Source: a virus. Taken from it: a stretch of 64,000 nt of DNA. The position numbers and the translations under genes were made by a program. Of the stretch, positions 1 to 64,000 are shown piece after piece. Numbering within the stretch: the first letter of the stretch is position 1; every line of letters starts with the position of its first letter. The stretch spans positions 62,001-126,000 of the IMG/VR virus record IMGVR_UViG_3300042566_000678. The stretch is one strand, 5' to 3'. The notes beneath the pieces are model-generated. The model did no database searches. It had not been told where the DNA came from and saw nothing but the letters and a program-made list of their open reading frames with translations.

Positions 1-302
1 GATTGGATAAACGAATCTCTATCCTTTAATCCATTGGCACTTATCCCACCACTATCAAACTTCTTTTGATTTAAATAAATTATATACCTATATTGGTTCT
101 TATAATCCTTATCAAACTCCCTACCAATAAGTATCTTACCTATGTTATTGCCTCCCAACTCAAATCCAATTGAATAGTATTCAGGTTCTAAAATGGTCAA
201 ATCGGCATCATCGTATAAATGGACACCTTCGCTTACAAGATTAATCATCCACCCATTACAACGTATCCCTTCTAATGACCTAAAGTTTTTAATTGTTAGC
301 AT
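1..302 (-). CDS. MLTI-family small protein (3' end outside window)
   Basis: The first 100 codons of a gene that runs off the left edge; no stop is met. It opens MLTIKNF and starts one base after the stop of the gene at 304-627. It belongs to a family seen only by comparison within this window and here called MLTI: about 100-130 residues, opening M-L-T-I-x-N followed by a hydrophobic or aromatic residue and often K, an aromatic-rich mixed alpha/beta body and a helical C-terminus. No catalytic motif, signal peptide or membrane segment is visible. Function unknown. Confidence 0.75.
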   Translation of the reverse strand, partial: MLTIKNFRSLEGIRCNGWMINLVSEGVHLYDDADLTILEPEYYSIGFELGGNNIGKILIGREFDKDYKNQYRYIIYLNQKKFDSGGISANGLKDRDSFIQ

Positions 303-303
303 G

Positions 304-627
304 TTATGTATGTTTATTAACTTGTTTATTAACTATTTTGCATAGAAATTCAATCATCATATTCATATCTTTAATGTAATCGGCATCTACACAAAATCCG
401 ATTTTTTTATTTTCGTAATAAAAGAAGTATCTCCATTCACCATTACCCAATGATTCTAATCTTCTACTCAAATGAAATTCTTTTGTATCAATAATAGGTG
501 AATATGCAGGATTCTTTAAATGTATTGCATATGTATCCGCTTTCTCTATGCAAAATTCTACTCCCCACCCTCCGGTAAAATCTAAAAACCTTCCTTCTAA
601 TTTAGTGTAGTTTTGTATTGTTAGCAT
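304..627 (-). CDS. MLTI-family small protein
   Basis: 107 residues opening MLTIQNYTKLEG. The C-terminal third (FFYYENK...YIKDMNMMIEFL) resembles that of the gene at 1810-2106 (RFYDESRK...YIADMNNLLKAL), so the two are probably paralogues over their full length. The start sits in the context TAAGATATG, three bases after the stop of the GIY-YIG gene. Soluble; function unknown. Confidence 0.8.
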   Translation of the reverse strand: MLTIQNYTKLEGRFLDFTGGWGVEFCIEKADTYAIHLKNPAYSPIIDTKEFHLSRRLESLGNGEWRYFFYYENKKIGFCVDADYIKDMNMMIEFLCKIVNKQVNKHT

Positions 628-630
628 ATC

Positions 631-1107
631 TTATTTTTTAATAACAAACCACTCCGTACTACCCCAATTACCACTATACCTATTATGGTATCTATTTCCA
701 TCACGCCTCATTTCATCAAAATACCTAAACATTTTATTTTTGCTCAAAATCATTTTTTTAGTCCAACCATTAAAAATATCATTACCATATACTCGTTTAA
801 GTAGTTTAGTAGTATCATCAAACTTTTTTGGAAATGGGAACTCATCATTAACTACATACCTATTCTTAAATGAATACCCACATATACCTTTTATGGACAA
901 AACACATTTTTCTTCTTCTATTAGCATATCCGTAATAGATGCGTTTTTATCAAATAACTTAAAACTGACTATCTCCAAATTTTTGTAGTTGGGAAATTGC
1001 TTTAATCTTTTGTAAACGTTATAAGAATACCCAATTTTACATAGTTCGTATTTAGGAAACATTGAACCAAACTTTTTATCTCTAATATAATAAACACCAG
1101 TACTCAT
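631..1107 (-). CDS. GIY-YIG / T5orf172-like nuclease-domain protein
   Basis: 158 residues. The N-terminal half has the layout of the GIY-YIG superfamily (T5orf172/MUG113 type): GVYYIRD at residues 4-10, CKIGYSYNVYKRLKQF at about 23-38, and a conserved acidic EEEK near 65. The C-terminal part is basic and probably contacts DNA. Such genes in phages are often free-standing mobile endonucleases. The start overlaps a ten-codon leader that matches the beginning of an MLTI gene, suggesting this gene landed in or replaced an MLTI paralogue. The catalytic assignment is by pattern only and could be a non-cleaving DNA-binding relative. Confidence 0.6.
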   Translation of the reverse strand: MSTGVYYIRDKKFGSMFPKYELCKIGYSYNVYKRLKQFPNYKNLEIVSFKLFDKNASITDMLIEEEKCVLSIKGICGYSFKNRYVVNDEFPFPKKFDDTTKLLKRVYGNDIFNGWTKKMILSKNKMFRYFDEMRRDGNRYHNRYSGNWGSTEWFVIKK

Positions 1108-1136
1108 ATCTTATTGTAGTTTTCTATGGTTAGCAT
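1104..1136 (-). pseudogene. MLTI-gene remnant / leader peptide upstream of the GIY-YIG gene
   Basis: An 11-codon reading frame encoding MLTIENYNKI and a TGA stop. Its ATG lies at 1134-1136, overlapping the stop of the gene at 1130-1462, and its TGA overlaps the ATG of the GIY-YIG gene in the form ATGA. The peptide is exactly the opening of an MLTI-family protein, so this is either the stub left by replacement of the rest of that gene or a retained translation-initiation leader that couples translation of the nuclease. Confidence 0.5.
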
Positions 1137-1462
1137 AATTTTGGTAAAAGTCTAGATGAAATCCATTCTAATAAATGAATAGGGTCTTTTAAGTATTGAC
1201 AATGAATCCTATATCTTCTATTTGTTAATGATAGGCAATCTATTTGGTACTCAAATCCATTATCCATTAGCTGTCTCCATACCCATATATACTCAACCTT
1301 TTTTATGTTATATACTCTATTACCTTCATCTGGCATCAACGAAAGTTTATAGAACTCTGGTTGCTCATCTATGGATGCAACTATCCATTTGGTTATTCCA
1401 CCCGGTGAAAACGATTGGGTTTCCATACCCCTTATCTTATCGTAGTTTTTTATGGTTAGCAT
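1130..1462 (-). CDS. MLTI-family small protein
   Basis: 110 residues opening MLTIKNYDKIRGME. Same family and arrangement as its neighbours: an N-terminal MLTI block, a beta-rich middle with paired tryptophan and tyrosine residues and a short C-terminal helix (LLEWISSRLLPKL). Two bases separate it from the upstream MLTI gene at 1464. Function unknown. Confidence 0.8.
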   Translation of the reverse strand: MLTIKNYDKIRGMETQSFSPGGITKWIVASIDEQPEFYKLSLMPDEGNRVYNIKKVEYIWVWRQLMDNGFEYQIDCLSLTNRRYRIHCQYLKDPIHLLEWISSRLLPKLC

Positions 1463-1463
1463 A

Positions 1464-1808
1464 TTACTTATATTCTTCCATAGTTTTAAGCATAAGTGAA
1501 TAGAAATCCACTTTCTTTTTTAGTAGGATTCTTCCAACTTTAGTTTCAACTACAAACCCATCTCTATTTGTACCCGGCGTTGCCAGTTTAGTATCGTAAA
1601 GTCGTAAACGATATATGGATTGTTGGTAACTCGCCGGTACTCTATCCAAAAGAAACTTAAAACGTCGGGGTATCCCATAGGCATTCCAATAGAATGAATA
1701 ATACTCTCCATCACCATTTGGTTTTACAGAAGATAACCCGCCATCGCATAATGTGTACTCACCTATGGTCAGACCTATATCTTTTCTTACGTTTTGTATT
1801 GTTAGCAT
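1464..1808 (-). CDS. MLTI-family small protein
   Basis: 114 residues opening MLTIQNVRKDIG. It resembles the gene at 2108-2497 more closely than the others: both have a DGEYYSFYW or NYDYYAFYW segment, an RRFKF/SRFKC-FLxR segment, an IYxxRLYD/IYNFKIYD segment and a closing FYxxM. The two are therefore probably a recent duplication separated by one other paralogue. Function unknown. Confidence 0.8.
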   Translation of the reverse strand: MLTIQNVRKDIGLTIGEYTLCDGGLSSVKPNGDGEYYSFYWNAYGIPRRFKFLLDRVPASYQQSIYRLRLYDTKLATPGTNRDGFVVETKVGRILLKKKVDFYSLMLKTMEEYK

Positions 1809-1809
1809 A

Positions 1810-2106
1810 TTAAAAATGAAAAGTAAATTTGTCTAATGCTTTTAGTAGATTGTTCATATCTGCTATATAATCTATGGTTACACTTTGGTTGGTAGCTTTG
1901 CGAGATTCATCGTAGAATCTATATACAAACCTATCACCAATGTGTAAGGTCTTCTTTCTTTGTAGATAAACCTTTATAGATGATAAATGTTTGTGTTCTA
2001 ATTTAATCTCATAGAAATTAGAGTCTTCCCCACAATACTCAACTTTCCAACCCGATTGTCCTATGGGTTTGTCACATAATAGATAATAATTTTGTATCTT
2101 TAGCAT
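1810..2106 (-). CDS. MLTI-family small protein
   Basis: 98 residues opening MLKIQNYYLLCDK, the only copy in this block with lysine as third residue. It shares its C-terminal FYDESRK...DYIADMNNLLKALDKF layout with the gene at 304-627. One base separates it from each flanking gene. Function unknown. Confidence 0.8.
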   Translation of the reverse strand: MLKIQNYYLLCDKPIGQSGWKVEYCGEDSNFYEIKLEHKHLSSIKVYLQRKKTLHIGDRFVYRFYDESRKATNQSVTIDYIADMNNLLKALDKFTFHF

Positions 2107-2107
2107 A

Positions 2108-2497
2108 TTACATAAACATTATTATTTTATTTGTCATCCAAGTATAAAATCCAATTCTATCTTTTAGGTGTGTACGTGTACCCACAGATGTTTCATAAAT
2201 TAAACCCTCCCTGCCACTATGAGTGAAACCTTTTTGCTCGTCGTAAATCTTAAAGTTGTATATGGATGTTGTACCTACTATTGGGTTTCTTTCCAAAAAG
2301 CATTTGAACCTACTACGCCAAATCCTGCTCCTTCCATCGTTGTAACTCCAATAGAATGCGTAATAATCATAGTTACCCGAAATACCCGTTACTTCATCAG
2401 GTCGATTGTACAAACCTGCATTTACTAATTTGAATGAACCTATCACCATTCCAACATCTGGGTCTGCACCTTTTGTTTGGTTTTGTATTGTTAGCAT
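2108..2497 (-). CDS. MLTI-family small protein
   Basis: 129 residues opening MLTIQNQTKG, close to the gene at 1464-1808 (shared YYAFYW, FKCFLER, YNFKIYDE and FYTWM segments). Start in the context TAAGATATG, three bases after the preceding stop. This is the most upstream MLTI gene of the left-hand array, presumably transcribed from the promoter at 2875-2905 or read through from further upstream. Function unknown. Confidence 0.8.
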   Translation of the reverse strand: MLTIQNQTKGADPDVGMVIGSFKLVNAGLYNRPDEVTGISGNYDYYAFYWSYNDGRSRIWRSRFKCFLERNPIVGTTSIYNFKIYDEQKGFTHSGREGLIYETSVGTRTHLKDRIGFYTWMTNKIIMFM

Positions 2498-2500
2498 ATC

Positions 2501-2848
2501 TTATTTGTGACCAAAGTATTTGTGAAAATCTTCTAATTTAGCTATCATCCAACTATTGAACGCGGCGAATGATAGGAATTGGGATGTACGGACGAAATCA
2601 AAAGCTGGGAGTGTGGTGTGGAATATTTCTCCTACGCCGCTTGTAGCTACCTTAACCGTATAGAATTGTTTCTCCCAATTGAACTCCATTAGGATTACAT
2701 TACGAGAACTAGGATTTTGTGGGTATATCCATACTTGATTACCTATACTACCATCTGCTGATAATTTATATACATAATCACCAGGAAATGGACCTGTTTT
2801 GATTATATGTCCATCAACCTTTTGTGCGAAATTTTGTGGTGCTTTCAT
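2501..2848 (-). CDS. hypothetical protein, first gene behind an early-type promoter
   Basis: 115 residues from MKAPQNF. This start is preferred over an in-frame ATG at 2899 because the promoter -7 element (2875-2882) lies between them and the leader motif TTAAATATAAA immediately precedes 2848. The product is beta-rich and soluble, ending in a helix with several aromatic residues (FNSWMIAKLEDFHKYFG), which loosely recalls MLTI C-termini although the M-L-T-I opening is absent. Function unknown. Confidence 0.7.
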   Translation of the reverse strand: MKAPQNFAQKVDGHIIKTGPFPGDYVYKLSADGSIGNQVWIYPQNPSSRNVILMEFNWEKQFYTVKVATSGVGEIFHTTLPAFDFVRTSQFLSFAAFNSWMIAKLEDFHKYFGHK

Positions 2849-2874
2849 ATGATTTATATTTAACTGATGTTTAA

Positions 2875-2905
2875 CAAAGGTAAGTAAAAAAATCCACAAT
2901 TCCTA
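2875..2905 (-). promoter_or_regulatory. Bacteroidota-type promoter, TAG variant of the -33 box
   Basis: -7 element TACCTTTG at 2875-2882, 20-base spacer, and TAG instead of TTG at -33. The upstream block AATAATTAAGTAAAAATTAG matches the A-tract block of the stronger copies. Reads into 2501-2848. Confidence 0.6.
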
Positions 2906-2934
2906 ATTTTTACTTAATTATTTAATATCCAAAC

Positions 2935-3180
2935 TCATTCTTCATCGAAATCGTATCGTTTGTAGAATTTTTCATAGTTTTCTTTAGGTTCTTTGGGTTT
3001 CGATTCCACCACCAACACATCACTACACTCCACCACCTTAATCTTTACATCTTTGTAGTATGGTGATGATTGTCGTAACACTCTTTTTGCTTCATTCACA
3101 CCCGAAGCAACCACATAACGTTCATACATTATGTAACCATGTCGGTTAATCAAGTGGAATTTATATAGTGTTGGTTTCAT
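2935..3180 (-). CDS. hypothetical small charged protein
   Basis: 81 residues. The N-terminal two thirds look like a small beta-alpha-beta domain (LYKFHLINRHGYIMYERYVVASGVNEAKRVL), followed by an acidic and lysine-rich tail (KEPKENYEKFYKRYDFDEE). No known motif. It starts in the TAAGATATG context three bases after the stop of the membrane-protein gene at 3184. Function unknown. Confidence 0.65.
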   Translation of the reverse strand: MKPTLYKFHLINRHGYIMYERYVVASGVNEAKRVLRQSSPYYKDVKIKVVECSDVLVVESKPKEPKENYEKFYKRYDFDEE

Positions 3181-3183
3181 ATC

Positions 3184-3420
3184 TTATTTACGATTTAATT
3201 TACTAATACGATGCCATCTTTTGATGAACCAATACATATGGACCAATAGTACCATAACGTTGACGATGATAGTAGGATTGTTTTGGATTAAGAACCCATA
3301 CCACACCCACACTAAACAGGCGAAGAGATTGACCATCCTTACCAACTTTTGTTTGGAAAAGGCAAAGGATAGAACGGACATCCCCATAGCAAAGTAACCA
3401 ACTAATTCTAATGTATTCAT
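3184..3420 (-). CDS. small inner-membrane protein, YgjV/SemiSWEET-like
   Basis: 78 residues with three hydrophobic segments (about 5-20, 29-46 and 50-66) and a basic C-terminal tail (KRWHRISKLNRK). The pattern LVGYFAMGMSVLSFAFSKQK, then R-x-x-N-L-F-A, then a glycine and a buried asparagine, resembles small YgjV or SemiSWEET-like inner-membrane proteins. A transport role is not proven. Start in AAAAGATATG context. Together with its neighbours it forms a run of very short genes typical of phage early regions. Confidence 0.6.
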   Translation of the reverse strand: MNTLELVGYFAMGMSVLSFAFSKQKLVRMVNLFACLVWVWYGFLIQNNPTIIVNVMVLLVHMYWFIKRWHRISKLNRK

Positions 3421-3425
3421 ATCTT

Positions 3426-3578
3426 TTATATATTTGCGATTTCAATAAACTTATTTGTAGGGTACTCATCGGCTTCTTTATGAGCCATCTTCCATGCGGT
3501 AGATATATCCTCCGTAGTGTATATCCTTTCAAACTTAAACTTACCACTAATGTAAAATCTAAACTTATATTCGTTCAT
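3426..3578 (-). CDS. hypothetical 50-residue protein
   Basis: A 51-codon frame, MNEYKFRFYISGKFKFERIY... ending EIANI, starting at 3578 in AAAAGATATG context and filling the space between 3420 and 3584. Strand exchange is suggested by alternating aromatic and charged residues, then a helix (DISTAWKMAHKEADEYP). It resembles 2935-3180 in layout (short strands, then a helix with an alanine-rich face), but I cannot assign a family. Confidence 0.6.
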   Translation of the reverse strand: MNEYKFRFYISGKFKFERIYTTEDISTAWKMAHKEADEYPTNKFIEIANI

Positions 3579-3583
3579 ATCTT

Positions 3584-3835
3584 TTATCTTCCTATTTGAA
3601 AATCAATGTAATCCGATATTGCCATTGAGTTCCTAACGTTAATCCGTTTTTGAATCAACTCCATAGCTTCTTCGTATCTATCATACGAAACCACACCTTC
3701 ATTTATATAGTATTCGGAATTGGCTCGTTTAGGTGTTATACCCAATTGTTCTGCTCTCGCTTCGATGAACTCAACGTAACGTTCTAAAGAAAGTCGTTTA
3801 ATCGTTGATGGTTTTAAATCTAATATCCTTTTCAT
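3584..3835 (-). CDS. hypothetical protein, paralogue of 5445-5660
   Basis: 83 residues, all helical in appearance. It shares with the gene at 5445-5660 the pattern YVxFIEAxA, then G-x-T/S-P, an N-x-x-Y/D-Y segment, then GVVSYDRYEEAM. Two paralogues within 2 kb, both in the promoter-rich early-type region. No motif of known function; a small host-takeover factor is one possibility. Confidence 0.7.
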   Translation of the reverse strand: MKRILDLKPSTIKRLSLERYVEFIEARAEQLGITPKRANSEYYINEGVVSYDRYEEAMELIQKRINVRNSMAISDYIDFQIGR

Positions 3836-3847
3836 ATCTCTTATCTT

Positions 3848-4069
3848 TTATAGGTCGTAAATCTCTTCTAACTTACCATTGTAGTAGGCAACAAACAAAC
3901 CATACTCACCTACCTCAACGTTGTAATACCCATCGTTGTAATCCATCAAACTTACATCCAACCAACTTGTGTGGATACCATTCAGTTCACATAGGGTTTC
4001 GAACTCAACTGCGTTAATAGTGGGTGCAATTGCAATCAACTCTTTCTTCGTAATCTTTGTAGCTTTCAT
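3848..4069 (-). CDS. hypothetical small acidic protein
   Basis: 73 residues: a basic N-terminal stretch (MKATKITKKEL) followed by an acidic, tyrosine-rich body (DYNDGYYNVEVGEYGLFVAYYNGKLEEIYDL) that looks like a small beta-sheet. No signal peptide or known motif. It lies in the run read from the promoter at 4414-4444. Function unknown. Confidence 0.65.
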   Translation of the reverse strand: MKATKITKKELIAIAPTINAVEFETLCELNGIHTSWLDVSLMDYNDGYYNVEVGEYGLFVAYYNGKLEEIYDL

Positions 4070-4088
4070 AATATAAGGGGTTTAAGGA

Positions 4089-4376
4089 TTAACAATTAAC
4101 TCTGGCTTCAGAAGCCCAATCTTCATTAACTAAATACCAATACTTCTCTCTCATATGGATAATGTCGTAACCACCACCATTCTCCTCAATACTAACAATA
4201 CCTTTCTTAACCAAAGAACCTAACACACCACGAAGGACCTTTGTAGAGATTTCTAACTCCTTACTCAAATCATTCACATCCACATCGGAAAAGCCAGGTT
4301 CGGCATACAAACCACCAATAAAGGCAGTTAAGGTAAGTGATTCTAATTCCGTTAAATTCAATTCTAAATAGTTCAT
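4089..4376 (-). CDS. winged-helix DNA-binding protein (putative regulator)
   Basis: 95 residues from MNYLELNLTELESLT. Residues about 30-75 form a winged helix: helix DVNDLSKELEI, turn, recognition helix STKVLRGVLGSLVKKGIV, and a wing SIEENGGGYDIIH. This is the MarR/ArsR-type arrangement used by small transcription regulators. The start at 4376 is chosen because an in-frame ATG at 4406 lies almost at the transcription start predicted from the promoter at 4414-4444, and the leader box TTTAAACATAAAGATATG leads directly to 4376. It probably represses or activates phage early genes; the target is unknown. Confidence 0.7.
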   Translation of the reverse strand: MNYLELNLTELESLTLTAFIGGLYAEPGFSDVDVNDLSKELEISTKVLRGVLGSLVKKGIVSIEENGGGYDIIHMREKYWYLVNEDWASEARVNC

Positions 4377-4413
4377 ATCTTTATGTTTAAATTGTTTCTC
4401 TCTCAATGTTTAG

Positions 4414-4444
4414 TAAAGGTAAGTAAAATATCTTACAATGTCAA
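4414..4444 (-). promoter_or_regulatory. early-type promoter with upstream A-tract block
   Basis: -7 element TACCTTTA at 4414-4421, 20-base spacer, TTG at 4442-4444 within CTTGACATTGTAAGA. The upstream AATAATTAAGAAAAGAC block is shared with the copies at 4834, 5981, 55323 and 55644. Reads into 4089-4376. Confidence 0.8.
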
Positions 4445-4456
4445 GTCTTTTCTTAA

Positions 4457-4801
4457 TTATTTTAAAGGAAGTTCTAACCCTAATTGTAGTTCAAAGATGT
4501 GGTATTCGATTTCGGTAAGTGTCTTCTTACCACAATTACGTTGAGCCATTAATCTGGCTTGGGTTAGTTTAAGGAAATCACCGATAGTAACGATACCCAT
4601 TGCCTTAACAACCTGATATGCTCTAAACGATATATCCAAATCCGTAACTGGTGATAGGGGGTTAATTTCGATTTGGGTTAGGGATTCTACCTTCGCTGAA
4701 TGAATTGCTTCCTCTAACTGACGATTTAACTCCTTCATACGTTTGTTGTATTCGGATTGTAACTTTTGAATTTGATTGGAAATGGATTGTAGATTGTTCA
4801 T
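4457..4801 (-). CDS. RNA polymerase alpha C-terminal-domain protein
   Basis: 114 residues from MNNLQSISNQ (the in-frame ATG at 4864 lies inside the promoter and is rejected). Residues 1-40 are a predicted coiled coil; residues 52-114 match the helix-hairpin-helix fold of bacterial RNA polymerase alpha-CTD: DLDISFRAYQVVKAMGI, TIGDFLKLTQARLMAQ, then CGKKTLTEIEYHIFELQLGL. Arg60 aligns with E. coli alpha R265 and GKKT (91-94) with GKKS, the main DNA-contacting positions; Gln63 replaces N268. There is no alpha N-terminal domain, so it cannot replace alpha. It probably binds A/T-rich DNA, perhaps as a dimer through the coiled coil, and could recruit or compete with host polymerase at phage promoters. 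Confidence 0.85.
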   Translation of the reverse strand: MNNLQSISNQIQKLQSEYNKRMKELNRQLEEAIHSAKVESLTQIEINPLSPVTDLDISFRAYQVVKAMGIVTIGDFLKLTQARLMAQRNCGKKTLTEIEYHIFELQLGLELPLK

Positions 4802-4833
4802 ATTTTCGATGTTTATGTCTAACTGATGTTCTA

Positions 4834-4864
4834 TAAAGGTACGCAATAATAACCACAATGTCAA
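4834..4864 (-). promoter_or_regulatory. early-type promoter of the alpha-CTD gene
   Basis: -7 element TACCTTTA at 4834-4841, 20-base spacer, TTG at 4862-4864 in CTTGACATTGTGG, preceded by AATAATTAAGAAAAGA. A leader box GTTAGACATAAA follows before the start at 4801. Nearly identical to the promoter at 4414. Confidence 0.82.
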
Positions 4865-4894
4865 GTCTTTTCTTAATTATTTTTTCTTTTTGTC

Positions 4895-5155
4895 ATTTTT
4901 TTATACCTCCATATAGGATAGCAAAAAAGTAAATAGCGATAACCCTATTCAGACATACCCTTTGGGTATAATAGTATATTAAATAAGTCTAGCCCGAAAA
5001 CATGACCCCCGTATGAAAACGTACTCGGCTCGGGTCCGGCGGGTGCCTTTCGAGCGTGTTACGGGAAATGGAGAGTCTCCCTTAACGGTGAACGCCGGCG
5101 GCGCCGCCTCCACTCACCCACCGCACACACCCACGCTCTCATAGTTAGATGGTTA
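4895..5155 (-). ncRNA. GC-rich structured non-coding block, candidate ncRNA or 3' element
   Basis: No credible gene occupies 4865-5163. About 4985-5145 is strikingly GC-rich compared with the AT-rich flanks and holds several foldable segments: a GGCGGCGCCGCC palindrome near 5098-5109, GGAGA/TCTCC near 5070-5080, and a TACCC/GGGTA hairpin near 4958-4972. It lies 3' of the gene ending at 5164 and upstream of the promoter at 4834-4864, so it may be a 3' terminator-like RNA or an independent small RNA. Read on the minus strand it begins GAGAGCGTGGG, reminiscent of the G-rich 3' elements at 9.1 and 34.5 kb. Strand and ends are uncertain. Confidence 0.45.
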
Positions 5156-5163
5156 TCTAATTA

Positions 5164-5385
5164 TTAAATCTGCTTACGGATGGGACGTTCATACGCCTTT
5201 AAGGCTTGAGTAGCTATGTATTGATGTTCTCTGGCTGAACGTAGTGAGATTTCACATTGTTGTATTAGTGCTCCGTTCTTTTGGGATTGTGCTTGTAGAT
5301 ACATAACGATTATATCTTGTATATCTGTTTCTATTGCTTGTAGTCTACGTTGAAAGAAAGCTAGTGTCTGATTGTATGTACTCAT
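5164..5385 (-). CDS. hypothetical helical protein
   Basis: 73 residues, glutamine- and alanine-rich and probably all alpha-helical (FFQRRLQAIETDIQDIIVMYLQAQSQ...SLRSAREHQYIATQALKAYE), suggesting a two-helix hairpin or coiled coil. No membrane segment despite IIVMYL. Last gene before the GC-rich block. Function unknown. Confidence 0.65.
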   Translation of the reverse strand: MSTYNQTLAFFQRRLQAIETDIQDIIVMYLQAQSQKNGALIQQCEISLRSAREHQYIATQALKAYERPIRKQI

Positions 5386-5444
5386 AGTAGTCTTGATTTT
5401 GTTTTGCTAAAATAATTTTACCTTTGTTGTCCGCAGATGAAAAT

Positions 5445-5660
5445 CTATGCATGGCCTAGTCCGGTGAAGTGTTCTTCTATTACCTTACGAATCCCCAATC
5501 CCCACACTGCCTCCTCATATCTTTCTTCACTCACCACACCATACGAATAGCAGTAATCATAATTAACCTTTTCAGGTGTTGAACCATTCATTACAGCCAT
5601 ACCCTCTAACAGATTAACATAATCAACCAACTCTAAATTTGAAATCTCATTACTAGTCAT
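5445..5660 (-). CDS. hypothetical protein, paralogue of 3584-3835
   Basis: 71 residues sharing DYVNLLEGMA, S-T-P-E-K-V-N-Y-D-Y and GVVSEERYEEA with the gene at 3584-3835. The spacing of these blocks is conserved, so they are paralogues rather than chance matches. It lies in the transcription unit started at the promoter 5981-6011. Function unknown. Confidence 0.7.
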   Translation of the reverse strand: MTSNEISNLELVDYVNLLEGMAVMNGSTPEKVNYDYCYSYGVVSEERYEEAVWGLGIRKVIEEHFTGLGHA

Positions 5661-5680
5661 AGTGTGTGTGGGTTTAAAGA

Positions 5681-5926
5681 TTAAGAAATAAATTTTAATA
5701 CATAAGAAGGGATACCAGCCTCATTACCTCTACCCACTCTCAATGCCTCCTCAATGATTCCAGCTGATTGTTTGTAAAGAGCGATGAACTCTCTTATCGC
5801 CTGGCGTTGTAACTTATTACGATAAGGAAGACGAAAACGTTCAAAACAAATAATCGGCGTTCCAGCCTTAATAACTCGTCCGATGTTAGCAGAAATGTTT
5901 TTGTAGATAATTGGTTCGTAATTCAT
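5681..5926 (-). CDS. hypothetical basic protein
   Basis: 81 residues, basic, with a central arginine/lysine-rich helix (FERFRLPYRNKLQRQAIREFIALYKQSAGIIEEALRVGRG). First gene behind the promoter at 5981-6011 with a leader of about 45 bases containing GTTAAACATAAAA. It could bind nucleic acid but no family is recognised. Confidence 0.65.
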   Translation of the reverse strand: MNYEPIIYKNISANIGRVIKAGTPIICFERFRLPYRNKLQRQAIREFIALYKQSAGIIEEALRVGRGNEAGIPSYVLKFIS

Positions 5927-5980
5927 AGTAGTATATTTTATGTTTAACTGAATGTCAGAAGCGTTTCCCCCAACGTTTAA

Positions 5981-6011
5981 TAAAGGTACGCAAAATATTT
6001 CACAATGTCAA
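5981..6011 (-). promoter_or_regulatory. early-type promoter with upstream A-tract block
   Basis: -7 element TACCTTTA at 5981-5988, 20-base spacer, TTG at 6009-6011 in CTTGACATTGTGAAATA, preceded by AATAATTTGGAAAAGA. Reads into 5681-5926. Confidence 0.8.
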
Positions 6012-6252
6012 GTCTTTTCCAAATTATTTTTAAAATAAATTAAAATTATTTCGTGAGCATATACACAGCATTCACACGTACTACCATACGGATGTAAAAA
6101 TATATCTTCAAAAAAAATTGTATTATTCTTATAAACTGATTTACATATGTAAACAACACGCGTGTGAATAGGTGGAATTGAGAGAATTTCTCGTACGCAC
6201 GAATGAAATGTGCGCTGAAATAATGCATAGGATTATTCCGTAATTAGTGATT

Positions 6253-6278
6253 TAACTAATTAGTTGTTTAACTAAATA
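6253..6278. repeat. 26-base direct repeat, copy 1
   Basis: TAACTAATTAGTT, three variable bases, then TAACTAAATA. Matches copy 2 (6430-6455) at 23 of 26 positions; the first half is itself palindromic (AACTAATTAGTT). Confidence 0.75.
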
Positions 6279-6429
6279 CCTAAATATGTGAAAGTGTGTA
6301 AAATAAATTCAGGATTCCTTGGTTTTTTGCTCACAAATGAATATGTACTTGGCGTCCTTCAGGTGCGTTGTACCCGTATAGGGGACAGTGGGTTTCTTTT
6401 GCTATTTCCTATTGTGTTAATTACCCGTC

Positions 6430-6455
6430 TAACTAATTAGTTAAATAACTAAATA
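6430..6455. repeat. 26-base direct repeat, copy 2
   Basis: Same as copy 1 except for the central three bases (AAA instead of GTT). Centre-to-centre distance 177 bases. Confidence 0.75.
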
Positions 6456-6563
6456 TCCATACCTCGTCAATAAGGGCTTTTATACACCTCTCGTATGTGA
6501 TTATATACCTATGATGATTTTAACACCTTATAGACGAGCAAAAGAATAGACTATGTGTAACGA

Positions 6564-7013
6564 TTAGTGAACGAAAGGGTGTTGGTTAGAATAGAGGTGT
6601 TTTCTTACCTTAACTACGGTTCCCGTTGATATTCCCTTCGATTTTCTTACCTTAACAATAGTTTTGGATGAAGCACCTAAAACCTCTACTATCTTTCTAA
6701 CGGAATATCCTTTCTCTAATAGGGTAATTATTTCTTTGGTTATGGGTTTATTCATAAAAGTTTCGGTAGATTCCATACTACCTACTCTTCTACCTGCTAC
6801 TCCCCCATTTTCAATCCATTTTTCCCTACCTAATTTTATTAACCTTTTCCACTCATTAGGGTTCTTATGTATCCCCACATCTTTACCATGCGCTTTACCA
6901 TGGCATACATTACATAGGGGTATAGTTTTAGTACCACCCAATGATTTAGGTATAATATGGTGTTGATGTATATGTTCACCACTACCACACTCAAAACATA
7001 TTTTAGTATCCAT
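6564..7013 (-). CDS. HNH endonuclease with C-terminal helix-turn-helix
   Basis: 149 residues. Residues 5-45 form a zinc-bound HNH motif: CFECG, then HQHHIIPKSLGG, then PLCNVCHGKAHG. Residues about 90-125 (ITKEIITLLEKGYSVRKIVEVLGASSKTIVKV) are a resolvase-like helix-turn-helix, and the segment VRKSKGIS...VVKVRK is a partial tandem duplication. This domain order is that of free-standing phage homing-type endonucleases. It lies inside the MLTI gene array, as the GIY-YIG gene does. Start is AT-ATG directly after the preceding stop. Confidence 0.85.
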   Translation of the reverse strand: MDTKICFECGSGEHIHQHHIIPKSLGGTKTIPLCNVCHGKAHGKDVGIHKNPNEWKRLIKLGREKWIENGGVAGRRVGSMESTETFMNKPITKEIITLLEKGYSVRKIVEVLGASSKTIVKVRKSKGISTGTVVKVRKHLYSNQHPFVH

Positions 7014-7015
7014 AT

Positions 7016-7369
7016 CTATTGTATTACTTGTCTCCCACCACTATGTATTTGATTAAATACCCTTCTTATATCCTTAAAATCTTCTACTCTTAAAAATTTA
7101 GTACATCCTCTTGCAAGGGGTACGTTTACATTCTTACAATAGATTTTTACATATTCATGTCCAGCGAAATCATTTGGGTCATACATTTGTTGTGTTTCCT
7201 TATAGATTTGTACTAATATCTTTATATCCTTTTGTTCCTTATCCTTTAAGACGTACTCATATATACCCCCAATTGGGTTATCTCCTACATAATGTATTTT
7301 CCAACTCGTTAAACTCTTTTCTACGAAATTTACTAGCCTATTAGGATTTTCTATGTTTATCCTTTTCAT
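7016..7369 (-). CDS. divergent MLTI-family protein
   Basis: 117 residues opening MKRINIENPNRLVNF, which aligns with M-x-L-T-I-x-N of the MLTI family. It shares the beta-rich body and final helix (VEDFKDIRRVFNQIHSG). Its start overlaps the stop of the next MLTI gene at 7366 by four bases (ATGA type). Function unknown. Confidence 0.65.
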   Translation of the reverse strand: MKRINIENPNRLVNFVEKSLTSWKIHYVGDNPIGGIYEYVLKDKEQKDIKILVQIYKETQQMYDPNDFAGHEYVKIYCKNVNVPLARGCTKFLRVEDFKDIRRVFNQIHSGGRQVIQ

Positions 7370-7725
7370 ATTATGTAACTATGAATTATTATATCCGTAA
7401 AATTTCCTAATGCTAATCCAAATTGATTCATATCCCTCAATACCCTACTACTCACCAATTGGGTTTCAAATCGGTTTGTATATGCACCTATCTCCCAACT
7501 CAACTCCCAATACCTTTCTTCAAAGTAAACACCTCTCGGTGGTTTTCTATCCAATACAATCCTTATCTCTTTTGAATCTACAAGAAATGTGGAATGGATT
7601 TGTAATTCAAACACATAGGTATTATTATTCATCCAATACACATCTTTTACTCTACATGTCCAATGGTGTGATTGTATAGGTACTTTCCTATCTACCATCT
7701 TATGTATGTTCTCTATCGTTAGCAT
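7366..7725 (-). CDS. MLTI-family small protein
   Basis: 119 residues opening MLTIENIHKMVDRK, 5 kb from the left-hand array but with the same first codons (ATGCTAACGAT). Middle part beta-rich with W and Y (YVFELQIHSTFLVDSKEIRIVLDRK), C-terminus helical. Function unknown. Confidence 0.78.
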   Translation of the reverse strand: MLTIENIHKMVDRKVPIQSHHWTCRVKDVYWMNNNTYVFELQIHSTFLVDSKEIRIVLDRKPPRGVYFEERYWELSWEIGAYTNRFETQLVSSRVLRDMNQFGLALGNFTDIIIHSYII

Positions 7726-7767
7726 TTCTAGCTGAATTATTTTTATCTTATTTGTCCAACTTCCTAA

Positions 7768-8307
7768 CTAATCCTCATCCCATTCATAGTATCCCGTATA
7801 GACATCCAATAATTTCTTCTTAAATTTACTCACATCTTTTATATCATCTATGGATATGGTACTCCAATTATCACTATCATAATCCTCCAACCTATACAAT
7901 CCTTTTGAGTGTTCTTTTCTTTGTAGTTTAATATTCATCTCCGATGGACAATCCTCATATCTTCCACTAAAATCCCCATGTATAATAAATGTATATTCAT
8001 CCTTATCTTTATAGCATTTATGTATATTCGGCCATGGGTGATTACTATCATCATCCAATAGTTGATTTTCTAACTTACTAAAATTTTCGATATTTAACCT
8101 CATACCCTTTCTTTTAGGTTTAAGATTATACTCATCTAATAACTCATCTATAAGCTCTTTATCCTCATCAAATATATCTTCCCCATCAAAAAATACTTTC
8201 TTAACCCACCCATAGGTTTCTTCATCATCACCCTCTACCATTTGGATAATATCATTTATGGCGTTAGCCCATAGCATCTTTTGTACTTCTCTTTCCGTTG
8301 GTTTCAT
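7768..8307 (-). CDS. MLTI-domain protein with acidic N-terminal extension
   Basis: 179 residues. Residues 1-68 are an acidic helical domain (MKPTEREVQKMLWANAINDII...EDKELIDELLDEYNL); residues 69-179 begin MRLNIENFSKLEN and have the full layout of an MLTI protein. The second part could also be made separately from an in-frame ATG at 8103. This looks like an in-frame fusion of an unrelated small gene to an MLTI gene. Function unknown. Confidence 0.7.
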   Translation of the reverse strand: MKPTEREVQKMLWANAINDIIQMVEGDDEETYGWVKKVFFDGEDIFDEDKELIDELLDEYNLKPKRKGMRLNIENFSKLENQLLDDDSNHPWPNIHKCYKDKDEYTFIIHGDFSGRYEDCPSEMNIKLQRKEHSKGLYRLEDYDSDNWSTISIDDIKDVSKFKKKLLDVYTGYYEWDED

Positions 8308-8339
8308 TGTATGTTTATTTTATTATCCCTAATTTATTT

Positions 8340-8681
8340 TTATACCCCAATCTCCATCAACTGTCCTATTCTCTTCAATAGGGTATCCTTATCTCTTATA
8401 TCACTTGCCATCATATTCAACGTTTCTCCTCTACCATCTCTCAATGTGTATATTGGTGTGTGCGGCATTGAATCCCATATCCCCCCATGTCTAACCAATT
8501 GGACCTCACTCAACCCTACCATATCCTCATATTCGGTATGTAAATGAAAAGTATATAAATCCTTGTCCTCTACCACTCCGTTTATCACACATTTGAAAGC
8601 TCCATTCGGAAATTTTTGAGGTATTTCACACTTTACGATTTTATCCACATTATGGATTTTAATGGTCCTCGTCCCTATCAC
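8340..8681 (-). CDS. divergent MLTI-family protein
   Basis: 113 residues opening MIGTRTIKIHNVDKIVK; the TIKIHNVDKI part aligns with the MLTI opening. Beta-rich middle (DLYTFHLHTEYEDMVGLSEVQLVRHG) and C-terminal helix. Four-base overlap with the start of the membrane-protein gene upstream. Function unknown. Confidence 0.6.
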   Translation of the reverse strand: MIGTRTIKIHNVDKIVKCEIPQKFPNGAFKCVINGVVEDKDLYTFHLHTEYEDMVGLSEVQLVRHGGIWDSMPHTPIYTLRDGRGETLNMMASDIRDKDTLLKRIGQLMEIGV

Positions 8682-9007
8682 CCTATTTGATTCTTATCGT
8701 TTTCATCAAACTCTATATTAAAGAAATCATCCTTTTTAGTTATCATCATCTCTTTCGCATTTTTAGGTGTAACGCTAGGTGAAATGTTAGGTACAATGGA
8801 TTGTTTATCCCTATCCCTCTTATCCAACTCATACCTTATGGTATCCCACAACGGATATACAAATACAACACACACAAATCCAACCAATCCCACCGCAAGG
8901 ATATATCCCACAAATTGAGGATAGTTTTTAATTGAATAGATGATACCCCAAACCCCACCTATTATGGCAGCCGTCCATAGAGCTGCGATTATACCATTTT
9001 TACTCAT
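8678..9007 (-). CDS. membrane protein with two transmembrane helices
   Basis: 109 residues with hydrophobic segments at about 6-26 (GIIAALWTAAIIGGVWGIIYSI) and 33-54 (YILAVGLVGFVCVVFVYPLW), then a charged cytoplasmic tail (DKRDRDKQ...FNIEFDENDKNQ). First gene behind the promoter at 9029-9059, start in AAAGATATG context. Function unknown. Confidence 0.7.
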   Translation of the reverse strand: MSKNGIIAALWTAAIIGGVWGIIYSIKNYPQFVGYILAVGLVGFVCVVFVYPLWDTIRYELDKRDRDKQSIVPNISPSVTPKNAKEMMITKKDDFFNIEFDENDKNQIG

Positions 9008-9028
9008 ATCTTTATTGTTTATATCTCA

Positions 9029-9059
9029 CTAATATACGAAATTATTTTCATAAAACCAA
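9029..9059 (-). promoter_or_regulatory. Bacteroidota-type promoter
   Basis: -7 element TATATTAG at 9029-9036, 20-base spacer, TTG at 9057-9059. It directly follows the G-rich 3' element of the upstream gene. Reads into 8678-9007. Confidence 0.65.
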
Positions 9060-9143
9060 GGGGAAAGCATAAAAACTGAATCAAGGTAACTATCAAAAAA
9101 ATTAGGTTTCGACTCCGTTTCCTACCCCCGCCCCTCCCCCACG
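9060..9143 (-). terminator. G-rich structured 3' element, copy 1
   Basis: Begins immediately after the stop of 9144-9731. On the minus strand it reads GCGTGGGGGAGGGGCGGGGG, then a GGAGTCGAAACCT segment, a T-run and TTTGATAGT, ending in a CCCC run that can pair with the first G-runs. The 34.5-kb copy has the same order of elements. Placed between an operon end and the next promoter, so probably a terminator or 3'-end RNA structure; the G-runs could also form a quadruplex. Confidence 0.55.
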
Positions 9144-9731
9144 CTAAAATGGGTTATATGATGGGTTATGTTTTGTTGCTTGAATCATTGCTTTCTCATA
9201 CTGACTGAAAATATGCTCAACAAAAAATTCTTTACTCTTTAATACTTTTAGTGGTACTTTAGACCAGGAATACCCAACTGGTTGTTGTTTTTTATATACA
9301 GGTCTTACATCTTCATACCTTACCACCATCCTTACATACTTACCAATATTTTCATCCAATGGTGAGTCTTTATCCTCTTCTATTGGTTTGTATATCTTTA
9401 CAATACCACCACCTTGTGGCTTCGGACTTGAGAAACTCGGTAACAAATTAGATTGTTCTGTTATCGTATATGGGTAGTACTCTTCTTCAGGTGCCAATGT
9501 AGTGAATACAGAAGATGGTTTTAAAGATAGTGTTACACCATTTATCACCTTCCTTGCATTCAACTCCTTATAGTTATGCAGTTTGATATTCTTTACCCCT
9601 GGCTTATCTTTGATGTGGGCTTGGTATTGGTCAATTGCTTCCATTAGTTTTTGATTACTACTATCTATTTTGTGTGCTATTCTATCAAGTGTTATAGCAC
9701 GCATTATATCTGCGTATTCCATTGATTTCAT
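9144..9731 (-). CDS. hypothetical protein with an internal MLTI-like segment
   Basis: 195 residues. Residues 1-45 are helical; residues about 46-60 (VKNIKLHNYKELNARKV) resemble the MLTI opening; the centre is proline- and glycine-rich (SSPKPQGGGIVKIYKPIEEDKDSP), and the C-terminal part is basic. Last gene of its unit, followed by the G-rich 3' element. Start in AGATATG context. Function unknown. Confidence 0.65.
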   Translation of the reverse strand: MKSMEYADIMRAITLDRIAHKIDSSNQKLMEAIDQYQAHIKDKPGVKNIKLHNYKELNARKVINGVTLSLKPSSVFTTLAPEEEYYPYTITEQSNLLPSFSSPKPQGGGIVKIYKPIEEDKDSPLDENIGKYVRMVVRYEDVRPVYKKQQPVGYSWSKVPLKVLKSKEFFVEHIFSQYEKAMIQATKHNPSYNPF

Positions 9732-9952
9732 ATCTCCCCAAAATATTGTGCCGTTACTGCTATGAATACTCGCATTATATTTTCATCTACCTTACCCTCT
9801 GCTCTAACAAAATCCATATAGATTTCCGCAAGGTATTTAGTCATCTCACTCTGCTTATCTATGTTATTGGTTTTGGATTTCTGAATCATCTTCATCTTCG
9901 CCTCATATCCACCATGCTCATAGAATTGGTTGAACTTATCTATTATAGTCAT
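9728..9952 (-). CDS. hypothetical helical protein
   Basis: 74 residues, predicted all-helical (FYEHGGYEAKMKMIQKSKTNNIDKQSEMTKYLAEIYMDFVRA). Overlaps the next start by four bases. No known motif. Confidence 0.6.
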   Translation of the reverse strand: MTIIDKFNQFYEHGGYEAKMKMIQKSKTNNIDKQSEMTKYLAEIYMDFVRAEGKVDENIMRVFIAVTAQYFGEI

Positions 9953-9964
9953 CCGTTTATCTTT

Positions 9965-10246
9965 TTAATATGGTTTCCAACCATTTCGTTTTCTTTCCTC
10001 ATCTTTTAACCTTTGGTATTCCCTTGCGTTCTCCTTATCTTTCAAATAATCTCTAATTGGTAGTGAAATCACAAACACCATACCAATCAATAATATGGTA
10101 GTTAGCACATAGGGTAAGTAATCACCCAATAGAACTCCAATTGTCAGTATTACTAAAATTATACCAATAACAGCCATTACCATTAACGCTGCAATTCCAA
10201 TTGCGGTGATGTTTCTTTTCCAAACGTGTTTTGTGTATTGATTCAT
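9965..10246 (-). CDS. membrane protein with two transmembrane helices
   Basis: 93 residues with hydrophobic segments at about 14-36 and 43-65 and a strongly charged C-terminal tail (DYLKDKENAREYQRLKDEERKRNGW). The layout resembles the protein at 8678-9007. Located directly downstream of an exported barrel protein gene. Function unknown. Confidence 0.65.
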   Translation of the reverse strand: MNQYTKHVWKRNITAIGIAALMVMAVIGIILVILTIGVLLGDYLPYVLTTILLIGMVFVISLPIRDYLKDKENAREYQRLKDEERKRNGWKPY

Positions 10247-10248
10247 CT

Positions 10249-10752
10249 CTAAAATTTATATCCAACTCCCAAACCTATGGTTGATATTTTGGAAACCTGA
10301 CATTCTGTTCTAATCATTCCCTTTTTGTCTTCTCCAAAATAAAAATCAATACCAACCCCAACATATGGTTTTTGATATTTTTTATTACCAGTTGTAGTAA
10401 TGTCCTGTACAAACTGTCCACCAGCCGAAACAAACACATTTGCATTCTTATTGTTGTTTATATTAAACATAGGAACGAATACTCCTAAATTTCTAAAAGA
10501 ACTACTAATTGTATATGTATTTCCGTTAATAAAGTTTGTAGCATCCTCATCACCCAATGTCATCCCACGTTTAAACTCAATACCCACTTTTCCAAAATTA
10601 ACCCACCCACCATAAATCATTGATGGATTCAAACGATTTGTTGTAAAACCACTTACTCCACCAATTGTATAAATTACTTTCTGATTGGTTTTGTCTTGTC
10701 CATACGATACGGACGATAATAATAATCCTGCAATTACTAATAATTTTTTCAT
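10249..10752 (-). CDS. exported outer-membrane beta-barrel-like protein
   Basis: 167 residues with a signal peptide (MKKLLVIAGLLLSSVSYGQ, cleavage near 18/19). The mature part alternates hydrophobic and polar residues with glycines and aromatic girdles and ends in YKF, as expected of a small outer-membrane barrel of six to eight strands. One of three barrel-like exported proteins in the window. It may alter the host surface; no specific family is recognised. Confidence 0.7.
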   Translation of the reverse strand: MKKLLVIAGLLLSSVSYGQDKTNQKVIYTIGGVSGFTTNRLNPSMIYGGWVNFGKVGIEFKRGMTLGDEDATNFINGNTYTISSSFRNLGVFVPMFNINNNKNANVFVSAGGQFVQDITTTGNKKYQKPYVGVGIDFYFGEDKKGMIRTECQVSKISTIGLGVGYKF

Positions 10753-10765
10753 AACCTTTTTTTGT

Positions 10766-10849
10766 TTATTTCTTTGATGTCAATCTACCGTAGATAACAC
10801 CCACTAAAAATACAGATACTATTGTACCTATCATTACTAACTCTACCAC
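10766..10849 (-). CDS. possible 27-residue membrane peptide
   Basis: A 28-codon frame with GTG start at 10847-10849 (MVELVMIGTIVSVFLVGVIYGRLTSKK) or ATG six codons later. A single transmembrane helix with a positive C-terminal tail. It fills the gap between 10752 and 10851. Weak support: no homologue comparison possible and a non-ATG start. Confidence 0.35.
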   Translation of the reverse strand: MVELVMIGTIVSVFLVGVIYGRLTSKK

Positions 10850-10850
10850 A

Positions 10851-11387
10851 TTATTTATGTTTTTTTAAGAAAAATACCAATGTCAATCTACTATTTTCTT
10901 TTGTATCCCCAAACGGATTTGTTGGTCCATGTAGTATATCGGCTGGATATATTACCATTGTATTATATACATTCTCTGCTTCACCAACCTTATTACCTTC
11001 ATCATCGAAAAATGATGTCCCACTATTTTTTGGTGGGTTAGGGGTTAAATACACTAAACCTACTATCCTAGAATCATTACTATCGTAGTGCTTTGATGCT
11101 TCCTCAAAGCTTTCAGTAGTAAAATTAGCTCTTACCTCCTCCGATGTTATATGGAAATACAATTCCATTTCACCATATTTAAAATTAGGTATTCTAAATG
11201 AAACTTCTTCAACTATCATTCTCTCTAAATCAACCCCAGCCACTACTCTGTTTGTGGGATTAACTCTCATACCCCGCCAACCTTGCGTTGGTGATGGACC
11301 ATCAAAATCCATATTTAAAGCACACTCTCTTATCTCATCTGGATTATCAAAGAAATTATCTATCTTATATACCTTTACTATTTCCAA
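10851..11387 (-). CDS. 2OG-Fe(II) oxygenase-fold protein (DUF6445-like)
   Basis: 178 residues. The double-stranded beta-helix core is marked by His100-Tyr-Asp102 (iron ligands), a proline-rich strand-turn GLVYLTPNPP, SGTSFFDD, distal His153 in ADILHGPTNPFG, and Arg167 for 2-oxoglutarate. Paralogous to the next gene (11365-11925). Expected to hydroxylate or otherwise oxidise a substrate with Fe(II), O2 and 2-oxoglutarate; the substrate is unknown. Lies downstream of a nucleotidylyltransferase gene, so small-molecule or polymer modification is possible. Confidence 0.72.
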   Translation of the reverse strand: MEIVKVYKIDNFFDNPDEIRECALNMDFDGPSPTQGWRGMRVNPTNRVVAGVDLERMIVEEVSFRIPNFKYGEMELYFHITSEEVRANFTTESFEEASKHYDSNDSRIVGLVYLTPNPPKNSGTSFFDDEGNKVGEAENVYNTMVIYPADILHGPTNPFGDTKENSRLTLVFFLKKHK

Positions 11388-11925
11388 TGATATTATTATC
11401 TTTTATTGATGCAAAAAATGTTAATGCTAATCTACTATCCTCATTGGTTTCACCAAATGGATTTGTGGGGGCGTGGATTATATCAGCAGGGTAAAATACA
11501 AATCTATTATACACATTTTCCACCTCTCCAATCTTTCTACTAACATCGTCAAAAAATGATGTACCACTATGCGGTGGGGGTTCTGGTGATAAATAAACTA
11601 CACCTGCAAAATGTATTACTTCGCTATCGGTGTGTGATTGTAGATAATCAAATTTATCACCCATATCTCCCCTTACACTTTCAGGTAATAAATGAAATAC
11701 CAATCTTAAATCAAAATCAGGTACATCTGGCAACCAACCTTTAACTTTATCTTTTATATAAGTTTCTATGTTAATTTCACCAATTTCAATATCCAAATCT
11801 TCGGTTCTTAAACCCAACCAGCTTTCATCCGTATCCGGCGTTCTATATGATTGAGCAAGAGCACATTCCCTAATTAAATTTGGGTTCTCAAAAAAATTAT
11901 CACATTGTAGTGCTCTTACTTGCAT
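11365..11925 (-). CDS. 2OG-Fe(II) oxygenase-fold protein (DUF6445-like), paralogue of the adjacent gene
   Basis: 186 residues from MQVRALQCDNFFENP. An in-frame ATG at 11949 exists, but the alignment with the sister gene (MEIVKVYKIDNFFDNP) puts the start at 11925. Core residues are conserved: H-T-D (H98, D100 in this numbering), VVYLSPEPPP, SGTSFFDD, ADIIHAPTNPFG (distal His) and a downstream Arg. The gene overlaps both neighbours by about 25 bases. Tandem duplication followed by clear divergence suggests two different substrates. Confidence 0.72.
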   Translation of the reverse strand: MQVRALQCDNFFENPNLIRECALAQSYRTPDTDESWLGLRTEDLDIEIGEINIETYIKDKVKGWLPDVPDFDLRLVFHLLPESVRGDMGDKFDYLQSHTDSEVIHFAGVVYLSPEPPPHSGTSFFDDVSRKIGEVENVYNRFVFYPADIIHAPTNPFGETNEDSRLALTFFASIKDNNIIGNSKGI

Positions 11926-12409
11926 ATTGTTCTCTAATTTTAGTTCCACTTATTTGTGCTATATCAGCTGGTGGTTCGTGGTATATTACATCGTACCCAA
12001 CACCTCTACCATAGTTTACTGAATCAATATCAGGTATGATTGAAACCATTATTCTATCTTTGTTTTTAATAAAAAATGTTTCATCTAGCAAATCTAGCCA
12101 CACCCTATGTGAAGTTTTAGGATTGTTTTCATCCGTAGGTACATCCCTAATAGCTACCCATACATTTTTTCCCTTTTCCAATTGTTGGTTTATTAGCCAC
12201 TCATGTCCTTCATGCCAATTTTGCCACCTACCGATAAATAAACTATACTTTAATTGTGTTTTAGGCATACAACGATATTTTGTAGTAGGTCCTTTGGGGG
12301 CTACATACACAAAATCATCATCGCCAATGGGCTCGAATTGTCTGAATGGTTTGTGTTCTTTCTCAAACTCATTTAAACGATTGTTTATATCCTCTAAATC
12401 AATTCCCAT
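11900..12409 (-). CDS. nucleotidylyltransferase-fold protein (cytidylyltransferase/NMNAT-like)
   Basis: 169 residues. SLFIGRWQNWHEGHEWLI at about 56-73 carries the HxGH signature (HEGH 66-69) of the nucleotidylyltransferase superfamily, and ISGTKIRE near the C-terminus matches its ISSTxIR motif. Such enzymes attach CMP or AMP to a phosphate-bearing substrate. The N-terminal 50 residues are an extra segment. It sits directly upstream of two oxygenase genes, overlapping the first. Possible roles are NAD metabolism or activation of a sugar or lipid head group; substrate cannot be told. Confidence 0.75.
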   Translation of the reverse strand: MGIDLEDINNRLNEFEKEHKPFRQFEPIGDDDFVYVAPKGPTTKYRCMPKTQLKYSLFIGRWQNWHEGHEWLINQQLEKGKNVWVAIRDVPTDENNPKTSHRVWLDLLDETFFIKNKDRIMVSIIPDIDSVNYGRGVGYDVIYHEPPADIAQISGTKIREQYASKSTTM

Positions 12410-12411
12410 AG

Positions 12412-12678
12412 TTATTCACCTAAATACTCTTTTCTATAATATGCCTCATCAAAATAATACAATCTATACTCTTCCAAATAATTTTGTAATTTACACAAAT
12501 CACACCCATCAATAGTCTTATCTTTGATGCTTGATTCACTATGTATAAAATCTAAATCATTTATTTTTTGGATGAATGATTTAGTGCTTTCAATACAATG
12601 TGGTTGTATTTCATCAAACTCTCTACTATGTAATGCTGCTATAAATTCCTTAAATGTATATTTTTTTTTAGCTTCCAT
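12412..12678 (-). CDS. hypothetical protein
   Basis: 88 residues from MEAKKKYTFKEFIAALH. The start at 12678 overlaps the stop of the upstream gene (TAGTATG); a longer frame to 12723 would overlap it by 44 bases. Contains a CDLC pair (DGCDLCKLQNYLEEY), which could bind a metal only with partners elsewhere. Function unknown. Confidence 0.6.
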   Translation of the reverse strand: MEAKKKYTFKEFIAALHSREFDEIQPHCIESTKSFIQKINDLDFIHSESSIKDKTIDGCDLCKLQNYLEEYRLYYFDEAYYRKEYLGE

Positions 12679-12679
12679 A

Positions 12680-12988
12680 CTATTTTTTTGATTTTTTCTT
12701 TGTTGCTTTTTTAATTGGTTCAACTACCACTTCATCCACTTGCTCTGTAATTTCCTTTGGTATATTTAACTGCTGAAAGATGTGTTCGTTTTCCTCACTT
12801 CTCTCCAAATTAACCAAATCGTAATCATCATCCTCTACCATACCCCACTCTGGTCTTTCCCATAGTTCTTTGACAAGATTCTTAATATCCTCTTCTTCAG
12901 GAGCACCTTCCCAAACACAAATGTGCTTTACCAATACTCTACCATCTTCCTGATTCTTTGTTGCAATCGTTGCGTATTTAACTTCCAT
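12680..12988 (-). CDS. hypothetical protein
   Basis: 102 residues: a beta-rich N-terminal half (KYATIATKNQEDGRVLVKHICVWEG), an acidic centre (VEDDDYDLVNLERSEENEHIF) and a lysine-rich tail (KKATKKKSKK). The basic tail suggests nucleic-acid contact. Function unknown. Confidence 0.6.
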   Translation of the reverse strand: MEVKYATIATKNQEDGRVLVKHICVWEGAPEEEDIKNLVKELWERPEWGMVEDDDYDLVNLERSEENEHIFQQLNIPKEITEQVDEVVVEPIKKATKKKSKK

Positions 12989-12990
12989 TT

Positions 12991-13143
12991 CTATATTGTT
13001 TTTAATAATTCTCTTAACTCTTTTACTCTCAATCTACCTTCTGCATATTGGTCATCATCGGATGCTCTGTGTCCGTTTAGGTTGGCAATCGTTATTTCAT
13101 ATTCTAACTTAACCAACTCCGATATTATATCATTAAAATCCAT
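12991..13143 (-). CDS. hypothetical 50-residue protein
   Basis: 51-codon frame MDFNDIISELVKLEYEITIANLNG... ending RVKELRELLKTI, filling the gap between flanking genes with two- and one-base spacers. Predicted as two helices joined by an acidic turn (HRASDDDQYAEGR). Function unknown. Confidence 0.6.
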   Translation of the reverse strand: MDFNDIISELVKLEYEITIANLNGHRASDDDQYAEGRLRVKELRELLKTI

Positions 13144-13144
13144 T

Positions 13145-13591
13145 CTATATTGTTATGTATTTTCGTTTTATTCTACCAGCACCTTTGTATCCTTTCTTAT
13201 ACTTTGGTTCATCTAAATTACTAATCTTCACACCTTCTGCTCTATTGGCAGCGTGTACTATTTGGTTATTACCTATGTATGTACCACAATGCCAACCCGA
13301 TGGTGATATTCTACTTCGAAAGAATACCAAATCACCAAAAGATAAACTATCTCTATCAACCCTATCGGTTTGTATCCATTGTGTTTGACAATTGTTACCC
13401 AATCTAATATCAAATACCTCCTTATATAGGCGTTTGTTGAATTGTGAACAATCTATACCTCTTTCAGTAACACCACCTAACCTATACGGCTTACCCACCC
13501 AATGCTCTATAAACCTATTCATAGTTGAATCAGTTGTTTGTGCAAAGGTAGGTAAACTTAATAATACAAATATACTAAATTTTTTCATCAT
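13145..13591 (-). CDS. exported NlpC/P60 peptidase
   Basis: 148 residues with signal peptide (MMKKFSIFVLLSLPTFAQ). The papain-like NlpC/P60 domain has Cys48 in GIDCSQF, His101 in GWHCGTYIGN and a third polar position at His113 (IVHAAN). These enzymes cleave the gamma-D-glutamyl-diamino acid bond in peptidoglycan stem peptides. Export by signal peptide implies action in the periplasm, as a lysis or wall-remodelling enzyme. Four-base overlap with the upstream lipoprotein gene. Confidence 0.85.
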   Translation of the reverse strand: MMKKFSIFVLLSLPTFAQTTDSTMNRFIEHWVGKPYRLGGVTERGIDCSQFNKRLYKEVFDIRLGNNCQTQWIQTDRVDRDSLSFGDLVFFRSRISPSGWHCGTYIGNNQIVHAANRAEGVKISNLDEPKYKKGYKGAGRIKRKYITI

Positions 13592-14208
13592 TCACAAATA
13601 AATCTTATCTTTCTTTCTATTGAATCCTTTTCAATCCTAACAAATAATTTTGATGTTGGTATCTCTTTTGTTATATGAGCCACAGCAGTAATGGTTATTG
13701 TATCTCCCTTCATATAGTATATTGGAGCAACCATAGTATTCACACTACCATCCGATGATGATGGATACGATGAACCATTTACCGTTGGAATTAATGAATT
13801 TGATTGAGACTTAAATGTACCCAATTCAGCTGTTGTCAGTTTTCCTGTAAATGTGTTAAAATAGGTTTTATATACTACGAATAAATTAGTTTTATTATTT
13901 AAAATCCAATAATGAGAACTTTTCCATTCTATTTTACAATCAACGGGTGATGGAATTGGATTTGGTTCACCATTCCACAAAAATTTTCCGGTGATACGGC
14001 TAAATGTTTGAAAAGTATTTTCTGATAATTTTAGATGATAGTATCCATTTATATCCTTTGGTAAACTCCTAGTACCAAATCTATTTAAAGCAGAATCCAA
14101 TTGGAATGTAAAATTGTATGCAGGTGGTTTAGGTACTATATATTGCGGCTCTTCGTAGCAAGATATTAATCCTAATAGTATCGGTAAAAATAATAGTAAC
14201 TTTTTCAT
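13588..14208 (-). CDS. lipoprotein
   Basis: 206 residues with lipoprotein signal peptide (MKKLLLFLPILLGLISC; lipidation at Cys17). Mature part begins YEEPQYIVPKPP and is beta-rich with serine/threonine patches. Translationally coupled (ATGA) with the NlpC/P60 gene downstream and an MLTI gene upstream. It could position or regulate the peptidase at the envelope, or be a spanin-like lysis component, but no spanin feature such as a coiled coil is clear. Confidence 0.7.
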   Translation of the reverse strand: MKKLLLFLPILLGLISCYEEPQYIVPKPPAYNFTFQLDSALNRFGTRSLPKDINGYYHLKLSENTFQTFSRITGKFLWNGEPNPIPSPVDCKIEWKSSHYWILNNKTNLFVVYKTYFNTFTGKLTTAELGTFKSQSNSLIPTVNGSSYPSSSDGSVNTMVAPIYYMKGDTITITAVAHITKEIPTSKLFVRIEKDSIERKIRFICE

Positions 14209-14552
14209 CGTTCATTTACAAAATCATCTAGCATCTCATTTAATGCCTTTATAATATTATCACTACTCTCTAATGCTTTCTTTTTTATACCCAAATCCTT
14301 TCGTTTAACCCGCCCATCATCAAAACGTTGTATGATATGGGTGTCATAAACTGGTGTTTTATCGTTTGGAAACTTTGGGTCTACATCGGTTCTTTTGTTT
14401 CTAGCTATTCCTATGTATATTGGTACATTATGAAACTCAAATGCATACTCTACGAATATCCTATATGCCAATTCGTTTTCTTCGATGCTTTGTATGTACA
14501 ACCTACCTTCGAAATACCCATTCAGTTTATCAAAATTACTTATGGTTAGCAT
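14205..14552 (-). CDS. MLTI-family small protein
   Basis: 115 residues opening MLTISNFDKLNGYFEG. Same fold layout as the left-hand array, ending in the helix DNIIKALNEMLDDFVNE. It overlaps the lipoprotein start by four bases and touches the next MLTI gene. Function unknown. Confidence 0.78.
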   Translation of the reverse strand: MLTISNFDKLNGYFEGRLYIQSIEENELAYRIFVEYAFEFHNVPIYIGIARNKRTDVDPKFPNDKTPVYDTHIIQRFDDGRVKRKDLGIKKKALESSDNIIKALNEMLDDFVNER

Positions 14553-14890
14553 TACAATTCCACCCCCCTTATAATTTCTTCAACACATTTTAATAGTATA
14601 TACCTATTTTCTATATGCTTTGTTCCTACAAACATTTCGTCCAAAGATACCCAATTATTTGATGCTTGCCATAGTTTTGTTTCTAAATGGTATCCGTGTC
14701 CATCAACTTTGTTTCTATTGAGTGATACCTCTATAACAGGAAATTCAGATGGATTTGGTTTATTATAGAAAGCTAATACATATGCTTCATCGGAAGAATA
14801 TGTTTCCGTTGCTGTCCACATACCAAAATCAAAATAAACAGTATTAAGTGGTTCTTCTAATTTATGAAAGTTCTTTATTGTTAGAGTCAT
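14552..14890 (-). CDS. MLTI-family small protein
   Basis: 112 residues opening MTLTIKNFHKLEEPL, i.e. the family opening with one extra residue. Body rich in W and Y (WTATETYSSDEAYVLAFYN), final helix RYILLKCVEEIIRG. The start lies inside the 3' end of the upstream oxygenase gene (29-base overlap). Function unknown. Confidence 0.76.
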   Translation of the reverse strand: MTLTIKNFHKLEEPLNTVYFDFGMWTATETYSSDEAYVLAFYNKPNPSEFPVIEVSLNRNKVDGHGYHLETKLWQASNNWVSLDEMFVGTKHIENRYILLKCVEEIIRGVEL

Positions 14891-15467
14891 ACATTTCTAA
14901 AACATAGTTTATTACTACTCTCCTATCTGATAATTTTGGTGTTGTTGATGTGTGAACTCGATTTGAATCAAATAATATACCAGTACCACCTTTTGGGGTT
15001 TGTCTATAAATTTCTTTTAGTTGGCTTATATTATGTTCGTTTCCATCTAAATATGTATCAAACAATATAGTATCACCATCCGAATCATTTACATAATAAA
15101 CAAATGATAATAGATTTGGTCCAGAATAATCTATATGAGGACCATTATAAAAATCATTTGGATACGAAGCATCGCCAACCATAAGGTTTGCTTTAATACG
15201 AATTACTTTTTTTATTTTACTACCAGCTTCCTTTTCAATTATTCCCAGCATTTCTGAAAAATAATGGTAATATATACTTTTTTGTTGCTTATCAATCAAT
15301 ATGGTATGCGTGAATTGTGGCATATCTTTGGTTTTTGAATCAACAACAGTACCATAATCTCCTTCAAGCAATGTTGCACCATTCCAATACCAATCAAACT
15401 CCGAACCAAGCATTAATTCTGCCAAAACATCGGCATATTCCTTATCTATTTCTATTCTTTTTACCAT
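14862..15467 (-). CDS. 2OG-Fe(II) oxygenase (prolyl-4-hydroxylase-like)
   Basis: 201 residues from MVKRIEIDKEY; an in-frame ATG at 15497 would overlap the upstream gene by 55 bases and adds an unrelated stretch. Iron ligands His111-x-Asp113 (GPHIDYSG) and His172 (RVHTSTTP), with Arg182/183 for 2-oxoglutarate, and the FVYYVNDSDGDTILFD strand pair typical of viral P4H-like enzymes. Close in layout to the enzyme at 31187-31768. Substrate unknown. Confidence 0.82.
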   Translation of the reverse strand: MVKRIEIDKEYADVLAELMLGSEFDWYWNGATLLEGDYGTVVDSKTKDMPQFTHTILIDKQQKSIYYHYFSEMLGIIEKEAGSKIKKVIRIKANLMVGDASYPNDFYNGPHIDYSGPNLLSFVYYVNDSDGDTILFDTYLDGNEHNISQLKEIYRQTPKGGTGILFDSNRVHTSTTPKLSDRRVVINYVLEMYDSNNKELS

Positions 15468-15762
15468 AATAATTTTCAAATAAATCCATAAATCCACTAA
15501 CTATGAAAGAAACATCGTTTGAGGTTTTAATGTGCGATGGTATAAATTGTGCAGTATCTTTATATTTTCCATAACTGAAATGGATTTCATAAAAATTACT
15601 ATGTTGATTTCTATATATCATTATATTACCACCTTTCTTTTTGTGGTTAAACATAATTTTATATACACCATCCAATACTAATACATGGGTAATAATAGAA
15701 CCCATATCGGTTTTTTTACCAATTAAGGTTTCAATCGTTGGAATTATCAGTTTCTTGCTCAT
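15442..15762 (-). CDS. hypothetical protein, possible distant MLTI relative
   Basis: 106 residues. KLIIPTIETLIGKKTD near the N-terminus, a beta-rich core (GVYKIMFNHKKKGGNIMIYRNQHSNFYEIHFSYGKY) and a C-terminal helix ending basic (ENYYGKKNRNR). The order strand-rich body then helix is like MLTI proteins but the opening differs. Overlaps both neighbours. Confidence 0.6.
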   Translation of the reverse strand: MSKKLIIPTIETLIGKKTDMGSIITHVLVLDGVYKIMFNHKKKGGNIMIYRNQHSNFYEIHFSYGKYKDTAQFIPSHIKTSNDVSFIVSGFMDLFENYYGKKNRNR

Positions 15763-15886
15763 TTAATTTCTTTTTATGTTCTAACTCTTTTATTAAACCT
15801 TTCACTACTCTATTGGTATTTCTAACGTGTAGGTATATTAACCAAGCTGAAATACCGAACCAAAATAAATCTAATACCATTTCCAT
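15731..15886 (-). CDS. small single-pass membrane protein
   Basis: 51-residue frame MEMVLDLFWFGISAWLIYLHV... with one transmembrane helix (about 4-20) and a charged tail (ELEHKKKLNEQETDNSND). It overlaps the start of the downstream gene by 32 bases and ends in TGA at 15731. Part of a run of three tiny membrane-protein genes. Confidence 0.55.
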   Translation of the reverse strand: MEMVLDLFWFGISAWLIYLHVRNTNRVVKGLIKELEHKKKLNEQETDNSND

Positions 15887-15887
15887 A

Positions 15888-15980
15888 TTACATATCATCA
15901 AATAGCCAGAACATTATCCTAACTACTATTATTAAAATTACAATTATTGTTCCAAATGTTATATAAACAGGATTTATCAT
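15888..15980 (-). CDS. 30-residue membrane peptide
   Basis: 31-codon frame MINPVYITFGTIIVILIIVV..., one transmembrane helix followed by RIMFWLFDDM. Its TAA is followed one base later by the ATG of the next small gene (TAATATG). Holin-like accessory peptides have this size, but nothing specific identifies it. Confidence 0.5.
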   Translation of the reverse strand: MINPVYITFGTIIVILIIVVRIMFWLFDDM

Positions 15981-15996
15981 CCTACATAAATATCAG

Positions 15997-16125
15997 TTAT
16001 TCGGATTCACCAAATAAATCATTTCCTTTGTAATTGGGATGATTTTTTTTCATATTATCCATACCACCTATCCACAACCAGCATATTGGTGCCAATATTA
16101 CTAATATAATTACAATACCTATCAT
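15997..16125 (-). CDS. 42-residue membrane peptide
   Basis: 43-codon frame MIGIVIILVILAPICWLWIG..., one transmembrane helix and a soluble tail (KKNHPNYKGNDLFGESE). Its ATG overlaps the 3' end of the 16122-16457 gene by four bases, supporting translational coupling. Confidence 0.55.
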   Translation of the reverse strand: MIGIVIILVILAPICWLWIGGMDNMKKNHPNYKGNDLFGESE

Positions 16126-16457
16126 TTCCAAAATATTTGAATTATTACTACACACAATGCTAAAGCGATGCAAACTCCTGTTTTTATAGTTAGGGGTTCT
16201 CTAAAAATAATCCAACTCATAAGAGAGAAGATTATGATACCAGCTGCCTGTCCAATTAACCTACCAGGCCAAGTTGCGCCAGTTGCTTCGTTGATTAAGC
16301 GAGTTGAATTGATGAACAAATAACCAATTGGTAATCCACACAACGCCATCAAAGTTGGGTTCTCTTTAGCCCATTCCCACTTACCTTGTCCTTGCAATTG
16401 TAGGAACGAGATGACTTGAGCAATAATAATCAAGCCTAATCCGTTTATAATTTTCAT
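16122..16457 (-). CDS. four-helix membrane protein, DMT/SMR-like
   Basis: 111 residues with hydrophobic segments at about 3-20, 33-50, 63-83 and 90-109. Size and helix spacing, and the pair WPGRLIGQAAGIIIFSLMSWIIFREPLTIKTG, resemble half-size drug/metabolite-transporter or small-multidrug-resistance proteins. Transport activity is not established. The leader box AGTTAAACATAAA precedes its start even though no promoter is present in the 22-base spacer. Confidence 0.55.
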   Translation of the reverse strand: MKIINGLGLIIIAQVISFLQLQGQGKWEWAKENPTLMALCGLPIGYLFINSTRLINEATGATWPGRLIGQAAGIIIFSLMSWIIFREPLTIKTGVCIALALCVVIIQIFWK

Positions 16458-16478
16458 ATGTTTATAATTTATGTTTAA

Positions 16479-16685
16479 CTAAAAAAATCTGTTGAATCTC
16501 TCCTTCTCCTTTTTGGGTTTCTTCTTCTTTGGTTCAAACGGCTGATATTTTGATTTGATTTCAACCGATACCGGTCCATTGGTGAACTTTGAATAATCAT
16601 ATTTCCATATCATTATCGAATGTTCATCTTCATAGATTTGCTCAAACTTTCTGGGAGCTGTTGGTTCATTACTTATCTTTGCCAT
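16479..16685 (-). CDS. hypothetical basic protein
   Basis: 68 residues from MAKISNEPTAPRKF. A longer frame with ATG at 16700 is rejected because that ATG lies inside the promoter -7 element (16690-16697). With the start at 16685 only four bases separate the -7 element from the ATG, so the transcript would be leaderless or nearly so. C-terminus strongly basic (KKKKPKKEKERFNRFF). Function unknown. Confidence 0.6.
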   Translation of the reverse strand: MAKISNEPTAPRKFEQIYEDEHSIMIWKYDYSKFTNGPVSVEIKSKYQPFEPKKKKPKKEKERFNRFF

Positions 16686-16689
16686 AGAA

Positions 16690-16720
16690 CAAATATACAA
16701 AATTTATTTGACAAATCCAA
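16690..16720 (-). promoter_or_regulatory. Bacteroidota-type promoter fused to a terminator
   Basis: -7 element TATATTTG at 16690-16697, 20-base spacer, TTG at 16718-16720, directly behind the T-run of the terminator at 16729-16746. Confidence 0.72.
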
Positions 16721-16746
16721 ATAAAAAAGGTACTATTTCTAGTACC
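16721..16746 (-). terminator. intrinsic terminator
   Basis: Perfect 7-bp stem GGTACTA/TAGTACC with a four-base loop (16729-16746) followed on the minus strand by TTTTTTAT. Ends the unit whose last gene stops at 16752. Confidence 0.82.
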
Positions 16747-16751
16747 TTTTT

Positions 16752-16991
16752 TTACATATTCATCCACTTTAATTTCTTTTTGTAGATGAACTTTTTGATT
16801 TTTTCTTCGTTTAATGGGATTTCAAACTTATTGTTTGTTTTAGTTAGCGGGATGAATATTGTTGTATTTGCCTGCTGATTGTATAGAATTTTTGGTTTAC
16901 CCAATTTTTCAAAATAAGTTACTCTGTTGGTATCTACACCCTGTCCAACTGAACTGATTGATACTAATAATAAAATACATAACTTTTTCAT
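16752..16991 (-). CDS. exported small protein
   Basis: 79 residues with signal peptide MKKLCILLLVSISSVGQG. Mature part about 60 residues, basic, ending in a lysine-rich helix (NEEKIKKFIYKKKLKWM). Last gene before the terminator at 16729. Function unknown. Confidence 0.65.
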   Translation of the reverse strand: MKKLCILLLVSISSVGQGVDTNRVTYFEKLGKPKILYNQQANTTIFIPLTKTNNKFEIPLNEEKIKKFIYKKKLKWMNM

Positions 16992-17003
16992 AACCTTTTA
17001 TTT

Positions 17004-17426
17004 TTATTTACCTGTACTACCAAATCCTCCTATTCCTCTACTACTTTCACTCAACTCATCCACCTCTACAATCTGAATAATTGGGTGTGGTACGATGATT
17101 ATTTGAACAATCCTATCACCTATCTTATAAAACTCATCTTTAACACCATTCTTATTAAATGTTGCCTGCAATTCACCTCTATATCCAGCATCAATCACAC
17201 CAACACAATTGGATAGAGTTAGACCCGTATTACGGATTGATGAACGAGGGAATATCAACCCAACCATACCATCTGGTATTTCAATGGCTAATCCTGTCCC
17301 ATATGTTATTTGTGATGGCGTTTCACTAATGATTTCAGTTGCTACCAAATCCATTCCAGCATCGCTTTCTTTGGCATACTTTGGTTTAACTGCGTTTGGG
17401 TGTAACTTTTTAATCTTTACTTTCAT
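17004..17426 (-). CDS. dut: dUTP diphosphatase
   Basis: 140 residues, the usual length of a trimeric dUTPase. All five motifs are present: I DAGMDLVA (22-29), II PRSSI (60-64), III GVIDAGYRGE (76-85, catalytic Asp79 and uracil-contacting Tyr82), IV GDRIVQI (103-109) and V RGIGGFGSTG (130-139). Converts dUTP to dUMP and pyrophosphate, keeping uracil out of phage DNA and supplying dUMP to the thymidylate synthase encoded at 36631-37794. Four-base overlap with the upstream gene. Confidence 0.96.
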   Translation of the reverse strand: MKVKIKKLHPNAVKPKYAKESDAGMDLVATEIISETPSQITYGTGLAIEIPDGMVGLIFPRSSIRNTGLTLSNCVGVIDAGYRGELQATFNKNGVKDEFYKIGDRIVQIIIVPHPIIQIVEVDELSESSRGIGGFGSTGK

Positions 17427-17629
17427 ATACCTGAACTTCTTGTATTGTTTATTTCTTTAATGTAATATACTTCCTTTATATTCTTATCCATTATATCCAC
17501 CCACCTACATACTTTGTAGTACGTCTTTCCATTATCTTCTATTTCATACATAGCATCCGTATAGGATTTCACCTTTACACCAGTTGATACTTTATATTCT
17601 ATATCATTTAATATAATTATCTTTTCCAT
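17423..17629 (-). CDS. hypothetical protein
   Basis: 68 residues, small beta-rich domain (IIILNDIEYKVSTGVKVKSYTDAMYEIEDNGKTYYKVCRW) with a lysine-rich end. Coupled by short overlaps to dut downstream and the gene at 17629 upstream. Function unknown. Confidence 0.6.
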   Translation of the reverse strand: MEKIIILNDIEYKVSTGVKVKSYTDAMYEIEDNGKTYYKVCRWVDIMDKNIKEVYYIKEINNTRSSGI

Positions 17630-17934
17630 TATGGTATTGTAGATATTCTACATTTTATTCCATCTTCACTTTGAAACTCCCAAATAGTATCAGTTTGCTC
17701 AATAGTATATGATGCATATTTAACCTCTATCTTTTCATCGTATTCTTTAAGAAAAGAAAACCTACGAAATCCATTTGTTTTAGGATTTTGTATGATAAAC
17801 TTTTTCTTTTGGTTTGGGAATGCATCTACGCATTCTGGTCTATTCTCATCCCATAAATAAGCAGCTGATGCATAAAAGCAGTTATCCGTTTTGTTCCAAC
17901 GGAATTGGTTAATGCTATATTTATAGTTTTTCAT
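17629..17934 (-). CDS. hypothetical protein
   Basis: 101 residues, beta-rich with many aromatics (RWNKTDNCFYASAAYLWDENRPECVDAFPNQKKKFIIQ). No signal peptide or known motif. One-base overlap with the downstream gene. Confidence 0.6.
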   Translation of the reverse strand: MKNYKYSINQFRWNKTDNCFYASAAYLWDENRPECVDAFPNQKKKFIIQNPKTNGFRRFSFLKEYDEKIEVKYASYTIEQTDTIWEFQSEDGIKCRISTIP

Positions 17935-17937
17935 AAC

Positions 17938-18213
17938 TTATTGATTTTCTATTGCTCTACAAACTGATACAAAGTTTTCTAATAACTCTGCATCTTTAAT
18001 CTTATGATGTCCGTTGTCCAATAGTTCAACTATCCATCCACCATTTGCTTCTACTTCATCGTGCGCACACGTCAACAACGAAATAGCAGGATAATCATCT
18101 TCTTTCAGTAAATCTAATGAATAATAGTAGTATGCAGGTCCACCTGCTTCTTCTTCGCTAATTAAGTTCTTTTCAAAACCTAGCTTTTCCAATAGTTCTT
18201 CTGTAATTTCCAT
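17938..18213 (-). CDS. hypothetical acidic protein
   Basis: 91 residues, acidic: an N-terminal helix (EELLEKLGFEKNLISEEEAGG), a tyrosine-rich strand (PAYYYYSLDLL), then HDEVEANGGWIVELLDNGHHKI and a C-terminal helix. This strand-helix layout is common in small phage accessory proteins. Function unknown. Confidence 0.6.
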   Translation of the reverse strand: MEITEELLEKLGFEKNLISEEEAGGPAYYYYSLDLLKEDDYPAISLLTCAHDEVEANGGWIVELLDNGHHKIKDAELLENFVSVCRAIENQ

Positions 18214-18214
18214 A

Positions 18215-18418
18215 TTATTGTGCTTTACGAATATTCATTTTTGAGTTCTTCACTTTTGCTTTAAGTGATGTGTTAGTATTCATAGCGGATTTAGCATTAC
18301 TTTTACCTGCTCCAGCTTTTGTTTTATTGGTAAGTAAAATATCACCAATAAGTTTTAGGTTTGCCTTTCTGTCAATTGGTTGACCTACATTTGATTTACC
18401 TTCGTTTAAGTTTTCCAT
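18215..18418 (-). CDS. hypothetical basic, low-complexity protein
   Basis: 67 residues, rich in K, N, A and S (AGAGKSNAKSAMNTNTSLKAKVKNSKMNIRKAQ), probably unfolded alone and likely to bind nucleic acid or an acidic protein. Function unknown. Confidence 0.55.
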   Translation of the reverse strand: MENLNEGKSNVGQPIDRKANLKLIGDILLTNKTKAGAGKSNAKSAMNTNTSLKAKVKNSKMNIRKAQ

Positions 18419-18420
18419 AG

Positions 18421-18699
18421 TTATTTGATTTTGTGTTTTTTCATAAAATTCAAAACCTCACTTTCCTTAAACACATTGTTTTCTGGTCCGTATTTTGTAA
18501 TCCACTCTTTTGCATCATTTCCTTTGAAAGTTTGTTCTTCAATTCTTTCTCGTGAGTGTAATACATAGAATATCTTATGCTCTAAATTATTTATATAATC
18601 AGCCGTCATTGTTGAGTCTGTACCAAACATTTTAATATATTCGTCCATTCTATCTGCCAACGTTGATTCTTTATCAGTTAGTTCGTTCTTTTCTTCCAT
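18421..18699 (-). CDS. hypothetical helical protein
   Basis: 92 residues from MEEKNELTDKEST. The longer frame to 18723 overlaps the previous gene by 20 bases; the shorter start follows its stop by four bases. Helical and acidic, ending in LNFMKKHKIK. Function unknown. Confidence 0.58.
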   Translation of the reverse strand: MEEKNELTDKESTLADRMDEYIKMFGTDSTMTADYINNLEHKIFYVLHSRERIEEQTFKGNDAKEWITKYGPENNVFKESEVLNFMKKHKIK

Positions 18700-18703
18700 A
18701 TAA

Positions 18704-18877
18704 TTATACAATTGTTTCTTCAAACATTACATCTTGTATCTGCTCTAAAAAATACATTTGATTTTGCTGTCTCAATACTAAATTACAACCCAACGCCTCC
18801 TTTATACCATTATGGTCCTTAACCTTTTCGGCTGGGTATGTTGCATGGATAATGTATAAATTATCTTGATATTTCAT
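18704..18877 (-). CDS. hypothetical protein
   Basis: 57 residues from MKYQDNLYIIHATYPAEKV; an in-frame start at 18907 would overlap the upstream gene by 47 bases. Small alpha/beta appearance (ALGCNLVLRQQNQMYFLEQIQD). Function unknown. Confidence 0.5.
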   Translation of the reverse strand: MKYQDNLYIIHATYPAEKVKDHNGIKEALGCNLVLRQQNQMYFLEQIQDVMFEETIV

Positions 18878-19088
18878 AAAATCTTTCCGGAAGGGGTTCT
18901 TTGTCATTTTCTTTTGGATAACCGATTTGATAATCTACATCTAATTTATGTCCCCAATTATAAGGATTAAAGTTCATATTGAGCGTGATTGTACTAACTC
19001 CATCATCTTCAACGGAATCGTATAAATCACTAACTGCTTTGATTATTAGCTCTCGCTTTTGTAGTTTTGTAACATCTTGCCATTTCAT
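18861..19088 (-). CDS. hypothetical protein
   Basis: 75 residues: helix MKWQDVTKLQKRELIIKAVSDLYDSV, then strands TITLNMNFNPYNWGHKLDVDYQIGY. No motif of known function. Its 3' end overlaps the next gene. Confidence 0.58.
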   Translation of the reverse strand: MKWQDVTKLQKRELIIKAVSDLYDSVEDDGVSTITLNMNFNPYNWGHKLDVDYQIGYPKENDKEPLPERFYEISR

Positions 19089-19091
19089 AAC

Positions 19092-19358
19092 TTATTCTTC
19101 TTCTAATTTACGTTCTGCAACCCAAGCACTATCTCTTTTAGCCACATCTTCTGTTAGTTTATTCTGCAACCTATAATACTCATAAGAAACTGAATCCAAT
19201 TTGAATTTCATTTCAGAGTATTTGTTTTTCTTTTTGGTTTCCTTTTCAGTATAGCGAGTGTAACTAACCGTTGCTATAAATAAAAGAATAGAAGATAAGA
19301 ATATCTGTGTATTGTTATCTATAAAAAATTGTGTAACTTTTGTTATAAATGTTTTCAT
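19092..19358 (-). CDS. single-pass membrane protein with coiled coil
   Basis: 88 residues: transmembrane helix at about 17-36 (TQIFLSSILLFIATVSYTRY) followed by a charged coiled coil (KETKKKNKYSEMKFKLDSVSYEYYRLQNKLTEDVAKRDSAW). This is the topology of an inner-membrane spanin or Rz-like protein, and it sits next to a glucosaminidase gene, but the identification is by layout only. Confidence 0.55.
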   Translation of the reverse strand: MKTFITKVTQFFIDNNTQIFLSSILLFIATVSYTRYTEKETKKKNKYSEMKFKLDSVSYEYYRLQNKLTEDVAKRDSAWVAERKLEEE

Positions 19359-19396
19359 GTAAATGGTTGGTTATATTCACCAATAAATATACACTT

Positions 19397-19816
19397 TTAC
19401 AATAATTTTTTAATAGATTTTGAGTATCTTCTACTACCACTATAATACTTATCCAAGTATCTAAAGTAATCGTTTTTACTACGGATTTTACCTATAAATC
19501 TATCCTGAAAGTATTTGTAATCAATCACACTTTCTTGCCAAGATAGGTATCTTGCATATCCAAACTGCTTACCAACTGCCGTTGTGTAACGGCTTCTCGC
19601 AACTCTCATTCCGAACATATTGTTGTTGTATCGGAACAACTTTGAACGAAAACTGCCTGTTTCCCAAACTGCTTGCGCCCATACTATTTCTGGGTATTGA
19701 ACACCCAAACTATCCATGTACTTTAATACTACTTCTTTTTCGATTTTAGATTTTATAACTATTGGTTTTGCTAATGCTGTATTTACTATTAAAATTAAAC
19801 ATATCAATAATCTCAT
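19397..19816 (-). CDS. exported glucosaminidase-domain protein
   Basis: 139 residues with signal peptide MRLLICLILIVNTALA. The mature part matches the short glucosaminidase/FlgJ-type fold: AQAVWETGSFRSKLFRYNNNMFGMR with catalytic Glu at about 52, and YARYLSWQESVIDYKYFQDRF. It would cut the glycan strands of peptidoglycan in the periplasm. Its ATG overlaps the stop of the upstream small gene (ATGA). Likely part of lysis or wall remodelling, with the NlpC/P60 enzyme at 13145-13591. Confidence 0.8.
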   Translation of the reverse strand: MRLLICLILIVNTALAKPIVIKSKIEKEVVLKYMDSLGVQYPEIVWAQAVWETGSFRSKLFRYNNNMFGMRVARSRYTTAVGKQFGYARYLSWQESVIDYKYFQDRFIGKIRSKNDYFRYLDKYYSGSRRYSKSIKKLL

Positions 19817-19983
19817 ATTTTCCTTTGTTTGGTGATAGAATTACGGATGATTTCATTCTTGTCTACTCTCTTTCCGTTTTTATATACACGCAACTCTTCA
19901 GAGCCATCGGCGTGTGTTACGATAAAACTATGTATTTCATCATCTTTTTTGAATAACTGCTTTAACCAATTAAAAAATTTCAT
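19813..19983 (-). CDS. hypothetical 56-residue protein
   Basis: 57-codon frame MKFFNWLKQLFKKDDEIHSF..., amphipathic N-terminal helix, short strands (FIVTHADGSEELRVYKNGKRV), basic end. First gene behind the promoter at 20000-20030 and coupled by ATGA to the glucosaminidase gene, so it is probably co-expressed with it. Confidence 0.65.
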   Translation of the reverse strand: MKFFNWLKQLFKKDDEIHSFIVTHADGSEELRVYKNGKRVDKNEIIRNSITKQRKI

Positions 19984-19999
19984 TTGATTTAAGATTTTA

Positions 20000-20030
20000 C
20001 AAATATAACAATTTTTACTCTGTTCACCAA
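20000..20030 (-). promoter_or_regulatory. Bacteroidota-type promoter
   Basis: -7 element TATATTTG at 20000-20007, 20-base spacer, TTG at 20028-20030. About 10-base leader to the start at 19983. Confidence 0.72.
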
Positions 20031-20094
20031 ATGATTTTGGTGATTTTTTCGGGGGATGGTTTGACCCGTATAATAATAAGTATAACCAAAATTA

Positions 20095-20120
20095 CAAAAA
20101 CCTACACCCTAAAGTGTAGG
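20095..20120 (-). terminator. intrinsic terminator
   Basis: Stem CCTACAC/GTGTAGG (20101-20107 with 20114-20120) followed by TTTTTG on the minus strand. The stem contains the last codons and stop of the phosphoesterase gene. Confidence 0.78.
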
Positions 20121-20789
20121 ATTTGTATTATAGAAAGTATCTGTATCACTATCCCAACAAATTATCGGATTTTTTATCATATAATTTTCATCTAACAAAG
20201 ATGCGTTGATGGATGTGGTACTAAATGCTTCATCGTATAACTTACCACCATCCTCGTGAATGTGTCCAAAGACGTGTATTTTTGGTTTTACTATCTGAAC
20301 CTTTTGCTTTAACATTTCACAACCACAAGAGGTATGTGTGTATTTAGTAAAATCAAATCTGCCAAATGGTGGGCCGTGTGTAATAAGAATATCAGTATCA
20401 TCTGGTATTAGATTTACCTTTGTACCAATGATACCACCACGCGGTTTCATAAACGCCCAATTACCAAACAAAGGAGTCCAAGGAGAACCCCATATTTTGA
20501 ATCCATTCAACTCAATTCCACTATCGTTAAGATATATTAGGTCTTTATCTTTTAAGAGTTCCTGTGTAAGCTCTTGATGTTCTAATCCAAAGTCGTGATT
20601 ACCTGCTATAAAGATTTTATATTTGTATGGTAATCCACTAAACCACTCTACAAAATCCTTTAACTCATCCGGCTTACCTACATTACTAACATCACCAGCG
20701 TGAATGATACAGTCACCCTCTGGAAACTGATATAGTTTTTCCACCTCACGATGTAACCCGTGAGTATCTGATATAAATACAAATTCCAT
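20109..20789 (-). CDS. calcineurin-like metallophosphoesterase
   Basis: 226 residues. The five dimetal-site motifs are present: ISDTHG (Asp8, His10), AGDVSN (Asp33), AGNHD (Asn64, His65), THGPP and FGHIH. The family hydrolyses phosphomonoesters or diesters, including nucleotides and RNA ends; members in phages may act on DNA/RNA termini or cyclic nucleotide signals. No signal peptide, so cytoplasmic. Substrate not deducible. Confidence 0.88.
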   Translation of the reverse strand: MEFVFISDTHGLHREVEKLYQFPEGDCIIHAGDVSNVGKPDELKDFVEWFSGLPYKYKIFIAGNHDFGLEHQELTQELLKDKDLIYLNDSGIELNGFKIWGSPWTPLFGNWAFMKPRGGIIGTKVNLIPDDTDILITHGPPFGRFDFTKYTHTSCGCEMLKQKVQIVKPKIHVFGHIHEDGGKLYDEAFSTTSINASLLDENYMIKNPIICWDSDTDTFYNTNPTL

Positions 20790-20793
20790 TTGA

Positions 20794-20991
20794 TTAGATT
20801 TTTAGGTCTTTACACTCTTGCACAATATCTTGTTCATTAGCGTAAATATCCTTTACTTTGTCCAACGCTTCATTCCAAGCGGTTTCTGCGATTTTGGTAG
20901 CATCTTCTACCTTAATATATTTTGAACTAACTCCCTTTGAATCTTTAAGACTTAAAAAGGATGTTCCGTATAGTTTAGTTTCCCACATCAT
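20794..20991 (-). CDS. hypothetical protein
   Basis: 65 residues (start at 20991 or one codon later), with YIKVEDATKIAETAWNEALDKVKDIY suggesting a long helix. Overlaps the end of the upstream gene by 17 bases. Function unknown. Confidence 0.58.
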   Translation of the reverse strand: MMWETKLYGTSFLSLKDSKGVSSKYIKVEDATKIAETAWNEALDKVKDIYANEQDIVQECKDLKI

Positions 20992-21181
20992 TTTTTGTAG
21001 ATTTTTGGATATAAGTATTATCCTGAATCATTTTGTATAAAATAATAAGCTGGTCTTTTGATAAATTACCTGTTTTTTCTAAATGATTTTCACAGGAATA
21101 TACAAAGCCCAGCTTATATTCGTATTCTCTTTTAAGTCTATTTATGATATTTCTATCTCTGTAACCTTTTTTGTTTTGCAC
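20975..21181 (-). CDS. hypothetical basic helical protein
   Basis: 68 residues, basic N-terminus (MQNKKGYRDRNIINRLKREYEYKLG), single cysteine, then KDQLIILYKMIQDNTYIQK. Possibly nucleic-acid-binding. Starts at the last base of the preceding gene. Function unknown. Confidence 0.58.
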   Translation of the reverse strand: MQNKKGYRDRNIINRLKREYEYKLGFVYSCENHLEKTGNLSKDQLIILYKMIQDNTYIQKSTKNDVGN

Positions 21182-21636
21182 TATTTACCCATTTTAAGAG
21201 ATAAACCTAATCCTAATGTGAAATCAGAACCAACTAAATTACCAATTGTCCATAATTTCAAATCACCATTAGCTTTTAATGGATTGTACATTAAGAATAC
21301 ATTTGGTTTAGTTCCATTTAATGTTGGTTGAATACCAGCACCAAACATCCACTTACCATCAACTACTTGACGAAGAATACCATATTTCATTTGACCTGAA
21401 ATAGTACCTGTCTGTGTGTTAATTGCAGGAATTGCAATGTTTCCATTTGCTTGCGCAGCTTGTATTTCTGTATAAGGTAAACCTGCGTAGATTCCCCATC
21501 CTTTTTTGATGTATCCTGCAGTAATGTACCCATCTGATGGACCACCCTTTCTAGTTGCAGAAAACAACCACTCTTGTGCGTTTGCGGCAGTACTCATTCC
21601 GAATACGATAGCCGATAATAATAATAATTTTTTCAT
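21181..21636 (-). CDS. exported outer-membrane beta-barrel-like protein
   Basis: 151 residues with signal peptide (MKKLLLLSAIVFGMSTAANAQ). Mature part is glycine-rich with alternating strands (GYITAGYIKKGWGIYAG, GQMKYGILRQVVDGKWMFGAGIQP, SDFTLGLGLSLKMGK), as in small barrels. Similar in size and style to 10249-10752 but not obviously paralogous. Role at the host surface is inferred only. Confidence 0.65.
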   Translation of the reverse strand: MKKLLLLSAIVFGMSTAANAQEWLFSATRKGGPSDGYITAGYIKKGWGIYAGLPYTEIQAAQANGNIAIPAINTQTGTISGQMKYGILRQVVDGKWMFGAGIQPTLNGTKPNVFLMYNPLKANGDLKLWTIGNLVGSDFTLGLGLSLKMGK

Positions 21637-21686
21637 AATCTGTTTTTTGTTCCCATATAAATATATAGTTTTTTAGAAAAACAAAT

Positions 21687-21971
21687 CTAATCAAGTTCAC
21701 TCATATACTCCAAAAATGGATTAGTATTAATAATTCTTGTATTAGATTTCACTTCTCTATCAACCAATGCTTTCTTATCAATCAAAGGTTTTACTTCCTT
21801 AAATTTCAATTTAGATACCATCTCAACTACACATACCCAATTATAAAACTTACGTCCCAACACATCTGCGGATTTAACCCTGTACTCCATAGCATAACCA
21901 ATGTAGCCTGAACTTGAATGAGATGCTCTATAACGTTTACGTGAATTTTCGTAGTAATAAAATGTTTTCAT
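21687..21971 (-). CDS. hypothetical protein
   Basis: 94 residues, basic; N-terminal half aromatic (MKTFYYYENSRKRYRASHSSSGYIGYAMEY), C-terminal half with lysine-rich helix (KLKFKEVKPLIDKKALVDREVK). Sole gene behind the promoter at 21994-22024. Function unknown. Confidence 0.62.
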   Translation of the reverse strand: MKTFYYYENSRKRYRASHSSSGYIGYAMEYRVKSADVLGRKFYNWVCVVEMVSKLKFKEVKPLIDKKALVDREVKSNTRIINTNPFLEYMSELD

Positions 21972-21993
21972 TTATTTTAGATTTTAAGTTTTA

Positions 21994-22024
21994 CAAATAT
22001 AACAAATTAAAATGAGTTTTACAA
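21994..22024 (-). promoter_or_regulatory. Bacteroidota-type promoter
   Basis: -7 element TATATTTG at 21994-22001, 20-base spacer, TTG at 22022-22024. Reads into 21687-21971. Confidence 0.7.
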
Positions 22025-22042
22025 ATAATTAAAGGTAAAGTT

Positions 22043-22534
22043 TTAGAACAATCGCTGTAGTCCTTTGGTGTTTGCTCTCTTCAACTGAATATCCATTTCG
22101 GATTTGGTAGTTACCTCTTTACATTTCTTTTTATACCACCAATACAAATCTTCTAATGTTTTGAAACTACTTTTTAGGTTCATAGCTTTCTCCCACAAAT
22201 CATTATCAAACTCCTTCTTTAAATCATTCTGTAATTTCCAAAGGATTTTGTTTTCGTTGGCGAATGCTTCTAATTCCAATTTGATTGCCTTAAGTCTTTT
22301 CATTCTACTGGCTTCCATCGCTTCGTAAATACGATTATTTTCCTCTGTACCTTTATAGTTCTTATAGGTCAAATCATATACTTTCTGTGCTTCGGCTCTT
22401 GTATCTTCTGCTTCCTTAAACATATAAGAATAGCCATAATCACCATTACGAATTTTAAGTAACAATGGAGCATCCTCTTTAAGAGGTTTTTGGGGTCTAC
22501 CTTTTGTAAACCATCTGAACTTATTATATCCCAT
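22043..22534 (-). CDS. hypothetical helical protein
   Basis: 163 residues, almost wholly helical and highly charged (FKEAEDTRAEAQKVYDLTYKNYKG, SRMKRLKAIKLELEAFANENKILWKLQNDLKKEF), so probably a coiled-coil protein. Basic overall. Start overlaps the upstream stop (TAATG). Function unknown. Confidence 0.62.
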   Translation of the reverse strand: MGYNKFRWFTKGRPQKPLKEDAPLLLKIRNGDYGYSYMFKEAEDTRAEAQKVYDLTYKNYKGTEENNRIYEAMEASRMKRLKAIKLELEAFANENKILWKLQNDLKKEFDNDLWEKAMNLKSSFKTLEDLYWWYKKKCKEVTTKSEMDIQLKRANTKGLQRLF

Positions 22535-22728
22535 TACACAATACGATTTATATCTCGTATATAATCTGATAGTAATTCGGCTTCGTAAATATCCTGCTCC
22601 GTTAGGTTACATTCAATTTCCTCATCTAAAAACAAATCCAATGGTGGATTGTTATACTCTACATCATCATAAACCGATGAAGTATCCATGCCCAATGTTT
22701 CCAAGTAATACTCTTTTGTTCTGCTCAT
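22534..22728 (-). CDS. hypothetical acidic protein
   Basis: 64 residues from MSRTKEYYLETLG; the in-frame ATG at 22782 lies upstream of the promoter spacer and is rejected. Very acidic (SSVYDDVEYNNPPLDLFLDEEIECNLTEQDIYEAELLSDYIRD). Acidic mini-proteins like this in phages can act as DNA mimics or inhibitors, but that is speculation. First gene behind the promoter at 22748-22778. Confidence 0.62.
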   Translation of the reverse strand: MSRTKEYYLETLGMDTSSVYDDVEYNNPPLDLFLDEEIECNLTEQDIYEAELLSDYIRDINRIV

Positions 22729-22747
22729 AACTTTTATTTTTATAATG

Positions 22748-22778
22748 TAAATATACAAAAAATATTTTACAATTCCAA
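22748..22778 (-). promoter_or_regulatory. Bacteroidota-type promoter
   Basis: -7 element TATATTTA at 22748-22755, 20-base spacer, TTG at 22776-22778. Reads into 22534-22728. Overlaps the region just behind the stop of 22786. Confidence 0.7.
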
Positions 22779-22785
22779 GCATTTA

Positions 22786-23067
22786 TTAAAATAAATCTGC
22801 CATAGTTAGAGGACCATTTTTATATGGTGCAATATCTAATTCATATGTAGTTTCATCAATTTGTGTATATGGTAGTGAATCCTTCAAAGGTCTAATTGCT
22901 TTTGTTCCAACCGAACCTTTCCACATTACCGCTAAATCCGCATCATATACTAAATTATCTTCAGATGAAAATATATATTTGCTTTGAATTGGGTTTGCAT
23001 CTATAAAATAGATATTTTCTATAATAGTATCACCCTCTTTCATAATAACTTTGTCCATTAAATTCAT
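22786..23067 (-). CDS. hypothetical protein
   Basis: 93 residues, acidic, beta-rich (MKEGDTIIENIYFIDANPIQSKYIFSSEDNLVYDADLAVMWKGS). Start overlaps the upstream stop by four bases. Function unknown. Confidence 0.58.
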   Translation of the reverse strand: MNLMDKVIMKEGDTIIENIYFIDANPIQSKYIFSSEDNLVYDADLAVMWKGSVGTKAIRPLKDSLPYTQIDETTYELDIAPYKNGPLTMADLF

Positions 23068-23393
23068 ACTAACTCCTGTTTTTTAAGTTTATTTTGTTGT
23101 CTTTTGTACTTTTTCTCTGCTGATAAATATAACTCCCAAAACCTTTCCTTCCAATAATCTACGGATTTGGTTTCTTTTTTATCATATCGTAGAACACGTT
23201 TCTGCTTTCCGTTACGTGTCATAATCCATTCACCGAATATAGGTAAGTAGGCTGGAACTATATAATCTCCACCATGCTCTCTACTATGGTTGGCTAAATA
23301 GGTAATACTTTGTTGTGCTAGTTCCATAGCTTCATTAAAGTTTTTGGAATCTATAAACCATTTGGTTTGTTCTATTGTTAGTGATACGTTCAT
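23064..23393 (-). CDS. hypothetical basic protein
   Basis: 109 residues: helical N-terminus, strand pair (YIVPAYLPIFGEWIMTRNGKQKRVLRY), long basic C-terminal helix (YWKERFWELYLSAEKKYKRQQNKLKKQ). Possible nucleic-acid binding. Function unknown. Confidence 0.58.
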   Translation of the reverse strand: MNVSLTIEQTKWFIDSKNFNEAMELAQQSITYLANHSREHGGDYIVPAYLPIFGEWIMTRNGKQKRVLRYDKKETKSVDYWKERFWELYLSAEKKYKRQQNKLKKQELV

Positions 23394-23394
23394 A

Positions 23395-23634
23395 TTATTT
23401 GGCGGATTGAGATTTAACTAATGTGATTAATTTGAGTGGCGAAAGTGTCTGACCGAATATCAAATGTGATAAGATATTCAATCCAATTGCTTCCCAAAAA
23501 GTAATGTAACGTAATCCGAAGATTGATGGAACTATCCAATTCCATACATACATTAGTGGTGCACCCATCAAAATTAGTGAGGATAATCCTATAAATAATA
23601 TTCCAACTATTAAGTTTAATCTATCTGTATTCAT
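23395..23634 (-). CDS. membrane protein with two transmembrane helices
   Basis: 79 residues from MNTDRLNLIVGILFIG; an ATG at 23658 would overlap the upstream gene. Hydrophobic segments at about 6-31 and 40-60. Function unknown. Confidence 0.6.
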   Translation of the reverse strand: MNTDRLNLIVGILFIGLSSLILMGAPLMYVWNWIVPSIFGLRYITFWEAIGLNILSHLIFGQTLSPLKLITLVKSQSAK

Positions 23635-23645
23635 AATTTTAAGTT

Positions 23646-23978
23646 TTAATCGAACCATTGTGAACGATTTGTTTTTACATTTTTAATTTGAGGGTCTTTA
23701 TACTTTGGGTCACCACCCAATTTTTCAGCTGCCTGTGCTATTTCGTTTGAACGAAACTCATCACCAACTCTACCAATCTCCTTTGCAGTTTTTAACTCTT
23801 CAGTAGATAACTCACCACCATTACTCAATGCTGCGAATGTTTTAGCGTGATAGGTATCTAAAGGACGAGTGAATTGTTTTAGATATTTGGCTTTTGAATC
23901 TAAATACTCAAAGAAATCTGCTTCATCTAAACAATTTAATTCGTTTTGAGTTAGTTCGTTTTCTGGATTGTATTTCAT
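23646..23978 (-). CDS. hypothetical acidic helical protein
   Basis: 110 residues, helical and acidic (MKYNPENELTQNELNCLDEADFFEYLDSKAKYLKQF...LSTEELKTAKEIGRVGDEFRSNEIAQAAEKLGG). Directly downstream of the MoxR-type ATPase gene with 52 bases between, so it may be part of the same unit and a partner of the ATPase. No known motif. Confidence 0.6.
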   Translation of the reverse strand: MKYNPENELTQNELNCLDEADFFEYLDSKAKYLKQFTRPLDTYHAKTFAALSNGGELSTEELKTAKEIGRVGDEFRSNEIAQAAEKLGGDPKYKDPQIKNVKTNRSQWFD

Positions 23979-24030
23979 ATTAGTATAAAATAATGGCTGG
24001 ATGTTTTCACACCCAGCCGTAGTGAATTAA

Positions 24031-25251
24031 TTACCAAACAATGTTTTCTTCATCATTAGCTTCAACCTTTTCTTCAAACAATGGTTTATCACCACTCTCA
24101 TCACGAAGATACTTTTGAACTAATTGTTTGATGTAAGTACGTTCTGAATCAATACCACCATCCGTAGAATAGAATGGGAAGATAGAGATTTCAGCGGCCT
24201 CAACCAAATTGAAACCATCATATAACAACCCAGCTAACTCCACACTAGCACGCGTAGATACTGCCGTACTCAATTTACCTGCTTCATTACGAATCTGGTC
24301 ACGAGTGTGAGCGGCGATTTCAGCAACTGCATTCAAGTCATAAGAATCAACGCCTGGATACAACATCGTAAGTAACTCCAACTCTTGCTCTTTATCAAGC
24401 ACATCAACCTCAATCGTAGTGAATCGGTCCATAATAGCCCGGTCAAGAACACGCGTTGATGTATATTCATTACCGATGTTAGCCGTTGCGATGAAAGTAA
24501 CCCCCTCTGCAACAGGAACGATTGGTGAACCTTCAGCCTCATCCAAACGTAAGTAACGTTGTCCCTGGTCTAACACACTCATTAAGATGTTCCATGCTTC
24601 TGGGTGAGCTCTACTCAACTCATCTAATAAGATAACTGCGTTAGGAGTTTTGATTGCCGTAACGAAAGCGGAATCAGAGAAGAAAGTACCCTTTTGTTTA
24701 TCAAAGTGAGTATTACCAATTAATGCTGCTCTCGGGTCCTGCGTTGCTCCCAAGTTAAAGTAATGGAAAGGTCTTCCTAATGCTTCAACCAATGCTTTAG
24801 CTGCCAACGTCTTACCCGAACCAGCAGGTCCAGTCATCATAATGTTACGAGCTCTAACTGCTGAACGGATTAAATATTTCCATTTCAAATCAGTCATAAT
24901 TAACGATTTCGGTTTTAATGCTACCGAACTATTTTGGATAAAATCCACAATAGCGTTGTGTTCTTTTGGAATCTCATTCGTAGGTTCTGCGTTGGTAGTG
25001 TTTAATGGTTTAACCAACTTATCATACTCTTTCATATCTACTAATCGGTAGGTTTTGTTACCCAATTTGTTAATGTGTCCTCGAACTGCTTTGTTAGTTC
25101 GTAGTGCCTTTGAGCGGGTGATTTGATTTAATTTAACGCCGGTTGTAACATCACCTTGTGTGTTCAACATTTGGATTCTACCATTAGATAATTTCTCTAA
25201 TTTGTAAATCTCATTAGTGTAACCGAACTCTGAATTTTTTAACTTTGTCAT
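24031..25251 (-). CDS. MoxR-type AAA+ ATPase
   Basis: 406 residues. After a 115-residue N-terminal region lie Walker A GPAGSGKT (141-148), Walker B VILLDE (206-211), sensor 1 ATAN (255-258) and arginine-finger segment RAIMDRF (271-277). MoxR-family ATPases act as chaperones that insert metals or remodel complexes and almost always pair with a von Willebrand A protein, here the adjacent 25370-27529. It has its own promoter (25306-25336) and leader box. Probable role: ATP-driven remodelling of a partner complex; target unknown. Confidence 0.9.
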   Translation of the reverse strand: MTKLKNSEFGYTNEIYKLEKLSNGRIQMLNTQGDVTTGVKLNQITRSKALRTNKAVRGHINKLGNKTYRLVDMKEYDKLVKPLNTTNAEPTNEIPKEHNAIVDFIQNSSVALKPKSLIMTDLKWKYLIRSAVRARNIMMTGPAGSGKTLAAKALVEALGRPFHYFNLGATQDPRAALIGNTHFDKQKGTFFSDSAFVTAIKTPNAVILLDELSRAHPEAWNILMSVLDQGQRYLRLDEAEGSPIVPVAEGVTFIATANIGNEYTSTRVLDRAIMDRFTTIEVDVLDKEQELELLTMLYPGVDSYDLNAVAEIAAHTRDQIRNEAGKLSTAVSTRASVELAGLLYDGFNLVEAAEISIFPFYSTDGGIDSERTYIKQLVQKYLRDESGDKPLFEEKVEANDEENIVW

Positions 25252-25305
25252 AGGAATTGGATTTATGTTTTATGTTTAATAATTAGTAACTCTCTCAATG
25301 TTTAG

Positions 25306-25336
25306 TAAAGATACGCAAAATAATTGATAATGTCAA
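25306..25336 (-). promoter_or_regulatory. early-type promoter of the AAA+ gene
   Basis: -7 element TATCTTTA at 25306-25313, 20-base spacer, TTG at 25334-25336 within CTTGACATTATCAA; leader box TTAAACATAAAA follows. Confidence 0.75.
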
Positions 25337-25369
25337 GGTAATTGCCAAATATTTTTGAACTTTTTTTCA

Positions 25370-27529
25370 TTATTTTTTAAGAAATAATTCGTTCAAAGTT
25401 TTGGTGATTGGAACTAAACCATTTACATCAATAAATTTAGCATCCTTACCATACATTTCAGAAAACACTTTCTTTGAACTTTCGTATGGTGTGTAATCAG
25501 ATACAAAGTAACTCAACACCCCAATACCACGTTGTTTGATTCTCTTAACCATTTCAGCGGTGTGCTTACTTGCTACCTGACGAGAATAGTTAATTGAATC
25601 ATTACCAAAGTTTGGTTCACCATCTGAAATGTTTAGGAAATAGGATTCCAAATCGTTAGATGATTCAACAAAGTGTTTCATAATTGCTTCGAAACACAAA
25701 CCTTCAGGTGTAGTACCATTTGGTTCTAATGCTGCTACCAATTGTTTAACCTTTGTAAACTTATCAGTACGAGAATCGTATGCAATAACCATATAAGGTT
25801 TACTATTATTCCAGCTTCCACCATCAATTGTTGAACGAACTGAAACCTGTACATCCAAGTTGTTTACCATCGTAGCTGCTTTACAGATAGCGATTGTAGT
25901 GGTCATTGCCTGTCTCCATCTATCACCTGCCATAGAGCCAGATGCATCTAATGAAATATGAAGAATGATTTTCTTAAATTTATCAACCTCTTTAGTGTAG
26001 AAAACGTTTTGGTAATCATAACCCAAAGCAGAAACCAATCGGCGGTCAATTCGTCCATTTAACTGACGATTGTAAACCGTATCACGTTCTTCACTACGAA
26101 CTTGCAATCTCTTACCCAATAAAGTTCCCAATGCTAATCCCTTTTGTAAGGTATTCTCATCAACAACCAACTCTTTAGTTCTCCAATCCTGTCTAGCCAA
26201 AGGAAATGCTTCGGATTTCATCAACTCTTCTGTCAACTTTTTAACCACTACCACCTGCGTTTGAGGAACTTTACCCACACCTTCGATAGTTTCACCAGCA
26301 ACATTCACCAATTCAGTACCCGATTTAGCAATCTGTTCTAATGCTTTATCATCTTTGTTAGTGATTGTTTTCTTTTTAGTTTCACCTTTTAAGAAATCTT
26401 GTTGTTTCTTAATTGCTTTCTCTAATTTCTTACGATTAGCTTCACTTAAACCAGCACCTTTATCAGAACCTTTACCTTCAGATTCTTTAACTTTAACCTT
26501 ACCTTTAAGTGGTTGGTTTAGAGAAGCAGATGGACCTGAATCAGAACCCGAATCACCATCTTCTGAATCATCAAACTCAACCTCTAAATCATCATCTTCT
26601 TCACCATCTTCACCCTGTCCGTTGCCAGAACCCTCACCTTTCTCTTGTGGTCCATCCTGCGCATCTTGCTTACCATTACCATTCTTTTCATCCTCCAGCT
26701 CATCAGCGATAGATTGAATGATAATCTCAACAATACCTTCTGCAATCTCAACTGATTGTTGAGTAGAGGTGATACGATTGATATTGTTTAAGTTTAACAA
26801 TTTAGAAATCTTACCTAAACCTCTCAACTTTGATAAGTTAGTGTTGGGGTTGGTGATATTGATAATACGGAACAAATAAGAATCAATTGTTTCCGTAGTA
26901 TATTCATTTGAAAGTAATCCTTTATCAATAGAAGCATCGTTGAAATATGTATCATATAAAGAACGATAGTAATCTCGGTAGCCAGGGCAGGTAGTGTAAA
27001 CGTGATTGTCAATACGTTTATCTTCTACATAGTTAGTTAAGTTCTTAACCAAATCCCAAATCCGTTGTTTAGCCCAATTTTGGTGAGATTGATTACCTCT
27101 ATCTACATTTTCAACCACATCTAAATACTTATCAACCAATGTAGGATTGGCTTTGTAATTAACAAAGGTTTCAAAATCAGTAAGAACAATGTGAGATGCT
27201 TCGTGCAATGCTAAACCAACCGTAGAATCAAACTTATCTGGCTTCAAATCAGAAGAGATAGTAACAGATTTACCATCGGTATAAGAATCACCTTTGACGG
27301 TAAAACGAACAGGAATGTTTCTGTTAGTAAGGATATTAACAAAGTTAGAAATGGCTCTACGATGAGCATTTAACTTTAAATAATGTAGGGTAGAGTTTTC
27401 AGTAGCAGTTCTGGTAGGAACATCTGAATCATCCAAATCATCCCAACCATAATCTAAATCGTAATCATTAGCCCAAAAAGAAGTGGCTGATTTGGTAGAT
27501 GTTTTACCTTTGAAGAAGTTGTTTATCAT
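25370..27529 (-). CDS. von Willebrand A-domain protein with HExxH metallopeptidase-like domain
   Basis: 719 residues, cytoplasmic. Residues 105-175 contain HEASH (109-113) with a downstream EDKR/ID segment, the layout of a zinc-metallopeptidase-like domain found in some vWA proteins. Residues about 290-385 are an acidic and Ser/Gly/Lys low-complexity linker. Residues 524-719 are a vWA domain with complete MIDAS: DASGS (528-532), TTPEG (about 608) and SDGEP (about 636). It is the usual partner of MoxR AAA+ ATPases such as the adjacent gene; cobaltochelatase CobT has a similar acidic linker and MIDAS. Possible function: a phage chelatase- or chaperone-like machine. Two tandem promoters precede it. 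Confidence 0.85.
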   Translation of the reverse strand: MINNFFKGKTSTKSATSFWANDYDLDYGWDDLDDSDVPTRTATENSTLHYLKLNAHRRAISNFVNILTNRNIPVRFTVKGDSYTDGKSVTISSDLKPDKFDSTVGLALHEASHIVLTDFETFVNYKANPTLVDKYLDVVENVDRGNQSHQNWAKQRIWDLVKNLTNYVEDKRIDNHVYTTCPGYRDYYRSLYDTYFNDASIDKGLLSNEYTTETIDSYLFRIINITNPNTNLSKLRGLGKISKLLNLNNINRITSTQQSVEIAEGIVEIIIQSIADELEDEKNGNGKQDAQDGPQEKGEGSGNGQGEDGEEDDDLEVEFDDSEDGDSGSDSGPSASLNQPLKGKVKVKESEGKGSDKGAGLSEANRKKLEKAIKKQQDFLKGETKKKTITNKDDKALEQIAKSGTELVNVAGETIEGVGKVPQTQVVVVKKLTEELMKSEAFPLARQDWRTKELVVDENTLQKGLALGTLLGKRLQVRSEERDTVYNRQLNGRIDRRLVSALGYDYQNVFYTKEVDKFKKIILHISLDASGSMAGDRWRQAMTTTIAICKAATMVNNLDVQVSVRSTIDGGSWNNSKPYMVIAYDSRTDKFTKVKQLVAALEPNGTTPEGLCFEAIMKHFVESSNDLESYFLNISDGEPNFGNDSINYSRQVASKHTAEMVKRIKQRGIGVLSYFVSDYTPYESSKKVFSEMYGKDAKFIDVNGLVPITKTLNELFLKK

Positions 27530-27553
27530 AGTATCTATCTTTTAATGTATATA

Positions 27554-27584
27554 CAAATATAGTGAAAATAATTGAGAATGTCTA
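27554..27584 (-). promoter_or_regulatory. proximal promoter of the vWA gene, TAG variant
   Basis: -7 element TATATTTG at 27554-27561, 20-base spacer, TAG at -33 within TTAGACATT. Confidence 0.5.
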
Positions 27585-27658
27585 ATGGTATTTTACCAAC
27601 TTTTGGTGTTATTTTACCCAATATTGATTTTATTTTATATCTAACTCTCATTACCCTA

Positions 27659-27689
27659 TAAAGATACGCAAAATATATGATAATGTCAA
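27659..27689 (-). promoter_or_regulatory. distal early-type promoter of the vWA gene
   Basis: -7 element TATCTTTA at 27659-27666, 20-base spacer, TTG at 27687-27689 in CTTGACATTATCATA, with TTAAGAAAAAG upstream. The 130 bases down to 27529 contain no gene. Confidence 0.75.
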
Positions 27690-27715
27690 GCTTTTTCTTA
27701 AATATATTTTTGGAC

Positions 27716-27742
27716 ATAAAAAAACCTCCCACTTTGGGAGGT
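27716..27742 (-). terminator. intrinsic terminator
   Basis: Stem ACCTCCC/GGGAGGT (27724-27742) followed by TTTTTTTAT on the minus strand. Ends the unit of the small lipoprotein gene. Confidence 0.85.
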
Positions 27743-27763
27743 CTAATTATTAAATAGGTTTAA

Positions 27764-27925
27764 TTATTTAGCTACTGAATCAACTGCCGCCGAATCTGTT
27801 GCTACCGAATCTGCTGCAACAGTATCAACTGCTACTGAATCTGCTGCTGCTTCTGTGTTTTTCTCACCACAAGCTACTAATCCTAATCCTAATGCGATAA
27901 ACGCTACGAATAATAAATTTTTCAT
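27764..27925 (-). CDS. small repeat lipoprotein
   Basis: 53 residues, MKNLLFVAFIALGLGLVAC then GEKNTEA; lipidation expected at Cys19. The 34-residue mature part is built from imperfect repeats of VA(A/T/V)DS/T. This is a very short, acidic, probably extended lipoprotein, of a kind common in Bacteroidota (often AADSVAVDS-type). Its own terminator follows directly. Confidence 0.72.
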   Translation of the reverse strand: MKNLLFVAFIALGLGLVACGEKNTEAAADSVAVDTVAADSVATDSAAVDSVAK

Positions 27926-27935
27926 ACTTTTTGTT

Positions 27936-28256
27936 TTATTGTTTATTTGTTTTTGGTTTATAATAACGTCTTTTTTTCTTTACAGGAACTTCGTTTCCTT
28001 TTACTACATCAGCTACTTCGCCCATTTCTTTGGCTACTTTCTTAACTGCTTTAGTAACATCTTCAACTTGCTCCTTAACTTTTTCAATCTTTACCTTTGT
28101 TTCTGTAAAGGTTTTGTTTACTTCTGCAATAGATTCCTCTACTACATCTGGGATTGAATCCCCATCCGAGTCTTTAATTTTACCACCTTTGGTAAGTAAG
28201 TAGACCACACCAACTGCAACCGCTGCTAATGCGAGAATGATTAGAATTGTATTCAT
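27936..28256 (-). CDS. membrane-anchored coiled-coil protein with calcium-binding-like motif
   Basis: 106 residues: transmembrane helix 3-21, the acidic segment DSDGDSIPDVVEE resembling a thrombospondin type-3 or EF-hand-like loop, then a long coiled coil (SIAEVNKTFTETKVKIEKVKEQVEDVTKAVKKVAKEMGE), and a basic tail. Probably anchored in the inner membrane. Function unknown. Confidence 0.62.
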   Translation of the reverse strand: MNTILIILALAAVAVGVVYLLTKGGKIKDSDGDSIPDVVEESIAEVNKTFTETKVKIEKVKEQVEDVTKAVKKVAKEMGEVADVVKGNEVPVKKKRRYYKPKTNKQ

Positions 28257-28289
28257 TTATTTTTATTTATTTGGTTACTATTATAAATA

Positions 28290-28556
28290 TTAATCTTCGC
28301 CATATAACGAAAATCTTTTCTGTGGGACTTCCACTTCAACTTTGGTAACTATTTGAATAGTTCCTTCCCTCGCATCAATATAGAATTGAGTGCTACCATA
28401 CGATTGAAACCATGCTTCCAAAGCATCTGTAAGAGAACCGTAAGTTTGCCCAGCACCGATTGTCAAACCATTACCCTCTTTAGCAGCTTTCCATCTATCT
28501 CCAGGTGGAAATCTATTAAAAATAACCTTACGTTCTTCTTTAGTTTCTTTTTCCAT
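28290..28556 (-). CDS. hypothetical protein
   Basis: 88 residues, basic N-terminus (EERKVIFNRFPPGDRWKAAKEG) and beta-rich C-terminus (STQFYIDAREGTIQIVTKVEVEV). Stop and start overlap by one base with the DUF4494-like gene. Function unknown. Confidence 0.6.
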   Translation of the reverse strand: MEKETKEERKVIFNRFPPGDRWKAAKEGNGLTIGAGQTYGSLTDALEAWFQSYGSTQFYIDAREGTIQIVTKVEVEVPQKRFSLYGED

Positions 28557-28765
28557 TATTCAAATACCTCTACGATTTTTGATTGTGCTGCTCCTTTGAT
28601 GTTATACTCTAACTGAATGTTAGATGCTTCAAATTCCTTAACAACTCTTGCTTCTGCTTCGGTCACCGATTGAGCATCCACTAAATATTGTTCTGTTACT
28701 TTTTTAGTTCCACCCTTACCATTGTCTGTGTGTAACTCTACTGCTACTTGAAAGTACTTCGCCAT
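28556..28765 (-). CDS. DUF4494-like small protein
   Basis: 69 residues with the order KYFQVAVELHTDNGKGGTKKVTEQYLVDAQSVTEAEARV and a closing acidic strand, matching the DUF4494 layout (YLVDA-x-S-x-TEAEAR) found in Bacteroidota and their phages. Function unknown. First gene behind the promoter at 28807-28837. Confidence 0.7.
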   Translation of the reverse strand: MAKYFQVAVELHTDNGKGGTKKVTEQYLVDAQSVTEAEARVVKEFEASNIQLEYNIKGAAQSKIVEVFE

Positions 28766-28806
28766 AGTTTTTTTGTTTATTTATTAGTTTTAATTTTTAA
28801 GTGATA

Positions 28807-28837
28807 CAAATATACGAATAATATTTTATATCTCCAA
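28807..28837 (-). promoter_or_regulatory. Bacteroidota-type promoter
   Basis: -7 element TATATTTG at 28807-28814, 20-base spacer, TTG at 28835-28837. Reads into 28556-28765. Confidence 0.75.
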
Positions 28838-28853
28838 ATGTTTTAAGGTTTTT

Positions 28854-29357
28854 TTAAGTAGTTGGTAATTCTGTTAGTTTAAAGGCAATAGTAACACGCA
28901 AATTGTTATATCCTTTTCTTGGTGCCATTCCTTTGTGTTTATATTTATGTTCAAATAATACTGCCGAATTTGGTATTGGTGTTACGGCAATGGGTTCACC
29001 ATCTACCATAAAATAAGTTTCACCAACTAAAGATATATCATCGGTATCATTAAAGTAATATAAAAATGTGTAACCTATATCATTATTGAAAGAATCAACG
29101 TGCCAACTCCCATCTTGTCCTAATGTTTGACCATTGGCATATAACCTATCAATTTTAAACTTTTTATTACTTAACTTTTCGATTTCAGATAACCATTCCA
29201 CAAAGAACGGGTGTTCCATCAACTCCGAATACCAAAATCTATTAGCTGTTACATCTTTTGTACTATAACCAGAATAAACCCATTGTAAATTTTCAACAAT
29301 TTTTACAAGTTGATTATACTTTTCTTGTGTTAAGAAATCAAAATATCTCTGTATCAT
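28854..29357 (-). CDS. 2OG-Fe(II) oxygenase (prolyl-4-hydroxylase-like)
   Basis: 167 residues. Iron ligands His86-x-Asp88 (GSWHVDSF) and His141 (YKHKGMAP); Arg154 in NNLRVTIAFKL binds 2-oxoglutarate. TFLYYFNDT between them is the usual strand. Last gene of a run (28854-32640) in which three oxygenases alternate with small genes and ClpP. Substrate unknown. Confidence 0.82.
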   Translation of the reverse strand: MIQRYFDFLTQEKYNQLVKIVENLQWVYSGYSTKDVTANRFWYSELMEHPFFVEWLSEIEKLSNKKFKIDRLYANGQTLGQDGSWHVDSFNNDIGYTFLYYFNDTDDISLVGETYFMVDGEPIAVTPIPNSAVLFEHKYKHKGMAPRKGYNNLRVTIAFKLTELPTT

Positions 29358-29359
29358 AA

Positions 29360-30067
29360 TTATTCAATTGTAGTTTCATCCTCTGTTGCTTCATCTTCAT
29401 CGCCATCATCTACCACACCTTGTGTGATAATAGTTCCTCTCTTTGGTATCCTCCGTTTACCTACCAACAGAAAGAAGCAGTTATAGCAAAGGAATCGTAG
29501 ATTCTCCAACTTATGGTTTTGCCAATCATTATCTAAAAAATCTAATAATAGTGGAACTTTTCCATCGGTTGCTCTTTTCTCATCAAAACCACAACACGTA
29601 CATTCTTCTGCAAAGTAACCAGATGTAATCAATCTACGCTTTAATCTTGCAATTGGATAATCTGGTTTACCTTCACCTCTTAATATTTTATCTAATGCAT
29701 TCTCACCACTATGAACTTGGTTAGCACGGATAATACCAATACCAGCTGGATTTAATAAGTTTTCAAATATACCATAGGTTTTAGCCCATTTTTTATAGGT
29801 ATTATAAGATACACCCAATGTCCTAGCTGCCTCAAATGCGGATTTGGATTTAGATTGTGCATCTCTAATATCGTTTTCCAATATAGGACGAAACCCTGCT
29901 CCACGTGGATATGCTCCCGTAGACCATTTTTTCTTCACCATCGTATCTTTTATTTTTTCGATACGCTCTTCAGGTGTAAGTTTCTCCTCTTTGGGTTGGT
30001 CTACATCTTCCCACTTATCCTCACTATCTTCACCCCAATTAGCAAAAAACCTTTCTTCTTTCGGCAT
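29360..30067 (-). CDS. helix-turn-helix protein with HNH-like zinc domain
   Basis: 235 residues. Residues about 70-100 (SKSAFEAARTLGVSYNTYKKWAKTYGIFENL) are a helix-turn-helix; residues about 155-200 have CTCCGFDEKRATDGKVPLLLDFLDND...LENLRFLCYNC, a zinc-ribbon/HNH pattern in which the usual first histidine is replaced by Leu-Asp. N- and C-terminal tails are acidic. Either a divergent phage endonuclease or a DNA-binding protein that has lost cleavage. Confidence 0.68.
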   Translation of the reverse strand: MPKEERFFANWGEDSEDKWEDVDQPKEEKLTPEERIEKIKDTMVKKKWSTGAYPRGAGFRPILENDIRDAQSKSKSAFEAARTLGVSYNTYKKWAKTYGIFENLLNPAGIGIIRANQVHSGENALDKILRGEGKPDYPIARLKRRLITSGYFAEECTCCGFDEKRATDGKVPLLLDFLDNDWQNHKLENLRFLCYNCFFLLVGKRRIPKRGTIITQGVVDDGDEDEATEDETTIE

Positions 30068-30068
30068 A

Positions 30069-30314
30069 TTAATCTATATTGTATTCTCGTATAAGATGAA
30101 TTGGTGTGATGTATTTACCTGCATCATCTGTTAAATGATGGTTTAATACATTAAATTCCAAATGTTCCCAAGCATCACTATAAGTCATACCATCTCTAGT
30201 CATTAGAGTAGTAATCATTATATCCGTATCATATATGTATCTACCGGTATCGTAGCAGTTTCCTATAATAGCCCCATCAAATCCATCCCATTTTATTTTC
30301 TCTTCTTCTTCCAT
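30069..30314 (-). CDS. hypothetical protein
   Basis: 81 residues, acidic, with AIIGNCYDTGRYIYDTDIMITTLMTRDGMTYSDAWEHLEFNVLN. The segment MTRDGMTYSDAWEHLEFNV looks like a substrate-binding loop and helix, but no family is recognised. Soluble, one base from the oxygenase upstream. Confidence 0.6.
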   Translation of the reverse strand: MEEEEKIKWDGFDGAIIGNCYDTGRYIYDTDIMITTLMTRDGMTYSDAWEHLEFNVLNHHLTDDAGKYITPIHLIREYNID

Positions 30315-30315
30315 A

Positions 30316-30924
30316 TTATTCCTCTATATGTTTATACCAACCGGTTATAATATATTTAGTTTCAGTTTCACTAACTTGACCTTTATGAAAATGTGTCCAA
30401 AATGCAGGCCATATTAAAAATTTACCAGCTTCTGCTTTTTCTGTGTGGTTTTGTGATTTAAACTGCGTTCCACCTGCCTCTACATCATTTAGATATATCA
30501 TCCACGCCAAAACTCTATTAGAACTATTGGGATAGCCGGGGTTCTCACAATGCCAATTATAAAAACCTTCACCTGGTAAGTATCGTTGTATGTTATATCC
30601 TTCCAAATCAAACTTTTGTATGCTATCTAATGCTGGATGTTCCAACATATAAGAATCTAATCCCTTTTCCAATTTAGAATTTATATATTGTACATAATCA
30701 AACCATTCTGGTTCACCACGTTGTATAGCATCTTCGATAAAGCCAGGATACATAGAAATATCGGTTGATTTTTTAGTAGTATTTTCATCTTTAGTTTCAA
30801 TTACCCCACCATTTATCACATACGATGTACCTTTATGTTTGAAATTTGATTTTTCAAATAACTCTATAAGGTCTTTGCAAAACTCTTGTGATAATAAATT
30901 TGGTACTCTATGTATAAAATCCAT
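30316..30924 (-). CDS. 2OG-Fe(II) oxygenase, HxE-type (prolyl-4-hydroxylase-like)
   Basis: 202 residues. The iron site is His125-Cys-Glu127 (NWHCENPG), with Glu in place of the usual Asp, plus His178 (FWTHFHKG), and Lys190 in TKYIITGWY as the 2-oxoglutarate ligand, as in prolyl-4-hydroxylases. WMIYLNDVEAGGTQF and GKFLIWPAFWTHFH match the P4H core. The Asp-to-Glu change is uncommon but keeps a carboxylate ligand. Confidence 0.82.
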   Translation of the reverse strand: MDFIHRVPNLLSQEFCKDLIELFEKSNFKHKGTSYVINGGVIETKDENTTKKSTDISMYPGFIEDAIQRGEPEWFDYVQYINSKLEKGLDSYMLEHPALDSIQKFDLEGYNIQRYLPGEGFYNWHCENPGYPNSSNRVLAWMIYLNDVEAGGTQFKSQNHTEKAEAGKFLIWPAFWTHFHKGQVSETETKYIITGWYKHIEE

Positions 30925-30926
30925 TA

Positions 30927-31187
30927 TTACTCCTTTATAAATTTATCAACTGCTTTTTGATTTCTATCTAAAATCCGTTTAACATTATCCCAAGCATCAT
31001 CATTCTCTTTTAATAACTTTGGATTCACACATTCAATACGAGTTGGTTCATCTCTAACTGGAACGATATAAGAAATAATATCAGCATCCTTTGCTAATGA
31101 TTCTTTTATTAGTTCCATCATTTCTCCCAAATTACTATTAGGTACACCATCTATATTAATGTAGTGAACCAAAATTATCTTATCCAT
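30927..31187 (-). CDS. hypothetical protein
   Basis: 86 residues, alpha/beta: IILVHYINIDGVPNSNLGEMMELIKESLAKDADIISYIVPVRDEPTRIECVNP. The alternation is like a small Rossmann-type domain, but no signature is present. It lies between two oxygenase genes with two-base and zero-base gaps. Function unknown. Confidence 0.6.
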   Translation of the reverse strand: MDKIILVHYINIDGVPNSNLGEMMELIKESLAKDADIISYIVPVRDEPTRIECVNPKLLKENDDAWDNVKRILDRNQKAVDKFIKE

Positions 31188-31768
31188 TATACTAAATTAA
31201 AGTTTATAACACACCGCATACCATTTGTTGGTTGTTCCGCAGTGTGATAGTATTTACCATTAAATATAACTGCTCTACCTTTTTTTGGTGTTATACGATG
31301 TAAAACCTCATAATCGGTATGTTTTAAATCTTTAGCAACATCTTCACCTGCTTCAAATTTTTTATTTACAATTACAGTATCACCATCACTATCCAATACA
31401 TAATATAATACAACCAAATGTTCGGATGTAGAATCTATATGCAATTTATCAACAAATTCTTTTCTCCAATCTGTATTTAATGGGAATTGTAAAAAAGAAC
31501 GGACCTGTAATACATCTTGATAATCAAATCCATATAATTCTGCACCTTTATCACCAACATCTTCAATTAGATTATAAAATTGACTATTTGTTTTATAATC
31601 CAATCTATAATAATGATTCATAACAGGTGTGTTAGTTGATGATATAGTTGGATATGTTGCATCATTCAAATAAAACCAAGGAAACCCACCATTTAATAAA
31701 GTTTCTTTTATTTCATCTTGCTTTTCCAATGATACAATATCATCTACAATCAAAAACTTATCACTCAT
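31187..31768 (-). CDS. 2OG-Fe(II) oxygenase (prolyl-4-hydroxylase-like)
   Basis: 193 residues. His110-x-Asp112 (KLHIDSTS), VVLYYVLDSDGDTVIVN, His175 (YYHTAEQP) and Arg185 (MRCVINF). Shares the strand pair (Y)VxDSDGDT with the enzyme at 14862-15467, so those two are closer relatives. Coupled to the ClpP gene by a one-base overlap. Substrate unknown. Confidence 0.84.
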   Translation of the reverse strand: MSDKFLIVDDIVSLEKQDEIKETLLNGGFPWFYLNDATYPTISSTNTPVMNHYYRLDYKTNSQFYNLIEDVGDKGAELYGFDYQDVLQVRSFLQFPLNTDWRKEFVDKLHIDSTSEHLVVLYYVLDSDGDTVIVNKKFEAGEDVAKDLKHTDYEVLHRITPKKGRAVIFNGKYYHTAEQPTNGMRCVINFNLV

Positions 31769-32334
31769 TATAGTATTTCATCAATTACACCCAAATCCAA
31801 CGCTTCGTCTGCTGGGATGTACCAATCAATCTTTTCTTTATATACTTCCTTCAATCTTGTCTTCTTAATGCCAGTTCTACGGACTGTGAAATCTTCAATC
31901 CATTTCTGTAATCGTTTCATCTCAATCACATCATCATCAATATCCTTCAATGTACCAGCCGATACGGATGAAACTTGGTGATACAATAGAGTTGATGTTG
32001 GGTATGCAAATCGTTTATGACCTCCCAATGTAATTAAGAATCCACAACTCATAGCAACACCTGTAACAATCGTATGTATCGGTGTCGTTGAACGTTCCAT
32101 CACACCTAACAAACCCATACATTGATACACTTGTCCACCATAACTATCTATATATATCTTAATTGGTTGAGGTTCGTATGTTAAACCATGTATAGAATAC
32201 AATTTTTTTAAGTATTCATCATCCTCAACTATATCTACAATTGACTTTGTTAATTCCAATATCGTAGATTGCTCTACCTGTTTGGCAAAGTGTAGTGTTC
32301 TATTTTTAGGTAGTAATAATCCTCCTGCGCTCAT
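31768..32334 (-). CDS. clpP: ClpP-like serine protease
   Basis: 188 residues. Catalytic triad: Ser96 in TGVAMSCGF, His119 in LLYHQVSS and Asp170 in EKIDWYIPADEALDLGVID; also PIKIYIDSYGGQVYQ upstream as in ClpP. Length is close to host ClpP but it lacks a clear propeptide. It might degrade host or phage proteins with a host ClpX/ClpA, or act in prohead maturation as in some phages; nothing nearby encodes a capsid, so the first is favoured. Confidence 0.9.
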   Translation of the reverse strand: MSAGGLLLPKNRTLHFAKQVEQSTILELTKSIVDIVEDDEYLKKLYSIHGLTYEPQPIKIYIDSYGGQVYQCMGLLGVMERSTTPIHTIVTGVAMSCGFLITLGGHKRFAYPTSTLLYHQVSSVSAGTLKDIDDDVIEMKRLQKWIEDFTVRRTGIKKTRLKEVYKEKIDWYIPADEALDLGVIDEIL

Positions 32335-32337
32335 ATA

Positions 32338-32640
32338 TTAATCGTCTAAACTTTCTAAATGGTTAAATTCTGCAATGGCTTCACCTAATTCATCATCACT
32401 CCACTCACTCAAAGAATCTTTTAAATCAGTATTTTCAGTTTCGTAAATAGATTCTGCCATTTCTTTAATACCATAATTCCAAGTAGATTCATCGTACCCC
32501 AAACCTACCGTAATTCCTTTAAAAATATCCAATAACTCGTGTATATCTGTATCTGAATTAGCTAGTTCAATACTAACCTTTCTACCCCATTGTTCTCCTG
32601 TAATCTTTGTAGGTTGTGCACCTTTACTTATATATGTCAT
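32338..32640 (-). CDS. hypothetical acidic protein
   Basis: 100 residues from MTYISKGAQPTKITGEQW; an ATG at 32670 would extend it over the stop of the next small gene. The layout beta-strands (KVSIELANSDTDIHELLDIFKGITVGLGYDESTWNYGI) then acidic helix (SEWSDDELGEAIAEFNHL) is typical of small phage accessory proteins. Function unknown. Confidence 0.6.
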   Translation of the reverse strand: MTYISKGAQPTKITGEQWGRKVSIELANSDTDIHELLDIFKGITVGLGYDESTWNYGIKEMAESIYETENTDLKDSLSEWSDDELGEAIAEFNHLESLDD

Positions 32641-32656
32641 ATCTATTTTTTGTTTA

Positions 32657-32740
32657 TTACATAGTTGCACACTTCAATACCAAAAAGCACAAAGCGAAAC
32701 CAACTATGAAAAGTATTAGGGGTGTTTTAATTTCCTTCAT
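32657..32740 (-). CDS. 27-residue membrane peptide
   Basis: 28-codon frame MKEIKTPLILFIVGFALCFL..., one transmembrane helix, start in AATAGATATG context three bases after the next gene, two consecutive stops (TAATAA). Similar in type to the tiny membrane peptides at 15.9 kb. Confidence 0.5.
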   Translation of the reverse strand: MKEIKTPLILFIVGFALCFLVLKCATM

Positions 32741-32742
32741 AT

Positions 32743-33165
32743 CTATTTTGATTCAAAATCTAATTCTAATTGATTACTTCCCGTCGTTGGTTGTTGTGGT
32801 AATGTAGTTGTATAACTCCATGCAGAACCACTTGGATTCCACATCGTTGTTGTAGATGGATTATATGTAATAGAACCATATCCAGGCGTAGCTATAATAG
32901 TTCCACTACTACCGGTTGTTACTGTTAGCGTTGTGTCAGTTCCACAAGTTACCTTATATGGATTGTATGGGTCATATGGTTGGATAAATGGTAATGTTTG
33001 TATTGGTGCAGTATTTGGAACTCCAAATGGAAAAGATGGTGTTGATTCATCCTTAACCTCACCTAACTTATCTTTTAGGGTATCCCACTGCTTTGGTGTG
33101 GGTGAATAATCATTGCAGGCTTCTACAAAACCTTGCATCCAAACTACAAATTCTTTTGATGTCAT
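32743..33165 (-). CDS. hypothetical protein with Thr/Pro-rich tail
   Basis: 140 residues. Residues 1-45 (MTSKEFVVWMQGFVEACNDYSPTPKQWDTLKDKLGEV) match a short helical element widespread in phages (EF-x-x-WL-x-GF-x-EA, then P-x-x-QW-x-x-I/L). The rest is low-complexity (Thr, Pro, Gly, Ser), probably unfolded. Function unknown. Confidence 0.65.
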   Translation of the reverse strand: MTSKEFVVWMQGFVEACNDYSPTPKQWDTLKDKLGEVKDESTPSFPFGVPNTAPIQTLPFIQPYDPYNPYKVTCGTDTTLTVTTGSSGTIIATPGYGSITYNPSTTTMWNPSGSAWSYTTTLPQQPTTGSNQLELDFESK

Positions 33166-33169
33166 AATC

Positions 33170-33373
33170 TTATTTATCTAAATATTCTTTTACTTTACTC
33201 CAATACATATAACCCCTATCAGCTCCCATATCACTCAATACCTCATCACATACCTTTTTGGCAAATAGAATCGCAGTAGGACGATATAACCTACTATAAT
33301 CACTCATCTTCGGTGGTTCTGTGTTCATAAAGAACTCAATCAATTGTTCCCCTTTTTCTTCTGGTGTTATCAT
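33170..33373 (-). CDS. hypothetical protein
   Basis: 67 residues, helical (MITPEEKGEQLIEFFMNTEPPKMSDYSRLYRPTAILFAKKVCDEVLSDMG). ILFAKKVCDEVL looks like a helix from a small phage accessory family. Function unknown. Confidence 0.6.
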   Translation of the reverse strand: MITPEEKGEQLIEFFMNTEPPKMSDYSRLYRPTAILFAKKVCDEVLSDMGADRGYMYWSKVKEYLDK

Positions 33374-33374
33374 C

Positions 33375-33548
33375 TTATTTATCTTCTACCCAAATGTGCA
33401 TATCACTTTGAATTGGATTGCCGGTATAGTCGGGGTTCAAAACGGATTTCCATTTCTGCCCGCATCTTCTACATTTCATTTTAGATGGCATCCACCCAAA
33501 GTTCGTTTCGTAACGATGTCCTAAAATCTTACATAACAATTTTTTCAT
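33375..33548 (-). CDS. DUF1660-like zinc-ribbon protein
   Basis: 57 residues from MKKLLCKILGHRYETNFGW. The pattern M-K-x-L-L-C-K-x-x-GH followed by CRRCGQKW is that of DUF1660 prophage proteins, with one or two Cys pairs that may bind zinc. Start at 33548 lies one base after the stop of the SGNH gene; a longer frame to 33593 overlaps it. Function unknown. Confidence 0.72.
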   Translation of the reverse strand: MKKLLCKILGHRYETNFGWMPSKMKCRRCGQKWKSVLNPDYTGNPIQSDMHIWVEDK

Positions 33549-33549
33549 T

Positions 33550-34134
33550 TCAAAGATTATCAAATATGAATTTAGCAAACTTTCTATGTCCACTTGAAAT
33601 TAAATGTATCCCATCGGACGAGTCACCACGAAAAATACTATCTTCCATAGGAATTACAACACATTCTTTTAAATCCGTTTGTATTCTCTTTTGTAATGAA
33701 ATGTATCTATTACGGCATTTAGTTTCAACTTCAGCTGAATAGATTGTGGTTTGTATCACTCTTTGTGGATTATACCCAACAATTACAATTGGTACTGCTC
33801 CCATCTTTTTTGCGATGTAAACCATACTTTGAATGTTTTTGATGGTTTCATCCTCTTTAACACTACTAAATGAGTCGTTGATACCACCATAAATTATTAC
33901 AGTATCGTATTCATACGAACCCAATGGATATTTTTCCATTTGATTTAACATCCATTTAGTTCGTTTACCAGCCTTTGAGATGTTATCATATTTAGCGTGT
34001 CTTAACCTTGAAAGTTGATGCTGCCATCCACCTCTATAAGCCGTTAGAGAATCACCAACGAAAAGAATTTTTTCTTCTTCTTCCGTAAATCCCATCAAAA
34101 ACCAACACAATAATGTTATAAGTCCTATTCTCAT
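33550..34134 (-). CDS. SGNH/GDSL hydrolase, exported
   Basis: 194 residues. N-terminal hydrophobic segment (MRIGLITLLCWFLMGF) acts as a signal peptide or anchor. Motifs: FVGDSLT (catalytic Ser about 29), IIYGGIND (oxyanion Gly and Asn) and SSDGIHLISSGH (catalytic Asp and His). The family removes acyl or acetyl groups from lipids, sugars and peptidoglycan. In the periplasm it might alter surface glycans or wall O-acetylation. ATGA overlap with the small gene upstream. Confidence 0.85.
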   Translation of the reverse strand: MRIGLITLLCWFLMGFTEEEEKILFVGDSLTAYRGGWQHQLSRLRHAKYDNISKAGKRTKWMLNQMEKYPLGSYEYDTVIIYGGINDSFSSVKEDETIKNIQSMVYIAKKMGAVPIVIVGYNPQRVIQTTIYSAEVETKCRNRYISLQKRIQTDLKECVVIPMEDSIFRGDSSDGIHLISSGHRKFAKFIFDNL

Positions 34135-34244
34135 TTTAAATATTTTCTAATTCCATACCCAACGATACTGCCGGTATAGTTGTCGTAGATTGTACACAAT
34201 TCCATTCGGAATAAAAATCGTAGGATTTTATTTGTGAACTTCAT
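34131..34244 (-). CDS. 37-residue hypothetical protein
   Basis: 38-codon frame MKFTNKILRFLFRMELCTIY..., basic with an amphipathic N-terminus; start overlaps the upstream stop by 17 bases and its TGA overlaps the ATG of the SGNH gene. The double coupling supports translation. Confidence 0.5.
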   Translation of the reverse strand: MKFTNKILRFLFRMELCTIYDNYTGSIVGYGIRKYLK

Positions 34245-34383
34245 TTTTGGTTTTAAGTTGTTTGATTTGGTCTTTTAAGGATTTAATCTCGCTCTTTAAT
34301 TGGAATGTTCCAATCATTTGAATAGAAATACACACCAATAGACCTATTAGTACCCATACCAATGTATTATCTCTCTTATTCAT
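34228..34383 (-). CDS. small membrane protein with coiled-coil tail
   Basis: 51-residue frame MNKRDNTLVWVLIGLLVCIS..., one transmembrane helix (8-28) then a lysine-rich coiled coil (LKSEIKSLKDQIKQLKTKNEV). First gene behind the promoter at 34403-34433. Function unknown. Confidence 0.62.
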   Translation of the reverse strand: MNKRDNTLVWVLIGLLVCISIQMIGTFQLKSEIKSLKDQIKQLKTKNEVHK

Positions 34384-34402
34384 AACTTTTTATTTATTTG
34401 AA

Positions 34403-34433
34403 CAAAGATACGAAATTATCCGATTAAATCCAA
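34403..34433 (-). promoter_or_regulatory. Bacteroidota-type promoter
   Basis: -7 element TATCTTTG at 34403-34410, 20-base spacer, TTG at 34431-34433. Lies just behind the G-rich 3' element copy 2; same order as at 9.0-9.1 kb. Confidence 0.75.
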
Positions 34434-34449
34434 ATAATATCTATATTTT

Positions 34450-34541
34450 TTTATAGGATGGGGGAAACCGAAGATTGGGGGGAAGGCGCACTATCAAAAA
34501 TTTTTAGGTTCGACACCTTTTCTCCCCCCGCCCCCTCCGCG
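34450..34541 (-). terminator. G-rich structured 3' element, copy 2
   Basis: Starts right after the stop of 34542-35210. Minus-strand order: CGCGGAGGGGGCGGGGGGAG, then AGGTGTCGAACCT hairpin, AAAAATTTTTGATAGT, GCGCC, a CCCCCC run that can pair with the G-run, and a second CCCCC run. The segments GGnGTCGAAnCCTAA and TTTTTGATAGT are shared with copy 1 at 9060-9143. Probable terminator or 3' RNA element. Confidence 0.58.
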
Positions 34542-35195
34542 CTACTTAAAGGTGTAACCCGTTAGTTTTTGTATAACTGAAATATCTACTTGATTGTTTA
34601 GGAAACCATCTGGATTAGATAAATCATTATTAAATAGATATGCTAACCATTTGTTTGCCGATGGGATGTGAATTACCTTCCAACATTGTGTAGGAACTGA
34701 TACTAAACCAATCTTCTTTGCTTCTCCTACCGAACCACTCCACACTCTTACTCTATCATTTATTAATGCCCAATCTCTTGTTGCAGTTTCTAATGATTTC
34801 CAATCTCCTGCATTCAATCTATGAGTTTGTGCTACCATATTTGAAAAGTAGAAACACTCATCTTGTACCGCTTGAGTTTGACAAAGATTATCAGCTGCTG
34901 GCATTACGTGCCCTCTATCGTATCCACTCTTTACATAGTAGAATGCAATATTAGTTTCATCCACCAATTGTGGGTCTGGCTTAAAGTTATCCTTTCTTTT
35001 TAGTGGAGTTGGGCAACCCACCATTGCTTTGGTTGTTTCCCATTGTACTAATACAGGGTATCTTTTTGATTTACTGAATGTAGTTGTGTAATTTTGGTGT
35101 TTGATTGTTACTAAATCTTGTGCTACTAATCCACTAGCTACTAAAAGTACTACCGCTAATGTATTCAACCAATTCTTCCATGTTTGTTTGTTCAT
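34542..35195 (-). CDS. secreted DNA/RNA non-specific endonuclease (NUC1/EndoG-type)
   Basis: About 217 residues from MNKQTWKNWLNTLAVVLLVASGLVAQ, a signal peptide. The beta-beta-alpha-metal nuclease site is seen as SGYDRGHVMPAADN (His of DRGH is general base), then YFSNMVAQTHRLNAGDWKSLE with metal-binding Asn and downstream Glu. The enzyme would degrade DNA and RNA in the periplasm or outside. It could destroy incoming rival phage DNA or salvage nucleotides. The start overlaps the 3' end of the upstream gene by about 60 bases, long for this genome (an ATG at 35210 is also possible). Confidence 0.88.
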   Translation of the reverse strand: MNKQTWKNWLNTLAVVLLVASGLVAQDLVTIKHQNYTTTFSKSKRYPVLVQWETTKAMVGCPTPLKRKDNFKPDPQLVDETNIAFYYVKSGYDRGHVMPAADNLCQTQAVQDECFYFSNMVAQTHRLNAGDWKSLETATRDWALINDRVRVWSGSVGEAKKIGLVSVPTQCWKVIHIPSANKWLAYLFNNDLSNPDGFLNNQVDISVIQKLTGYTFK

Positions 35196-35541
35196 CGTAT
35201 TCATCTTCATTAAAATATTCGTTTAAGTATTGTTTTCCTGATTGTGTTAAATAAATAATTTCTTCCCCTGGCTTTGTATCATCTTCCTTATACATCCCCA
35301 TAAACCCTTTTTCTGTTAGTTCATATACTACCATCCTTGATACTATATATGATTGTAGATACTTTATCTCATTTCCATCTTCCAATGAAATCTCTTCTCC
35401 TTTGAGGAACTTTTGGAAAAAGTAATGATTGATAAACTCATTTGTATCTTTAAGGATTTCTCCTTCTAATTTCATACCAAATAGTCTCTTTACTACCATT
35501 AGGTATTTATCTGTTGCTTCTTGTACTGATTGTGGGTACAT
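35134..35541 (-). CDS. hypothetical protein, possible winged-helix
   Basis: 135 residues, acidic. Residues about 60-110 (YLQSYIVSRMVVYELTEKGFMGMYKEDDTKPGEEIIYLTQSGKQYLNEYF) have the helix-turn-helix then wing layout of a winged-helix domain (LTxxGxxYL is typical). Its 3' end runs far into the nuclease gene downstream. Possibly regulatory; uncertain. Confidence 0.58.
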   Translation of the reverse strand: MYPQSVQEATDKYLMVVKRLFGMKLEGEILKDTNEFINHYFFQKFLKGEEISLEDGNEIKYLQSYIVSRMVVYELTEKGFMGMYKEDDTKPGEEIIYLTQSGKQYLNEYFNEDEYDEQTNMEELVEYISGSTFSS

Positions 35542-35546
35542 ATTTG

Positions 35547-35783
35547 TTATTTGTGAAAGTGAATCATAATACCAGCATCTCCTGCTGATATTATATGTGT
35601 TCCACTTTTGTTTGATACTACATATCCGTATTTAATAAACCGATATATTATTACATCTTTATTTTCGAATGTTGCGTGTATTGCGTTTGTTGCAAAATCT
35701 AAATGTGGGTGTACGATGTGCCCCATTTTCCAACTATCTCTAAACTCTTCTTCTAATTCGTTTGGCGAAATAAGGATTATCAT
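35547..35783 (-). CDS. hypothetical protein
   Basis: 78 residues, mixed alpha/beta with several histidines (MGHIVHPHLDFATNAIHATFENKDVIIYRFIKYGYVVSNKSGTHII). Overlaps the upstream membrane-protein stop by four bases. Function unknown. Confidence 0.58.
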   Translation of the reverse strand: MIILISPNELEEEFRDSWKMGHIVHPHLDFATNAIHATFENKDVIIYRFIKYGYVVSNKSGTHIISAGDAGIMIHFHK

Positions 35784-36115
35784 TTAATTAAGTTTCGTAG
35801 TACAATTGTTAAAGATATAAATATCCAAATTGTATTAAATGTTATTAGTGTTGGTAATGATTTCCTCATACTTGCCCATATCAATGCCGATGATGTTGCC
35901 AATGTTAGAAAATGCAATTGCCATATCTCTATACCATATAATAATCCTGGTAATATTACCACTGCCTTTGCCATCCAAGCCATAAACTCTATGGTGTTGT
36001 AATCTGTCCAATAGGATTTCTTACTAAACATTTTAAGTGTGTTCCAAACCTTTTGGTAGCCAATTAGACCATACCAAATTCCAATAAATGTAATAAAAAT
36101 AAGTGTGTTTATCAT
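35780..36115 (-). CDS. membrane protein with four transmembrane helices
   Basis: 111 residues with hydrophobic segments at about 1-20, 45-62, 66-84 and 88-108. No transporter signature. ATGA-type overlaps with both neighbours, placing it in the unit led by thymidylate synthase and the oxygenase genes. Function unknown. Confidence 0.6.
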   Translation of the reverse strand: MINTLIFITFIGIWYGLIGYQKVWNTLKMFSKKSYWTDYNTIEFMAWMAKAVVILPGLLYGIEIWQLHFLTLATSSALIWASMRKSLPTLITFNTIWIFISLTIVLRNLIK

Positions 36116-36627
36116 TTAGTTTCTTTTTTAATCCAATGTAAAAACATCATAAAAATATATTCATCTTCACCACATACTAACTCATCTCTCCAATGCTCCA
36201 ATTCATGCGAGTTGTAAATCAACAAACCATCACCCAACTTAATATCTTTACAAGTTACAGATTCATCATAATCTTTTGAACAAATAGGCCATTCTATATT
36301 TGATGGATTTTCTATACAAATTGATAATGTTACACCAATATCTTCTCTATCTATATGTTTAGGGAGTCTTGAACCATTTACATATTCTCTACAATATGTA
36401 TTTACAGTTTCTACTTCAAAACCAACTAATTCTTCTATCTTTTCTTTTAAAGTGTGTAACCAAATGTAACATTCAGGAATATCACTTGTCCATACGCCAG
36501 TTGCGCCAGGTGCCGAAGCTGGACTATACTCAACCATATCTGGTCTGTTACACATTAAATCCATAGTTCTTTGTGTTATTTTTTCACAATCTTCTATTGG
36601 GATTACATTTTCTAAATAATGTATCAT
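36112..36627 (-). CDS. 2OG-Fe(II) oxygenase-fold protein
   Basis: 171 residues. Iron ligands His91-x-Asp93 (PKHIDRED) and His145 (HELEHWRDEL) are present and the GDGLLIYNSHELEHW strand matches aspartyl/prolyl hydroxylase-type cores. The usual downstream Arg for 2-oxoglutarate is not obvious (EDEYIFMMFLHWI), so the cosubstrate pocket may differ. Located beside thymidylate synthase. Substrate unknown. Confidence 0.72.
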   Translation of the reverse strand: MIHYLENVIPIEDCEKITQRTMDLMCNRPDMVEYSPASAPGATGVWTSDIPECYIWLHTLKEKIEELVGFEVETVNTYCREYVNGSRLPKHIDREDIGVTLSICIENPSNIEWPICSKDYDESVTCKDIKLGDGLLIYNSHELEHWRDELVCGEDEYIFMMFLHWIKKETK

Positions 36628-36630
36628 AGT

Positions 36631-37794
36631 TTAATTACTTAAAGGTGCTTTAATCTTTGGATGTGATTGGTAATCATTCAATTCAAAACAATCAGGTCTG
36701 TACGATAGTATCTTATCATTAAATGATTTTGGACCTAAATGTTCTTTTACTTTCTCATGCTGATACCAATTTCTTTCTGTTATTGTAATAGTTGGTAAAT
36801 CATATGGTTCTCTACTGATTTGCTCTTTAGCCTGTTCAATATGATTTTTGTATAAATGTACATCGCCCAAATTACCAATCAAATCTTCAGGTATCATATT
36901 AACTTCTTTTGCAATAATCTCTAATAGTAATGCGTAAGATGCTATGTTAAATGGTAATCCTAAAAATGTATCTACACTTCGTTGATTCCACATTAAAGAG
37001 ATTGCTCGTGTTGGGATGTTCAATTCATCTAACACATCAAATGTTATCCTTTTATCTGGAGTCCAGTCAAATTTTCTTTCATTTTTTAAAATAAAAATTT
37101 CAAATCTTTGGTCATAACTCAACTCTCTCGTATAAACTTGGAATCCATAATGGCAAGGTGGTAAAACCATTTGGTCTAACTCTGCTACATTCCAAGCATT
37201 TACCATCAATCTTCTACTATCTGGATTTGTTTTTAGAGAATGAACTAATTGTAGAATCTGGTCATACCATAATGAACCTTTCTCATTACCTCTCATATCT
37301 ACCCAACCTTGCCATTGTCTCCACTGCTTACCATAGATTGGTCCTAAATCACCCCACTTTTTGGCAAAATCTTTATCATTTTTTATTTTACTAATAAATT
37401 CTTCTTTTGTTAAGGGAATTAATTCATCGGTATTACTAAACATCGCTTCAATATGTGGTTGTATTCCCATAATGTCACCACATCTATAACCGTCAATAAT
37501 ATCTTCAACCGCATTAGTATAGTTTTTAAACGCATCACCATCCCAAATGTGGCAATCGTAATCCAATAGGAATTTGATGTTAGTATCACCACGTAGAAAC
37601 CATAGGAGTTCTGTAACAATTGTCTTCCAAGCCATCTTCTTTGTAGTAAGTAAAGGGAATCCTTGTGACATCTTATGACGGATTTGTCTACCGAATACAG
37701 ATATAGTACCCGTACCGGTTCTATCTTGCTTTTCAACTCCGTTGTCTAAAATATCTTCTAATAAGTCTTGGTATTTACTATCTATTGTGTTCAT
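36631..37794 (-). CDS. thyA: thymidylate synthase
   Basis: 387 residues, about 120 longer than the 264-residue E. coli enzyme. Motifs: phosphate-binding Arg in QDRTGTGT (about 25), FPLLTTKKMAWK, TELLWFLRGDTN, PDSRRLMVNAWN (191-202), catalytic Cys214 in LPPCHYGFQVY, and GDVHLYKNHIEQ. Extra length comes from insertions at about 92-150 and 225-265, as in the longer phage and Bacteroidota enzymes. Makes dTMP from dUMP with methylene-tetrahydrofolate, completing the dUTPase pathway. No sign of an altered active site that would make hydroxymethyl-dUMP. Confidence 0.95.
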   Translation of the reverse strand: MNTIDSKYQDLLEDILDNGVEKQDRTGTGTISVFGRQIRHKMSQGFPLLTTKKMAWKTIVTELLWFLRGDTNIKFLLDYDCHIWDGDAFKNYTNAVEDIIDGYRCGDIMGIQPHIEAMFSNTDELIPLTKEEFISKIKNDKDFAKKWGDLGPIYGKQWRQWQGWVDMRGNEKGSLWYDQILQLVHSLKTNPDSRRLMVNAWNVAELDQMVLPPCHYGFQVYTRELSYDQRFEIFILKNERKFDWTPDKRITFDVLDELNIPTRAISLMWNQRSVDTFLGLPFNIASYALLLEIIAKEVNMIPEDLIGNLGDVHLYKNHIEQAKEQISREPYDLPTITITERNWYQHEKVKEHLGPKSFNDKILSYRPDCFELNDYQSHPKIKAPLSN

Positions 37795-38402
37795 TATTTA
37801 ATATATACAAAATTGGTTATACAATATCTACCATATCCACTATATGGTTCTACCTCTTCAATCATTTTAATTGGTGTTACTTCGTGCAATCTCCAAGATG
37901 GAAATACAACCAATCTATTGTTTTTATATGTTATACCCGCATCTAATTCTGGCAATATCAAATCGCCACCTTCAAACTTTTTAGGTTCTTTATGACACCA
38001 ATACAGATAAGTCAATACTGCCGAATCGCTGTGTGCTTTGTAGTAATCTTTTTCTTCATAATAACTTATCAATGTTGAATCACTATTAGTATATCCGATA
38101 TATCTAAAACAATTATCCATACCTTCAAAGTTAGATATAACCTCCAATGAAAATAACTTTCTATTTAAGGTTAGTATATTAGAAAAATCACGTCTTGCAT
38201 ATAACCCATCTAAAAATAAAGCAGAGTTTTTCTTTAATGCTTTTCCCGTATCCAAATCATGTGCAGTACCCGTTTCTTCGGGTGGCATTAATTTTTTATC
38301 ATACGTTAAAAAATCCAATTCTTTCCAAATTTCTATTTGCTCTTCATCGGTAAAAAAATCATCTATAACCAAAAAATCTTTGGAATCACTTGCTACTTTC
38401 AT
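37794..38402 (-). CDS. 2OG-Fe(II) oxygenase, paralogue of the adjacent gene
   Basis: 202 residues. His124-x-Asp126 (YKAHSDSAVLTYLYWCHKEPK), FEGGDLILPEL, His173 (SWRLHEVTP) and Arg192 (YGRYCITNF) complete the iron and 2-oxoglutarate sites. It shares the opening SxSKxxLVIDDFF and most of the core with 38404-39015, so the two are tandem duplicates. This type is common in large phages of marine and freshwater bacteria. One-base overlap with thyA. Substrate unknown. Confidence 0.86.
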   Translation of the reverse strand: MKVASDSKDFLVIDDFFTDEEQIEIWKELDFLTYDKKLMPPEETGTAHDLDTGKALKKNSALFLDGLYARRDFSNILTLNRKLFSLEVISNFEGMDNCFRYIGYTNSDSTLISYYEEKDYYKAHSDSAVLTYLYWCHKEPKKFEGGDLILPELDAGITYKNNRLVVFPSWRLHEVTPIKMIEEVEPYSGYGRYCITNFVYIK

Positions 38403-38403
38403 A

Positions 38404-39015
38404 TTATTTTCCTATTGACGGATATACAAATAAAAATTTTGAGATAGAGTATCTACCTTTACCTTGCCCAATTTCTTCCATAGATACTGGCGAAACTGAA
38501 TGTACATTGTGTGATGGGAATATAACCAATCTATTGTTTTTCATACTAATAACCTCACCAATTTGATGTAGAGTTAAATCCCCACCTTCAAATGCTTTTG
38601 GTTCTTTATAACACCAATATAAGCAAGTTAGGATTGCTGCATCGGTATGTGGTTTGTAGTGGTCATCATTCTCATAATAATTCAATAGAGTTCTATCAAA
38701 GTTTACATAAAATGCATACTTAAACTCTGGACTCATTGTTGGGAACTTTTCATATACCTCCGTACAAATATACTTATCGTACATATTCAGTATAGATGAA
38801 TCTTCACGTTTCTCATAGTAATCATCTAAAAATATACCAGAGTTCTGTTTGATTATATTACCATCCTCACCCTTTGCTCCAGCAGTAATGCTTGGTGGTT
38901 GTAATGCATCCTTACTTTGTAATGTATCCAACTCTCTCCAAAGAGATATTAGTTCACTCTCATTAAAGAAATCATCTACAATTAAGTATTGTTTAGAATT
39001 ACTTGATACTTGCAT
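38404..39015 (-). CDS. 2OG-Fe(II) oxygenase, paralogue of the adjacent gene
   Basis: 203 residues. His123-x-Asp125 (YKPHTDAAILTCLYWCYKEPK), FEGGDLTLHQI, His172 (HNVHSVSP) and Arg188 (KGRYSISKF). One base from its paralogue downstream; start overlaps the coiled-coil membrane-protein gene by 17 bases. Substrate unknown. Confidence 0.86.
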   Translation of the reverse strand: MQVSSNSKQYLIVDDFFNESELISLWRELDTLQSKDALQPPSITAGAKGEDGNIIKQNSGIFLDDYYEKREDSSILNMYDKYICTEVYEKFPTMSPEFKYAFYVNFDRTLLNYYENDDHYKPHTDAAILTCLYWCYKEPKAFEGGDLTLHQIGEVISMKNNRLVIFPSHNVHSVSPVSMEEIGQGKGRYSISKFLFVYPSIGK

Positions 39016-39370
39016 ATCCTGCTTTTTGTTTTATTTTACGATTTTCCTCAAAGTAATCTTCGTTTAATTGTTCACTATATGCATCGCTGAACATAGCATA
39101 TCTAATAAACTCTTTACGATTGTGTTTATCTAAACCACCTATCCCAAACTCGTATTTAGCAATTAGGTTTTTTAGGTTTTCAACCTCTTCGTTTCTAACT
39201 TTATTCTCCATCTCTTGCTCTCCTTGCAAATCATAGATTACGGCTTGTAGAGAATCTGCTTTACATTCTGTTTGTGATACTATCGGTGCAGTATCATTAC
39301 GATGGATTACTACGAATACGATAATTTGTGCTAACACAACACCAAAGATAAATGCGATTAAATATTTCAT
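38999..39370 (-). CDS. single-pass membrane protein with coiled coil
   Basis: 123 residues: transmembrane helix 3-22 (YLIAFIFGVVLAQIIVFVVI), a coiled coil (SLQAVIYDLQGEQEMENKVRNEEVENLKNLIAKYEFGIGG), then a basic C-terminal part. Topology like spanins or membrane-tethered assembly factors. First gene behind the promoter at 39395-39425. Function unknown. Confidence 0.6.
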   Translation of the reverse strand: MKYLIAFIFGVVLAQIIVFVVIHRNDTAPIVSQTECKADSLQAVIYDLQGEQEMENKVRNEEVENLKNLIAKYEFGIGGLDKHNRKEFIRYAMFSDAYSEQLNEDYFEENRKIKQKAGYASIK

Positions 39371-39394
39371 AACTTTTAGATTTTAAATGTTTTA

Positions 39395-39425
39395 CAAATA
39401 TACTACTTTTTGTAGATTTTACCAA
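39395..39425 (-). promoter_or_regulatory. Bacteroidota-type promoter fused to a terminator
   Basis: -7 element TATATTTG at 39395-39402, 20-base spacer, TTG at 39423-39425, six bases behind the T-run of the terminator at 39432-39450. Confidence 0.76.
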
Positions 39426-39450
39426 ATAAAAAAGGGGAAATCTTCCCCTT
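39426..39450 (-). terminator. intrinsic terminator
   Basis: Stem AAGGGGAA/TTCCCCTT (39432-39439 with 39443-39450), three-base loop, then TTTTTTATTTGG on the minus strand. The stem begins within the stop of the HAD gene. Confidence 0.85.
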
Positions 39451-39979
39451 AAAATGTTTCTTTTGCTTGTTGTACGTTTATTCGTATGTTTGGGTACTTC
39501 TTTTGCAGTTTCTTTACTGCTTCCACATTCTTTCTGGAATCATCTAAAAAAAATATATCATCGTACCCTTTTTGGATTTGTGTTTCAATCCAATCTGCTT
39601 TCTTTTGTGGGTCATTCGATGCAAGTGTTACAATATAAACATCACCCATACCAATATCTTTTAGGTATTTCTTTACAGGCTCATATGCTGCTCTCGCAGT
39701 AAGGATAGTTACTCTGGCAATTCCCTCATCGTTTATAATCTTTTTAAGATACTTTGTGAACGGACGGATTTGCTTTGGTTTGTTTACCTTTTCAAAATCA
39801 TTAAAATTGAATGTATCACCCGGTCTTTCATCATATACTGCGTACTCACCTGGAGTTAGTTTAGATTTAGAACCATCTTTATGTGTGATGTATATAAATG
39901 ATTTGGTTTTGACAAGTGTGTCATCAAAATCTAAAACTCGTAATCTTTTCTCTACCAATAAATCTTTTAACTTTATCAT
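39449..39979 (-). CDS. HAD-superfamily phosphatase-like protein
   Basis: 176 residues. HAD motif I VLDFDDTLVKT (about 16-26; nucleophile Asp), motif II TILTARA, a lysine region (YLKDIGMGDVYIVT...KKADWIETQIQKG) and motif III FFLDDSRKNVEAV. Such phage HAD proteins act as 5'-nucleotidases, polynucleotide 3'-phosphatases or similar. No kinase domain is fused. Sole gene of its unit, with promoter at 40000 and terminator at 39432. Confidence 0.85.
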   Translation of the reverse strand: MIKLKDLLVEKRLRVLDFDDTLVKTKSFIYITHKDGSKSKLTPGEYAVYDERPGDTFNFNDFEKVNKPKQIRPFTKYLKKIINDEGIARVTILTARAAYEPVKKYLKDIGMGDVYIVTLASNDPQKKADWIETQIQKGYDDIFFLDDSRKNVEAVKKLQKKYPNIRINVQQAKETF

Positions 39980-39999
39980 ACTATATATTTTCGTACTTA

Positions 40000-40030
40000 C
40001 AAAGATAACTATATTATTTGATATTTCCTA
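40000..40030 (-). promoter_or_regulatory. promoter of the HAD gene, TAG variant with A-tract block
   Basis: -7 element TATCTTTG at 40000-40007, 20-base spacer, TAG in place of TTG at 40028-40030; upstream TTAAGAAAAGAC is identical to the block of the TTGACATTG promoters. Confidence 0.62.
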
Positions 40031-40038
40031 GTCTTTTC

Positions 40039-40809
40039 TTAATATTTTTCTACTTTTTTGTAATCAATTATTTCGGTAGGTTTCATAATAATCTCATTCC
40101 AAAGTGCGGTTTTGTTTTTCTTACACTCATCCCAATTCCTACATAAATTGTTTTCATTATCTGGATAAGAGAAACGGAATAGATTTGCTGCTCTATCACC
40201 ATTATCTACCACCAAAGATTTAACGTCTGATTGGAATGCTGCTACTAAATTACCTTTAACCTTTACTAATATATTACTCTCCGGTCTGAAGAATGATTTA
40301 GCTTGTGTAGTAAATGTGGAAATAGAAAATTGAGCTTTATTATCTATACTATCTTGTAAGTTAGCCAATCCTTCCTCACTTGTCCAATGTAATGTTACAA
40401 CTTCAACTGGCTTCTCACCATATGTATCGTTTGTAAATCGTTTATCTAATAGTATATATGGTTCTATTGCACCTCTACTGTAAAAGAATGAAAACTTATC
40501 ATTTTGTATATCAACAATATATTCAGCAAACTCATCAGCTAAACCCCACACTCTATGGTTTATAAAATCTTCTATAAAATCTAATACATTTTTTTGTGTT
40601 AAATCTTCAAACCTTTGTGTTTCTACATATAGTTGAAATCCAAACCATTTGTTTACTAATGCAATTAGTTCTGGACTATTATCAATCATACCACCACGAG
40701 TATCAAACCCCTTCTTTTGTAAAGATAAAAACTCGTTGGCAACGGCTTCCCACTCTGCTATGGTAGCGAAACTTTTATATGGGTGATAATATCCTCTTAC
40801 TTCTGTCAT
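40039..40809 (-). CDS. hypothetical protein, possibly ADP-ribosyltransferase-like
   Basis: 256 residues, soluble. The C-terminal half has the order EVVTLHWTSEEGLANLQDSI, QFSISTFTTQ, ILVKVKGNLVAAFQSDVKSLV, then LWNEIIMKPTEIIDY. A similar order (STS-like strand, V-x-V-x-G-x-V strand, N-E-x-I-x-KP) occurs in phage ADP-ribosyltransferase-type proteins, but the catalytic glutamate pattern is not clear. It opens a cluster (40-45 kb) that may be virion-associated. Treat the assignment as tentative. Confidence 0.45.
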   Translation of the reverse strand: MTEVRGYYHPYKSFATIAEWEAVANEFLSLQKKGFDTRGGMIDNSPELIALVNKWFGFQLYVETQRFEDLTQKNVLDFIEDFINHRVWGLADEFAEYIVDIQNDKFSFFYSRGAIEPYILLDKRFTNDTYGEKPVEVVTLHWTSEEGLANLQDSIDNKAQFSISTFTTQAKSFFRPESNILVKVKGNLVAAFQSDVKSLVVDNGDRAANLFRFSYPDNENNLCRNWDECKKNKTALWNEIIMKPTEIIDYKKVEKY

Positions 40810-40812
40810 TAT

Positions 40813-41442
40813 TTACTTTTCGTCTTGTAGGAAATTTGAAATATACCCCGCTAATCTATTTGATTCTGCTGATAAATATGATAATTGTTCTTGCTTCAAT
40901 TGTTTTGGTTTCTTTACCCAATCTACACCCAACGTTCCCATAAACTCATTTGTTCCTAAATTAAACAAACCAAATACATACGATGCTCTAGTACCAACTG
41001 CTTCTGCTCCACCTTTTAATCCAAATGTTGCTATTGTCTCATCGTTAAAATCTGCTATGAATATACTACCATTTTTTAATAATTCATCAAATGCTCTAGA
41101 GTATAATGAAGATGGGATGTTTCTAAATGTATGTGCTATTGGTGATACCCCGCTTGCATTTACTTCATGGAACACAGAAAACTTTTGTATTGATTTTGGT
41201 GAATGTAAAAACTTACCACCATTGTGAAATTGAGAAATCCAAACTCTATCTGCACTCAATGTATCTAATATAGTTTCCAATTCTTTGTTTATAACACAAC
41301 TCTTTGCAAGTTCTTCCTTTACGGGGTCTGTTATTGGTTGGGGTTTTGAAAACTTAACTTTTGCCCATTCTACAACAGTAGGACCTAATGTAGATACTAT
41401 AAATGCAACTGCAATACTAGCAAATATTTCTAAATTATTCAT
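40813..41442 (-). CDS. membrane-anchored GAF-like protein
   Basis: 209 residues: N-terminal transmembrane helix (about 4-22), then a domain with DTLSADRVWISQFHNGGKFL, ...FIADFNDETIATFGLKGGAEAVGTRASYVFGLFNLGTNEFMGTLGVDW, the pattern of a GAF fold (small-molecule sensing). C-terminal helix. In phages this kind of protein is seen near structural genes, but the role is unknown. Confidence 0.6.
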   Translation of the reverse strand: MNNLEIFASIAVAFIVSTLGPTVVEWAKVKFSKPQPITDPVKEELAKSCVINKELETILDTLSADRVWISQFHNGGKFLHSPKSIQKFSVFHEVNASGVSPIAHTFRNIPSSLYSRAFDELLKNGSIFIADFNDETIATFGLKGGAEAVGTRASYVFGLFNLGTNEFMGTLGVDWVKKPKQLKQEQLSYLSAESNRLAGYISNFLQDEK

Positions 41443-41444
41443 TA

Positions 41445-43679
41445 TTAATCCTGGTCAGGGTTTCCCTTATAGTATCTGTTTATAGAATGTAGGTAATCAC
41501 TTGCTAATGCAGTTTTTGCCTGAACCCACGCTGGTACATCAAAGTTTTCACCTTTTGATTGGATTGTTTGTTGAATACCTTGTGCCGATTCCATTGCGGA
41601 TGTTATACTACTGATAAACATTCCACTCTCATCCGCAGTTGTATCCATATCTTCTACCACTGTATTTTCAGTCTTTATCTTTCTCTTTTGCTGAATTATA
41701 CTTTGTATTTGTGAAAATATACTTTGTATATCCTTATCCAATTGCTTCTCATCTGCGGACATCGGTGTTGTAATATCCACATTAGAATAAAGTTTCTTCT
41801 TTTTAGCAATTAGAACATCAACTTTTTTAATTAAATCGTGTCTTACTTTATCCAAATCTTTAATGATAGCAGATGTATCTGTATCTTCTTTGATTACACC
41901 CTCTATTCTCAATCTATCAGTTACATTTGTTATTTCATCGTAATCGGAATTTCTCAATTCATCCTCAATATCTCTTCTACTTGCCTTTGGGTCTTTTAAC
42001 AATATAGTTCCAATTTTCTTACGAGTGAATGAACCACCCTTATCCCAAATTGCCATAATTGCTTTGAAATGCCAATCGTTTGTAGTTACTTCGGTTACTT
42101 CTTTCTTTGGTGCTTCTGCATTTGCGTCTGCTTTCTTTTGTTGAATACCAATTTGGTCTGCGAAATCATTTGATATTTTAACCAACTCTTTGATTGGCAT
42201 ATCAATTACTCTTACATTCATCATAGCAGGTTTACCACTTGCTACCGCAGAAGATGTAACTGCTGCCCATCTGTGATGACCATCTAATACATATCCATCG
42301 TTTGATACATAGATTGGTGCAGTAATCTTTGGATGATTGGGTTCTGTTTCCAATGCCTTTGTCATACCTGCTACCTTTGCCCCAACCAATTCAGTTTGAG
42401 TTGCTTTCAATTGGTCTGCTGCTACTTCTTGTGGTTCTGATACTTTTACACCATTCTTCTTTAATAGAACTTTGAATTGTGATTCTGTATCTACTTCACC
42501 ATCATTATTTTTTGGTAATTTATCAGCGATTGAACCTGGCTTTGCGTATCCTTTGAATTGTGGCATATCCTCACGAGGAATACCTTTGTTTCCTTTACAA
42601 TATAAGTTAGTACCAGGAATTGTAATATCACATAGATTAAAGTTTGGTGCTTTCTCACCTGCCGCTTTAGCTTCAGCTGCTGCTTTTGCTAATTGGTCTA
42701 TCTTCATAGATACCATACTACGGAACTTTTGTGGAATATCTTTGATGTGTGATTGTTTATCTACATCTAATTCAGGTCCTTTAGTTGAATTGTTTGAAAC
42801 CTTATTTACTCTTTCCTTTGCCCAATTTTCTAAATCGTTGGTAGAGTAATTGTTGGTTCTAAACTTACTTTCGTGTTCACTTTCACCACCAATCTTTGCC
42901 AATCTTTTTAATAGATTATCATATTGAGAGTCTTTTAATCCTAACGCAGATTGTGGGTCTTTTTCCCCTTTGATAAGTAGGTTCATTAGTTTTTCACCAG
43001 TAGTACCTTTTATATCTTCTAAATCTGATTTGATTTTTTTAGGTGATAAGTTGGAGGTTGGTTCTGCTTTTTGGGAATATTTAGCTATTATATCCTTTGC
43101 ATATTTGTTACCAGGATTACCAACAACCGCAGTCATAAAATCCATAGGTTTTAACTTTTTGGATTTCAAATCATCTGCCACTTTTGATAGGTTTACACCA
43201 TTCTCATCTGCCCACCCTGCTACTGCTTGTGCTCTTAAACCAGTTGTGGATGCAATACCATTTACGGTTGCCATACCATCTACTTTAGGTTCTGCTTTTA
43301 CCTCACCACCATTATCTGCTTTGGCTTTGGCTATATCACTTGCCGATGGTTTTGAATGGATTGCCGGATTAGCTTTCTTTACTGAATATACATTACCAGT
43401 CTTCTTATTCTTTACTACCACATCTTCACCTAAATTTACTGGCTCACCTGTTAATGCTTTTTCAAATGCAGCTTCTGCTCTATCTACCAACTCTTGATGA
43501 TATTGCATTTCACTATGCAATGCAATCAATTGTGGTTTTAATTTAACCTTTGCATTGTGGTCACCAACCTTAAATTGGTCAATTAAAGCACGTTGTTCTT
43601 TTTGCTTTGCTTGATATTGTTGAACTGCTCTTTGGTATAGCTCTGATGCCTTCTTAAATTGAGATGATATATTTGCCAT
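41445..43679 (-). CDS. large multi-domain protein with ParB/sulfiredoxin-like domain
   Basis: 744 residues, lysine- and alanine-rich. Residues 1-75 coiled coil; 130-330 several charged helical segments with a PMDFMTAVVGNPGN...YAKDI stretch; about 430-515 a ParB/Srx-like fold around ITAPIYVSNDGYVLDGHHRWAAV; about 525-600 a helical domain (WHFKAIMAIWDKGGSFTRKKIGTILL); then a coiled coil to the end. The DGHHRW motif is typical of ParB/Srx ATPase-nuclease folds in phage polyvalent proteins. The size and position next to DUF3008- and Dps-like proteins suggest a virion or injected protein. Confidence 0.6.
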   Translation of the reverse strand: MANISSQFKKASELYQRAVQQYQAKQKEQRALIDQFKVGDHNAKVKLKPQLIALHSEMQYHQELVDRAEAAFEKALTGEPVNLGEDVVVKNKKTGNVYSVKKANPAIHSKPSASDIAKAKADNGGEVKAEPKVDGMATVNGIASTTGLRAQAVAGWADENGVNLSKVADDLKSKKLKPMDFMTAVVGNPGNKYAKDIIAKYSQKAEPTSNLSPKKIKSDLEDIKGTTGEKLMNLLIKGEKDPQSALGLKDSQYDNLLKRLAKIGGESEHESKFRTNNYSTNDLENWAKERVNKVSNNSTKGPELDVDKQSHIKDIPQKFRSMVSMKIDQLAKAAAEAKAAGEKAPNFNLCDITIPGTNLYCKGNKGIPREDMPQFKGYAKPGSIADKLPKNNDGEVDTESQFKVLLKKNGVKVSEPQEVAADQLKATQTELVGAKVAGMTKALETEPNHPKITAPIYVSNDGYVLDGHHRWAAVTSSAVASGKPAMMNVRVIDMPIKELVKISNDFADQIGIQQKKADANAEAPKKEVTEVTTNDWHFKAIMAIWDKGGSFTRKKIGTILLKDPKASRRDIEDELRNSDYDEITNVTDRLRIEGVIKEDTDTSAIIKDLDKVRHDLIKKVDVLIAKKKKLYSNVDITTPMSADEKQLDKDIQSIFSQIQSIIQQKRKIKTENTVVEDMDTTADESGMFISSITSAMESAQGIQQTIQSKGENFDVPAWVQAKTALASDYLHSINRYYKGNPDQD

Positions 43680-43682
43680 TTC

Positions 43683-44060
43683 TTATTTCAATGTTAGTAA
43701 ATACTTTGTTTTATTACATTTTGCCATTAACTCATCACGTAAGTTTAATAGGTCTGTATCTCTTCTTGCATCCAACACATCTGTAAGGTTGATTGCGGTT
43801 TCAATCATATCATCAATTGCAGTTATTACATTAGCATCGCTGATATTTACAAAATCATAAGATAATCCAGCTACATCAACTCTACCATACTTACCCATAG
43901 CTGTTTCCGTAAACTCATCAACCAACTCTGTTATAGCATCAAATGCTTTACCCAATGCTTCGTGTTTTGCATAGATTTTAGTTTGCCAATGAAAGAACTT
44001 CAATGCGTTTGAAAAGTGTTGTGTATCTGCGATGTATTGTTGTAAATCTTTATTTTCCAT
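43683..44060 (-). CDS. Dps/ferritin-like phage protein (DUF5856-like)
   Basis: 125 residues, four-helix appearance: QHFSNALKFFHWQTKIYAKHEALGKAFDAITELVDEFTETAMGKYGR. HWQTKIYAKHEAL and DELVDEF are typical of the DUF5856 family of Dps-like proteins in T4-like phages. The ferroxidase residues are only partly kept, so iron storage is doubtful; DNA or virion binding is possible. One-base overlap with the next gene. Confidence 0.75.
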   Translation of the reverse strand: MENKDLQQYIADTQHFSNALKFFHWQTKIYAKHEALGKAFDAITELVDEFTETAMGKYGRVDVAGLSYDFVNISDANVITAIDDMIETAINLTDVLDARRDTDLLNLRDELMAKCNKTKYLLTLK

Positions 44061-45016
44061 TATCTAAAATTGTTTCTCGTTATCTTGCTTATTAAATCGT
44101 AATCTTTTGGGTCTAACTTTTTCTTCAAAACCTTTGCAAAATCTACTGTTCTTGGATGGGATACTGCGTGTTGAATATCTTCATCATTTTCTAATTCTTT
44201 TTCTAACTGGCGTATTCTACCCATATTCTTTAACGAAGTCCAAGCATTCTTAACACCCTGAATAGTACTCTTTATACCATTCATCGTTGCATCCTTTGAT
44301 GATTTTAAGAACTCACCAATCATATATCTAATTAAAAATCTTAAAAAGAAACTACCCGCTGCTATACCAATCATTTGCAATCCACTCATTACAACATCCG
44401 ATATATCTTCGTTTAGTTTAGATTCTGTTTGAACTTTTTTTTTTAAAATAGCTCTAACACTTTCCTTAATACTTTCAATTTGCTTTCTTTCGTAGTATAA
44501 TTCTTTTAATGAATTGAATACTTGCTCACCATCTGCTACACCTTCTCTCCAACCACCACCTTTCTTCTCATACATTTTGATACGTTCAACAACAGGTCTA
44601 CCTTCACAAACTTTACCAGTTGCGTTCCAAAGTACTCTGTTAGTTGGTAGTGGAAAATTCTTTTGTGTTCTATTGTTTGGTAAATCTTGGATAGATGCTA
44701 TGGTAGCATTTGGATTTACATCTGCCGATTCGGTTCTAAAACAACCACAACTTGCATCATATCCTTTTATAGTGTTTTCAGCACTAACGGGTAAAACAGC
44801 TGATGGTAAATCTTCATCTTCCAAATCTATTTTGTTTTCCTTCTTAACGTGGGTGGGTAAACCTTTGTGTTTTGTAGATGCAAAATCTTTTGCTGCTTTA
44901 TCGGTCATAGAATCTGCCGCTTTCTCAACTTCTGGAGATGGGTTTTCTAAATCGCCTTTTTGGGCGGCATGAACCATTCCCATAAATCTTTGTTGTGCTT
45001 TACTAACTGACGGCAT
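44060..45016 (-). CDS. DUF3008-domain protein with membrane segment
   Basis: 318 residues. Residues 1-56 match DUF3008 (MPSVSKAQQRFMGMVHAAQKGDLENPSPEVEKAADSMTDKAAKDFASTKHKGLP), a short domain common in phages. A middle part has paired cysteines (DASCGCF). Residues about 205-235 are hydrophobic (SDVVMSGLQMIGIAAGSFFLRFLIRYMIGEFL), followed by charged helices. It may be a small structural or membrane-associated protein of the virion; uncertain. Confidence 0.68.
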   Translation of the reverse strand: MPSVSKAQQRFMGMVHAAQKGDLENPSPEVEKAADSMTDKAAKDFASTKHKGLPTHVKKENKIDLEDEDLPSAVLPVSAENTIKGYDASCGCFRTESADVNPNATIASIQDLPNNRTQKNFPLPTNRVLWNATGKVCEGRPVVERIKMYEKKGGGWREGVADGEQVFNSLKELYYERKQIESIKESVRAILKKKVQTESKLNEDISDVVMSGLQMIGIAAGSFFLRFLIRYMIGEFLKSSKDATMNGIKSTIQGVKNAWTSLKNMGRIRQLEKELENDEDIQHAVSHPRTVDFAKVLKKKLDPKDYDLISKITRNNFR

Positions 45017-45056
45017 ATCTTTTAATATATAGTTTTACCAATATAAATATATAGAT

Positions 45057-46253
45057 TTAAAGTTTAACTAATGATTTTTGATACTCCGTTAGTTTATTTA
45101 CCGATATATCAAACACATCGTATTTGAATTTGCCCTCTGCCTTATTGTCAAACATCACCATAGGTAACATAGTTAGGAATCTAAATCTGTTTTGGTCTGC
45201 AAGTAAATCATCACAATTACACTTTACAACTACATCGTTGTATGTTGCACCATCTAATGGTTTGAACTTATTATTTATATCAATGTTGGTAAATCGTAGT
45301 TCACTAGCCAAATAATCAACTGCTATTTCAGTATCACAATGGATAGTTGAAAAGTATGGTTCTAAATAACCAATTACATCTTCTCTTGCATTTTCCAGCA
45401 CTAAACCAATATCATACTTTGGAACAATTGTTGGGTATTGATATTCATCATACAATGGAGTTGTTCCCCATTTACGAATGAACTCTCTTGTCTGTCTCAT
45501 AGCTAGGTAATTCCAATCATCACTTTTCTTTTGTAAATCATCCGTTTGATTTGCGTGTTCAAATTGTCCACCTCTACAAGTCAAATGATAAACCAATGCA
45601 TTCCAAGGTTGTACGAAATCAAAACCATTTAATAGGAAACGATTGAACAAATCTCTATCCTCACTATGTGATTTCATAATTGGGTCATGCCCACCCACCG
45701 ATAAGAAATCTTCTCTAGCTATCAACCAAGGAGCAAACACTCCCTTCGTTGTTCTATCATTATCTAAATTATGTTCTACGAAATCATTAAATCTCTGTTT
45801 CATAAAACCATCCTTCACATTTTCTTCTGGCCACAATCCAAAGTTTTCAACTATCTTTGCTGGGTCTGCTGGATGTAATGGTGGTTCGATTCTTGTAGCT
45901 GATACTACCAATCCTTTCTGCCAATTCTTATATAGATTTAAATCCATATCTTTACCCGCCAACATATCTGCATGATATATAACTACGAACTCCGTAGTTG
46001 CTTTCTCTACTAATAAGTTGTATGCATTACCAATACCATATAATTCTGTATGTGGGTTCTTATGGAAATCTACACCATTCTCCTTACACCAATTCTCCGT
46101 ACCATCATTATCAGCATCAATGAATACTAATATCTTATGGGTTTTATTATAGCAGTTATCTCTAATATACTGAACTGCGTGTTTTAAGTATCGTAAGTTA
46201 TTCTTACTGGTGATACAAAATGTAAAATCTGGTATTATTTCTATTGTTTCCAT
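45057..46253 (-). CDS. family 2 glycosyltransferase
   Basis: 398 residues. GT-A fold: TFCITSKNNLRYLKHAVQYI, ILVFIDADNDGTENW, nucleotide-binding acidic pair, EFVVIYHADMLAG, and the C-terminal MKSHSEDRDLFNRFLLNG typical of the galactosyltransferase-type domain. The final 100 residues are a separate domain. Transfers a sugar from a nucleotide donor; acceptor unknown. First of five glycosyltransferases (45-50.7 kb). Confidence 0.82.
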   Translation of the reverse strand: METIEIIPDFTFCITSKNNLRYLKHAVQYIRDNCYNKTHKILVFIDADNDGTENWCKENGVDFHKNPHTELYGIGNAYNLLVEKATTEFVVIYHADMLAGKDMDLNLYKNWQKGLVVSATRIEPPLHPADPAKIVENFGLWPEENVKDGFMKQRFNDFVEHNLDNDRTTKGVFAPWLIAREDFLSVGGHDPIMKSHSEDRDLFNRFLLNGFDFVQPWNALVYHLTCRGGQFEHANQTDDLQKKSDDWNYLAMRQTREFIRKWGTTPLYDEYQYPTIVPKYDIGLVLENAREDVIGYLEPYFSTIHCDTEIAVDYLASELRFTNIDINNKFKPLDGATYNDVVVKCNCDDLLADQNRFRFLTMLPMVMFDNKAEGKFKYDVFDISVNKLTEYQKSLVKL

Positions 46254-46900
46254 TATTCTCCTACGTCTACCACGTGTCTATCCCAACCAATATGCTTACA
46301 ATATCCTTCTGTGAATATCATTGCAAAGTATTCTCTTTCGTAATAGTATTTACTTATTTCTAACTCTCTACCAATTGGTGTGTACCCATCTTTTGGATAA
46401 TCTACCAACTTTCGTAGTGATGGGTTGAATGTGAATCCATGCCAATGTCCATCAAATCCCCAAATCAATCTACGAACTCCCTTACCATTTACATCATAGG
46501 TTGGGTCTATGGATGGGTGTGGTGTATCGTTAGGGTCTCTTGTCCATACACATATAATCTTTTCATCCAAATCAATTACATCCAAACAAGCCTCAATGAA
46601 TCCTTCTTTGTAGAACTCCCAATCTTCTTCCATATGGAAAATGTATGGGGTTGTTATCATAGTATATGCTTTATCTATACTACGAACTTGACCTATGTTT
46701 TTAGGATTATCTATAAACTTAATTAATGGGTACTTTTTAATCAAGTCATTATTGCAACCAACCACACCACTATCATCAATCACTATAAACTTTTTGATTG
46801 GATGTGTGTTAAACTTATGGAAACTATCCAAAGTTTTCTCTAACAAATCTGGTCTGTTACATGATGTAACTACAACTGAAACCTCTTTAAAGTCCTTCAT
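46253..46900 (-). CDS. family 2 glycosyltransferase
   Basis: 215 residues. VSVVVTSCNRPDLLEKTLDSF, FIVIDDSGVVG, and acidic HMEEDWEFY replacing the usual DxD, as in GT2 family enzymes that modify phage or host glycans. Starts 13 bases inside the 3' end of the next gene upstream, so expression is coupled. Acceptor unknown. Confidence 0.82.
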   Translation of the reverse strand: MKDFKEVSVVVTSCNRPDLLEKTLDSFHKFNTHPIKKFIVIDDSGVVGCNNDLIKKYPLIKFIDNPKNIGQVRSIDKAYTMITTPYIFHMEEDWEFYKEGFIEACLDVIDLDEKIICVWTRDPNDTPHPSIDPTYDVNGKGVRRLIWGFDGHWHGFTFNPSLRKLVDYPKDGYTPIGRELEISKYYYEREYFAMIFTEGYCKHIGWDRHVVDVGE

Positions 46901-47513
46901 AGAAATCGTTTTGTTTTCTTTGACGTTCTATATCTTTAATATGTTTGATTGAATATACCTCTTCCGTTGGGAATATAGAATAGGAATCATATCCCTGTAC
47001 CTTCTCATGTACTTTACCTGCCCAAAAGATGTTTTGTTTGTTTCGATACAATCTACCTTGTACATCTGGATAATTTACCCAACCTTGCTCATTAACTTGC
47101 CATCTCCATTTTGCAATATCCTCCGGTGTTAAACCATTTACGATGTTGATTCGTGGTAGCCAGAACATATCTATCTCTGGGTTTCCCTCTAATATAGTAT
47201 GTAGGTTTTCTATAAGTGTTGGGTCTAAATCTTCATCTGCATCTAATTGGAAAATCCAATCACCACTACAATTTTGATTTAGATGTTGTTTGAATTGCCC
47301 AAAATCCCCATTTAGTGGGAATGATACTAAACGTTGGATTGAACTATCTATTACAGATTTATTTAGATATTCAACTACCTCCACCGTTGCTTTTGGTGAA
47401 TCGAATTGAACTACGATTTCATCTTCTTCTCTTTTGTGTGAAGATAAACGTGTTATAAGGTTTTGTATCTCAACTATCTCATTGGATACTGTAACTGCGT
47501 AACTTATTTTCAT
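46887..47513 (-). CDS. family 2 glycosyltransferase
   Basis: 208 residues. Short GT2 enzyme with YAVTVSNEIVEIQNLITRL and a clear DxD-type motif FQLDADEDLD; W-rich C-terminal half (KWRWQVNEQGWVNYPDVQGRLYRN). Probable nucleotide-sugar transferase, close in size to the neighbour downstream. Confidence 0.82.
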   Translation of the reverse strand: MKISYAVTVSNEIVEIQNLITRLSSHKREEDEIVVQFDSPKATVEVVEYLNKSVIDSSIQRLVSFPLNGDFGQFKQHLNQNCSGDWIFQLDADEDLDPTLIENLHTILEGNPEIDMFWLPRINIVNGLTPEDIAKWRWQVNEQGWVNYPDVQGRLYRNKQNIFWAGKVHEKVQGYDSYSIFPTEEVYSIKHIKDIERQRKQNDFYEGL

Positions 47514-47521
47514 AATCTATT

Positions 47522-48055
47522 TTATTGTCTACCAACTGGCTTTATTTCAAGTCCAATTTTCTTACCTAATTTTTCTACATTGAAATACACTTCACTCAAT
47601 CTTTTTAATCCTGGTATTTTATAGGTTCTATAACAATCGTAGTTTTTAAGTAGTGTATTATTTTTAACTTGCTTTTGATAAAATGCAGCTCCTGTCCTAT
47701 CTATCTTTATAGCTTTAGCTTCTTTACTATATTGTAGATTTTCGGATAGTTCTGTATTAGTATCTTGTATATCTTTTAATAGTGCTACAACGTATAAAGG
47801 TTCTTGTATTTTCTGCATCAATTGAGTAAATACCCTTAAAGGTATTGCGTTTAACTTAATGCAATGTACTAATTTATCGCCTCTGTTAAAACCCAATACC
47901 AATAAGAGTGGAGTCTGCGAACCCCCATATGCTTTTGTTTTACCACTTACATAATCATACCCATATAATCTATAAAACCCACCATTTTTTATTTGGTTTT
48001 TTGTAGTGTTTCTTTCTAAATAGAAATATGGAATATAATAATATAGGTTATTCAT
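47522..48055 (-). CDS. hypothetical protein
   Basis: 177 residues, basic, with FYRLYGYDYVSGKTKAYGGSQTPLLLVLGFNRGDKLVHCIKLNAIPLRVFTQLM. No known catalytic motif. It is embedded in the glycosyltransferase cluster and overlaps the next gene upstream by eight bases, so it may be structural (the style resembles phage tail or neck accessory proteins) or a partner of the transferases. Confidence 0.58.
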   Translation of the reverse strand: MNNLYYYIPYFYLERNTTKNQIKNGGFYRLYGYDYVSGKTKAYGGSQTPLLLVLGFNRGDKLVHCIKLNAIPLRVFTQLMQKIQEPLYVVALLKDIQDTNTELSENLQYSKEAKAIKIDRTGAAFYQKQVKNNTLLKNYDCYRTYKIPGLKRLSEVYFNVEKLGKKIGLEIKPVGRQ

Positions 48056-49313
48056 TTACTTTTGTCAACTTTGGGATATTCAACGGAATAAATTGTTTTA
48101 TTGTTGGAACGTATTTAGTTAAAATACCATCAAACAAAGTAGTCATTTTTTCTAAACCAAAATTTTGTTGGTTTTGTTTTCCTAATTGTTGAGATGCTGT
48201 TTTGTACTTATCGTATCCCTTATAAATATCGGTAAATGTTTTAATTGCTCCGGTGTAATTCACATAGAACCATTTAGTTCCTTCCAAAATGAATTGGTCT
48301 TGTGCTGATGGGTGTACATCTTTCAACTCACCATCTAACAATACTGCACCTTTATTTAAGAAATCCAAATGCCCACTCCAATTAGATGCAATTACGGGCT
48401 TACCTGTCAAACTGAACTCTAATAATGGTCTACCAAATCCTTCACCATGTGTAAACGAAACCATAGTTTTTACCTTTGGATGTTGGTATAGTGCGTTCAT
48501 TTCTGAATCACTTAACTCACCATGCAGTAAATAGATAGATGGGATGTTCTTACCAAACTCTTCCGTAACCTCTTCTAATTTACCCATAGTTGCTTCTCTA
48601 TCCATTACAGAGAAACCCGCTGATGATGTTTTAAGGATTAGTGCAGGTGCGTTCTTTTGCCCTCTAAATGCGTGACAGAATGATTTAATCATCATACCTA
48701 CATCTTTTCTATCGTGCCCCAAATCACCTTTCAACCAATGCCCTACAAATAGGAATGCAAAATCTTCTTTGATTTTATCCAACTCTGGTAATTCAACTTC
48801 TGCTTTCTTACCAAAGAACTCTTCGTTGTATCCCTCAAATAAAACCTCAACCGGCTTTTCTAATTTATGTTCTTTAACTACTCGTTGTGTGTTTCTATCA
48901 GTTTCACTATAAATAGTTTTAACTAATACATCTTTAGAAAACTCCGATGGTACAATAATCATATCCATACGATTACACCCTGCAATAAAATCAACAGAAC
49001 AAGCCGTAGTTTCTATACCAGCAGTAATACCAATATTATATGTACCCATTGGTTGGAACTCATTTGGTACAGTCACTTGCATATACACATCTGGCTTACG
49101 TTCTACACCAGCCACAATTCTTTTAATAATATCTTCATCATTACCAGTTAATGCAGTCATCGGTGTTGCTCCCCATCTGGTAGATATAATACGAACATCG
49201 TACTTATCCAATTTGATTAGAGAACGAACCAAATCTCGTGCATGGTCCCCATAACCACTCCTTGTGGCTACGGGTCCTTGAAATAATAGTAAAGGTTTTT
49301 TAACTTCTGCCAT
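48048..49313 (-). CDS. family 4-type glycosyltransferase
   Basis: 421 residues, two-domain GT-B layout: N-terminal GPVATRSGYGDHARDLVRSLIKL (acceptor side) and C-terminal nucleotide-sugar site with SFTHGEGFGRPLLEFSLTGKPVIASNWSGHLDFL, the E-x7-E-type GEGFGRPLLE motif of GT4. GPVATRSGYG is also found in the next enzyme's phage relatives. Probable retaining sugar transferase. Acceptor unknown. Confidence 0.83.
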   Translation of the reverse strand: MAEVKKPLLLFQGPVATRSGYGDHARDLVRSLIKLDKYDVRIISTRWGATPMTALTGNDEDIIKRIVAGVERKPDVYMQVTVPNEFQPMGTYNIGITAGIETTACSVDFIAGCNRMDMIIVPSEFSKDVLVKTIYSETDRNTQRVVKEHKLEKPVEVLFEGYNEEFFGKKAEVELPELDKIKEDFAFLFVGHWLKGDLGHDRKDVGMMIKSFCHAFRGQKNAPALILKTSSAGFSVMDREATMGKLEEVTEEFGKNIPSIYLLHGELSDSEMNALYQHPKVKTMVSFTHGEGFGRPLLEFSLTGKPVIASNWSGHLDFLNKGAVLLDGELKDVHPSAQDQFILEGTKWFYVNYTGAIKTFTDIYKGYDKYKTASQQLGKQNQQNFGLEKMTTLFDGILTKYVPTIKQFIPLNIPKLTKVNE

Positions 49314-49316
49314 AAC

Positions 49317-50711
49317 TTATTTAATATCTAATGTAAAAATCTCGTGTTTCTTTCTCGGTGTAAAGTTTTCTAATGCATCATTGATTCCATCGGTCATAGT
49401 TTTACACATATTCTCTAATGATAATCCACCTTCGCCTAATGCCCACTCTCTACCTTTTAATCCTAACGCCTTTCTTTCTTCTCTACCCATATTGTAGAAC
49501 TCACTTAATGCCGATGTTACCTCATAAGTATCAACGTGGTCTTCCATAATGTATGGTGTTGGTGGTGAACCTGTATAAGAACGAGAACGGCTCCATACTG
49601 GAATTACCCAATCTCCCCAAGTTACTTTATCTTCAAACTTTCTCCAATCGTGCAAAGAACCAATCTCCACATAATCTTCTTCGTTTAATGCTACACCACT
49701 ATCTTTCCAACGGAAACCACATTGGTCTTGCAATCCACCAGTTACATTTACAATGACAGGTGTTCCTGCTACGATACTTTCTGCACTAGCCAATCCAAAT
49801 CCTTCTGCTGATGAAATGTTTAAAGTAACATCTGCTATATTGTATAACTGATTTAATTGCTGCTCATTCCACTTTCTATCATCAAATATCACATTGATAC
49901 CCGGAGCTAAATCTGCTACTACCTTCGGTAAATCCGTACCATTCTCATCTACCTTTTGTGTGTGCATCAATAAAGCACATTTATCACGTTTTTCTTCTGG
50001 TAGATTATTTACAAAATCTCTAAAAGATACAATCACATCAATTGCCTGCTTTCTACGGATGTTTCGGTTGTTCCAATATGCTACAAAATCATATTTTTTA
50101 TCACCCAATACCTCTTTGTAGAATTTATCATCAATTTGAGTTGGTTTGTAATCTACATCGTTTATACCGTGTGGTACATACTTTACTTGCCAATCAGCAG
50201 GTTGTTTCCAACGTGATTTTGCATCCATTCCCCATACTCTACGAGTAATCCCATAGGTTTGTCTTGAAATAGTACCTACCCAATCACAACTCTCTAAATA
50301 ATCTCTGTTGTATTGTGGGTCTGGTAAATCATCCCAAATGTGATAGAATAAAATTGGGATGTTTTGACGAATCTCATGCTCAATTTGATATAACCAAATC
50401 CAATACCTAGGGTCTGTAAAGTGTAGGATTGCATCTGGGTTTTCCATATTGATGATTTGACGTAACGAATCCGCAGTACCATATCCTGATGATGGGTAGA
50501 TTTTTACATATGCATCTTCGATACCCGTTCTCTTACGGACATCTTCACACAAATCCATAATCTTACCTTCTTCCGGATGTTTTACTGCTGCTCCGATTTG
50601 CACCCAATCGAAATCTTTTAATGTACCTAATACGAATTGCTTTGACATATTTGCAATACCACTTGCCATCCGTAGGTCGTCTGATAGTAACAATATCTTC
50701 TTTTTTGCCAT
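49317..50711 (-). CDS. family 4-type glycosyltransferase
   Basis: 464 residues, GT-B fold. N-terminal SDDLRMASGIANMSKQFVLGTL; central HIWDDLPDPQYNRDYLESCDWVG; C-terminal NISSAEGFGLASAESIVAGTPVIVNVTGG with the GT4 E-G-F-G-L-x-x-x-E motif. Paired with the preceding GT4 gene, three bases apart. Phages of aquatic Bacteroidota often carry such enzymes for virion or host glycans, but the acceptor is not known. Confidence 0.83.
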   Translation of the reverse strand: MAKKKILLLSDDLRMASGIANMSKQFVLGTLKDFDWVQIGAAVKHPEEGKIMDLCEDVRKRTGIEDAYVKIYPSSGYGTADSLRQIINMENPDAILHFTDPRYWIWLYQIEHEIRQNIPILFYHIWDDLPDPQYNRDYLESCDWVGTISRQTYGITRRVWGMDAKSRWKQPADWQVKYVPHGINDVDYKPTQIDDKFYKEVLGDKKYDFVAYWNNRNIRRKQAIDVIVSFRDFVNNLPEEKRDKCALLMHTQKVDENGTDLPKVVADLAPGINVIFDDRKWNEQQLNQLYNIADVTLNISSAEGFGLASAESIVAGTPVIVNVTGGLQDQCGFRWKDSGVALNEEDYVEIGSLHDWRKFEDKVTWGDWVIPVWSRSRSYTGSPPTPYIMEDHVDTYEVTSALSEFYNMGREERKALGLKGREWALGEGGLSLENMCKTMTDGINDALENFTPRKKHEIFTLDIK

Positions 50712-50717
50712 AATTTG

Positions 50718-50921
50718 TTAAAACGCTGAACCGCTTAATTGTAACTGATTGTAATTGTTTAATTTGTTTTTGTAATCTTCATCATTCAGATAAAGTTTTA
50801 TACTCCGATTTACTAATTTTTGTAACGTTATTCCGTTTTCACTTATTGACGAAACCCTAAATGTTTGGTATAAATCAGAGATTATCTTTACCGAAGTCAG
50901 TTTAGTTTCTGCTTTTTTCAT
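50718..50921 (-). CDS. hypothetical small protein
   Basis: 67 residues, basic N-terminus (MKKAETKLTSVKIISDLYQTF), then RVSSISENGITLQKLVNRSIKLYLNDEDYKNKL. The repeat-like SxSENGITLQKLVNRSIKLYL resembles an Arc/MetJ-type ribbon-helix-helix domain, so it may be a DNA-binding repressor. Behind the promoter at 50948-50977. Confidence 0.58.
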   Translation of the reverse strand: MKKAETKLTSVKIISDLYQTFRVSSISENGITLQKLVNRSIKLYLNDEDYKNKLNNYNQLQLSGSAF

Positions 50922-50947
50922 AATAACCCTCTATATATTTGTATATA

Positions 50948-50977
50948 TAAATATACAAAAAATAAAAAATCATACAA
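50948..50977 (-). promoter_or_regulatory. Bacteroidota-type promoter
   Basis: -7 element TATATTTA at 50948-50955, 19-base spacer, TTG at 50975-50977 upstream of it. Confidence 0.65.
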
Positions 50978-50988
50978 AAAAAATTAAA

Positions 50989-51858
50989 TTATTTTTGCCG
51001 AGCTGGACACCTATCCTTAAACTCACAGAATCTACAATTTTTATTACCCTCACCTGGATTTGGTGTGTAATCCGCATCTAAATTATCTGTACCATCTTCG
51101 TTAAATACCGAATCTACGAATCTCATAAAGTCTTTAACCGCACGAGCCACCGATGGACCACCATTAGCAGGAACTAATTTAGATATGCGTGGTATAGTAT
51201 ATTCCGTATTCTCACTAATTTTTCGTTTAATGATTTGGAACTCGACTTGTATCCTGTCTATCGGGTGATTGTACTGCTCTGAATAATAATGTTTGTATAA
51301 TAGTAATTGGTTTAGTTTAGTTTTGTCCGCCTTCTGTTCCTTTGTCCAACCACGCGTAGATGTTTTGAAATCAACAATCTTTAATAGGTTGAACTCTTTG
51401 TGGCGGGTTACTATATCCAAATATCCTAACATAGATACATTGGGTTTTAGTTGGATGTTTAGGGGTAATTCTATACCTACCAACTCCCAACCTTTCTTTG
51501 CGAAGAAGTCATCACTATTTTTCTTAAAGTACTCCAAACAAATGACTCCATCGTTATAGAACTCCATAAGTTCCTCTTTGGAACATACGAACTTGCCTTC
51601 CTCAAACCCTTCATGCTCTTTCTTAAAAGTATCTACAAGCCTTTCTTTAAGTAAAGCAGGTAAATCTATTTCGTTGGCCTCTTTCTTTGTCTTATTGTAG
51701 AATATACTCAAATAATGTTGTAGGGTTTCGTGAAATGCAGTACCAAAGATTGTGTGAATACTACCAGAGTAGACACCTAACTTATCAATGTAGTTGAACT
51801 TGTACTGCTGCGGGCAGGTGGTGTACATTGAATACCGTGAATAGGATACGCGAGCCAT
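50989..51858 (-). CDS. Cas4/RecB-like PD-(D/E)XK exonuclease with Fe-S cluster
   Basis: 289 residues from MARVSYSRYS (the promoter at 51876 excludes the ATG at 51906). Cys15 in MYTTCPQQYKFNY, then LGYLDIVTRH, VDFKTS and QLLLYKHYY form the RecB-type nuclease core (D-E/D-K and Q-x-x-x-Y), and CRFCEFKDRC at the C-terminus supplies three cysteines that with Cys15 can bind a 4Fe-4S cluster. This is the Cas4/AddB-type architecture used in phage DNA replication and recombination to resect DNA ends. No CRISPR array is present. Confidence 0.88.
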   Translation of the reverse strand: MARVSYSRYSMYTTCPQQYKFNYIDKLGVYSGSIHTIFGTAFHETLQHYLSIFYNKTKKEANEIDLPALLKERLVDTFKKEHEGFEEGKFVCSKEELMEFYNDGVICLEYFKKNSDDFFAKKGWELVGIELPLNIQLKPNVSMLGYLDIVTRHKEFNLLKIVDFKTSTRGWTKEQKADKTKLNQLLLYKHYYSEQYNHPIDRIQVEFQIIKRKISENTEYTIPRISKLVPANGGPSVARAVKDFMRFVDSVFNEDGTDNLDADYTPNPGEGNKNCRFCEFKDRCPARQK

Positions 51859-51875
51859 AATATTTTCTTTAAGTA

Positions 51876-51906
51876 CAAATATACAAAAAAGACTTGGGAT
51901 TACCAA
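51876..51906 (-). promoter_or_regulatory. Bacteroidota-type promoter overlapping a terminator
   Basis: -7 element TATATTTG at 51876-51883, 20-base spacer, TTG at 51904-51906. The TTG and spacer lie inside the terminator hairpin at 51889-51911. Confidence 0.76.
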
Positions 51907-51912
51907 GTCTTT
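51884..51912 (-). terminator. intrinsic terminator overlapping the next promoter
   Basis: Stem AAGACTTGG/CCAAGTCTT (51889-51897 with 51903-51911), five-base loop, followed by TTTTTTG on the minus strand. Ends the ParB-nuclease unit. Confidence 0.82.
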
Positions 51913-51939
51913 CTCATGTTATTTTTAACTTATTTAATA

Positions 51940-53190
51940 CTATTTTAAACTATCTAATTGAGCTACAACCTTTCCATAATTTTCATAAAGGTTACCATAT
52001 ACAATAACCATATTATCTTTATGATTATCTAATACATTCTTAATTGGTAAAGTATGCCCACTAATACCAGCGGATTTCCAATCCCTTTCATTAAGATATG
52101 TAAATATAACCAACCAACGATTAATAGTTTCATCATATGCTACTAAAATATATTGCCCCTCTCTAATACCCTGCCCACCTCGCCATTGTGTAGCTGAAGA
52201 ATTAAAATTCGTTACCTTTATTTCAACTTTATCATCAATATCATTGTGATAAATATCGGGGTCTGTGGCGTGACCATGTGCTGCTCTAACATCATATCCC
52301 TCACTTCGTAATATTTGAGCCCCAATCATCTCTGTTAAGTGAGAAATAATCGCAGAGGTAGAACCTTTAGTAAAATCCTTGTAGGGAAAATAATCTTCAC
52401 CATTAATAACTACTTTACTTTCACGTGTGGAATGGATTAAATTTGAAACTCTATTAAATATACTTTTGAAAATATCAGTAGTGTATATTTCACTCCAATT
52501 TCTATTAGGATTATTTGATTTAACTACTTTTGTTTTATTTCTACCAGTTGCCTCATCCCAAGCAGTTTTTACACTCATATCACCAGAATCAACTAGTGGT
52601 AATAAATCTTTACGCTTTGCTTTAATTTCTTGTAGTTTCTTTATCGTATCACGACTTGTACCCAATTGCTTAATATGTTCATCTTCTTGAGAAGTACTTC
52701 TATTAATAGCAAATTCTTTTACATGGGCCAAATTCATTTGTTCAAACTCATTCAATTTAACAGAGTGAGTCATCTTACGATAGATGTTTGAACTAACCAC
52801 AGATTGTAAAGTTGTATATGGTTCGTTTTCAAAATCAGGATAAGGTTTATCCGAAAATACTACCCAAATTTCGGTGTTAGCAAGTTTTGCAGCTTCAGTC
52901 CTAGTGTGACCAGCATCAATTAAACCATCCTCCCATATAATTACAGGTTGTTCGTTTGCAGTTAATCCCCGCTCAATACGTTTTTTAAAATCTTCTGATA
53001 ATTTTAATTGAGTTGCCTTTTCTTCCTCAATGTTTGTATATATCTCTTTGTTAAGAGGATTTGGAATAAGTAAATTTGGGTCTACAAATATCTTATCTTT
53101 TTTCTTTGTTGTAACTAATTGAATTGTTGTTGGCATTCCTTTTGGGGTTTTTGTAGGTATGGGTGATACCTGTATTTGATTTTTGTTCAT
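51940..53190 (-). CDS. ParB-domain protein fused to a PD-(D/E)XK endonuclease
   Basis: 416 residues. Residues about 35-130 are ParB/Srx-like (FVDPNLLIPNPLNKEIY, then ANEQPVIIWEDGLIDAGHTRTEAAKLA), followed by a helix-rich ParB-type region (KLNEFEQMNLAHVKEFAINRSTSQEDEHIKQLGTSRDTIKKLQEI) that could bind DNA. The C-terminal domain has DPDIYHND...DDKVEIKVTNF, the D-(x)n-E-x-K active site of a restriction-like nuclease, and HLTEMIGAQILRSEGYDVR upstream. This looks like a nucleotide-gated restriction enzyme; the neighbour at 53239 is another nuclease. Promoter at 53221 precedes it. Confidence 0.72.
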   Translation of the reverse strand: MNKNQIQVSPIPTKTPKGMPTTIQLVTTKKKDKIFVDPNLLIPNPLNKEIYTNIEEEKATQLKLSEDFKKRIERGLTANEQPVIIWEDGLIDAGHTRTEAAKLANTEIWVVFSDKPYPDFENEPYTTLQSVVSSNIYRKMTHSVKLNEFEQMNLAHVKEFAINRSTSQEDEHIKQLGTSRDTIKKLQEIKAKRKDLLPLVDSGDMSVKTAWDEATGRNKTKVVKSNNPNRNWSEIYTTDIFKSIFNRVSNLIHSTRESKVVINGEDYFPYKDFTKGSTSAIISHLTEMIGAQILRSEGYDVRAAHGHATDPDIYHNDIDDKVEIKVTNFNSSATQWRGGQGIREGQYILVAYDETINRWLVIFTYLNERDWKSAGISGHTLPIKNVLDNHKDNMVIVYGNLYENYGKVVAQLDSLK

Positions 53191-53220
53191 AATTTATTGT
53201 TTTAAAGTTTAAAATTTATG

Positions 53221-53251
53221 CTAATATACAACTAATATTTAAGATTTCCTA
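53221..53251 (-). promoter_or_regulatory. promoter, TAG variant of the -33 box
   Basis: -7 element TATATTAG at 53221-53228, 20-base spacer, TAG at 53249-53251. Reads into 51940-53190. It overlaps the 3' end of the 53239 gene. Confidence 0.55.
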
Positions 53252-53793
53252 ATAAAATCAACAAAATCTTGTAACTTTTTTTCGTTAATTGGTTTGTAGT
53301 TCGGATTTCTCCATATCGGTTTAGTTGATGAACGTTTCCCATCACACAGATAAAACACCTTATGAATATTACCCTCATCCATATAATACTCGTATGCCTT
53401 ATCACTTACACTATTTTCTAATGCAAGAATAAAAGTAGTTGGTTTGGATGTAACACCATTTAGGATTCTACCAAAATCTGAACTAGCCCTTTCCATAAAA
53501 CATCTATCTAAATATGCTTTACATTCACCAATCTTTTGCATAGTCCCATCTGTATGGTATAGGTGTCTATCTACCTGAAACTTTAAGGAATACCCACTTT
53601 TAGATACGGATTCAATAAAATCATTTTTCTTTGATTCACCACCGATTTCAGTTTTCCAAATCAAATCTAACAATCCTTCTACCACCTCTTTCATAGTGGA
53701 ACGAACCATACCCATTTCGCCTTTGTTGGCGTAAGACCTTGCCATTCCGACATTATCTTCGTAATACTTAATGTAAGTTTGTAAGTTGCTCAT
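53239..53793 (-). CDS. PD-(D/E)XK restriction-endonuclease-like protein
   Basis: 184 residues. Helical N-terminus (YIKYYEDNVGMARSYANKGEMGMVRSTMKEVVEGLLDLIW), then GTMQKIGECKAYLDRCFMERASSDFGRIL, where IGECKAY gives the E-x-K half of the active site and the following helix is as in type II restriction enzymes. TFILALENSVSDKAYEYYMDEG recalls the core strand of such enzymes. No methyltransferase is nearby, so phage DNA must either lack its sites, be modified some other way, or the enzyme acts on host or rival DNA. Confidence 0.65.
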   Translation of the reverse strand: MSNLQTYIKYYEDNVGMARSYANKGEMGMVRSTMKEVVEGLLDLIWKTEIGGESKKNDFIESVSKSGYSLKFQVDRHLYHTDGTMQKIGECKAYLDRCFMERASSDFGRILNGVTSKPTTFILALENSVSDKAYEYYMDEGNIHKVFYLCDGKRSSTKPIWRNPNYKPINEKKLQDFVDFIRKS

Positions 53794-53794
53794 A

Positions 53795-54070
53795 TTAATA
53801 AGATTTTATGTTTTCTTCGTGATAAGTTGTGGTTTTACCGCTACTATTTTGTTGTGTTGTTATGGTTTCACCTCTACTTGTAAAGTAATGAAAATGCATT
53901 CCATCATAAAAACGATACATTTTCACACCATCTTTCTCAAAAAGATATTCTACCTCAAACCCATCATCTTTACCAACACGTTCCTTTGACATTGGTTCGT
54001 TAGTACAAGCCCCAAACAACATAGCACCTAGTACTATGATTGTTATGTAAATCGCTAATATCTTTTTCAT
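53795..54070 (-). CDS. lipoprotein, DUF4884-like
   Basis: 91 residues from MKKILAIYITIIVLGAMLFGAC (lipidation at Cys22); an ATG at 54115 would overlap the next gene and prevent a normal signal peptide. The body EVEYLFEKDGVKMYRFYDGMHFHYFTSRGETITTQ resembles DUF4884 lipoproteins of Bacteroidota (YRFYDG-x-x-x-YY/HYF). Probably outer-membrane anchored. Two-base overlap with 54072. Confidence 0.72.
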   Translation of the reverse strand: MKKILAIYITIIVLGAMLFGACTNEPMSKERVGKDDGFEVEYLFEKDGVKMYRFYDGMHFHYFTSRGETITTQQNSSGKTTTYHEENIKSY

Positions 54071-54071
54071 A

Positions 54072-54527
54072 TTACCAAGATGAAGAGTAATAGTAATCAT
54101 CAGCATTAGTATCACTCAATGCTTCCTCTAAAATCTCAATTGTGTTTTCAATATCTTTGTAGTACCACTCATCGTATTCAGTACCACCAAAGAAGAAACC
54201 ACTTGCAGTTGGTAATAATTCTTCTGCCAATGAATTATCGTTTAGGATTTTCTTACATATATCCAATAATTCTTGCAACTTATCTAAACTTACATAATAC
54301 TCACTACAATTATCCACACCATTTTGCACATTCTCTACGAACCATTGGTGAATTTGGTTTGCTTTACGCCAATAACCAACCTCTTCAATAACATAAGTAA
54401 CACGTTTTGGGTCAATCTTTATAGATTCACCACCTTTGGTCACTTCCACTTTGTACTGCTCTTCTGGTGTTTGATGCTCCCATTGTCTAACATAGGTACG
54501 CTTCTCTAAATACATGTCTAATCCCAT
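54072..54527 (-). CDS. hypothetical phage protein, MGLDMYL-type
   Basis: 151 residues opening MGLDMYLEKRTYV, with YWRKANQIHQWFVENVQNGVDNCSEYYVSLDKLQELLDICKKIL and GFFFGGTEYDEWYYKDIENTIEILEE. The MGLDMYL opening, the YWRKANxIHxWFV segment and the FFFGGTxYDEWY segment are a recurring arrangement in phage and prophage hypothetical proteins. Function unknown. Confidence 0.75.
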   Translation of the reverse strand: MGLDMYLEKRTYVRQWEHQTPEEQYKVEVTKGGESIKIDPKRVTYVIEEVGYWRKANQIHQWFVENVQNGVDNCSEYYVSLDKLQELLDICKKILNDNSLAEELLPTASGFFFGGTEYDEWYYKDIENTIEILEEALSDTNADDYYYSSSW

Positions 54528-54545
54528 TGTTTTATTTTTTAAAGT

Positions 54546-54785
54546 TTATAAATAATTTTTAATAACTGAAACTACATTTTCTATTCTATTGTAAAGTGCC
54601 TTATCTATCTTTGCACCTCTAGCTACTTCAAGTAAATCATCGTAAAGGTAGCCATCATATAATCCGTATAACATATTCATAAGGTCAAAGCCAGTATTGA
54701 AATCAACCTCTTTAATAATATCCATAATTTCACCTAGCGTTGTTGGTGTCATATTGGCATGTCTATCAAATTTAATGTAACTCAT
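54546..54785 (-). CDS. hypothetical protein
   Basis: 79 residues, helical (TPTTLGEIMDIIKEVDFNTGFDLMNMLYGLYDGYLYDDLLEVARG). Start in TAAGATATG context, three bases after the upstream small gene. Function unknown. Confidence 0.62.
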   Translation of the reverse strand: MSYIKFDRHANMTPTTLGEIMDIIKEVDFNTGFDLMNMLYGLYDGYLYDDLLEVARGAKIDKALYNRIENVVSVIKNYL

Positions 54786-54788
54786 ATC

Positions 54789-54965
54789 TTATTTGTTTTG
54801 ATTGTCTAACTCAATAATTTCTGGTCCGTATTTGATGAACCGCTTTTTGGAATTGAAAATCTTAATTGCTTTCTCTTTTGAGGGAGCGGAGATGAAGATT
54901 TGTTCATCATCGAAATCGTTGTAACCCGGCACCCAGCCGTAATAATTAAATTGGTAATTTTTCAT
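54789..54965 (-). CDS. hypothetical 58-residue protein
   Basis: 59-codon frame MKNYQFNYYGWVPGYNDFDD..., small strand-helix fold with ISAPSKEKAIKIFNSKKRF, then PEIIELDNQN. The layout is like the genes at 2935-3180 and 3426-3578 (strands, then helix with AxxxA spacing). Function unknown. Confidence 0.62.
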   Translation of the reverse strand: MKNYQFNYYGWVPGYNDFDDEQIFISAPSKEKAIKIFNSKKRFIKYGPEIIELDNQNK

Positions 54966-54977
54966 AACTTTTATATT

Positions 54978-55286
54978 TTATTCTTCACAAACCGTAAACT
55001 CAATTGCTGGTCCAAAGTCCCAAATCCCCCCACTAACACCCATCCAATTGTAAGATGGTTCTAATATCGTTCTAACTTTCTCTCTATCTATGGAATCAAA
55101 CTGAATCTCATACTCATGTGGTTGAGTGAGGTACTCACCGATTGCGTTGATGATTTCTTTACGAGAAGCAATTGGATACATACCAGTCTTTTTATTGTAA
55201 AAATCATTACAATACTCAATGAACATAGTAAGTTCATTTAAAAAGTTTCTTTGAACTTGCATTGGAATTGGGGCTTCATTCATCAT
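54978..55286 (-). CDS. hypothetical protein
   Basis: 102 residues (or from the next Met). Helix NFLNELTMFIEYCNDFYNKKTG, helix SRKEIINAIGEYL, then strands YEIQFDSIDREKVRTILE. Behind the promoter at 55323-55353 with leader box GTTAAACATAAAA. Function unknown. Confidence 0.62.
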   Translation of the reverse strand: MMNEAPIPMQVQRNFLNELTMFIEYCNDFYNKKTGMYPIASRKEIINAIGEYLTQPHEYEIQFDSIDREKVRTILEPSYNWMGVSGGIWDFGPAIEFTVCEE

Positions 55287-55322
55287 ATCTTTGTTGTTTT
55301 ATGTTTAACTCTTATTACTCTA

Positions 55323-55353
55323 TAAAGGTACGCAAAATAAATGAGAAAGTCAA
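55323..55353 (-). promoter_or_regulatory. early-type promoter
   Basis: -7 element TACCTTTA at 55323-55330, 20-base spacer, TTG at 55351-55353 in CTTGACTTTCTCA, preceded by AAAAATATTTGAGAAAAGA. Confidence 0.78.
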
Positions 55354-55376
55354 GTCTTTTCTCAAATATTTTTTAA

Positions 55377-55607
55377 TTATTTTAATCGGTACATAAATAA
55401 ATGCCCACAATCATCATCATAATCTACATCTTCTACAACCTCATTCATACCACCGATAATGGATTGTAATTTATCCACATCAACGCTTCTCCAATAACCA
55501 AATCGGAAATACACATCGTAACTACCACCAAAAACTTGTTTGATTTCAAAATCACCAAACTCTGCTTCAATCTTTTTTAATGTTGAAATACCTAATCCAT
55601 TTCTCAT
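55377..55607 (-). CDS. hypothetical acidic protein
   Basis: 76 residues: helix (GISTLKKIEAEFGDFEIKQVFGG), strands (YDVYFRFGYWRSVDVDKLQSIIGG), then a very acidic EVVEDVDYDDDCGHL. Behind the promoter at 55644-55674 with leader box GTTAAACATAAAC. Function unknown. Confidence 0.6.
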   Translation of the reverse strand: MRNGLGISTLKKIEAEFGDFEIKQVFGGSYDVYFRFGYWRSVDVDKLQSIIGGMNEVVEDVDYDDDCGHLFMYRLK

Positions 55608-55643
55608 ATCTGTATTTGTTTATGTTTAACTTTTATTACATAG

Positions 55644-55674
55644 TAAAGGTACGCAATTTTTATCACAATGTCAA
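55644..55674 (-). promoter_or_regulatory. early-type promoter
   Basis: -7 element TACCTTTA at 55644-55651, 20-base spacer, TTG at 55672-55674 in CTTGACATTGTGATAAA, preceded by AATATTTTGGAAAAGA. Reads away from the only plus-strand gene. Confidence 0.82.
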
Positions 55675-55726
55675 GTCTTTTCCAAAATATTTTTTTGATA
55701 TATTTATATATACATTCGGGGGTTAT

Positions 55727-55885
55727 ATGAAATCATTATTTACAAAAGCATTAGTTTATTCAATTGGAACAATTGTAGTTTCAGCTGCGGTATTTAGTAT
55801 TACTATGGCAGGGTTGAACCTTGCTGGTAAGACAGATGTTACAAAGCAAGTTATTGAAGAAATGGATGAAGTTTTAGGAATCTAA
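55727..55885 (+). CDS. single-helix membrane protein, only plus-strand gene
   Basis: 52 residues from MKSLFTKALVYSIGTIVVSA..., transmembrane helix about 8-30, then GLNLAGKTDVTKQVIEEMDEVLGI. An in-frame upstream ATG at 55580 is in poor coding sequence over the opposing promoter, so the start at 55727 is preferred; it is preceded by CGGGGGTTATATG. It is the only well-supported gene on the plus strand, diverges from the promoter at 55644, and its stop overlaps the stop of the barrel gene by four bases. Confidence 0.65.
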   Translation: MKSLFTKALVYSIGTIVVSAAVFSITMAGLNLAGKTDVTKQVIEEMDEVLGI

Positions 55886-57462
55886 AGCATCAATCTAGAA
55901 CCTATTAAGAAATTACTTAATATCGGTGCTCCAGCAGCAGTTGATGTGTTTATCTTATAGTTGAAACTCAAACCAAACTTTTTGGATAATTTATAATCTA
56001 CGGATGTTCCTAATAGGAATCCAACATTAGTAGTATAACTAACCTCACCCTTTGCAGTATTTAAACTTGCACCAGGAGTCATTACAAACACCTGTGGTGA
56101 TAGAGTAAGTTTCTTTGATTTCTGATATGGTTTAGTCCAAAATACAACTGCTGAACTACTCATACTATAATCCTTACCGATAAATAAATTTACCAAACCT
56201 AAATTGTAACCATATACACCATACTTTGGATTTGGTATAATATGTGTAAATCCAGCCAATGCCATATAGTTACCAGATAGGTATGCAGTAGTTACTGAAT
56301 AGGAGTTCATAGAAGCCATCTTTCCATCCTTAAAGTTCATCTTTGTTACACCACCACTCAAAGCAAACTGCTTCAATGTAGACCATACCATAGAGTTTAA
56401 TGAATAGGTTACATTACCTGCTGCCGATGAACGTGATATACCATTAGTAAGTATAGCTGCGAACTCACCAGGTGAACCTTCTACTACGCTTAAATCAGAT
56501 GCTATTAATAGTGGATTTATTGGTGCTACTTTTTGTTTTTTCTCTTCTTTTTTTTCCTCTTTCTTTTCTTCCTTTTTTTCTTCTTTTTTAGATTCTTCTT
56601 TCTTTTCTTCCTTTTTAGATTCCGATTTAGATTCTTCTTTCTTTTCCTCACTCTTACTTTCAGATTTGCTTTCTGATTTGGATTCAGATTTGGATTCAGC
56701 TTTTGCTTCGGTTTTAGTTTCCGTTTTACTTTCAGATGATGAAGATGAACTATTGGATGATGAACTACTACTACCACCGGCCGATGGAGATGATGAACTA
56801 CTTGCTGGCGCTGGTGCGGATGATGCGGCAGGTGCTGGTGCTGAAGTAGTTGGTGTTGGTGGTGGAGGTGGAACTGCCGCCGATGCAGCTCCACTAGCTG
56901 CTCCACTCGCTGCCGAACTAGCCGCTCCACTTGCTGCCCCACTTGCCGCTGAACTTGCTGCTCCACTCGCTGCATTTGAGGCCGCTGAACTGGCTGCCGA
57001 TGAAGCTGCTGAACTTGCTGCACTACTTGCGGCAGAACTCGCTGCCGATGAAGCTGCTGAACTCGCTGCTTGGGATGCTGCACTACTTGCGGCTTGAGCT
57101 GCTGCCGCTGATGCGGCTTGTGTAGCTGCTTGGGCTGCTGCTTGCTGAACTGCCTGATTTACCGTTTGTTGAACTGTCTGTTGAACTACTATTGTTGCCG
57201 TTTGGCATCCTTGTGCGGAGTATGCAGTATAAACTGTCTGTAACCATATTCGCATTGCACCACTTTGAACTTCATCTGGTGAGAATACTCTCATCTGGTC
57301 ATAGAATGATACAAATGCACTTCCGTTGACATAAGTAGTAGTGGCAAGTTTTACCTCACCACTACACTTGTCAATAAATGTTTGTGTAAATGTTTGTCCT
57401 TTAGCTTTGGAAGCTAGACAAAAGATAAATAATACACTTAATAATATTCTTAAACTTTTCAA
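55882..57462 (-). CDS. exported beta-barrel protein with long Ala/Ser and Lys/Glu stalk
   Basis: 526 residues. Signal peptide 1-22 (MKSLRILLSVLFIFCLASKAKG); residues 23-95 small globular domain with two cysteine-containing strands (QTFIDKCSGEVK, AQGCQTATIVV); 95-195 an Ala/Ser/Gln tract of AASSAAS repeats; 195-250 Pro- and Ser-rich; 250-320 Lys/Glu/Ser tract; 325-526 a beta-barrel-like domain ending IGSRLML. The low-complexity part could span the periplasm or project from the cell. Its neighbours are a beta-helix lipoprotein and a TonB receptor. Function unknown; possibly surface masking or adhesion. Confidence 0.68.
   Translation of the reverse strand: MKSLRILLSVLFIFCLASKAKGQTFTQTFIDKCSGEVKLATTTYVNGSAFVSFYDQMRVFSPDEVQSGAMRIWLQTVYTAYSAQGCQTATIVVQQTVQQTVNQAVQQAAAQAATQAASAAAAQAASSAASQAASSAASSAASSAASSAASSAASSAASSAASNAASGAASSAASGAASGAASSAASGAASGAASAAVPPPPPTPTTSAPAPAASSAPAPASSSSSPSAGGSSSSSSNSSSSSSESKTETKTEAKAESKSESKSESKSESKSEEKKEESKSESKKEEKKEESKKEEKKEEKKEEKKEEKKQKVAPINPLLIASDLSVVEGSPGEFAAILTNGISRSSAAGNVTYSLNSMVWSTLKQFALSGGVTKMNFKDGKMASMNSYSVTTAYLSGNYMALAGFTHIIPNPKYGVYGYNLGLVNLFIGKDYSMSSSAVVFWTKPYQKSKKLTLSPQVFVMTPGASLNTAKGEVSYTTNVGFLLGTSVDYKLSKKFGLSFNYKINTSTAAGAPILSNFLIGSRLML
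56530..56745 (-). repeat. Lys/Glu/Ser-coding short repeats
   Basis: Near-tandem units such as AAAGAAGAAAAGAAAGAAGA and TCTGAATCCAAATC coding for KKEEKKEE and KSESKSES within the barrel gene. Prone to copy-number change. Confidence 0.75.
56880..57130 (-). repeat. Ala/Ser-coding short repeats
   Basis: Units built on GCTGCTTCATCGGCAGC- and GCAGCAAGT-type codons giving AASSAASSAAS over about 80 residues. Likely a spacer; internal deletions or expansions are expected. Confidence 0.75.
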
Positions 57463-57495
57463 CCATCTGATATTTGCTACTTATATAAATATCAA

Positions 57496-58692
57496 TTAGT
57501 TTCCTTTTGTTGGAAATTTTGTCCAATCATTTGTCCACATTGGTTTATCCATTGTAGGTATTATCACATCCACTTCTTTATTACTCTTTGAAAGTGCAAG
57601 AGTTTTTAATTGGTCATTTGTTAGGATTGTAGTTGCTTTACTGATAAAGTTTAGTGTAGGGTTAAACGTTCCTACTGAATTGTTTTCAAATACTGAAATT
57701 CCATCTTTCACAAATTGTGCGGTTTCATTACTTTCCAAACTTAATCCACCTTTCATCCATCCCCAAATTACACTATTCTTCATTGTGAATTGTGTTGCTC
57801 TTCTAAATCTTAAACCTAAATTATGGTTTGATAATGCAGTAGATGTATTCGGTCCAATCAAAATCATATTATAAAGTTTTGGATGTGTGAATGGAGTTGC
57901 AGATGAACCTGTTCCATCATTATCACATTCTACACCATTTCCTGCATCACCATTATCTACGAATTGTGGGTCTCTCTTTGCTACACCATTTGTGATTGTT
58001 CCAGTGAATCCAAAATCAAAATCAAAATCATCATCTGCGGTTGCAAATGCATATAAGTTTTTAGGTGATACAGTCCCACCAAAGAACTCAAATGCATCAT
58101 CGTTAGCGTAGATAGTTTGTACATTCTCAATGATTGTACCACTACCAACTCCACCTAATGTTAGTGCGTTGATTTCAGAGTTTGGCATTGCTGCAACTCC
58201 TGCGTATTCTATTCTTACATATTTTAGAATACCACTATTATCCAAATCGTTTGTTCCACCAAACGCTCTACCAATACCACCTTCGATTGTTGGTTCGGAT
58301 GTTCTATTGGTTTTTGCTCTACCCAATATTACAATACCACCCCAATCGCCAGGTGTTCTTTCACCGACTGCTCTACCCGATGTGAATACAATTGGTTTTG
58401 CCGAAGTTCCTTCTGCTATAATTTGTGCTCCTCTTTCGATACACAATGCACCTTTCTCACTTATATCTGATTTGATTATTGTACCCGGCTGAATGATAAG
58501 TTTTGCACCATCGGTTACATATACATATCCTTTTAATATCCACTCTTTATCAGCGGTTAGGGTTGTAGTTGCTGAAATGTTTCCACTTAAAGTTGTAGTT
58601 GATGGTACATTTATTGGAGTAACTTCTCCACCCAATTCTTTTGAACATCCAAAGATTGTTAAACTTGCAAATAATACTAATAATTTTTTCAT
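57496..58692 (-). CDS. beta-helix surface lipoprotein
   Basis: 398 residues, lipoprotein signal MKKLLVLFASLTIFGC (lipidation at Cys16). Body rich in short turns and Asn/Gly/Asp strands (GYVYVTDGAKLIIQPGTIIKSDIS, GGIGRAFGGTNDLDNSGILKYVRIEYAG, GSGTIIENVQTIYANDDAFEFFGG) as in right-handed parallel beta-helix proteins. ATGA overlap with the TonB receptor upstream indicates coupled synthesis, so it is probably the receptor's surface partner, by analogy with SusD-like or other lipoprotein partners of TonB receptors. Ligand unknown. Confidence 0.74.
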   Translation of the reverse strand: MKKLLVLFASLTIFGCSKELGGEVTPINVPSTTTLSGNISATTTLTADKEWILKGYVYVTDGAKLIIQPGTIIKSDISEKGALCIERGAQIIAEGTSAKPIVFTSGRAVGERTPGDWGGIVILGRAKTNRTSEPTIEGGIGRAFGGTNDLDNSGILKYVRIEYAGVAAMPNSEINALTLGGVGSGTIIENVQTIYANDDAFEFFGGTVSPKNLYAFATADDDFDFDFGFTGTITNGVAKRDPQFVDNGDAGNGVECDNDGTGSSATPFTHPKLYNMILIGPNTSTALSNHNLGLRFRRATQFTMKNSVIWGWMKGGLSLESNETAQFVKDGISVFENNSVGTFNPTLNFISKATTILTNDQLKTLALSKSNKEVDVIIPTMDKPMWTNDWTKFPTKGN

Positions 58693-61172
58693 AGGTTGTA
58701 ATTTAGTGTTAGTGAAATTGTTGTTTCGTTGTTTGTTTTAATTAAGGTACGATTTGGTTTTTGGTAATACTTAAATGGTTGTCTGAATATATCCGATACT
58801 GCTAATTTAATTTCTCCGTTTTTAATCTTACGAAGTAGAACTATATCCACCACATCACGAGAGTTTTCGAATATATCAGGATACCCTTGGAAACCAACTG
58901 CTGATATTCTATCTCCTACTCTATTGTATGATATGTTAAATGTGTTATTATTTTTGTGTAAGTTTAATCCACCATTTACTACATAGTTTGATTGCCCTTG
59001 CAATTGTCTTTTTACTGAACCTATTTGGACTTCCGAATTGATGAACGATGTGTTTGAGTATAAATCTAACCACTCATTTAATTTCTTACGAAGTTCTATC
59101 TCTACCCCATAAACTAATGCTTCTTTTGGGTTTTTGTATGTTAGTAAAAGGTTTGATGGAACTGAACCATCTGCTACTACTTGCTCAATTGGATTGAAGA
59201 ACTTTTTACCAAAGAAACCAATTGATATATTTTCACCTGATTTAGGATACAACTCAAACTTTATATCTGAATTGAATATATCAGTCTTTTGTAAGTTTGG
59301 ATTTCCCAATAGTTGTGCGTTTCTTACAAAATCATAATAAGCAAAGTTTGCTACCTCTCTGAACTCCGGTCTTGCTAATGTTTTACTTACGGATAATCTA
59401 ACCTTTGTTTTTTCCGATGTTGAATATGTTGCGTTTAATGATGGTAGTAAATCAAAGTATTCTCTATCTACTGAAATCTTCTGTCCACCAAAATCAGATG
59501 TTTGTACTTTGAATAAATTGTACTCCGTTCTGAAACCAGTGTTTATCTTTAACTTATCAATTTCTTTTTCGTACATCACATATCCATTTGCCAAATCAAA
59601 ATCAGCAGTATATCTATCCGTATTGTTTGTGATTTCGTTTAACATATCCAATGCTTCGTATCTGAATATTCTTGCTTTGAAGTTTCTTAATTTCTTCAAG
59701 TAACCCACTCCTAAACGAATATCTCCTATGGATTTGTTTAATCCCCCATTGAATGAGTTTTCATCCATTACACTCCAAAAACGGTAGGTGTCTCTCCACG
59801 CTATTGTGTAAGGTGTTGTTGTGTATAAAGATGATATGAATGGAGTTACTCTATAATCGGGTTGGTCTCTCAACATAAGGTTGTATCCTACATTAAAATC
59901 CCAAGTCTTAAATTTACCTTCGAATTGTGTATTGATTACTGCTTTTTGAATTGAGTTTGATGATTTACTATCCACATACTGAACATTATCATAGTTCTCA
60001 CCAACTCTACTTAAAAACGATGATTCGGTTTGGTAGTTAGCAAGTGTTTTCCAACTATAACGATTCTCTCCCAAATACACTATGTTTAACAATCCGTTTA
60101 ATGATTGTACATTTGAATAGTTTTGGTCTTTGTATTTGTATGCTAATTCCGTTGATGATTGGTAATCAATTCTTTCGGTTGTGTTGGCTGAATATGTATT
60201 TCTTGCAGTTGAACTGAATAAGATGTTCCATTTGTTTTTCACCACACCAAATGATAAACTACCATTTAAGTTTGGGATAGATGTTGATGTTTCAGTTTGT
60301 GGTGAACCTATTAGTTTTGTGTATGCTCTTCTATCACCATTACTGCCAATTCGGAATGTATTTGTTGATGGAAATGTTTTTGGGAATTGTATAGGGTCTA
60401 CCAACCTAAAATCCTGTCCAGTTGATAGTGAACCCCAACTTCCTCCCAATGATATATTAAGGAAATCACCACTAACTTCCTTTGTTGTAATTTGTACCAA
60501 ACCTCCTGCGAAATCACCCGGTAAGTTTGCAGATGCTCCTTTGTTGATGATGATATTATCTATAAGTGATGTTGGGATAATATCAAATGAGAATGCTCTC
60601 CTATCGGGTTCGGTTGATGGTAGGATTGATTTGTTTAGTAGAGCCGAGTTGTATCTATCAGCTAAACCTCTAACTAAAACAAACTTATCGTTTTGGATTG
60701 TTACTCCACTAACTCGTTTAAGTGCATCACCAACAGTTCTATCTGGTGTTTTCTTTATTGATTCAATTGATAAACCATCTGCTACAATGTAAGATGCTTT
60801 AAGTGTGTTGATAAGTGCAGATGCGGTTTCTTTCTTTGCAACTTGCTTTACCACAACTTCTTGCAACAATTTAGTATCCTCTTCTAATTGAATATCTAAA
60901 TTAGTTGTTGTATCAATTGTAATATCTTTGTTGTATTCTTTATATCCAACAAAAGATGCTTTTACTGAATAGTTTCCTTTTGCTATATTGGTAAATTGAT
61001 ATTTGGATTCAATATCAGATGTTGTTCCTGCTTTCTTATTTGTTGTATTATTGGTAAGCCAAATTGTTACACCTATAAGTTCTTCTTTGTTTGATTTTAC
61101 TTTACCTGAAAGGTTTTGAGAGAAAATTTGATGTGAAAGTAACAGAATTGATAATAAAAATAGTTTCCTCAT
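58689..61172 (-). CDS. TonB-dependent outer-membrane receptor (SusC-like)
   Basis: 827 residues, complete. Signal peptide 1-18; residues about 20-95 carboxypeptidase-regulatory-like beta-sandwich (LSGKVKSNKEELIGVTIWLTN...GYKEYNKDITID); plug about 115-230 (EVVVKQVAKKETASALINTLKASYIVADGLSIESIKKTP...RGLADRYNSALLNKSILPSTEPDRRAFSFDIIPTSLIDNIIINKGAS); then a barrel of some 22 strands with YGVEIELRKKL and closing ISLTLNYNL. Such receptors import oligosaccharides, peptides, siderophores or vitamins using TonB energy. A phage-borne copy is unusual; it could replace the receptor used by rival phages, feed the infected cell or be moron DNA from a host. Its leader may hide the start codon (see 61157-61212). 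Confidence 0.88.
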   Translation of the reverse strand: MRKLFLLSILLLSHQIFSQNLSGKVKSNKEELIGVTIWLTNNTTNKKAGTTSDIESKYQFTNIAKGNYSVKASFVGYKEYNKDITIDTTTNLDIQLEEDTKLLQEVVVKQVAKKETASALINTLKASYIVADGLSIESIKKTPDRTVGDALKRVSGVTIQNDKFVLVRGLADRYNSALLNKSILPSTEPDRRAFSFDIIPTSLIDNIIINKGASANLPGDFAGGLVQITTKEVSGDFLNISLGGSWGSLSTGQDFRLVDPIQFPKTFPSTNTFRIGSNGDRRAYTKLIGSPQTETSTSIPNLNGSLSFGVVKNKWNILFSSTARNTYSANTTERIDYQSSTELAYKYKDQNYSNVQSLNGLLNIVYLGENRYSWKTLANYQTESSFLSRVGENYDNVQYVDSKSSNSIQKAVINTQFEGKFKTWDFNVGYNLMLRDQPDYRVTPFISSLYTTTPYTIAWRDTYRFWSVMDENSFNGGLNKSIGDIRLGVGYLKKLRNFKARIFRYEALDMLNEITNNTDRYTADFDLANGYVMYEKEIDKLKINTGFRTEYNLFKVQTSDFGGQKISVDREYFDLLPSLNATYSTSEKTKVRLSVSKTLARPEFREVANFAYYDFVRNAQLLGNPNLQKTDIFNSDIKFELYPKSGENISIGFFGKKFFNPIEQVVADGSVPSNLLLTYKNPKEALVYGVEIELRKKLNEWLDLYSNTSFINSEVQIGSVKRQLQGQSNYVVNGGLNLHKNNNTFNISYNRVGDRISAVGFQGYPDIFENSRDVVDIVLLRKIKNGEIKLAVSDIFRQPFKYYQKPNRTLIKTNNETTISLTLNYNL

Positions 61173-61215
61173 TATTGTTTTTTTAGTTCAACAATAAGTA
61201 GGAAACTATCTTATT
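61157..61215 (-). promoter_or_regulatory. possible start-codon-sequestering leader of the TonB receptor
   Basis: In the 5' leader, 61200-61212 (minus sense AAGATAGTTTCCT) is complementary to 61157-61169 (AGGAAACTATTTT) right after the ATG at 61170-61172, with one G-T pair. The same leader segment also forms a local hairpin AATAAG-TAG/CTA-TCTTATT (61193-61215). The two structures exclude each other, as in a translational switch. Confidence 0.45.
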
Positions 61216-61223
61216 AAAATACC

Positions 61224-61242
61224 ATTTCGTATGTTACGAAAT
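61224..61242. other. 7-bp perfect hairpin
   Basis: ATTTCGT/ACGAAAT around a five-base loop between the gene ending at 61255 and the TonB receptor leader. Followed on the minus strand by GGTATTTT, so it may be a weak terminator. Confidence 0.45.
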
Positions 61243-61254
61243 TGTTAAATTATA

Positions 61255-62055
61255 CTATGCACCCAATGCTTTACTGAACCCATCTGGACAAGTTCTAGTA
61301 CATACTAAAGATGCAACAACTGGTGCTACTGCAGCTCCGATTGCGATACCAACTCCAGCAGGCGTTGCCCATAATGCAGCTGAATCTAAACTATAATAGA
61401 TACAATTTGAACATACGTTTCTTAATAATTGTGGGTCAACATTTCCACCAACACCAGGTATTGCTAAAAACCCATCTGCCACTATATTTCCCATTGCCGT
61501 TGATACTGCCATTTTAGCTGCCATATCTGCAACATAAAGAACCGGCGTAGCCATCAATGATAATGTAGTTGAAGTTGCTGCTCCAGCAGGTTGTGCAGGT
61601 GTAAATGCTGCAACACAACCCATAGAGATTGCTGCCGTTAATCCTAATCTACAAGCATTTGCATCTGCCCAATTGTATGCAGATATTGCACCTGCTGCTA
61701 CAATTTCAACACCTGCTACGATTTGTTGTTCGGCTTGTTTAGATAATTGAACGAACTCATTTTGAGTTACATCAAATCCTACCTTTGCAAATTCTTCCGT
61801 AGTACTTGCTACTGTGTTGGCTGCACTTTCTACTCTGTGTGCTGTATCAGTTGCAAATGTTACTGAATAATTGTATGCATCTTCAACACTACCTATTGCG
61901 GTATTAACACCACCAATCATTGGTTGAATAACATTATCGTTAATTGCATTGCCAGCATCTACTACCGCATCTCCAATTGGTTTAATAACATTATCGTTAA
62001 TTGCATTTCCCGCATCTACAAATGCGTCTTCGATTGCTTTTCCTGCTCCACCCAT
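61255..62055 (-). CDS. Ala/Gly-rich protein with N-terminal tandem repeat
   Basis: 266 residues, no signal peptide. Residues about 7-45 consist of two copies of a 19-residue unit ending VDAGNAINDNVI(K/Q)P. Middle amphipathic helices (VESAANTVASTTEEFAKVGFDV). The C-terminal 130 residues are strongly hydrophobic and glycine/alanine-rich (TSTTLSLMATPVLYVADMAAKMAVSTAMGNIVADGFLAIPGVGG) with four paired cysteines (NVCSNC, CTRTCPDGF). This could insert in a membrane or be a pore-forming or injected virion protein. Function unknown. Confidence 0.55.
   Translation of the reverse strand: MGGAGKAIEDAFVDAGNAINDNVIKPIGDAVVDAGNAINDNVIQPMIGGVNTAIGSVEDAYNYSVTFATDTAHRVESAANTVASTTEEFAKVGFDVTQNEFVQLSKQAEQQIVAGVEIVAAGAISAYNWADANACRLGLTAAISMGCVAAFTPAQPAGAATSTTLSLMATPVLYVADMAAKMAVSTAMGNIVADGFLAIPGVGGNVDPQLLRNVCSNCIYYSLDSAALWATPAGVGIAIGAAVAPVVASLVCTRTCPDGFSKALGA
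61927..62019 (-). repeat. two 36-base direct repeats, 57-base period
   Basis: AATAACATTATCGTTAATTG-type units at 61927-61962 and 61984-62019 differ at two positions. They encode the duplicated 19-residue unit of the gene above. Confidence 0.8.
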
Positions 62056-62080
62056 AATTTTTGTTTTTTTGTTTAGTTTA

Positions 62081-62389
62081 TTAATTTATTTCCATTCTCA
62101 TTAAATACAAATCGTTGTTTTCAAAAAAATCTTTGAATCCAAACATCTTTGCTAATTTCTTTGCTTTAAGATTACCTTTTAGGGGTGCTCCGTATATTTC
62201 GGTATATCCTTCTTTTTTAAAATTATCAAGTATACCAACATATATATACATCATTCTCTTAAAAAAAGAATGTGACCATACATCTTCATTAAAAGTTATG
62301 TGCATTGCAACCTTGCTACGATTATGTAGATAATCACATTCCACTAACACATCTTCATCTTGATATAACGTTACTCTTATTGGTGGCAT
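62081..62389 (-). CDS. small GNAT-like acetyltransferase
   Basis: 102 residues: RVTLYQDEDVLVECDYLHN, then MAMHITFNEDVWSHSFFKRMMYIYVGILDNFKKEGYTEIYGAPLKGNLKAKKLAKMFGFK. The GNLKAKKLAKMFGFKDF ending is the usual C-terminal helix-strand of N-acetyltransferases, but the acetyl-CoA-binding R/Q-x-x-G-x-G/A loop is not clear. Similar half-size GNAT proteins occur in phage virions. Activity uncertain. Confidence 0.6.
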   Translation of the reverse strand: MPPIRVTLYQDEDVLVECDYLHNRSKVAMHITFNEDVWSHSFFKRMMYIYVGILDNFKKEGYTEIYGAPLKGNLKAKKLAKMFGFKDFFENNDLYLMRMEIN

Positions 62390-62392
62390 TTT

Positions 62393-63133
62393 TTATTTAT
62401 TTACCCAATTTTCCAATGCTTCTATATACCCACCACTCATATGGTCTTTTATATTTTTACCTGAAAATAGTGCTTTTATGTATAACCAAAATGATTTTAG
62501 TGATTTATCATTTTTCAATCTATTACCATTATTATCTAATCTTACTTGATGATTGACGTGATAAAATCTAATGTATGGTGTATGTGTTACTAAATCGTTG
62601 TTATGTACTATTCGTAAAGTATCTATATCACTTTTATCATAGTTTTCTTTAAACACATTATTACCAACTCTCGGGCTACCAATAGTTGTTGCACTAACAT
62701 TATAGTGAGGAAAGTGTTTCTTTATTGAGTATGCATATAATGTTGCTACTGCACCACCTAAACTATGCCCACTAACTACAATATCAGTAGTTTCACCTTG
62801 TAGGTTTTCTAATGCAGTATCAATAGCATCGTAAGTATCACCTATTACTGATTCCCAACAATATTTAAATCCAATATGAACCTTCTCACCATCTTCAATG
62901 AATGGTACTTTATCAATTGAAGCATCGTTTTGGAAATCCTTCTTTGATTCACTACCTCTCCAAACTACATATATAGTTTTATTTCTCGTAGCCACAAATC
63001 CTTGTGTATCTGATTTTTTATTCTCAATCCACTTTACTAACGATAATCCCAATTCATCCCAATTTATCTGGTCTTTGTTTGAATACGCTAATACTGCTAA
63101 TTTTGAGTTATATAGTGCTTCCTTTCTTGTCAT
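62393..63133 (-). CDS. class 3 lipase (alpha/beta hydrolase)
   Basis: 246 residues, no signal peptide. Catalytic Ser124 in SGHSLGGAVATLYAYS, TIGSPRVGN strand after it, Asp180 in RIVHNNDLVTHTPY, and a histidine in the C-terminal KDHMSGGYIEAL. This is the class 3 lipase layout (PF01764). It could hydrolyse host phospholipids, acting in lysis or entry, but has no export signal unless it leaves with the virion or through lysis holes. Confidence 0.88.
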   Translation of the reverse strand: MTRKEALYNSKLAVLAYSNKDQINWDELGLSLVKWIENKKSDTQGFVATRNKTIYVVWRGSESKKDFQNDASIDKVPFIEDGEKVHIGFKYCWESVIGDTYDAIDTALENLQGETTDIVVSGHSLGGAVATLYAYSIKKHFPHYNVSATTIGSPRVGNNVFKENYDKSDIDTLRIVHNNDLVTHTPYIRFYHVNHQVRLDNNGNRLKNDKSLKSFWLYIKALFSGKNIKDHMSGGYIEALENWVNK

Positions 63134-63139
63134 AATTTA

Positions 63140-63859
63140 TTATTTTTGGAACTTACCCTTTTTAATCATTCTTAAAAGGATACGAGCACAAGCAATATCT
63201 AATGCCTTCTTTGTAGATGTTCCGATTGTTGATTGGTTAAATTTAACATCTGATAAATTATCATCGTTCAATAATGATAGTTCACGAGTTGTAGTTGCAT
63301 CACCTAAACCAGATGCTCCAAATACCTCGCCTGTCTCTGCGTCTGTGAAACGAACTTGTAAACCTAAACGAGTAACCATTTTGTTTTTAACACCATCTTT
63401 TAAATTGATTGTTTCATCCTCACTAATAGAGAAATCATATACCTCAATAGATACAAAATAATGTGCTAATCTAATCTTACCTCTACCATCTAACTTATCT
63501 TGGGAAATGCCCGCTTGAGAAGCTTGAAATTGTTTAACCATTCTATTTTTGATTTCGGTTTTGTCCTCTGTAAAAGTAAAACGGTTGAGATTTTCAAGGT
63601 ATTCCATAGATATATTCGCCACACCAAGACCCACCTTCTTTTCTTTAAGTTCCGGATATTGTTCCAAAATTTCATCACTAATTCCACATTTTAAGATTTG
63701 AATTGGAATTGTTGGACCATCGTAGTCCATCAACTCGCTTATGTCCACTTTTGTTTCAAAACTCGCTTTGTAGTTTTCAGTAGTAGTTTTTCCAACTACT
63801 TGTCCCTTTGCAATAAAGGTCAATAATCCCATTGCTAAAATTAGAAATATATTCTTCAT
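63140..63859 (-). CDS. exported CsgG/LpoB-like protein
   Basis: 239 residues with signal peptide MKNIFLILAMGLLTFIAKGQ (not a lipobox). The mature part has KVGLGVANISMEY, TEIKNRMVKQFQASQAGISQDKLDG, RLAHYFVSIEVYDFSIS, then RLGLQVRFTDAETGEVFGASGLGDATTTRELSLL and STKKALDIACARILLRM, the strand order of CsgG-like periplasmic/outer-membrane proteins. True CsgG makes curli pores; the missing lipid anchor argues for a periplasmic relative. Role in the phage unknown. Confidence 0.72.
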   Translation of the reverse strand: MKNIFLILAMGLLTFIAKGQVVGKTTTENYKASFETKVDISELMDYDGPTIPIQILKCGISDEILEQYPELKEKKVGLGVANISMEYLENLNRFTFTEDKTEIKNRMVKQFQASQAGISQDKLDGRGKIRLAHYFVSIEVYDFSISEDETINLKDGVKNKMVTRLGLQVRFTDAETGEVFGASGLGDATTTRELSLLNDDNLSDVKFNQSTIGTSTKKALDIACARILLRMIKKGKFQK

Positions 63860-63889
63860 ATCTTATAGTTTTTTCTTTCCTATAAGTAT

Positions 63890-63925
63890 ATAAAAAAAGG
63901 GAAAAACTTTCGTTCTTCCCTTTTC
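63890..63925 (-). terminator. intrinsic terminator
   Basis: Stem AAGGGAA/TTCCCTT (63897-63903 with 63916-63922) followed by TTTTTTTATATAC on the minus strand. Ends the unit whose last gene stops at 63932. Confidence 0.8.
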
Positions 63926-63931
63926 AATACA

Positions 63932-64000
63932 TTATCCTAATTCCTCTTCTTCCTTCATTGGTTCTGGCTTAATACTATCCAAATGATTTAGCTTATCATT
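63932..64000 (-). CDS. 3' end of a gene running off the right edge
   Basis: The last 22 codons and TAA (63932-63934) of a minus-strand gene, encoding a charged tail NDKLNHLDSIKPEPMKEEEELG. The terminator at 63897-63922 follows directly, so the frame is credible. Product unknown. Confidence 0.55.
   Translation of the reverse strand, partial: NDKLNHLDSIKPEPMKEEEELG

Follow-up and report, generated by a model that had tools for sequence, protein, structure and literature searches.

The small MLTI genes of this T4-like phage are, with near certainty, one homologous family of common descent, and the family is confirmed as previously undescribed in the family libraries searched. The variation among its members looks more like cassette replacement and turnover than like point diversification. 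The window analyzed, a stretch of 64,000 nt, covers 62 to 126 kb of a 148-kb phage record. Every gene named below lies on its minus strand and is referred to, as in the preliminary description of the window, by its lower coordinate, which is the 3′ end. Three features are new here: conservation of the gene start at the DNA level, packing of genes with 1-nt gaps or 7-nt overlaps, and enrichment of breakpoints at the start element.

The MLTI genes near the left edge of the window include one that is cut there (positions 1 to 302; MLTIKNFRSLEG...; 113 aa, whole at positions 61961 to 62302 of the record; 18.9 bits with the body-only profile described below), followed by genes at 304 to 627 (107 aa; body-only E = 3e-15), 1130 to 1462 (110 aa), 1464 to 1808 (114 aa), 1810 to 2106 (98 aa, opening MLKIQN), and 2108 to 2497 (129 aa). 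Others are found at 7366 to 7725 (119 aa) and 14205 to 14552 (115 aa, a profile member), and all eight openings previously listed as MLTI-type do read M-L-T/K-I-x-N. The gene at 14552 to 14890 (112 aa), which opens MTLTIKN and overlaps the 14205 gene by 1 nt, is homologous to them as had been proposed, and the two sub-pairs recognized earlier, 304/1810 and 1464/2108, are 33% and 37% identical, respectively. Of the four diverged members put forward, three were retained by profile. First, the 7016 to 7369 gene (MKRINIENPNRL; 117 aa), overlapped by the 7366 gene by 4 nt, reached a full-profile E of 3.5e-11 after joining the profile, and its body-only score of 6.4 bits does not by itself decide membership. 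Second, the 7768 to 8307 gene (179 aa) carries the family domain (MRLNIENFSKL) after a 68-aa acidic N-terminal extension and scored 35.7 bits body-only. Third, the 8340 to 8681 gene (113 aa, GTG start, TIKIHNVDKI) scored 22.4 bits body-only. The fourth, gene 9144, was not supported as a member, with a profile E of 3.4 and a failed body-only test. One complete copy lies directly outside the window (record positions 61191 to 61550). Two members were absent from the preliminary description, one at record positions 58847 to 59221 and a weak one at 15442 to 15762 (MSKKLIIPTIETLIGKK; 106 aa, E = 1.9e-4) that has no MLTI start and a body-only score of 16.0 bits, compared to a shuffle maximum of 12.8. 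In total, this phage has at least 14 intact members and one remnant, at positions 1104 to 1136, which consists of the start element ATGCTAACCATAGAAAAC and 10 codons (MLTIENYNKI) followed by TGA and is not a gene.

Common descent is evident in the bodies of the proteins once the shared start is taken away. A profile from which the start had been removed, and which was trained on other phages, recovered 11 members of this phage at 16 to 51 bits, whereas the best of 3,000 shuffles reached 12.8 bits; the body alone leaves the membership of 7016, 1464, 2108, and the record 58847 gene undecided. For the most divergent sub-pair, the profile-profile probability was 97.5% with the start included. The bodies do differ strongly, as noted earlier, with a median pairwise identity of 16%, yet they have a common framework (W21...E28...Y33...LxR55...Y67 plus a C-terminal helix), and Y33, L53, R/K55, and Y67 are the residues shared beyond MLTIxN. 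A family protein is a single domain of ∼95 to 130 aa. The AlphaFold2 model of 304 (pLDDT 92.9, pTM 0.84) has a short helix, then five antiparallel strands, and then a C-terminal helix, and the N-terminal MLTIxN segment is ordered in it. The 2108 sub-pair, modeled separately from its own five sequences with moderate confidence (pLDDT 72, pTM 0.69) and compared with 304 by the order of elements, gave five strands and a helix in the same order. Thus, the two modeled subfamilies are predicted to have one order of structural elements, and the unrelated folds that the preliminary description had allowed for were not seen.

No described family with this signature was known to the preliminary description, and the searches agree. 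Among Pfam, PHROGs, and PADLOC profiles run against 129 members, no family had significant matches (E 0.01) to two or more members; PDB sequences gave nothing below E 0.2, and the literature searched held no description of an MLTI family. Among solved structures, Foldseek found no match below E 0.001 and no fold hit was convincing; a fold search in viral models also gave none below E 0.001, the best being unnamed phage proteins of ∼110 aa. RWD-like and Csm1/Ctf19-Mcm21 domains share the layout of helix, antiparallel sheet, and helix (best Z of 6.0 over 73 residues, where a Z below 8 may reflect merely a common arrangement), but at 12% identity, and the resemblance was not recovered with the second model. 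A search in other phages, suggested earlier, found the family in 22 IMG/VR records with 3 to 33 matches each (for G005, a second search gave 36), and 225 members were counted in the fetched loci. The carriers are large T4-like phages of Bacteroidota with arrays of up to ∼36 small genes. This phage has a T4-type terminase, and gp20 is present in the nearest isolated relative by terminase (57 to 58% identical), Flavobacterium phage vB_FspM_immuto (Immutovirus), which is without any family member. The family was also absent from all three terminase-related records, and in 50,697 records of phage isolates, tblastn queries with three members returned nothing or noise at E = 1. In cellular genomes, a tandem-pattern search matched two contigs, neither of which encodes a member. 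The family is large, with more than 200 members from 22 uncultivated phage records, and because it has no library counterpart and a confident predicted fold, many hypothetical proteins of phages gain a single identity.

The near-fixed first codons pointed out in the preliminary description proved to be conserved further, at synonymous sites that had been overlooked. The first 18 nt of member genes are conserved as DNA (ATGCTAACAATAxAAAAC), with synonymous sites conserved at codons 2, 3, 4, and 6, and the start is therefore an element of the nucleic acid and not of the peptide alone. For instance, CTA encodes Leu2 in 79% of members, compared to 17% for the second codon of other genes and 10% overall. 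The 79% is inflated by some contigs that were found with a pattern presetting CTN at codon 2; in the set without this bias (this phage and L015), CTA was used in 17 of 18. Likewise, Asn6 is AAC in 63% compared to 28%. The DNA pattern ATGCTAACNATANAAAAC, with up to two mismatches, had 8 occurrences in the window, where 0.23 were expected, and no shuffle reached 8. At the protein level, the start pattern was found nine times on the minus strand of the whole record and not once on the plus strand, always between 61.2 and 76.9 kb, one of the nine being the remnant. The array packing is operon-like: neighboring genes are separated by 1 nt or share 7 nt in a stop-start overlap. Among 184 member junctions, the spacing was +1 nt in 51, −7 nt in 23, +3 nt in 12, and −1 nt in 11. 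The 7-nt overlap has the sequence ATGCTAA. The remnant still contains one, in which the TAA terminates the 1130 gene, whose end (...LPKLC*) runs through the overlap. To our knowledge, Shine-Dalgarno initiation is absent in Bacteroidota, and the fixed start would act as a translational stop-start joint between array genes. As a repeated short homology, it would also be a site where cassettes recombine, and an element serving both purposes would mean that an inserted cassette is still translated.

Comparison among the phages shows that whole cassettes have very probably been gained, lost, and replaced, with breakpoints enriched at the start element. Homology ended 0 to 32 nt past a member start in 25 of 49 events (9% expected) and resumed at −20 to +3 of a member start in 36 of 49 (6% expected), with the caveat that alignments extend through any start element that is conserved before they end. 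At control gene starts, the frequencies were 23% and 51%, respectively (Fisher P = 0.002 and 0.015 versus the arrays); since breakpoints at gene starts are common outside the arrays too, some of the signal reflects whole-gene turnover in general. Indels in arrays showed no significant increase in overlap length (P = 0.06). The MLTI domain also recurs downstream of extensions that are membrane-like, zinc-ribbon-like, or acidic. In G004 and G007, a single zinc-ribbon-like N-terminal extension leads into different MLTI domains, the switch falling at the MLTI start. Nine array-bearing records, not all of them complete, gave no match to RVT_1, as expected of a diversity-generating retroelement, or to Phage_integrase, the tyrosine recombinase of an integron-like system. 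Small genes of T4-like phages have been described as shuffled in modules through promoter early stem-loops (PeSLs), as summarized in PMC4503421, which cites Arbiol 2010 and Comeau 2014. According to that summary, they too sit in a plastic region of small uncharacterized genes and place a short conserved DNA element at shuffled joints, but they are promoter-terminator elements between genes that are not necessarily related. In the MLTI arrays, the element is a coding start, joined genes lie ∼1 nt apart or overlap, and every cassette belongs to one family; a PeSL-type promoter and stem-loop terminator were not encountered at each joint, because the spacings are mostly too short, and the whole unit is headed by one promoter-like element. 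The cyanophage S-PM2 "ORFanage," a set of 33 genes in a T4-like phage that was lost as a block in the laboratory, is described as orphans rather than as a single fixed-start family (PMC4503421).

Selection on the members is purifying but relaxed. Array orthologs diverge faster than other genes of similar size: in the close relative G017, whose terminase is 94% identical, size-matched genes have a median identity of 87% and array orthologs only 40 to 60%. We claim no loss of array 2/3 members in G017, where the matching stretch lies beyond the contig end. Immediately upstream of array 1, some unrelated small genes have diverged from G017 as far as the members have (43 to 66% identity), and fast change is therefore not unique to the MLTI family. 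Median dN/dS was 0.32 in array orthologs compared to 0.17 in size-matched genes (P = 4e-8), with 62 of the 63 ortholog pairs falling below 1. With a single pair above 1, diversifying selection, for which a test had been suggested earlier, is rejected in its gene-wide form, which argues against an ongoing residue-level arms race across the whole gene. These data also bear on the possibility that the arrays are near-neutral duplication products, expanding and contracting through their start repeats, with most copies having no specific target. A copy number ranging from 3 to 36, cassettes that differ as indels between repeats, the remnant copy, and dN/dS above the controls all fit such an origin, but we consider it unlikely, since a dN/dS of ∼0.3 means that copies are kept intact by selection, a lone remnant stands against so many intact members, and orthologous subfamilies persist across phages whose terminases are merely 65% identical.

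The arrays stand amid small uncharacterized genes and not among structural genes. Whole-member turnover and the wide range of copy number fit an obligate complex poorly. Together with this position and the lack of any structural-family match, they make it improbable that the members serve as subunits in a variable homo- or hetero-oligomer belonging to the phage (such as a virion-internal or injected complex) and diversified by subunit specialization, even though framework residues are shared and tandem translation-coupled genes often encode the subunits of one complex, as PMC10666635 is summarized. Least likely, by a little, is that the conserved start is merely a translation or regulatory signal before unrelated small genes, of the kind on which the phage translational regulator RegA acts in T4 start regions: conserved synonymous sites and tight stop-start junctions suit it, but bodies homologous without the start (sharing Y33, R/K55, and Y67) and the same predicted element order in two divergent members largely refute the "unrelated genes" part, and the start element may have a regulatory role alongside homology.

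The best explanation, which we hold to be somewhat probable, is that Bacteroidota phages keep interchangeable cassettes of one family, likely as swappable host-directed domains. The products would be soluble adaptor or inhibitor domains in which a shared framework with variable loops would give different specificities, and each phage would carry a set of them directed against variable targets in the host, for example in defense or takeover. Turnover and position give indirect support to such a putative anti-defense or host-takeover role. A host-directed binding function of the members is plausible, if just short of probable; like the arms race with host factors and the binding scaffold of the preliminary description, it is something we infer. 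If the cassette reading is true, it shows a way for a phage to swap small host-directed proteins through recombination at the start codon, with no need of a dedicated recombinase, and new anti-defense or host-takeover proteins could be sought in the arrays. More tentatively, the arrays may be a recombinase-free cassette system, a library of binding domains of one fold in which the 18-nt coding start is both the translation and the recombination joint. A domain of new specificity could then be inserted in a single step, either in an array that is expressed or downstream of a fixed N-terminal module.

Other genes are interspersed with the family. The gene at 631 to 1107 (158 aa) is unrelated and has a weak T5orf172/MUG113 match (GIY-YIG-like, below Pfam cutoffs); its ATG and the TGA that ends the MLTI remnant overlap as ATGA. 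In this phage and in G005, GIY-YIG or HNH genes are located within or next to arrays, but not systematically, and homing endonucleases were rejected as drivers. An Rnl1/kinase neighborhood occurs near an array in 5 of 20 contigs; counter-defense deduced from these neighbors holds here and in three relatives and is not general. Rfam (1 to 20 kb) and tRNA searches found none. The first gene of the array transcription unit, at 2501 to 2848 (115 aa), belongs to a second small tandem family, MKAPQNF, which was rejected as an MLTI branch (profile-profile probability of 4.9%) despite a similar layout. Array 1 is preceded at 2850 to 2905 by a promoter-like sequence, TACCTTTG (−7 type of Bacteroidota), with a leader (TTAAACATCAGTTAAATATAAA), and this element also precedes the array in the relative G017.

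The genes opening with MLTI (or, at 14552, with MTLTIKN) that the preliminary description listed were all found at their positions, every one on the minus strand. The start element, the conserved first 18 nt of these genes, occurs 8 times in the window compared to 0.23 expected, far above chance, and across the whole record its occurrences lie on a single strand, all inside 61.2-76.9 kb. The occurrence at 1104-1136 is a remnant only, with the start element and a few codons, and its stop codon shares nucleotides with the start codon of an unrelated gene that has weak T5orf172/MUG113 resemblance. This GIY-YIG-like gene lies inside the array adjoining the remnant (the two together span 631-1136), with AATAAGATATG at both of its borders.

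Further analysis showed that these genes form one expanded family, as had been proposed. An iterated profile placed genes 7016, 7768, and 8340 together with the nine obvious ones (genes are named by their 3′ ends in the window). Because the common start alone could drive such grouping, the first 14 to 15 residues were cut off, and a body-only profile was trained solely on proteins from other phages. This profile recovered 11 members at 16 to 51 bits, compared to a maximum of 12.8 over 3000 shuffles. Genes 1464, 2108, 7016, and the one at record position 58847 fall outside the set settled in this way; the 1464/2108 subfamily matched the family profile with 97.5% probability, start included. Gene 9144 was unsupported as a member by the profile tests, body-only included, and gene 15442, absent from the earlier list, is a weak member. 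The bodies do differ strongly (median identity, 16%), and the conserved framework consists of M1, L2, I4, N6, W21, E28, Y33 (98%), L53, R/K55 (99%), and Y67 (96%), followed by a helix. The structure model of the 304 protein was confident (pLDDT 92.9, pTM 0.84), and the model of the 1464/2108 subfamily, built from five sequences of its own, predicts the same order of elements. A fold search of solved and viral structures gave no confident match to the family model. A resemblance to RWD-like folds was weak (Z 6.0) and was absent when the second model was searched, and the family is not placed in any known fold.

The window covers bases 62,001-126,000 of a 148,235-base IMG/VR virus record. The record is a T4-like phage, most likely with a Bacteroidota host, since the terminase shares 57-58% identity with the one of Flavobacterium phage immuto, an isolated phage whose gp20 is T4-like, and since Bacteroidota-type promoter patterns (TTTG, 19-24 nt, TANNTTTG) are overrepresented in the window (17 versus 4.5 expected). 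A search with one member found contigs of 133 kb and 207 kb with 8 start elements in each, and DNA patterns (one start, or two starts one gene apart) found many more. By profile search, 22 records, this phage counted, carry 3 to 33 members each; a second method gave 36 in a 101-kb contig (G005). The same profile search found none in three records of the same terminase lineage, immuto, Mel-JY01, and LR756508. Among 129 members, no two matched the same Pfam, PHROGs, or PADLOC family; the protein family was found in none of the libraries searched.

Members are joined by a 1-nt gap (TAATATG), a 7-nt overlap (ATGCTAA), a 3-nt gap, or a 1-nt overlap, and the 7-nt overlap gives many of them a C-terminal cysteine. 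Synonymous sites of codons 2 to 6 are conserved well above other early codons. For Leu2, this holds outside the 7-nt overlap class, where at least 94 of the 129 remaining codons are CTA, a bound that assumes CTA in all 23 overlap cases. Shine-Dalgarno motifs are apparently unused for initiation or re-initiation in Bacteroidota (PMC6728339), which makes it plausible that stop-start joints in a fixed start context act as a translation device. Upstream of array 1 is a promoter-like element with a leader, common to the close relative G017. The promoter-leader element (TTGACATTGTG...GCGTACCTTTA...CATCAGTTA) is repeated at 4828-4884, 5975-6031, and 2850-2905 ahead of small genes, with copies in G017 too. 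Heading the array, at 2501-2848, is a second small family with the near-fixed start MK[AG]P.NF, for which profile comparison gave no link to the MLTI genes and which has three tandem copies in another array-bearing contig (G001, 27644-28627).

Compared with G017 (terminase identity, 94%), orthologs in the array show 40-60% identity and a high dS, versus a median identity of 87% for size-matched other genes. The comparison takes in array 1; members of arrays 2 and 3 are without a G017 match, which carries no weight because their counterpart stretch falls past the G017 contig end. Genes directly downstream of the array are 75-99% identical. Unrelated small genes directly upstream are only 43-66% identical, and therefore the entire stretch is plastic. 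The 2108 gene is 83% identical to its G001 counterpart (terminase, 65%) versus 60% to that of the nearer G017, which suggests exchange between phage lineages. Gene-wide diversifying selection, as might be looked for in an arms race with host factors, was not borne out: dN/dS of members was below 1 nearly everywhere, though roughly double the value in size-matched genes (0.32 versus 0.17, p = 4e-8, with genome pairs not all independent).

Alignments of related contigs showed whole member genes, or cassettes, lost, gained, or replaced. For example, G018 and G021 differ by a 305-nt cassette with a shared 25-nt joint, and G011 and G016 differ by 752 nt (two genes) with a 21-nt joint. In G004 and G007, one zinc-ribbon-like N terminus leads into different MLTI domains, the switch being at the MLTI start. 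Array breakpoints fell at starts in 51% and 73% of cases compared to 9% and 6% expected; these positions are approximate, since alignment ends run through any common element. Control genes followed this trend to a lesser degree (23% and 51%); these phages therefore turn over whole genes in general, with the start element as an added factor. Nine array-bearing records, some of them incomplete, yielded neither a reverse transcriptase nor a tyrosine recombinase, and so a retroelement or integron-like system is not indicated. The simplest agent of cassette exchange would be ordinary phage recombination between short homologous stretches. T4-like phages are known to have plastic small-gene regions that carry a short joint element (PeSLs, cited in PMC4503421). 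Unlike PeSLs as cited there, every cassette here belongs to one family, and the joint sits in the coding start.

In some members the family domain follows a membrane-like, zinc-ribbon-like, or acidic segment to which it is fused. Proteins that are small, exchangeable, strongly diversified, of a single domain, and at times fused in this way fit what is expected of target-binding modules, and a role of the members as host-directed binding modules is a real, if tentative, possibility. Defense systems are possible targets; an Rnl1 RNA ligase and a kinase adjoin the array in this phage, a neighborhood that is not general among array-bearing phages. A conserved outlier group of about 180 aa (MKIKGW[DE]KISG..YKGY.IVNP.HN; L099, 12772-13413; L053, 9533-10093; G005, 26206-26745), in some cases behind a zinc-ribbon-like N terminus, is possibly a distant branch of the MLTI family.

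Other features were seen in the window. An HNH-type gene with a helix-turn-helix (6564-7013) lies 2 nt away from the 7016 member. A GC-rich stretch at about 4985-5140 with a GGCGCCGCC palindrome sits in an AT-rich gap, and an apparently noncoding stretch at 6230-6460 carries direct and inverted TAATTAGTTAAATAACTAAATA-type repeats. Finally, 10851-11387 and 11365-11949 are a tandem pair of similar overlapping genes, the second of which is a weak DUF6445 match.

Follow-up and report, generated by a model that had tools for sequence, protein, structure and literature searches.

The window analyzed in this work, 64,000 nucleotides that run from base 62001 to base 126000 of a viral record of 148,235 bases, contains a gene slot that holds interchangeable, detached modules of RNA polymerase: in the present phage it is occupied by a C-terminal domain of the alpha subunit (alpha-CTD), which is exchanged for sigma region 4 (sigma4) in two sister phages. 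The phage was placed in the T4 superfamily by matches of its portal, terminase, head protease and family B DNA polymerase, its nearest named relatives being Microcystis phage Mel-JY01 and the Flavobacterium phages 'immuto' (47-50% protein identity). A Bacteroidetes host is indicated by promoters of the TAnnTTTG type, which is used by Flavobacterium sigmaA (PMC9723704). The record was compared mainly with a syntenic 195-kb phage, IMGVR_UViG_3300047476_000704, referred to below as the sister phage. Among the phage genes, 58689-61172 (-) encodes an 827-aa TonB-dependent-receptor-like outer membrane protein (CarbopepD_reg_2, Plug and OMP_b-brl_3 domains), only the start of which resembles the sister phage.

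A Detached Alpha-CTD Predicted from Sequence and Model

The protein is encoded by 4457..4801 on the minus strand (114 aa, ATG start at 4801); the end of the ORF 4457-4864 (-) at 4864 is an upstream TTG start in the same frame, and the 114-residue product proposed by the initial annotation is real. Its two parts are the following:

4505..4654, minus strand, alpha-CTD domain, residues 50-99, with R60, N89, G91, K93, T94 and E97 (Pfam PF03118, model, fold search and alignment)
4685..4798, minus strand, single long N-terminal helix, residues 2-39, a possible coiled coil or dimeriser (predicted model)

The Pfam family RNA_pol_A_CTD (PF03118) matched residues 50-99 with an E-value of 9.4e-13 and 48.1 bits, above the curated cut-off of 23.8 bits, and a PDB sequence search returned alpha-CTDs at E about 1e-7. 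In the AlphaFold2 model (pLDDT 86.7) helix 2-39 is followed by the alpha-CTD helices 59-67, 73-77, 81-86 and 92-108. The nearest solved folds found by Foldseek were alpha-CTDs, those of E. coli and B. subtilis, with an rmsd of 1.1-1.3 A across 56-58 positions and PDB 3n97 among the matches; in VIA-align, where PDB 1z3e (alpha-CTD with Spx) was among the structures compared, alpha-CTDs scored Z 10.2-8.8 and unrelated RAD51-type HhH domains about 8.5. The alpha-CTD identity, for which the initial annotation had proposed structure prediction as a check, is thus upheld by profile, PDB match and fold.

A profile search found no alpha-NTD in the protein, in agreement with the earlier description, and the model places residues 2-39 in one helix; consequently, assembly into the polymerase by way of an alpha-NTD is impossible. 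The coiled coil assigned to this part was not borne out, as only one long helix is predicted, in which the heptad test gave no significant pattern (p 0.12). On its own, an alpha-CTD has weak affinity for DNA except as a dimer, and the helix, as modelled, may act as a dimeriser. No second alpha-CTD was found in the 148-kb phage record. Judging from sequence and model, the product is a genuine alpha-CTD behind one long N-terminal helix.

In an alignment of 16 viral alpha-CTDs, R60, N89, K93 and E97 were invariant and G91 nearly so. We take these four invariant residues to be R265, N294, K298 and E302 of E. coli, all such correspondences being based on established knowledge of the E. coli protein. 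The GKKT motif is kept at residues 91-94, and the acidic pair D54/D56 is present, presumably equivalent to D259/E261, through which the E. coli domain touches sigma4. With respect to the E. coli contact set (R265, N268, G296, K298, S299, E302), R, G, K and E are retained, S is changed to T, and N268 to Q. The CTDs of Bacteroidota RpoA are 35-42% identical to the phage protein and have R265, K298 and E302 in common with it, whereas the phage protein lacks the NTD, bears the long helix instead, and has Q63-V64 at the positions of N268-C269, which are kept as N-C in eight Bacteroidota RpoA. The DNA-contact set, as aligned, is therefore largely, not fully, retained: the earlier statement that the main contact positions are present holds for R60 and GKKT and needs the caveat of Q63-V64, since the replacement of N268 by Q and of C269 by V may weaken DNA binding.

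Class-1 Promoters and Their UP Element

A matrix scan detected eight promoters of one class (class 1) in the 148-kb record, all of them at 60-73 bits, with the next site at 23 and shuffles under 5, the matrix having been built from the same eight sites that it scores. The four promoters named in the initial annotation (4414, 4834, 5981 and 55644) are exact, and four more were found: three in the window, at 25306, 27659 and 55323, and a fourth elsewhere in the record. In the window the class is represented as follows:

4834..4864, minus strand, class-1 promoter of the alpha-CTD gene, TTGACATT...TACCTTTA (matrix scan)
4865..4884, minus strand, UP-element block of the alpha-CTD gene promoter, 13/15 consensus positions
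4414..4464, minus strand, class-1 promoter of the next gene with its UP block, which overlaps the end of the alpha-CTD CDS
4089..4388, minus strand, this next gene with its own class-1 promoter, encoding a small protein of winged-helix-like type (DnaD_N match weak, E 6.9e-6, slightly short of the cut-off)
5981..6031, minus strand, class-1 promoter and UP block, UP 14/15
25306..25356, minus strand, class-1 promoter and UP block ahead of an AAA_5 ATPase gene, UP 12/15
27659..27709, minus strand, class-1 promoter and UP block, UP 14/15
55323..55373, minus strand, class-1 promoter and UP block, UP 14/15
55644..55694, minus strand, class-1 promoter and UP block, UP 15/15

The design consists of a near-perfect UP element abutting TTGAC, then TAnCTTTA. 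The E. coli UP consensus is reportedly AAAWWTWTTTTNNAAAANNN, in the form credited to Estrem, 1998. The 20 bases 5' of TTGAC matched this consensus at a mean of 13.6 of 15 positions over 21 promoters, with an identical offset in 21/21, compared with 8.7 +/- 1.6 for shuffled upstreams, 9.6-9.8 for a second promoter class and 6.8 for bases before any TTG. As these values lie far above those of shuffles and other promoters, and the subsite positions agree with PMC2613000, the A-tract block, which had been pointed out as lying where alpha-CTD would bind, is identified by its sequence as a UP element.

No class-1 promoter was detected by the matrix scan inside the structural-gene blocks, and class-1 genes are non-structural and probably early, their timing being deduced from promoter type and gene content. 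Many contigs have, after a class-1 promoter, a gene product with a start similar to that of the winged-helix-like neighbour (MN.SEL..). The ATPase gene mentioned in the list (24031-25251, minus strand) encodes an AAA_5 protein of MoxR/CobS-like type, and a class-1 promoter also precedes the gene (25370-27529, minus strand) of a 719-aa protein that matched VWA weakly.

Two other promoter types were observed. The second class, TTGGA/TAGGA-N18-TAnnTTTG, has no UP block and occurs at genome positions 58371, 61156, 64875, 102000 and others. The T4-late TATAAATA is absent 5' of the structural genes of the present phage; TATATTTATA occurs in 12 copies on the minus strand throughout the record, each 4-34 nt 5' of an ORF, structural ORFs included. 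Its copies, those in the window including genome 83665, 107051 and 112955 (window positions are obtained by subtracting 62000), are often conserved in the sister phage and likely constitute a T4-late-like promoter class.

Class-1 Promoters in Phages and Hosts

The initial annotation proposed that the protein favours the class-1 promoters. Such a special pairing is not supported by sequence comparison: the sister phage has 13 class-1 promoters with the same mean UP score as the present phage (13.6 in both), and no alpha-CTD was found in it, about 31 kb of the region lying beyond the end of its record. The promoters occur in many further viral contigs detected by pattern search, and an alpha-CTD was present in 0 of the 50 class-1-bearing contigs tested, six of which are 120-245 kb long. 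When compared with what the slot holds, the promoters showed no covariation, UP scores being equal. Matches of a stricter class-1 pattern in GTDB genomes belonged mainly to Bacteroidota, and a tRNA gene was located within 450 bp downstream in 15 of 116 of them, mostly within about 35 bp.

As the promoters are the same without a phage alpha-CTD and Bacteroidota share the design, the UP block is best explained as the place where, on early promoters like those of T4, the alpha-CTD of the host itself binds. Moreover, the alpha-CTD gene is itself behind a class-1 promoter, so that class-1 promoters must fire before the protein exists. The early promoters of T4 are likewise strong, carry UP elements and are served by the host polymerase, and ModA then cancels the alpha-CTD/UP contact (PMC2988021). 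By this analogy, the simplest reading is that these phages copy the strong promoters of the host, which would be read by the host alpha-CTD as in T4.

Exchange of the Alpha-CTD with Sigma Region 4 in One Slot

In the same slot, the sister phage encodes a 124-aa protein with Sigma70_r4 (E 5.6e-16), which also matched sigma4 of RpoD in the PDB and in which sigma region 2 is absent; no Sigma70_r4 match was obtained in the record of the present phage. Common to both slots are the class-1 promoter, a 23-nt identical leader, a flanking 73-aa gene and a GC-rich element:

5164..5385, minus strand, 73-aa gene that anchors the slot, with 62% identity to its counterpart in the sister phage
4940..5160, minus strand, GC-rich intergenic element 5' of the slot, conserved with the sister phage

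The GC-rich element stands out from an otherwise AT-rich genome by its strong conservation with the sister phage (GGAGACTCTCCATTTCCCGTAACACGC and more); it had no Rfam match and a fold z-score of -0.8, and is possibly an unknown structured RNA. In a 176-kb phage, an orthologue of the sigma4 protein (L158:1288-1665) is found behind a promoter of the same class, with a conserved neighbour on each side. In its -35 recognition helix, which is degenerate, TNTHISS stands in place of TRERVRQ; this suggests that the protein works by protein contacts. Two further phages (207 and 133 kb) have the slot neighbours, with neither alpha-CTD nor sigma4 between them. Two contigs had weak Sigma70_r4 matches that did not reach the cut-off (E about 0.005) and were disregarded. 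The MNNL start common to the alpha-CTD protein and one sigma4 protein has too few residues to argue that domains were swapped within a single gene.

Sigma70_r4 above cut-off was also carried by 5 of the 10 viral alpha-CTD proteins tested, which come from unrelated viral contigs. The exchange in the slot and the fusion in one protein functionally link sigma4 and alpha-CTD, and in PDB 3n97 the two are neighbours on UP/-35 DNA. One early-gene slot might be reserved in the phage group for detached modules by which the host polymerase recognizes promoters; these would replace one another and rewire UP/-35 contacts in trans without joining the enzyme. Such a takeover strategy would not have been described before; this generalization is speculative and we consider it rather unlikely.

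Relation to Known Systems

Standalone proteins annotated as 'RNA polymerase, alpha subunit, C-terminal' already exist in databases for uncultured Caudovirales phages, Mycobacterium phage Mithril and Rhodococcus phage Finch. They have the same fold without alpha-NTD and a size (98-240 aa; BFVD, IMG/VR) comparable to 114 aa, and are distant, with 17-36% identity (BFVD); unlike them, the present protein belongs to a T4-like phage and to a slot exchanged with sigma4. A single-sequence search found no relatives of the protein in viral contigs, which were found with an alignment of the alpha-CTD only. The tblastn matches in named phages were mostly RpoA of host-like records and the annotated RNA polymerase alpha subunit of Bacillus phage Goe8. 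Standalone alpha-CTDs are rare in Bacteroidota, as only 7 of 118 genomes had, apart from full-length RpoA, another match or a weak one. Literature searches found no published function of, or study on, a standalone phage alpha-CTD protein.

Detached sigma4-type modules like those of the sister phages are known, as minimal single-HTH sigma factors/gp33, from T4-like jumbo phages (group 2) that have no polymerase of their own (PMC7824862), whereas the slot of the present phage holds an alpha-CTD. T4 Alt and ModA act on the alpha-CTD/UP contact (PMC2988021), with ADP-ribosylation of Arg265; the present phage encodes an alpha-CTD instead. The new part is accordingly the alpha-CTD/sigma4 exchange in one slot.

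Possible Role of the Alpha-CTD Protein

We propose, with a probability of about 0.4, that the protein is an early modulator competing with the host alpha-CTD at UP/-35 and lowering UP-dependent transcription, the direction of the effect being a guess. In a T4-superfamily phage of Bacteroidetes, probably early, non-structural genes would be placed under promoters copying the strongest design of the host and read by the host holoenzyme with its own alpha-CTDs. One of these genes would yield the detached alpha-CTD on its long helix, which would bind UP subsites, and perhaps sigma4 via D54/D56, in competition with the host domain. This would reduce transcription of host stable-RNA genes and early promoters, that of its own gene included, an effect comparable to that of T4 ModA. 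Against such competition stand the changes of N268 to Q and C269 to V, the weak DNA binding expected of a free alpha-CTD that is not dimeric, and the lack of significance of the heptad pattern. The alternative mentioned in the initial annotation, blocking of UP-dependent host promoters, comes close to this reading.

The retained equivalents of D259/E261 and of R265, K298 and E302, the near-perfect UP elements of class-1 promoters, and the side-by-side arrangement of alpha-CTD and sigma4 in 3n97 would suit a co-activator, the first reading of the initial annotation, which, sitting on the UP block, would hold host sigma4 or polymerase via D54 and D56 and raise class-1 transcription late in the early phase. 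We regard this as doubtful and less probable than competition, because class-1 promoters are unchanged in phages without the protein, its own gene depends on one of them, and it has no tether to the polymerase. Slightly less probable again is an adaptor no longer acting on UP DNA and binding another protein instead, such as a host activator, an Spx-like factor or a phage factor, for example the winged-helix neighbour. The altered N268-C269 positions speak for it, as does the loss of recognition-helix residues in sigma4 of the 176-kb phage, by which slot modules need not read DNA; alpha-CTD is also a known docking surface, forming complexes with Spx (PDB 1z3e) or CAP. The conserved equivalents of R265, G296, K298 and E302 argue against it. 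Finally, the rarity of the domain (0/50 related contigs, none in the sister phage) and its 35-42% identity to the host RpoA CTD would fit a domain that was captured and plays no part in transcription, or a gene in decay, yet the ORF is intact, key residues and a strong promoter are retained, and another polymerase module takes its place in the same slot, which makes this reading improbable.

The promoters with UP elements defined here occur both in a group of T4-like phages of Bacteroidetes and in the hosts of these phages. Natural contrasts are offered by sister phages whose promoters are alike and whose slot holds either alpha-CTD or sigma4, and by the proteins in which both are fused; these make it directly testable whether phages retune host promoters by detached polymerase modules.
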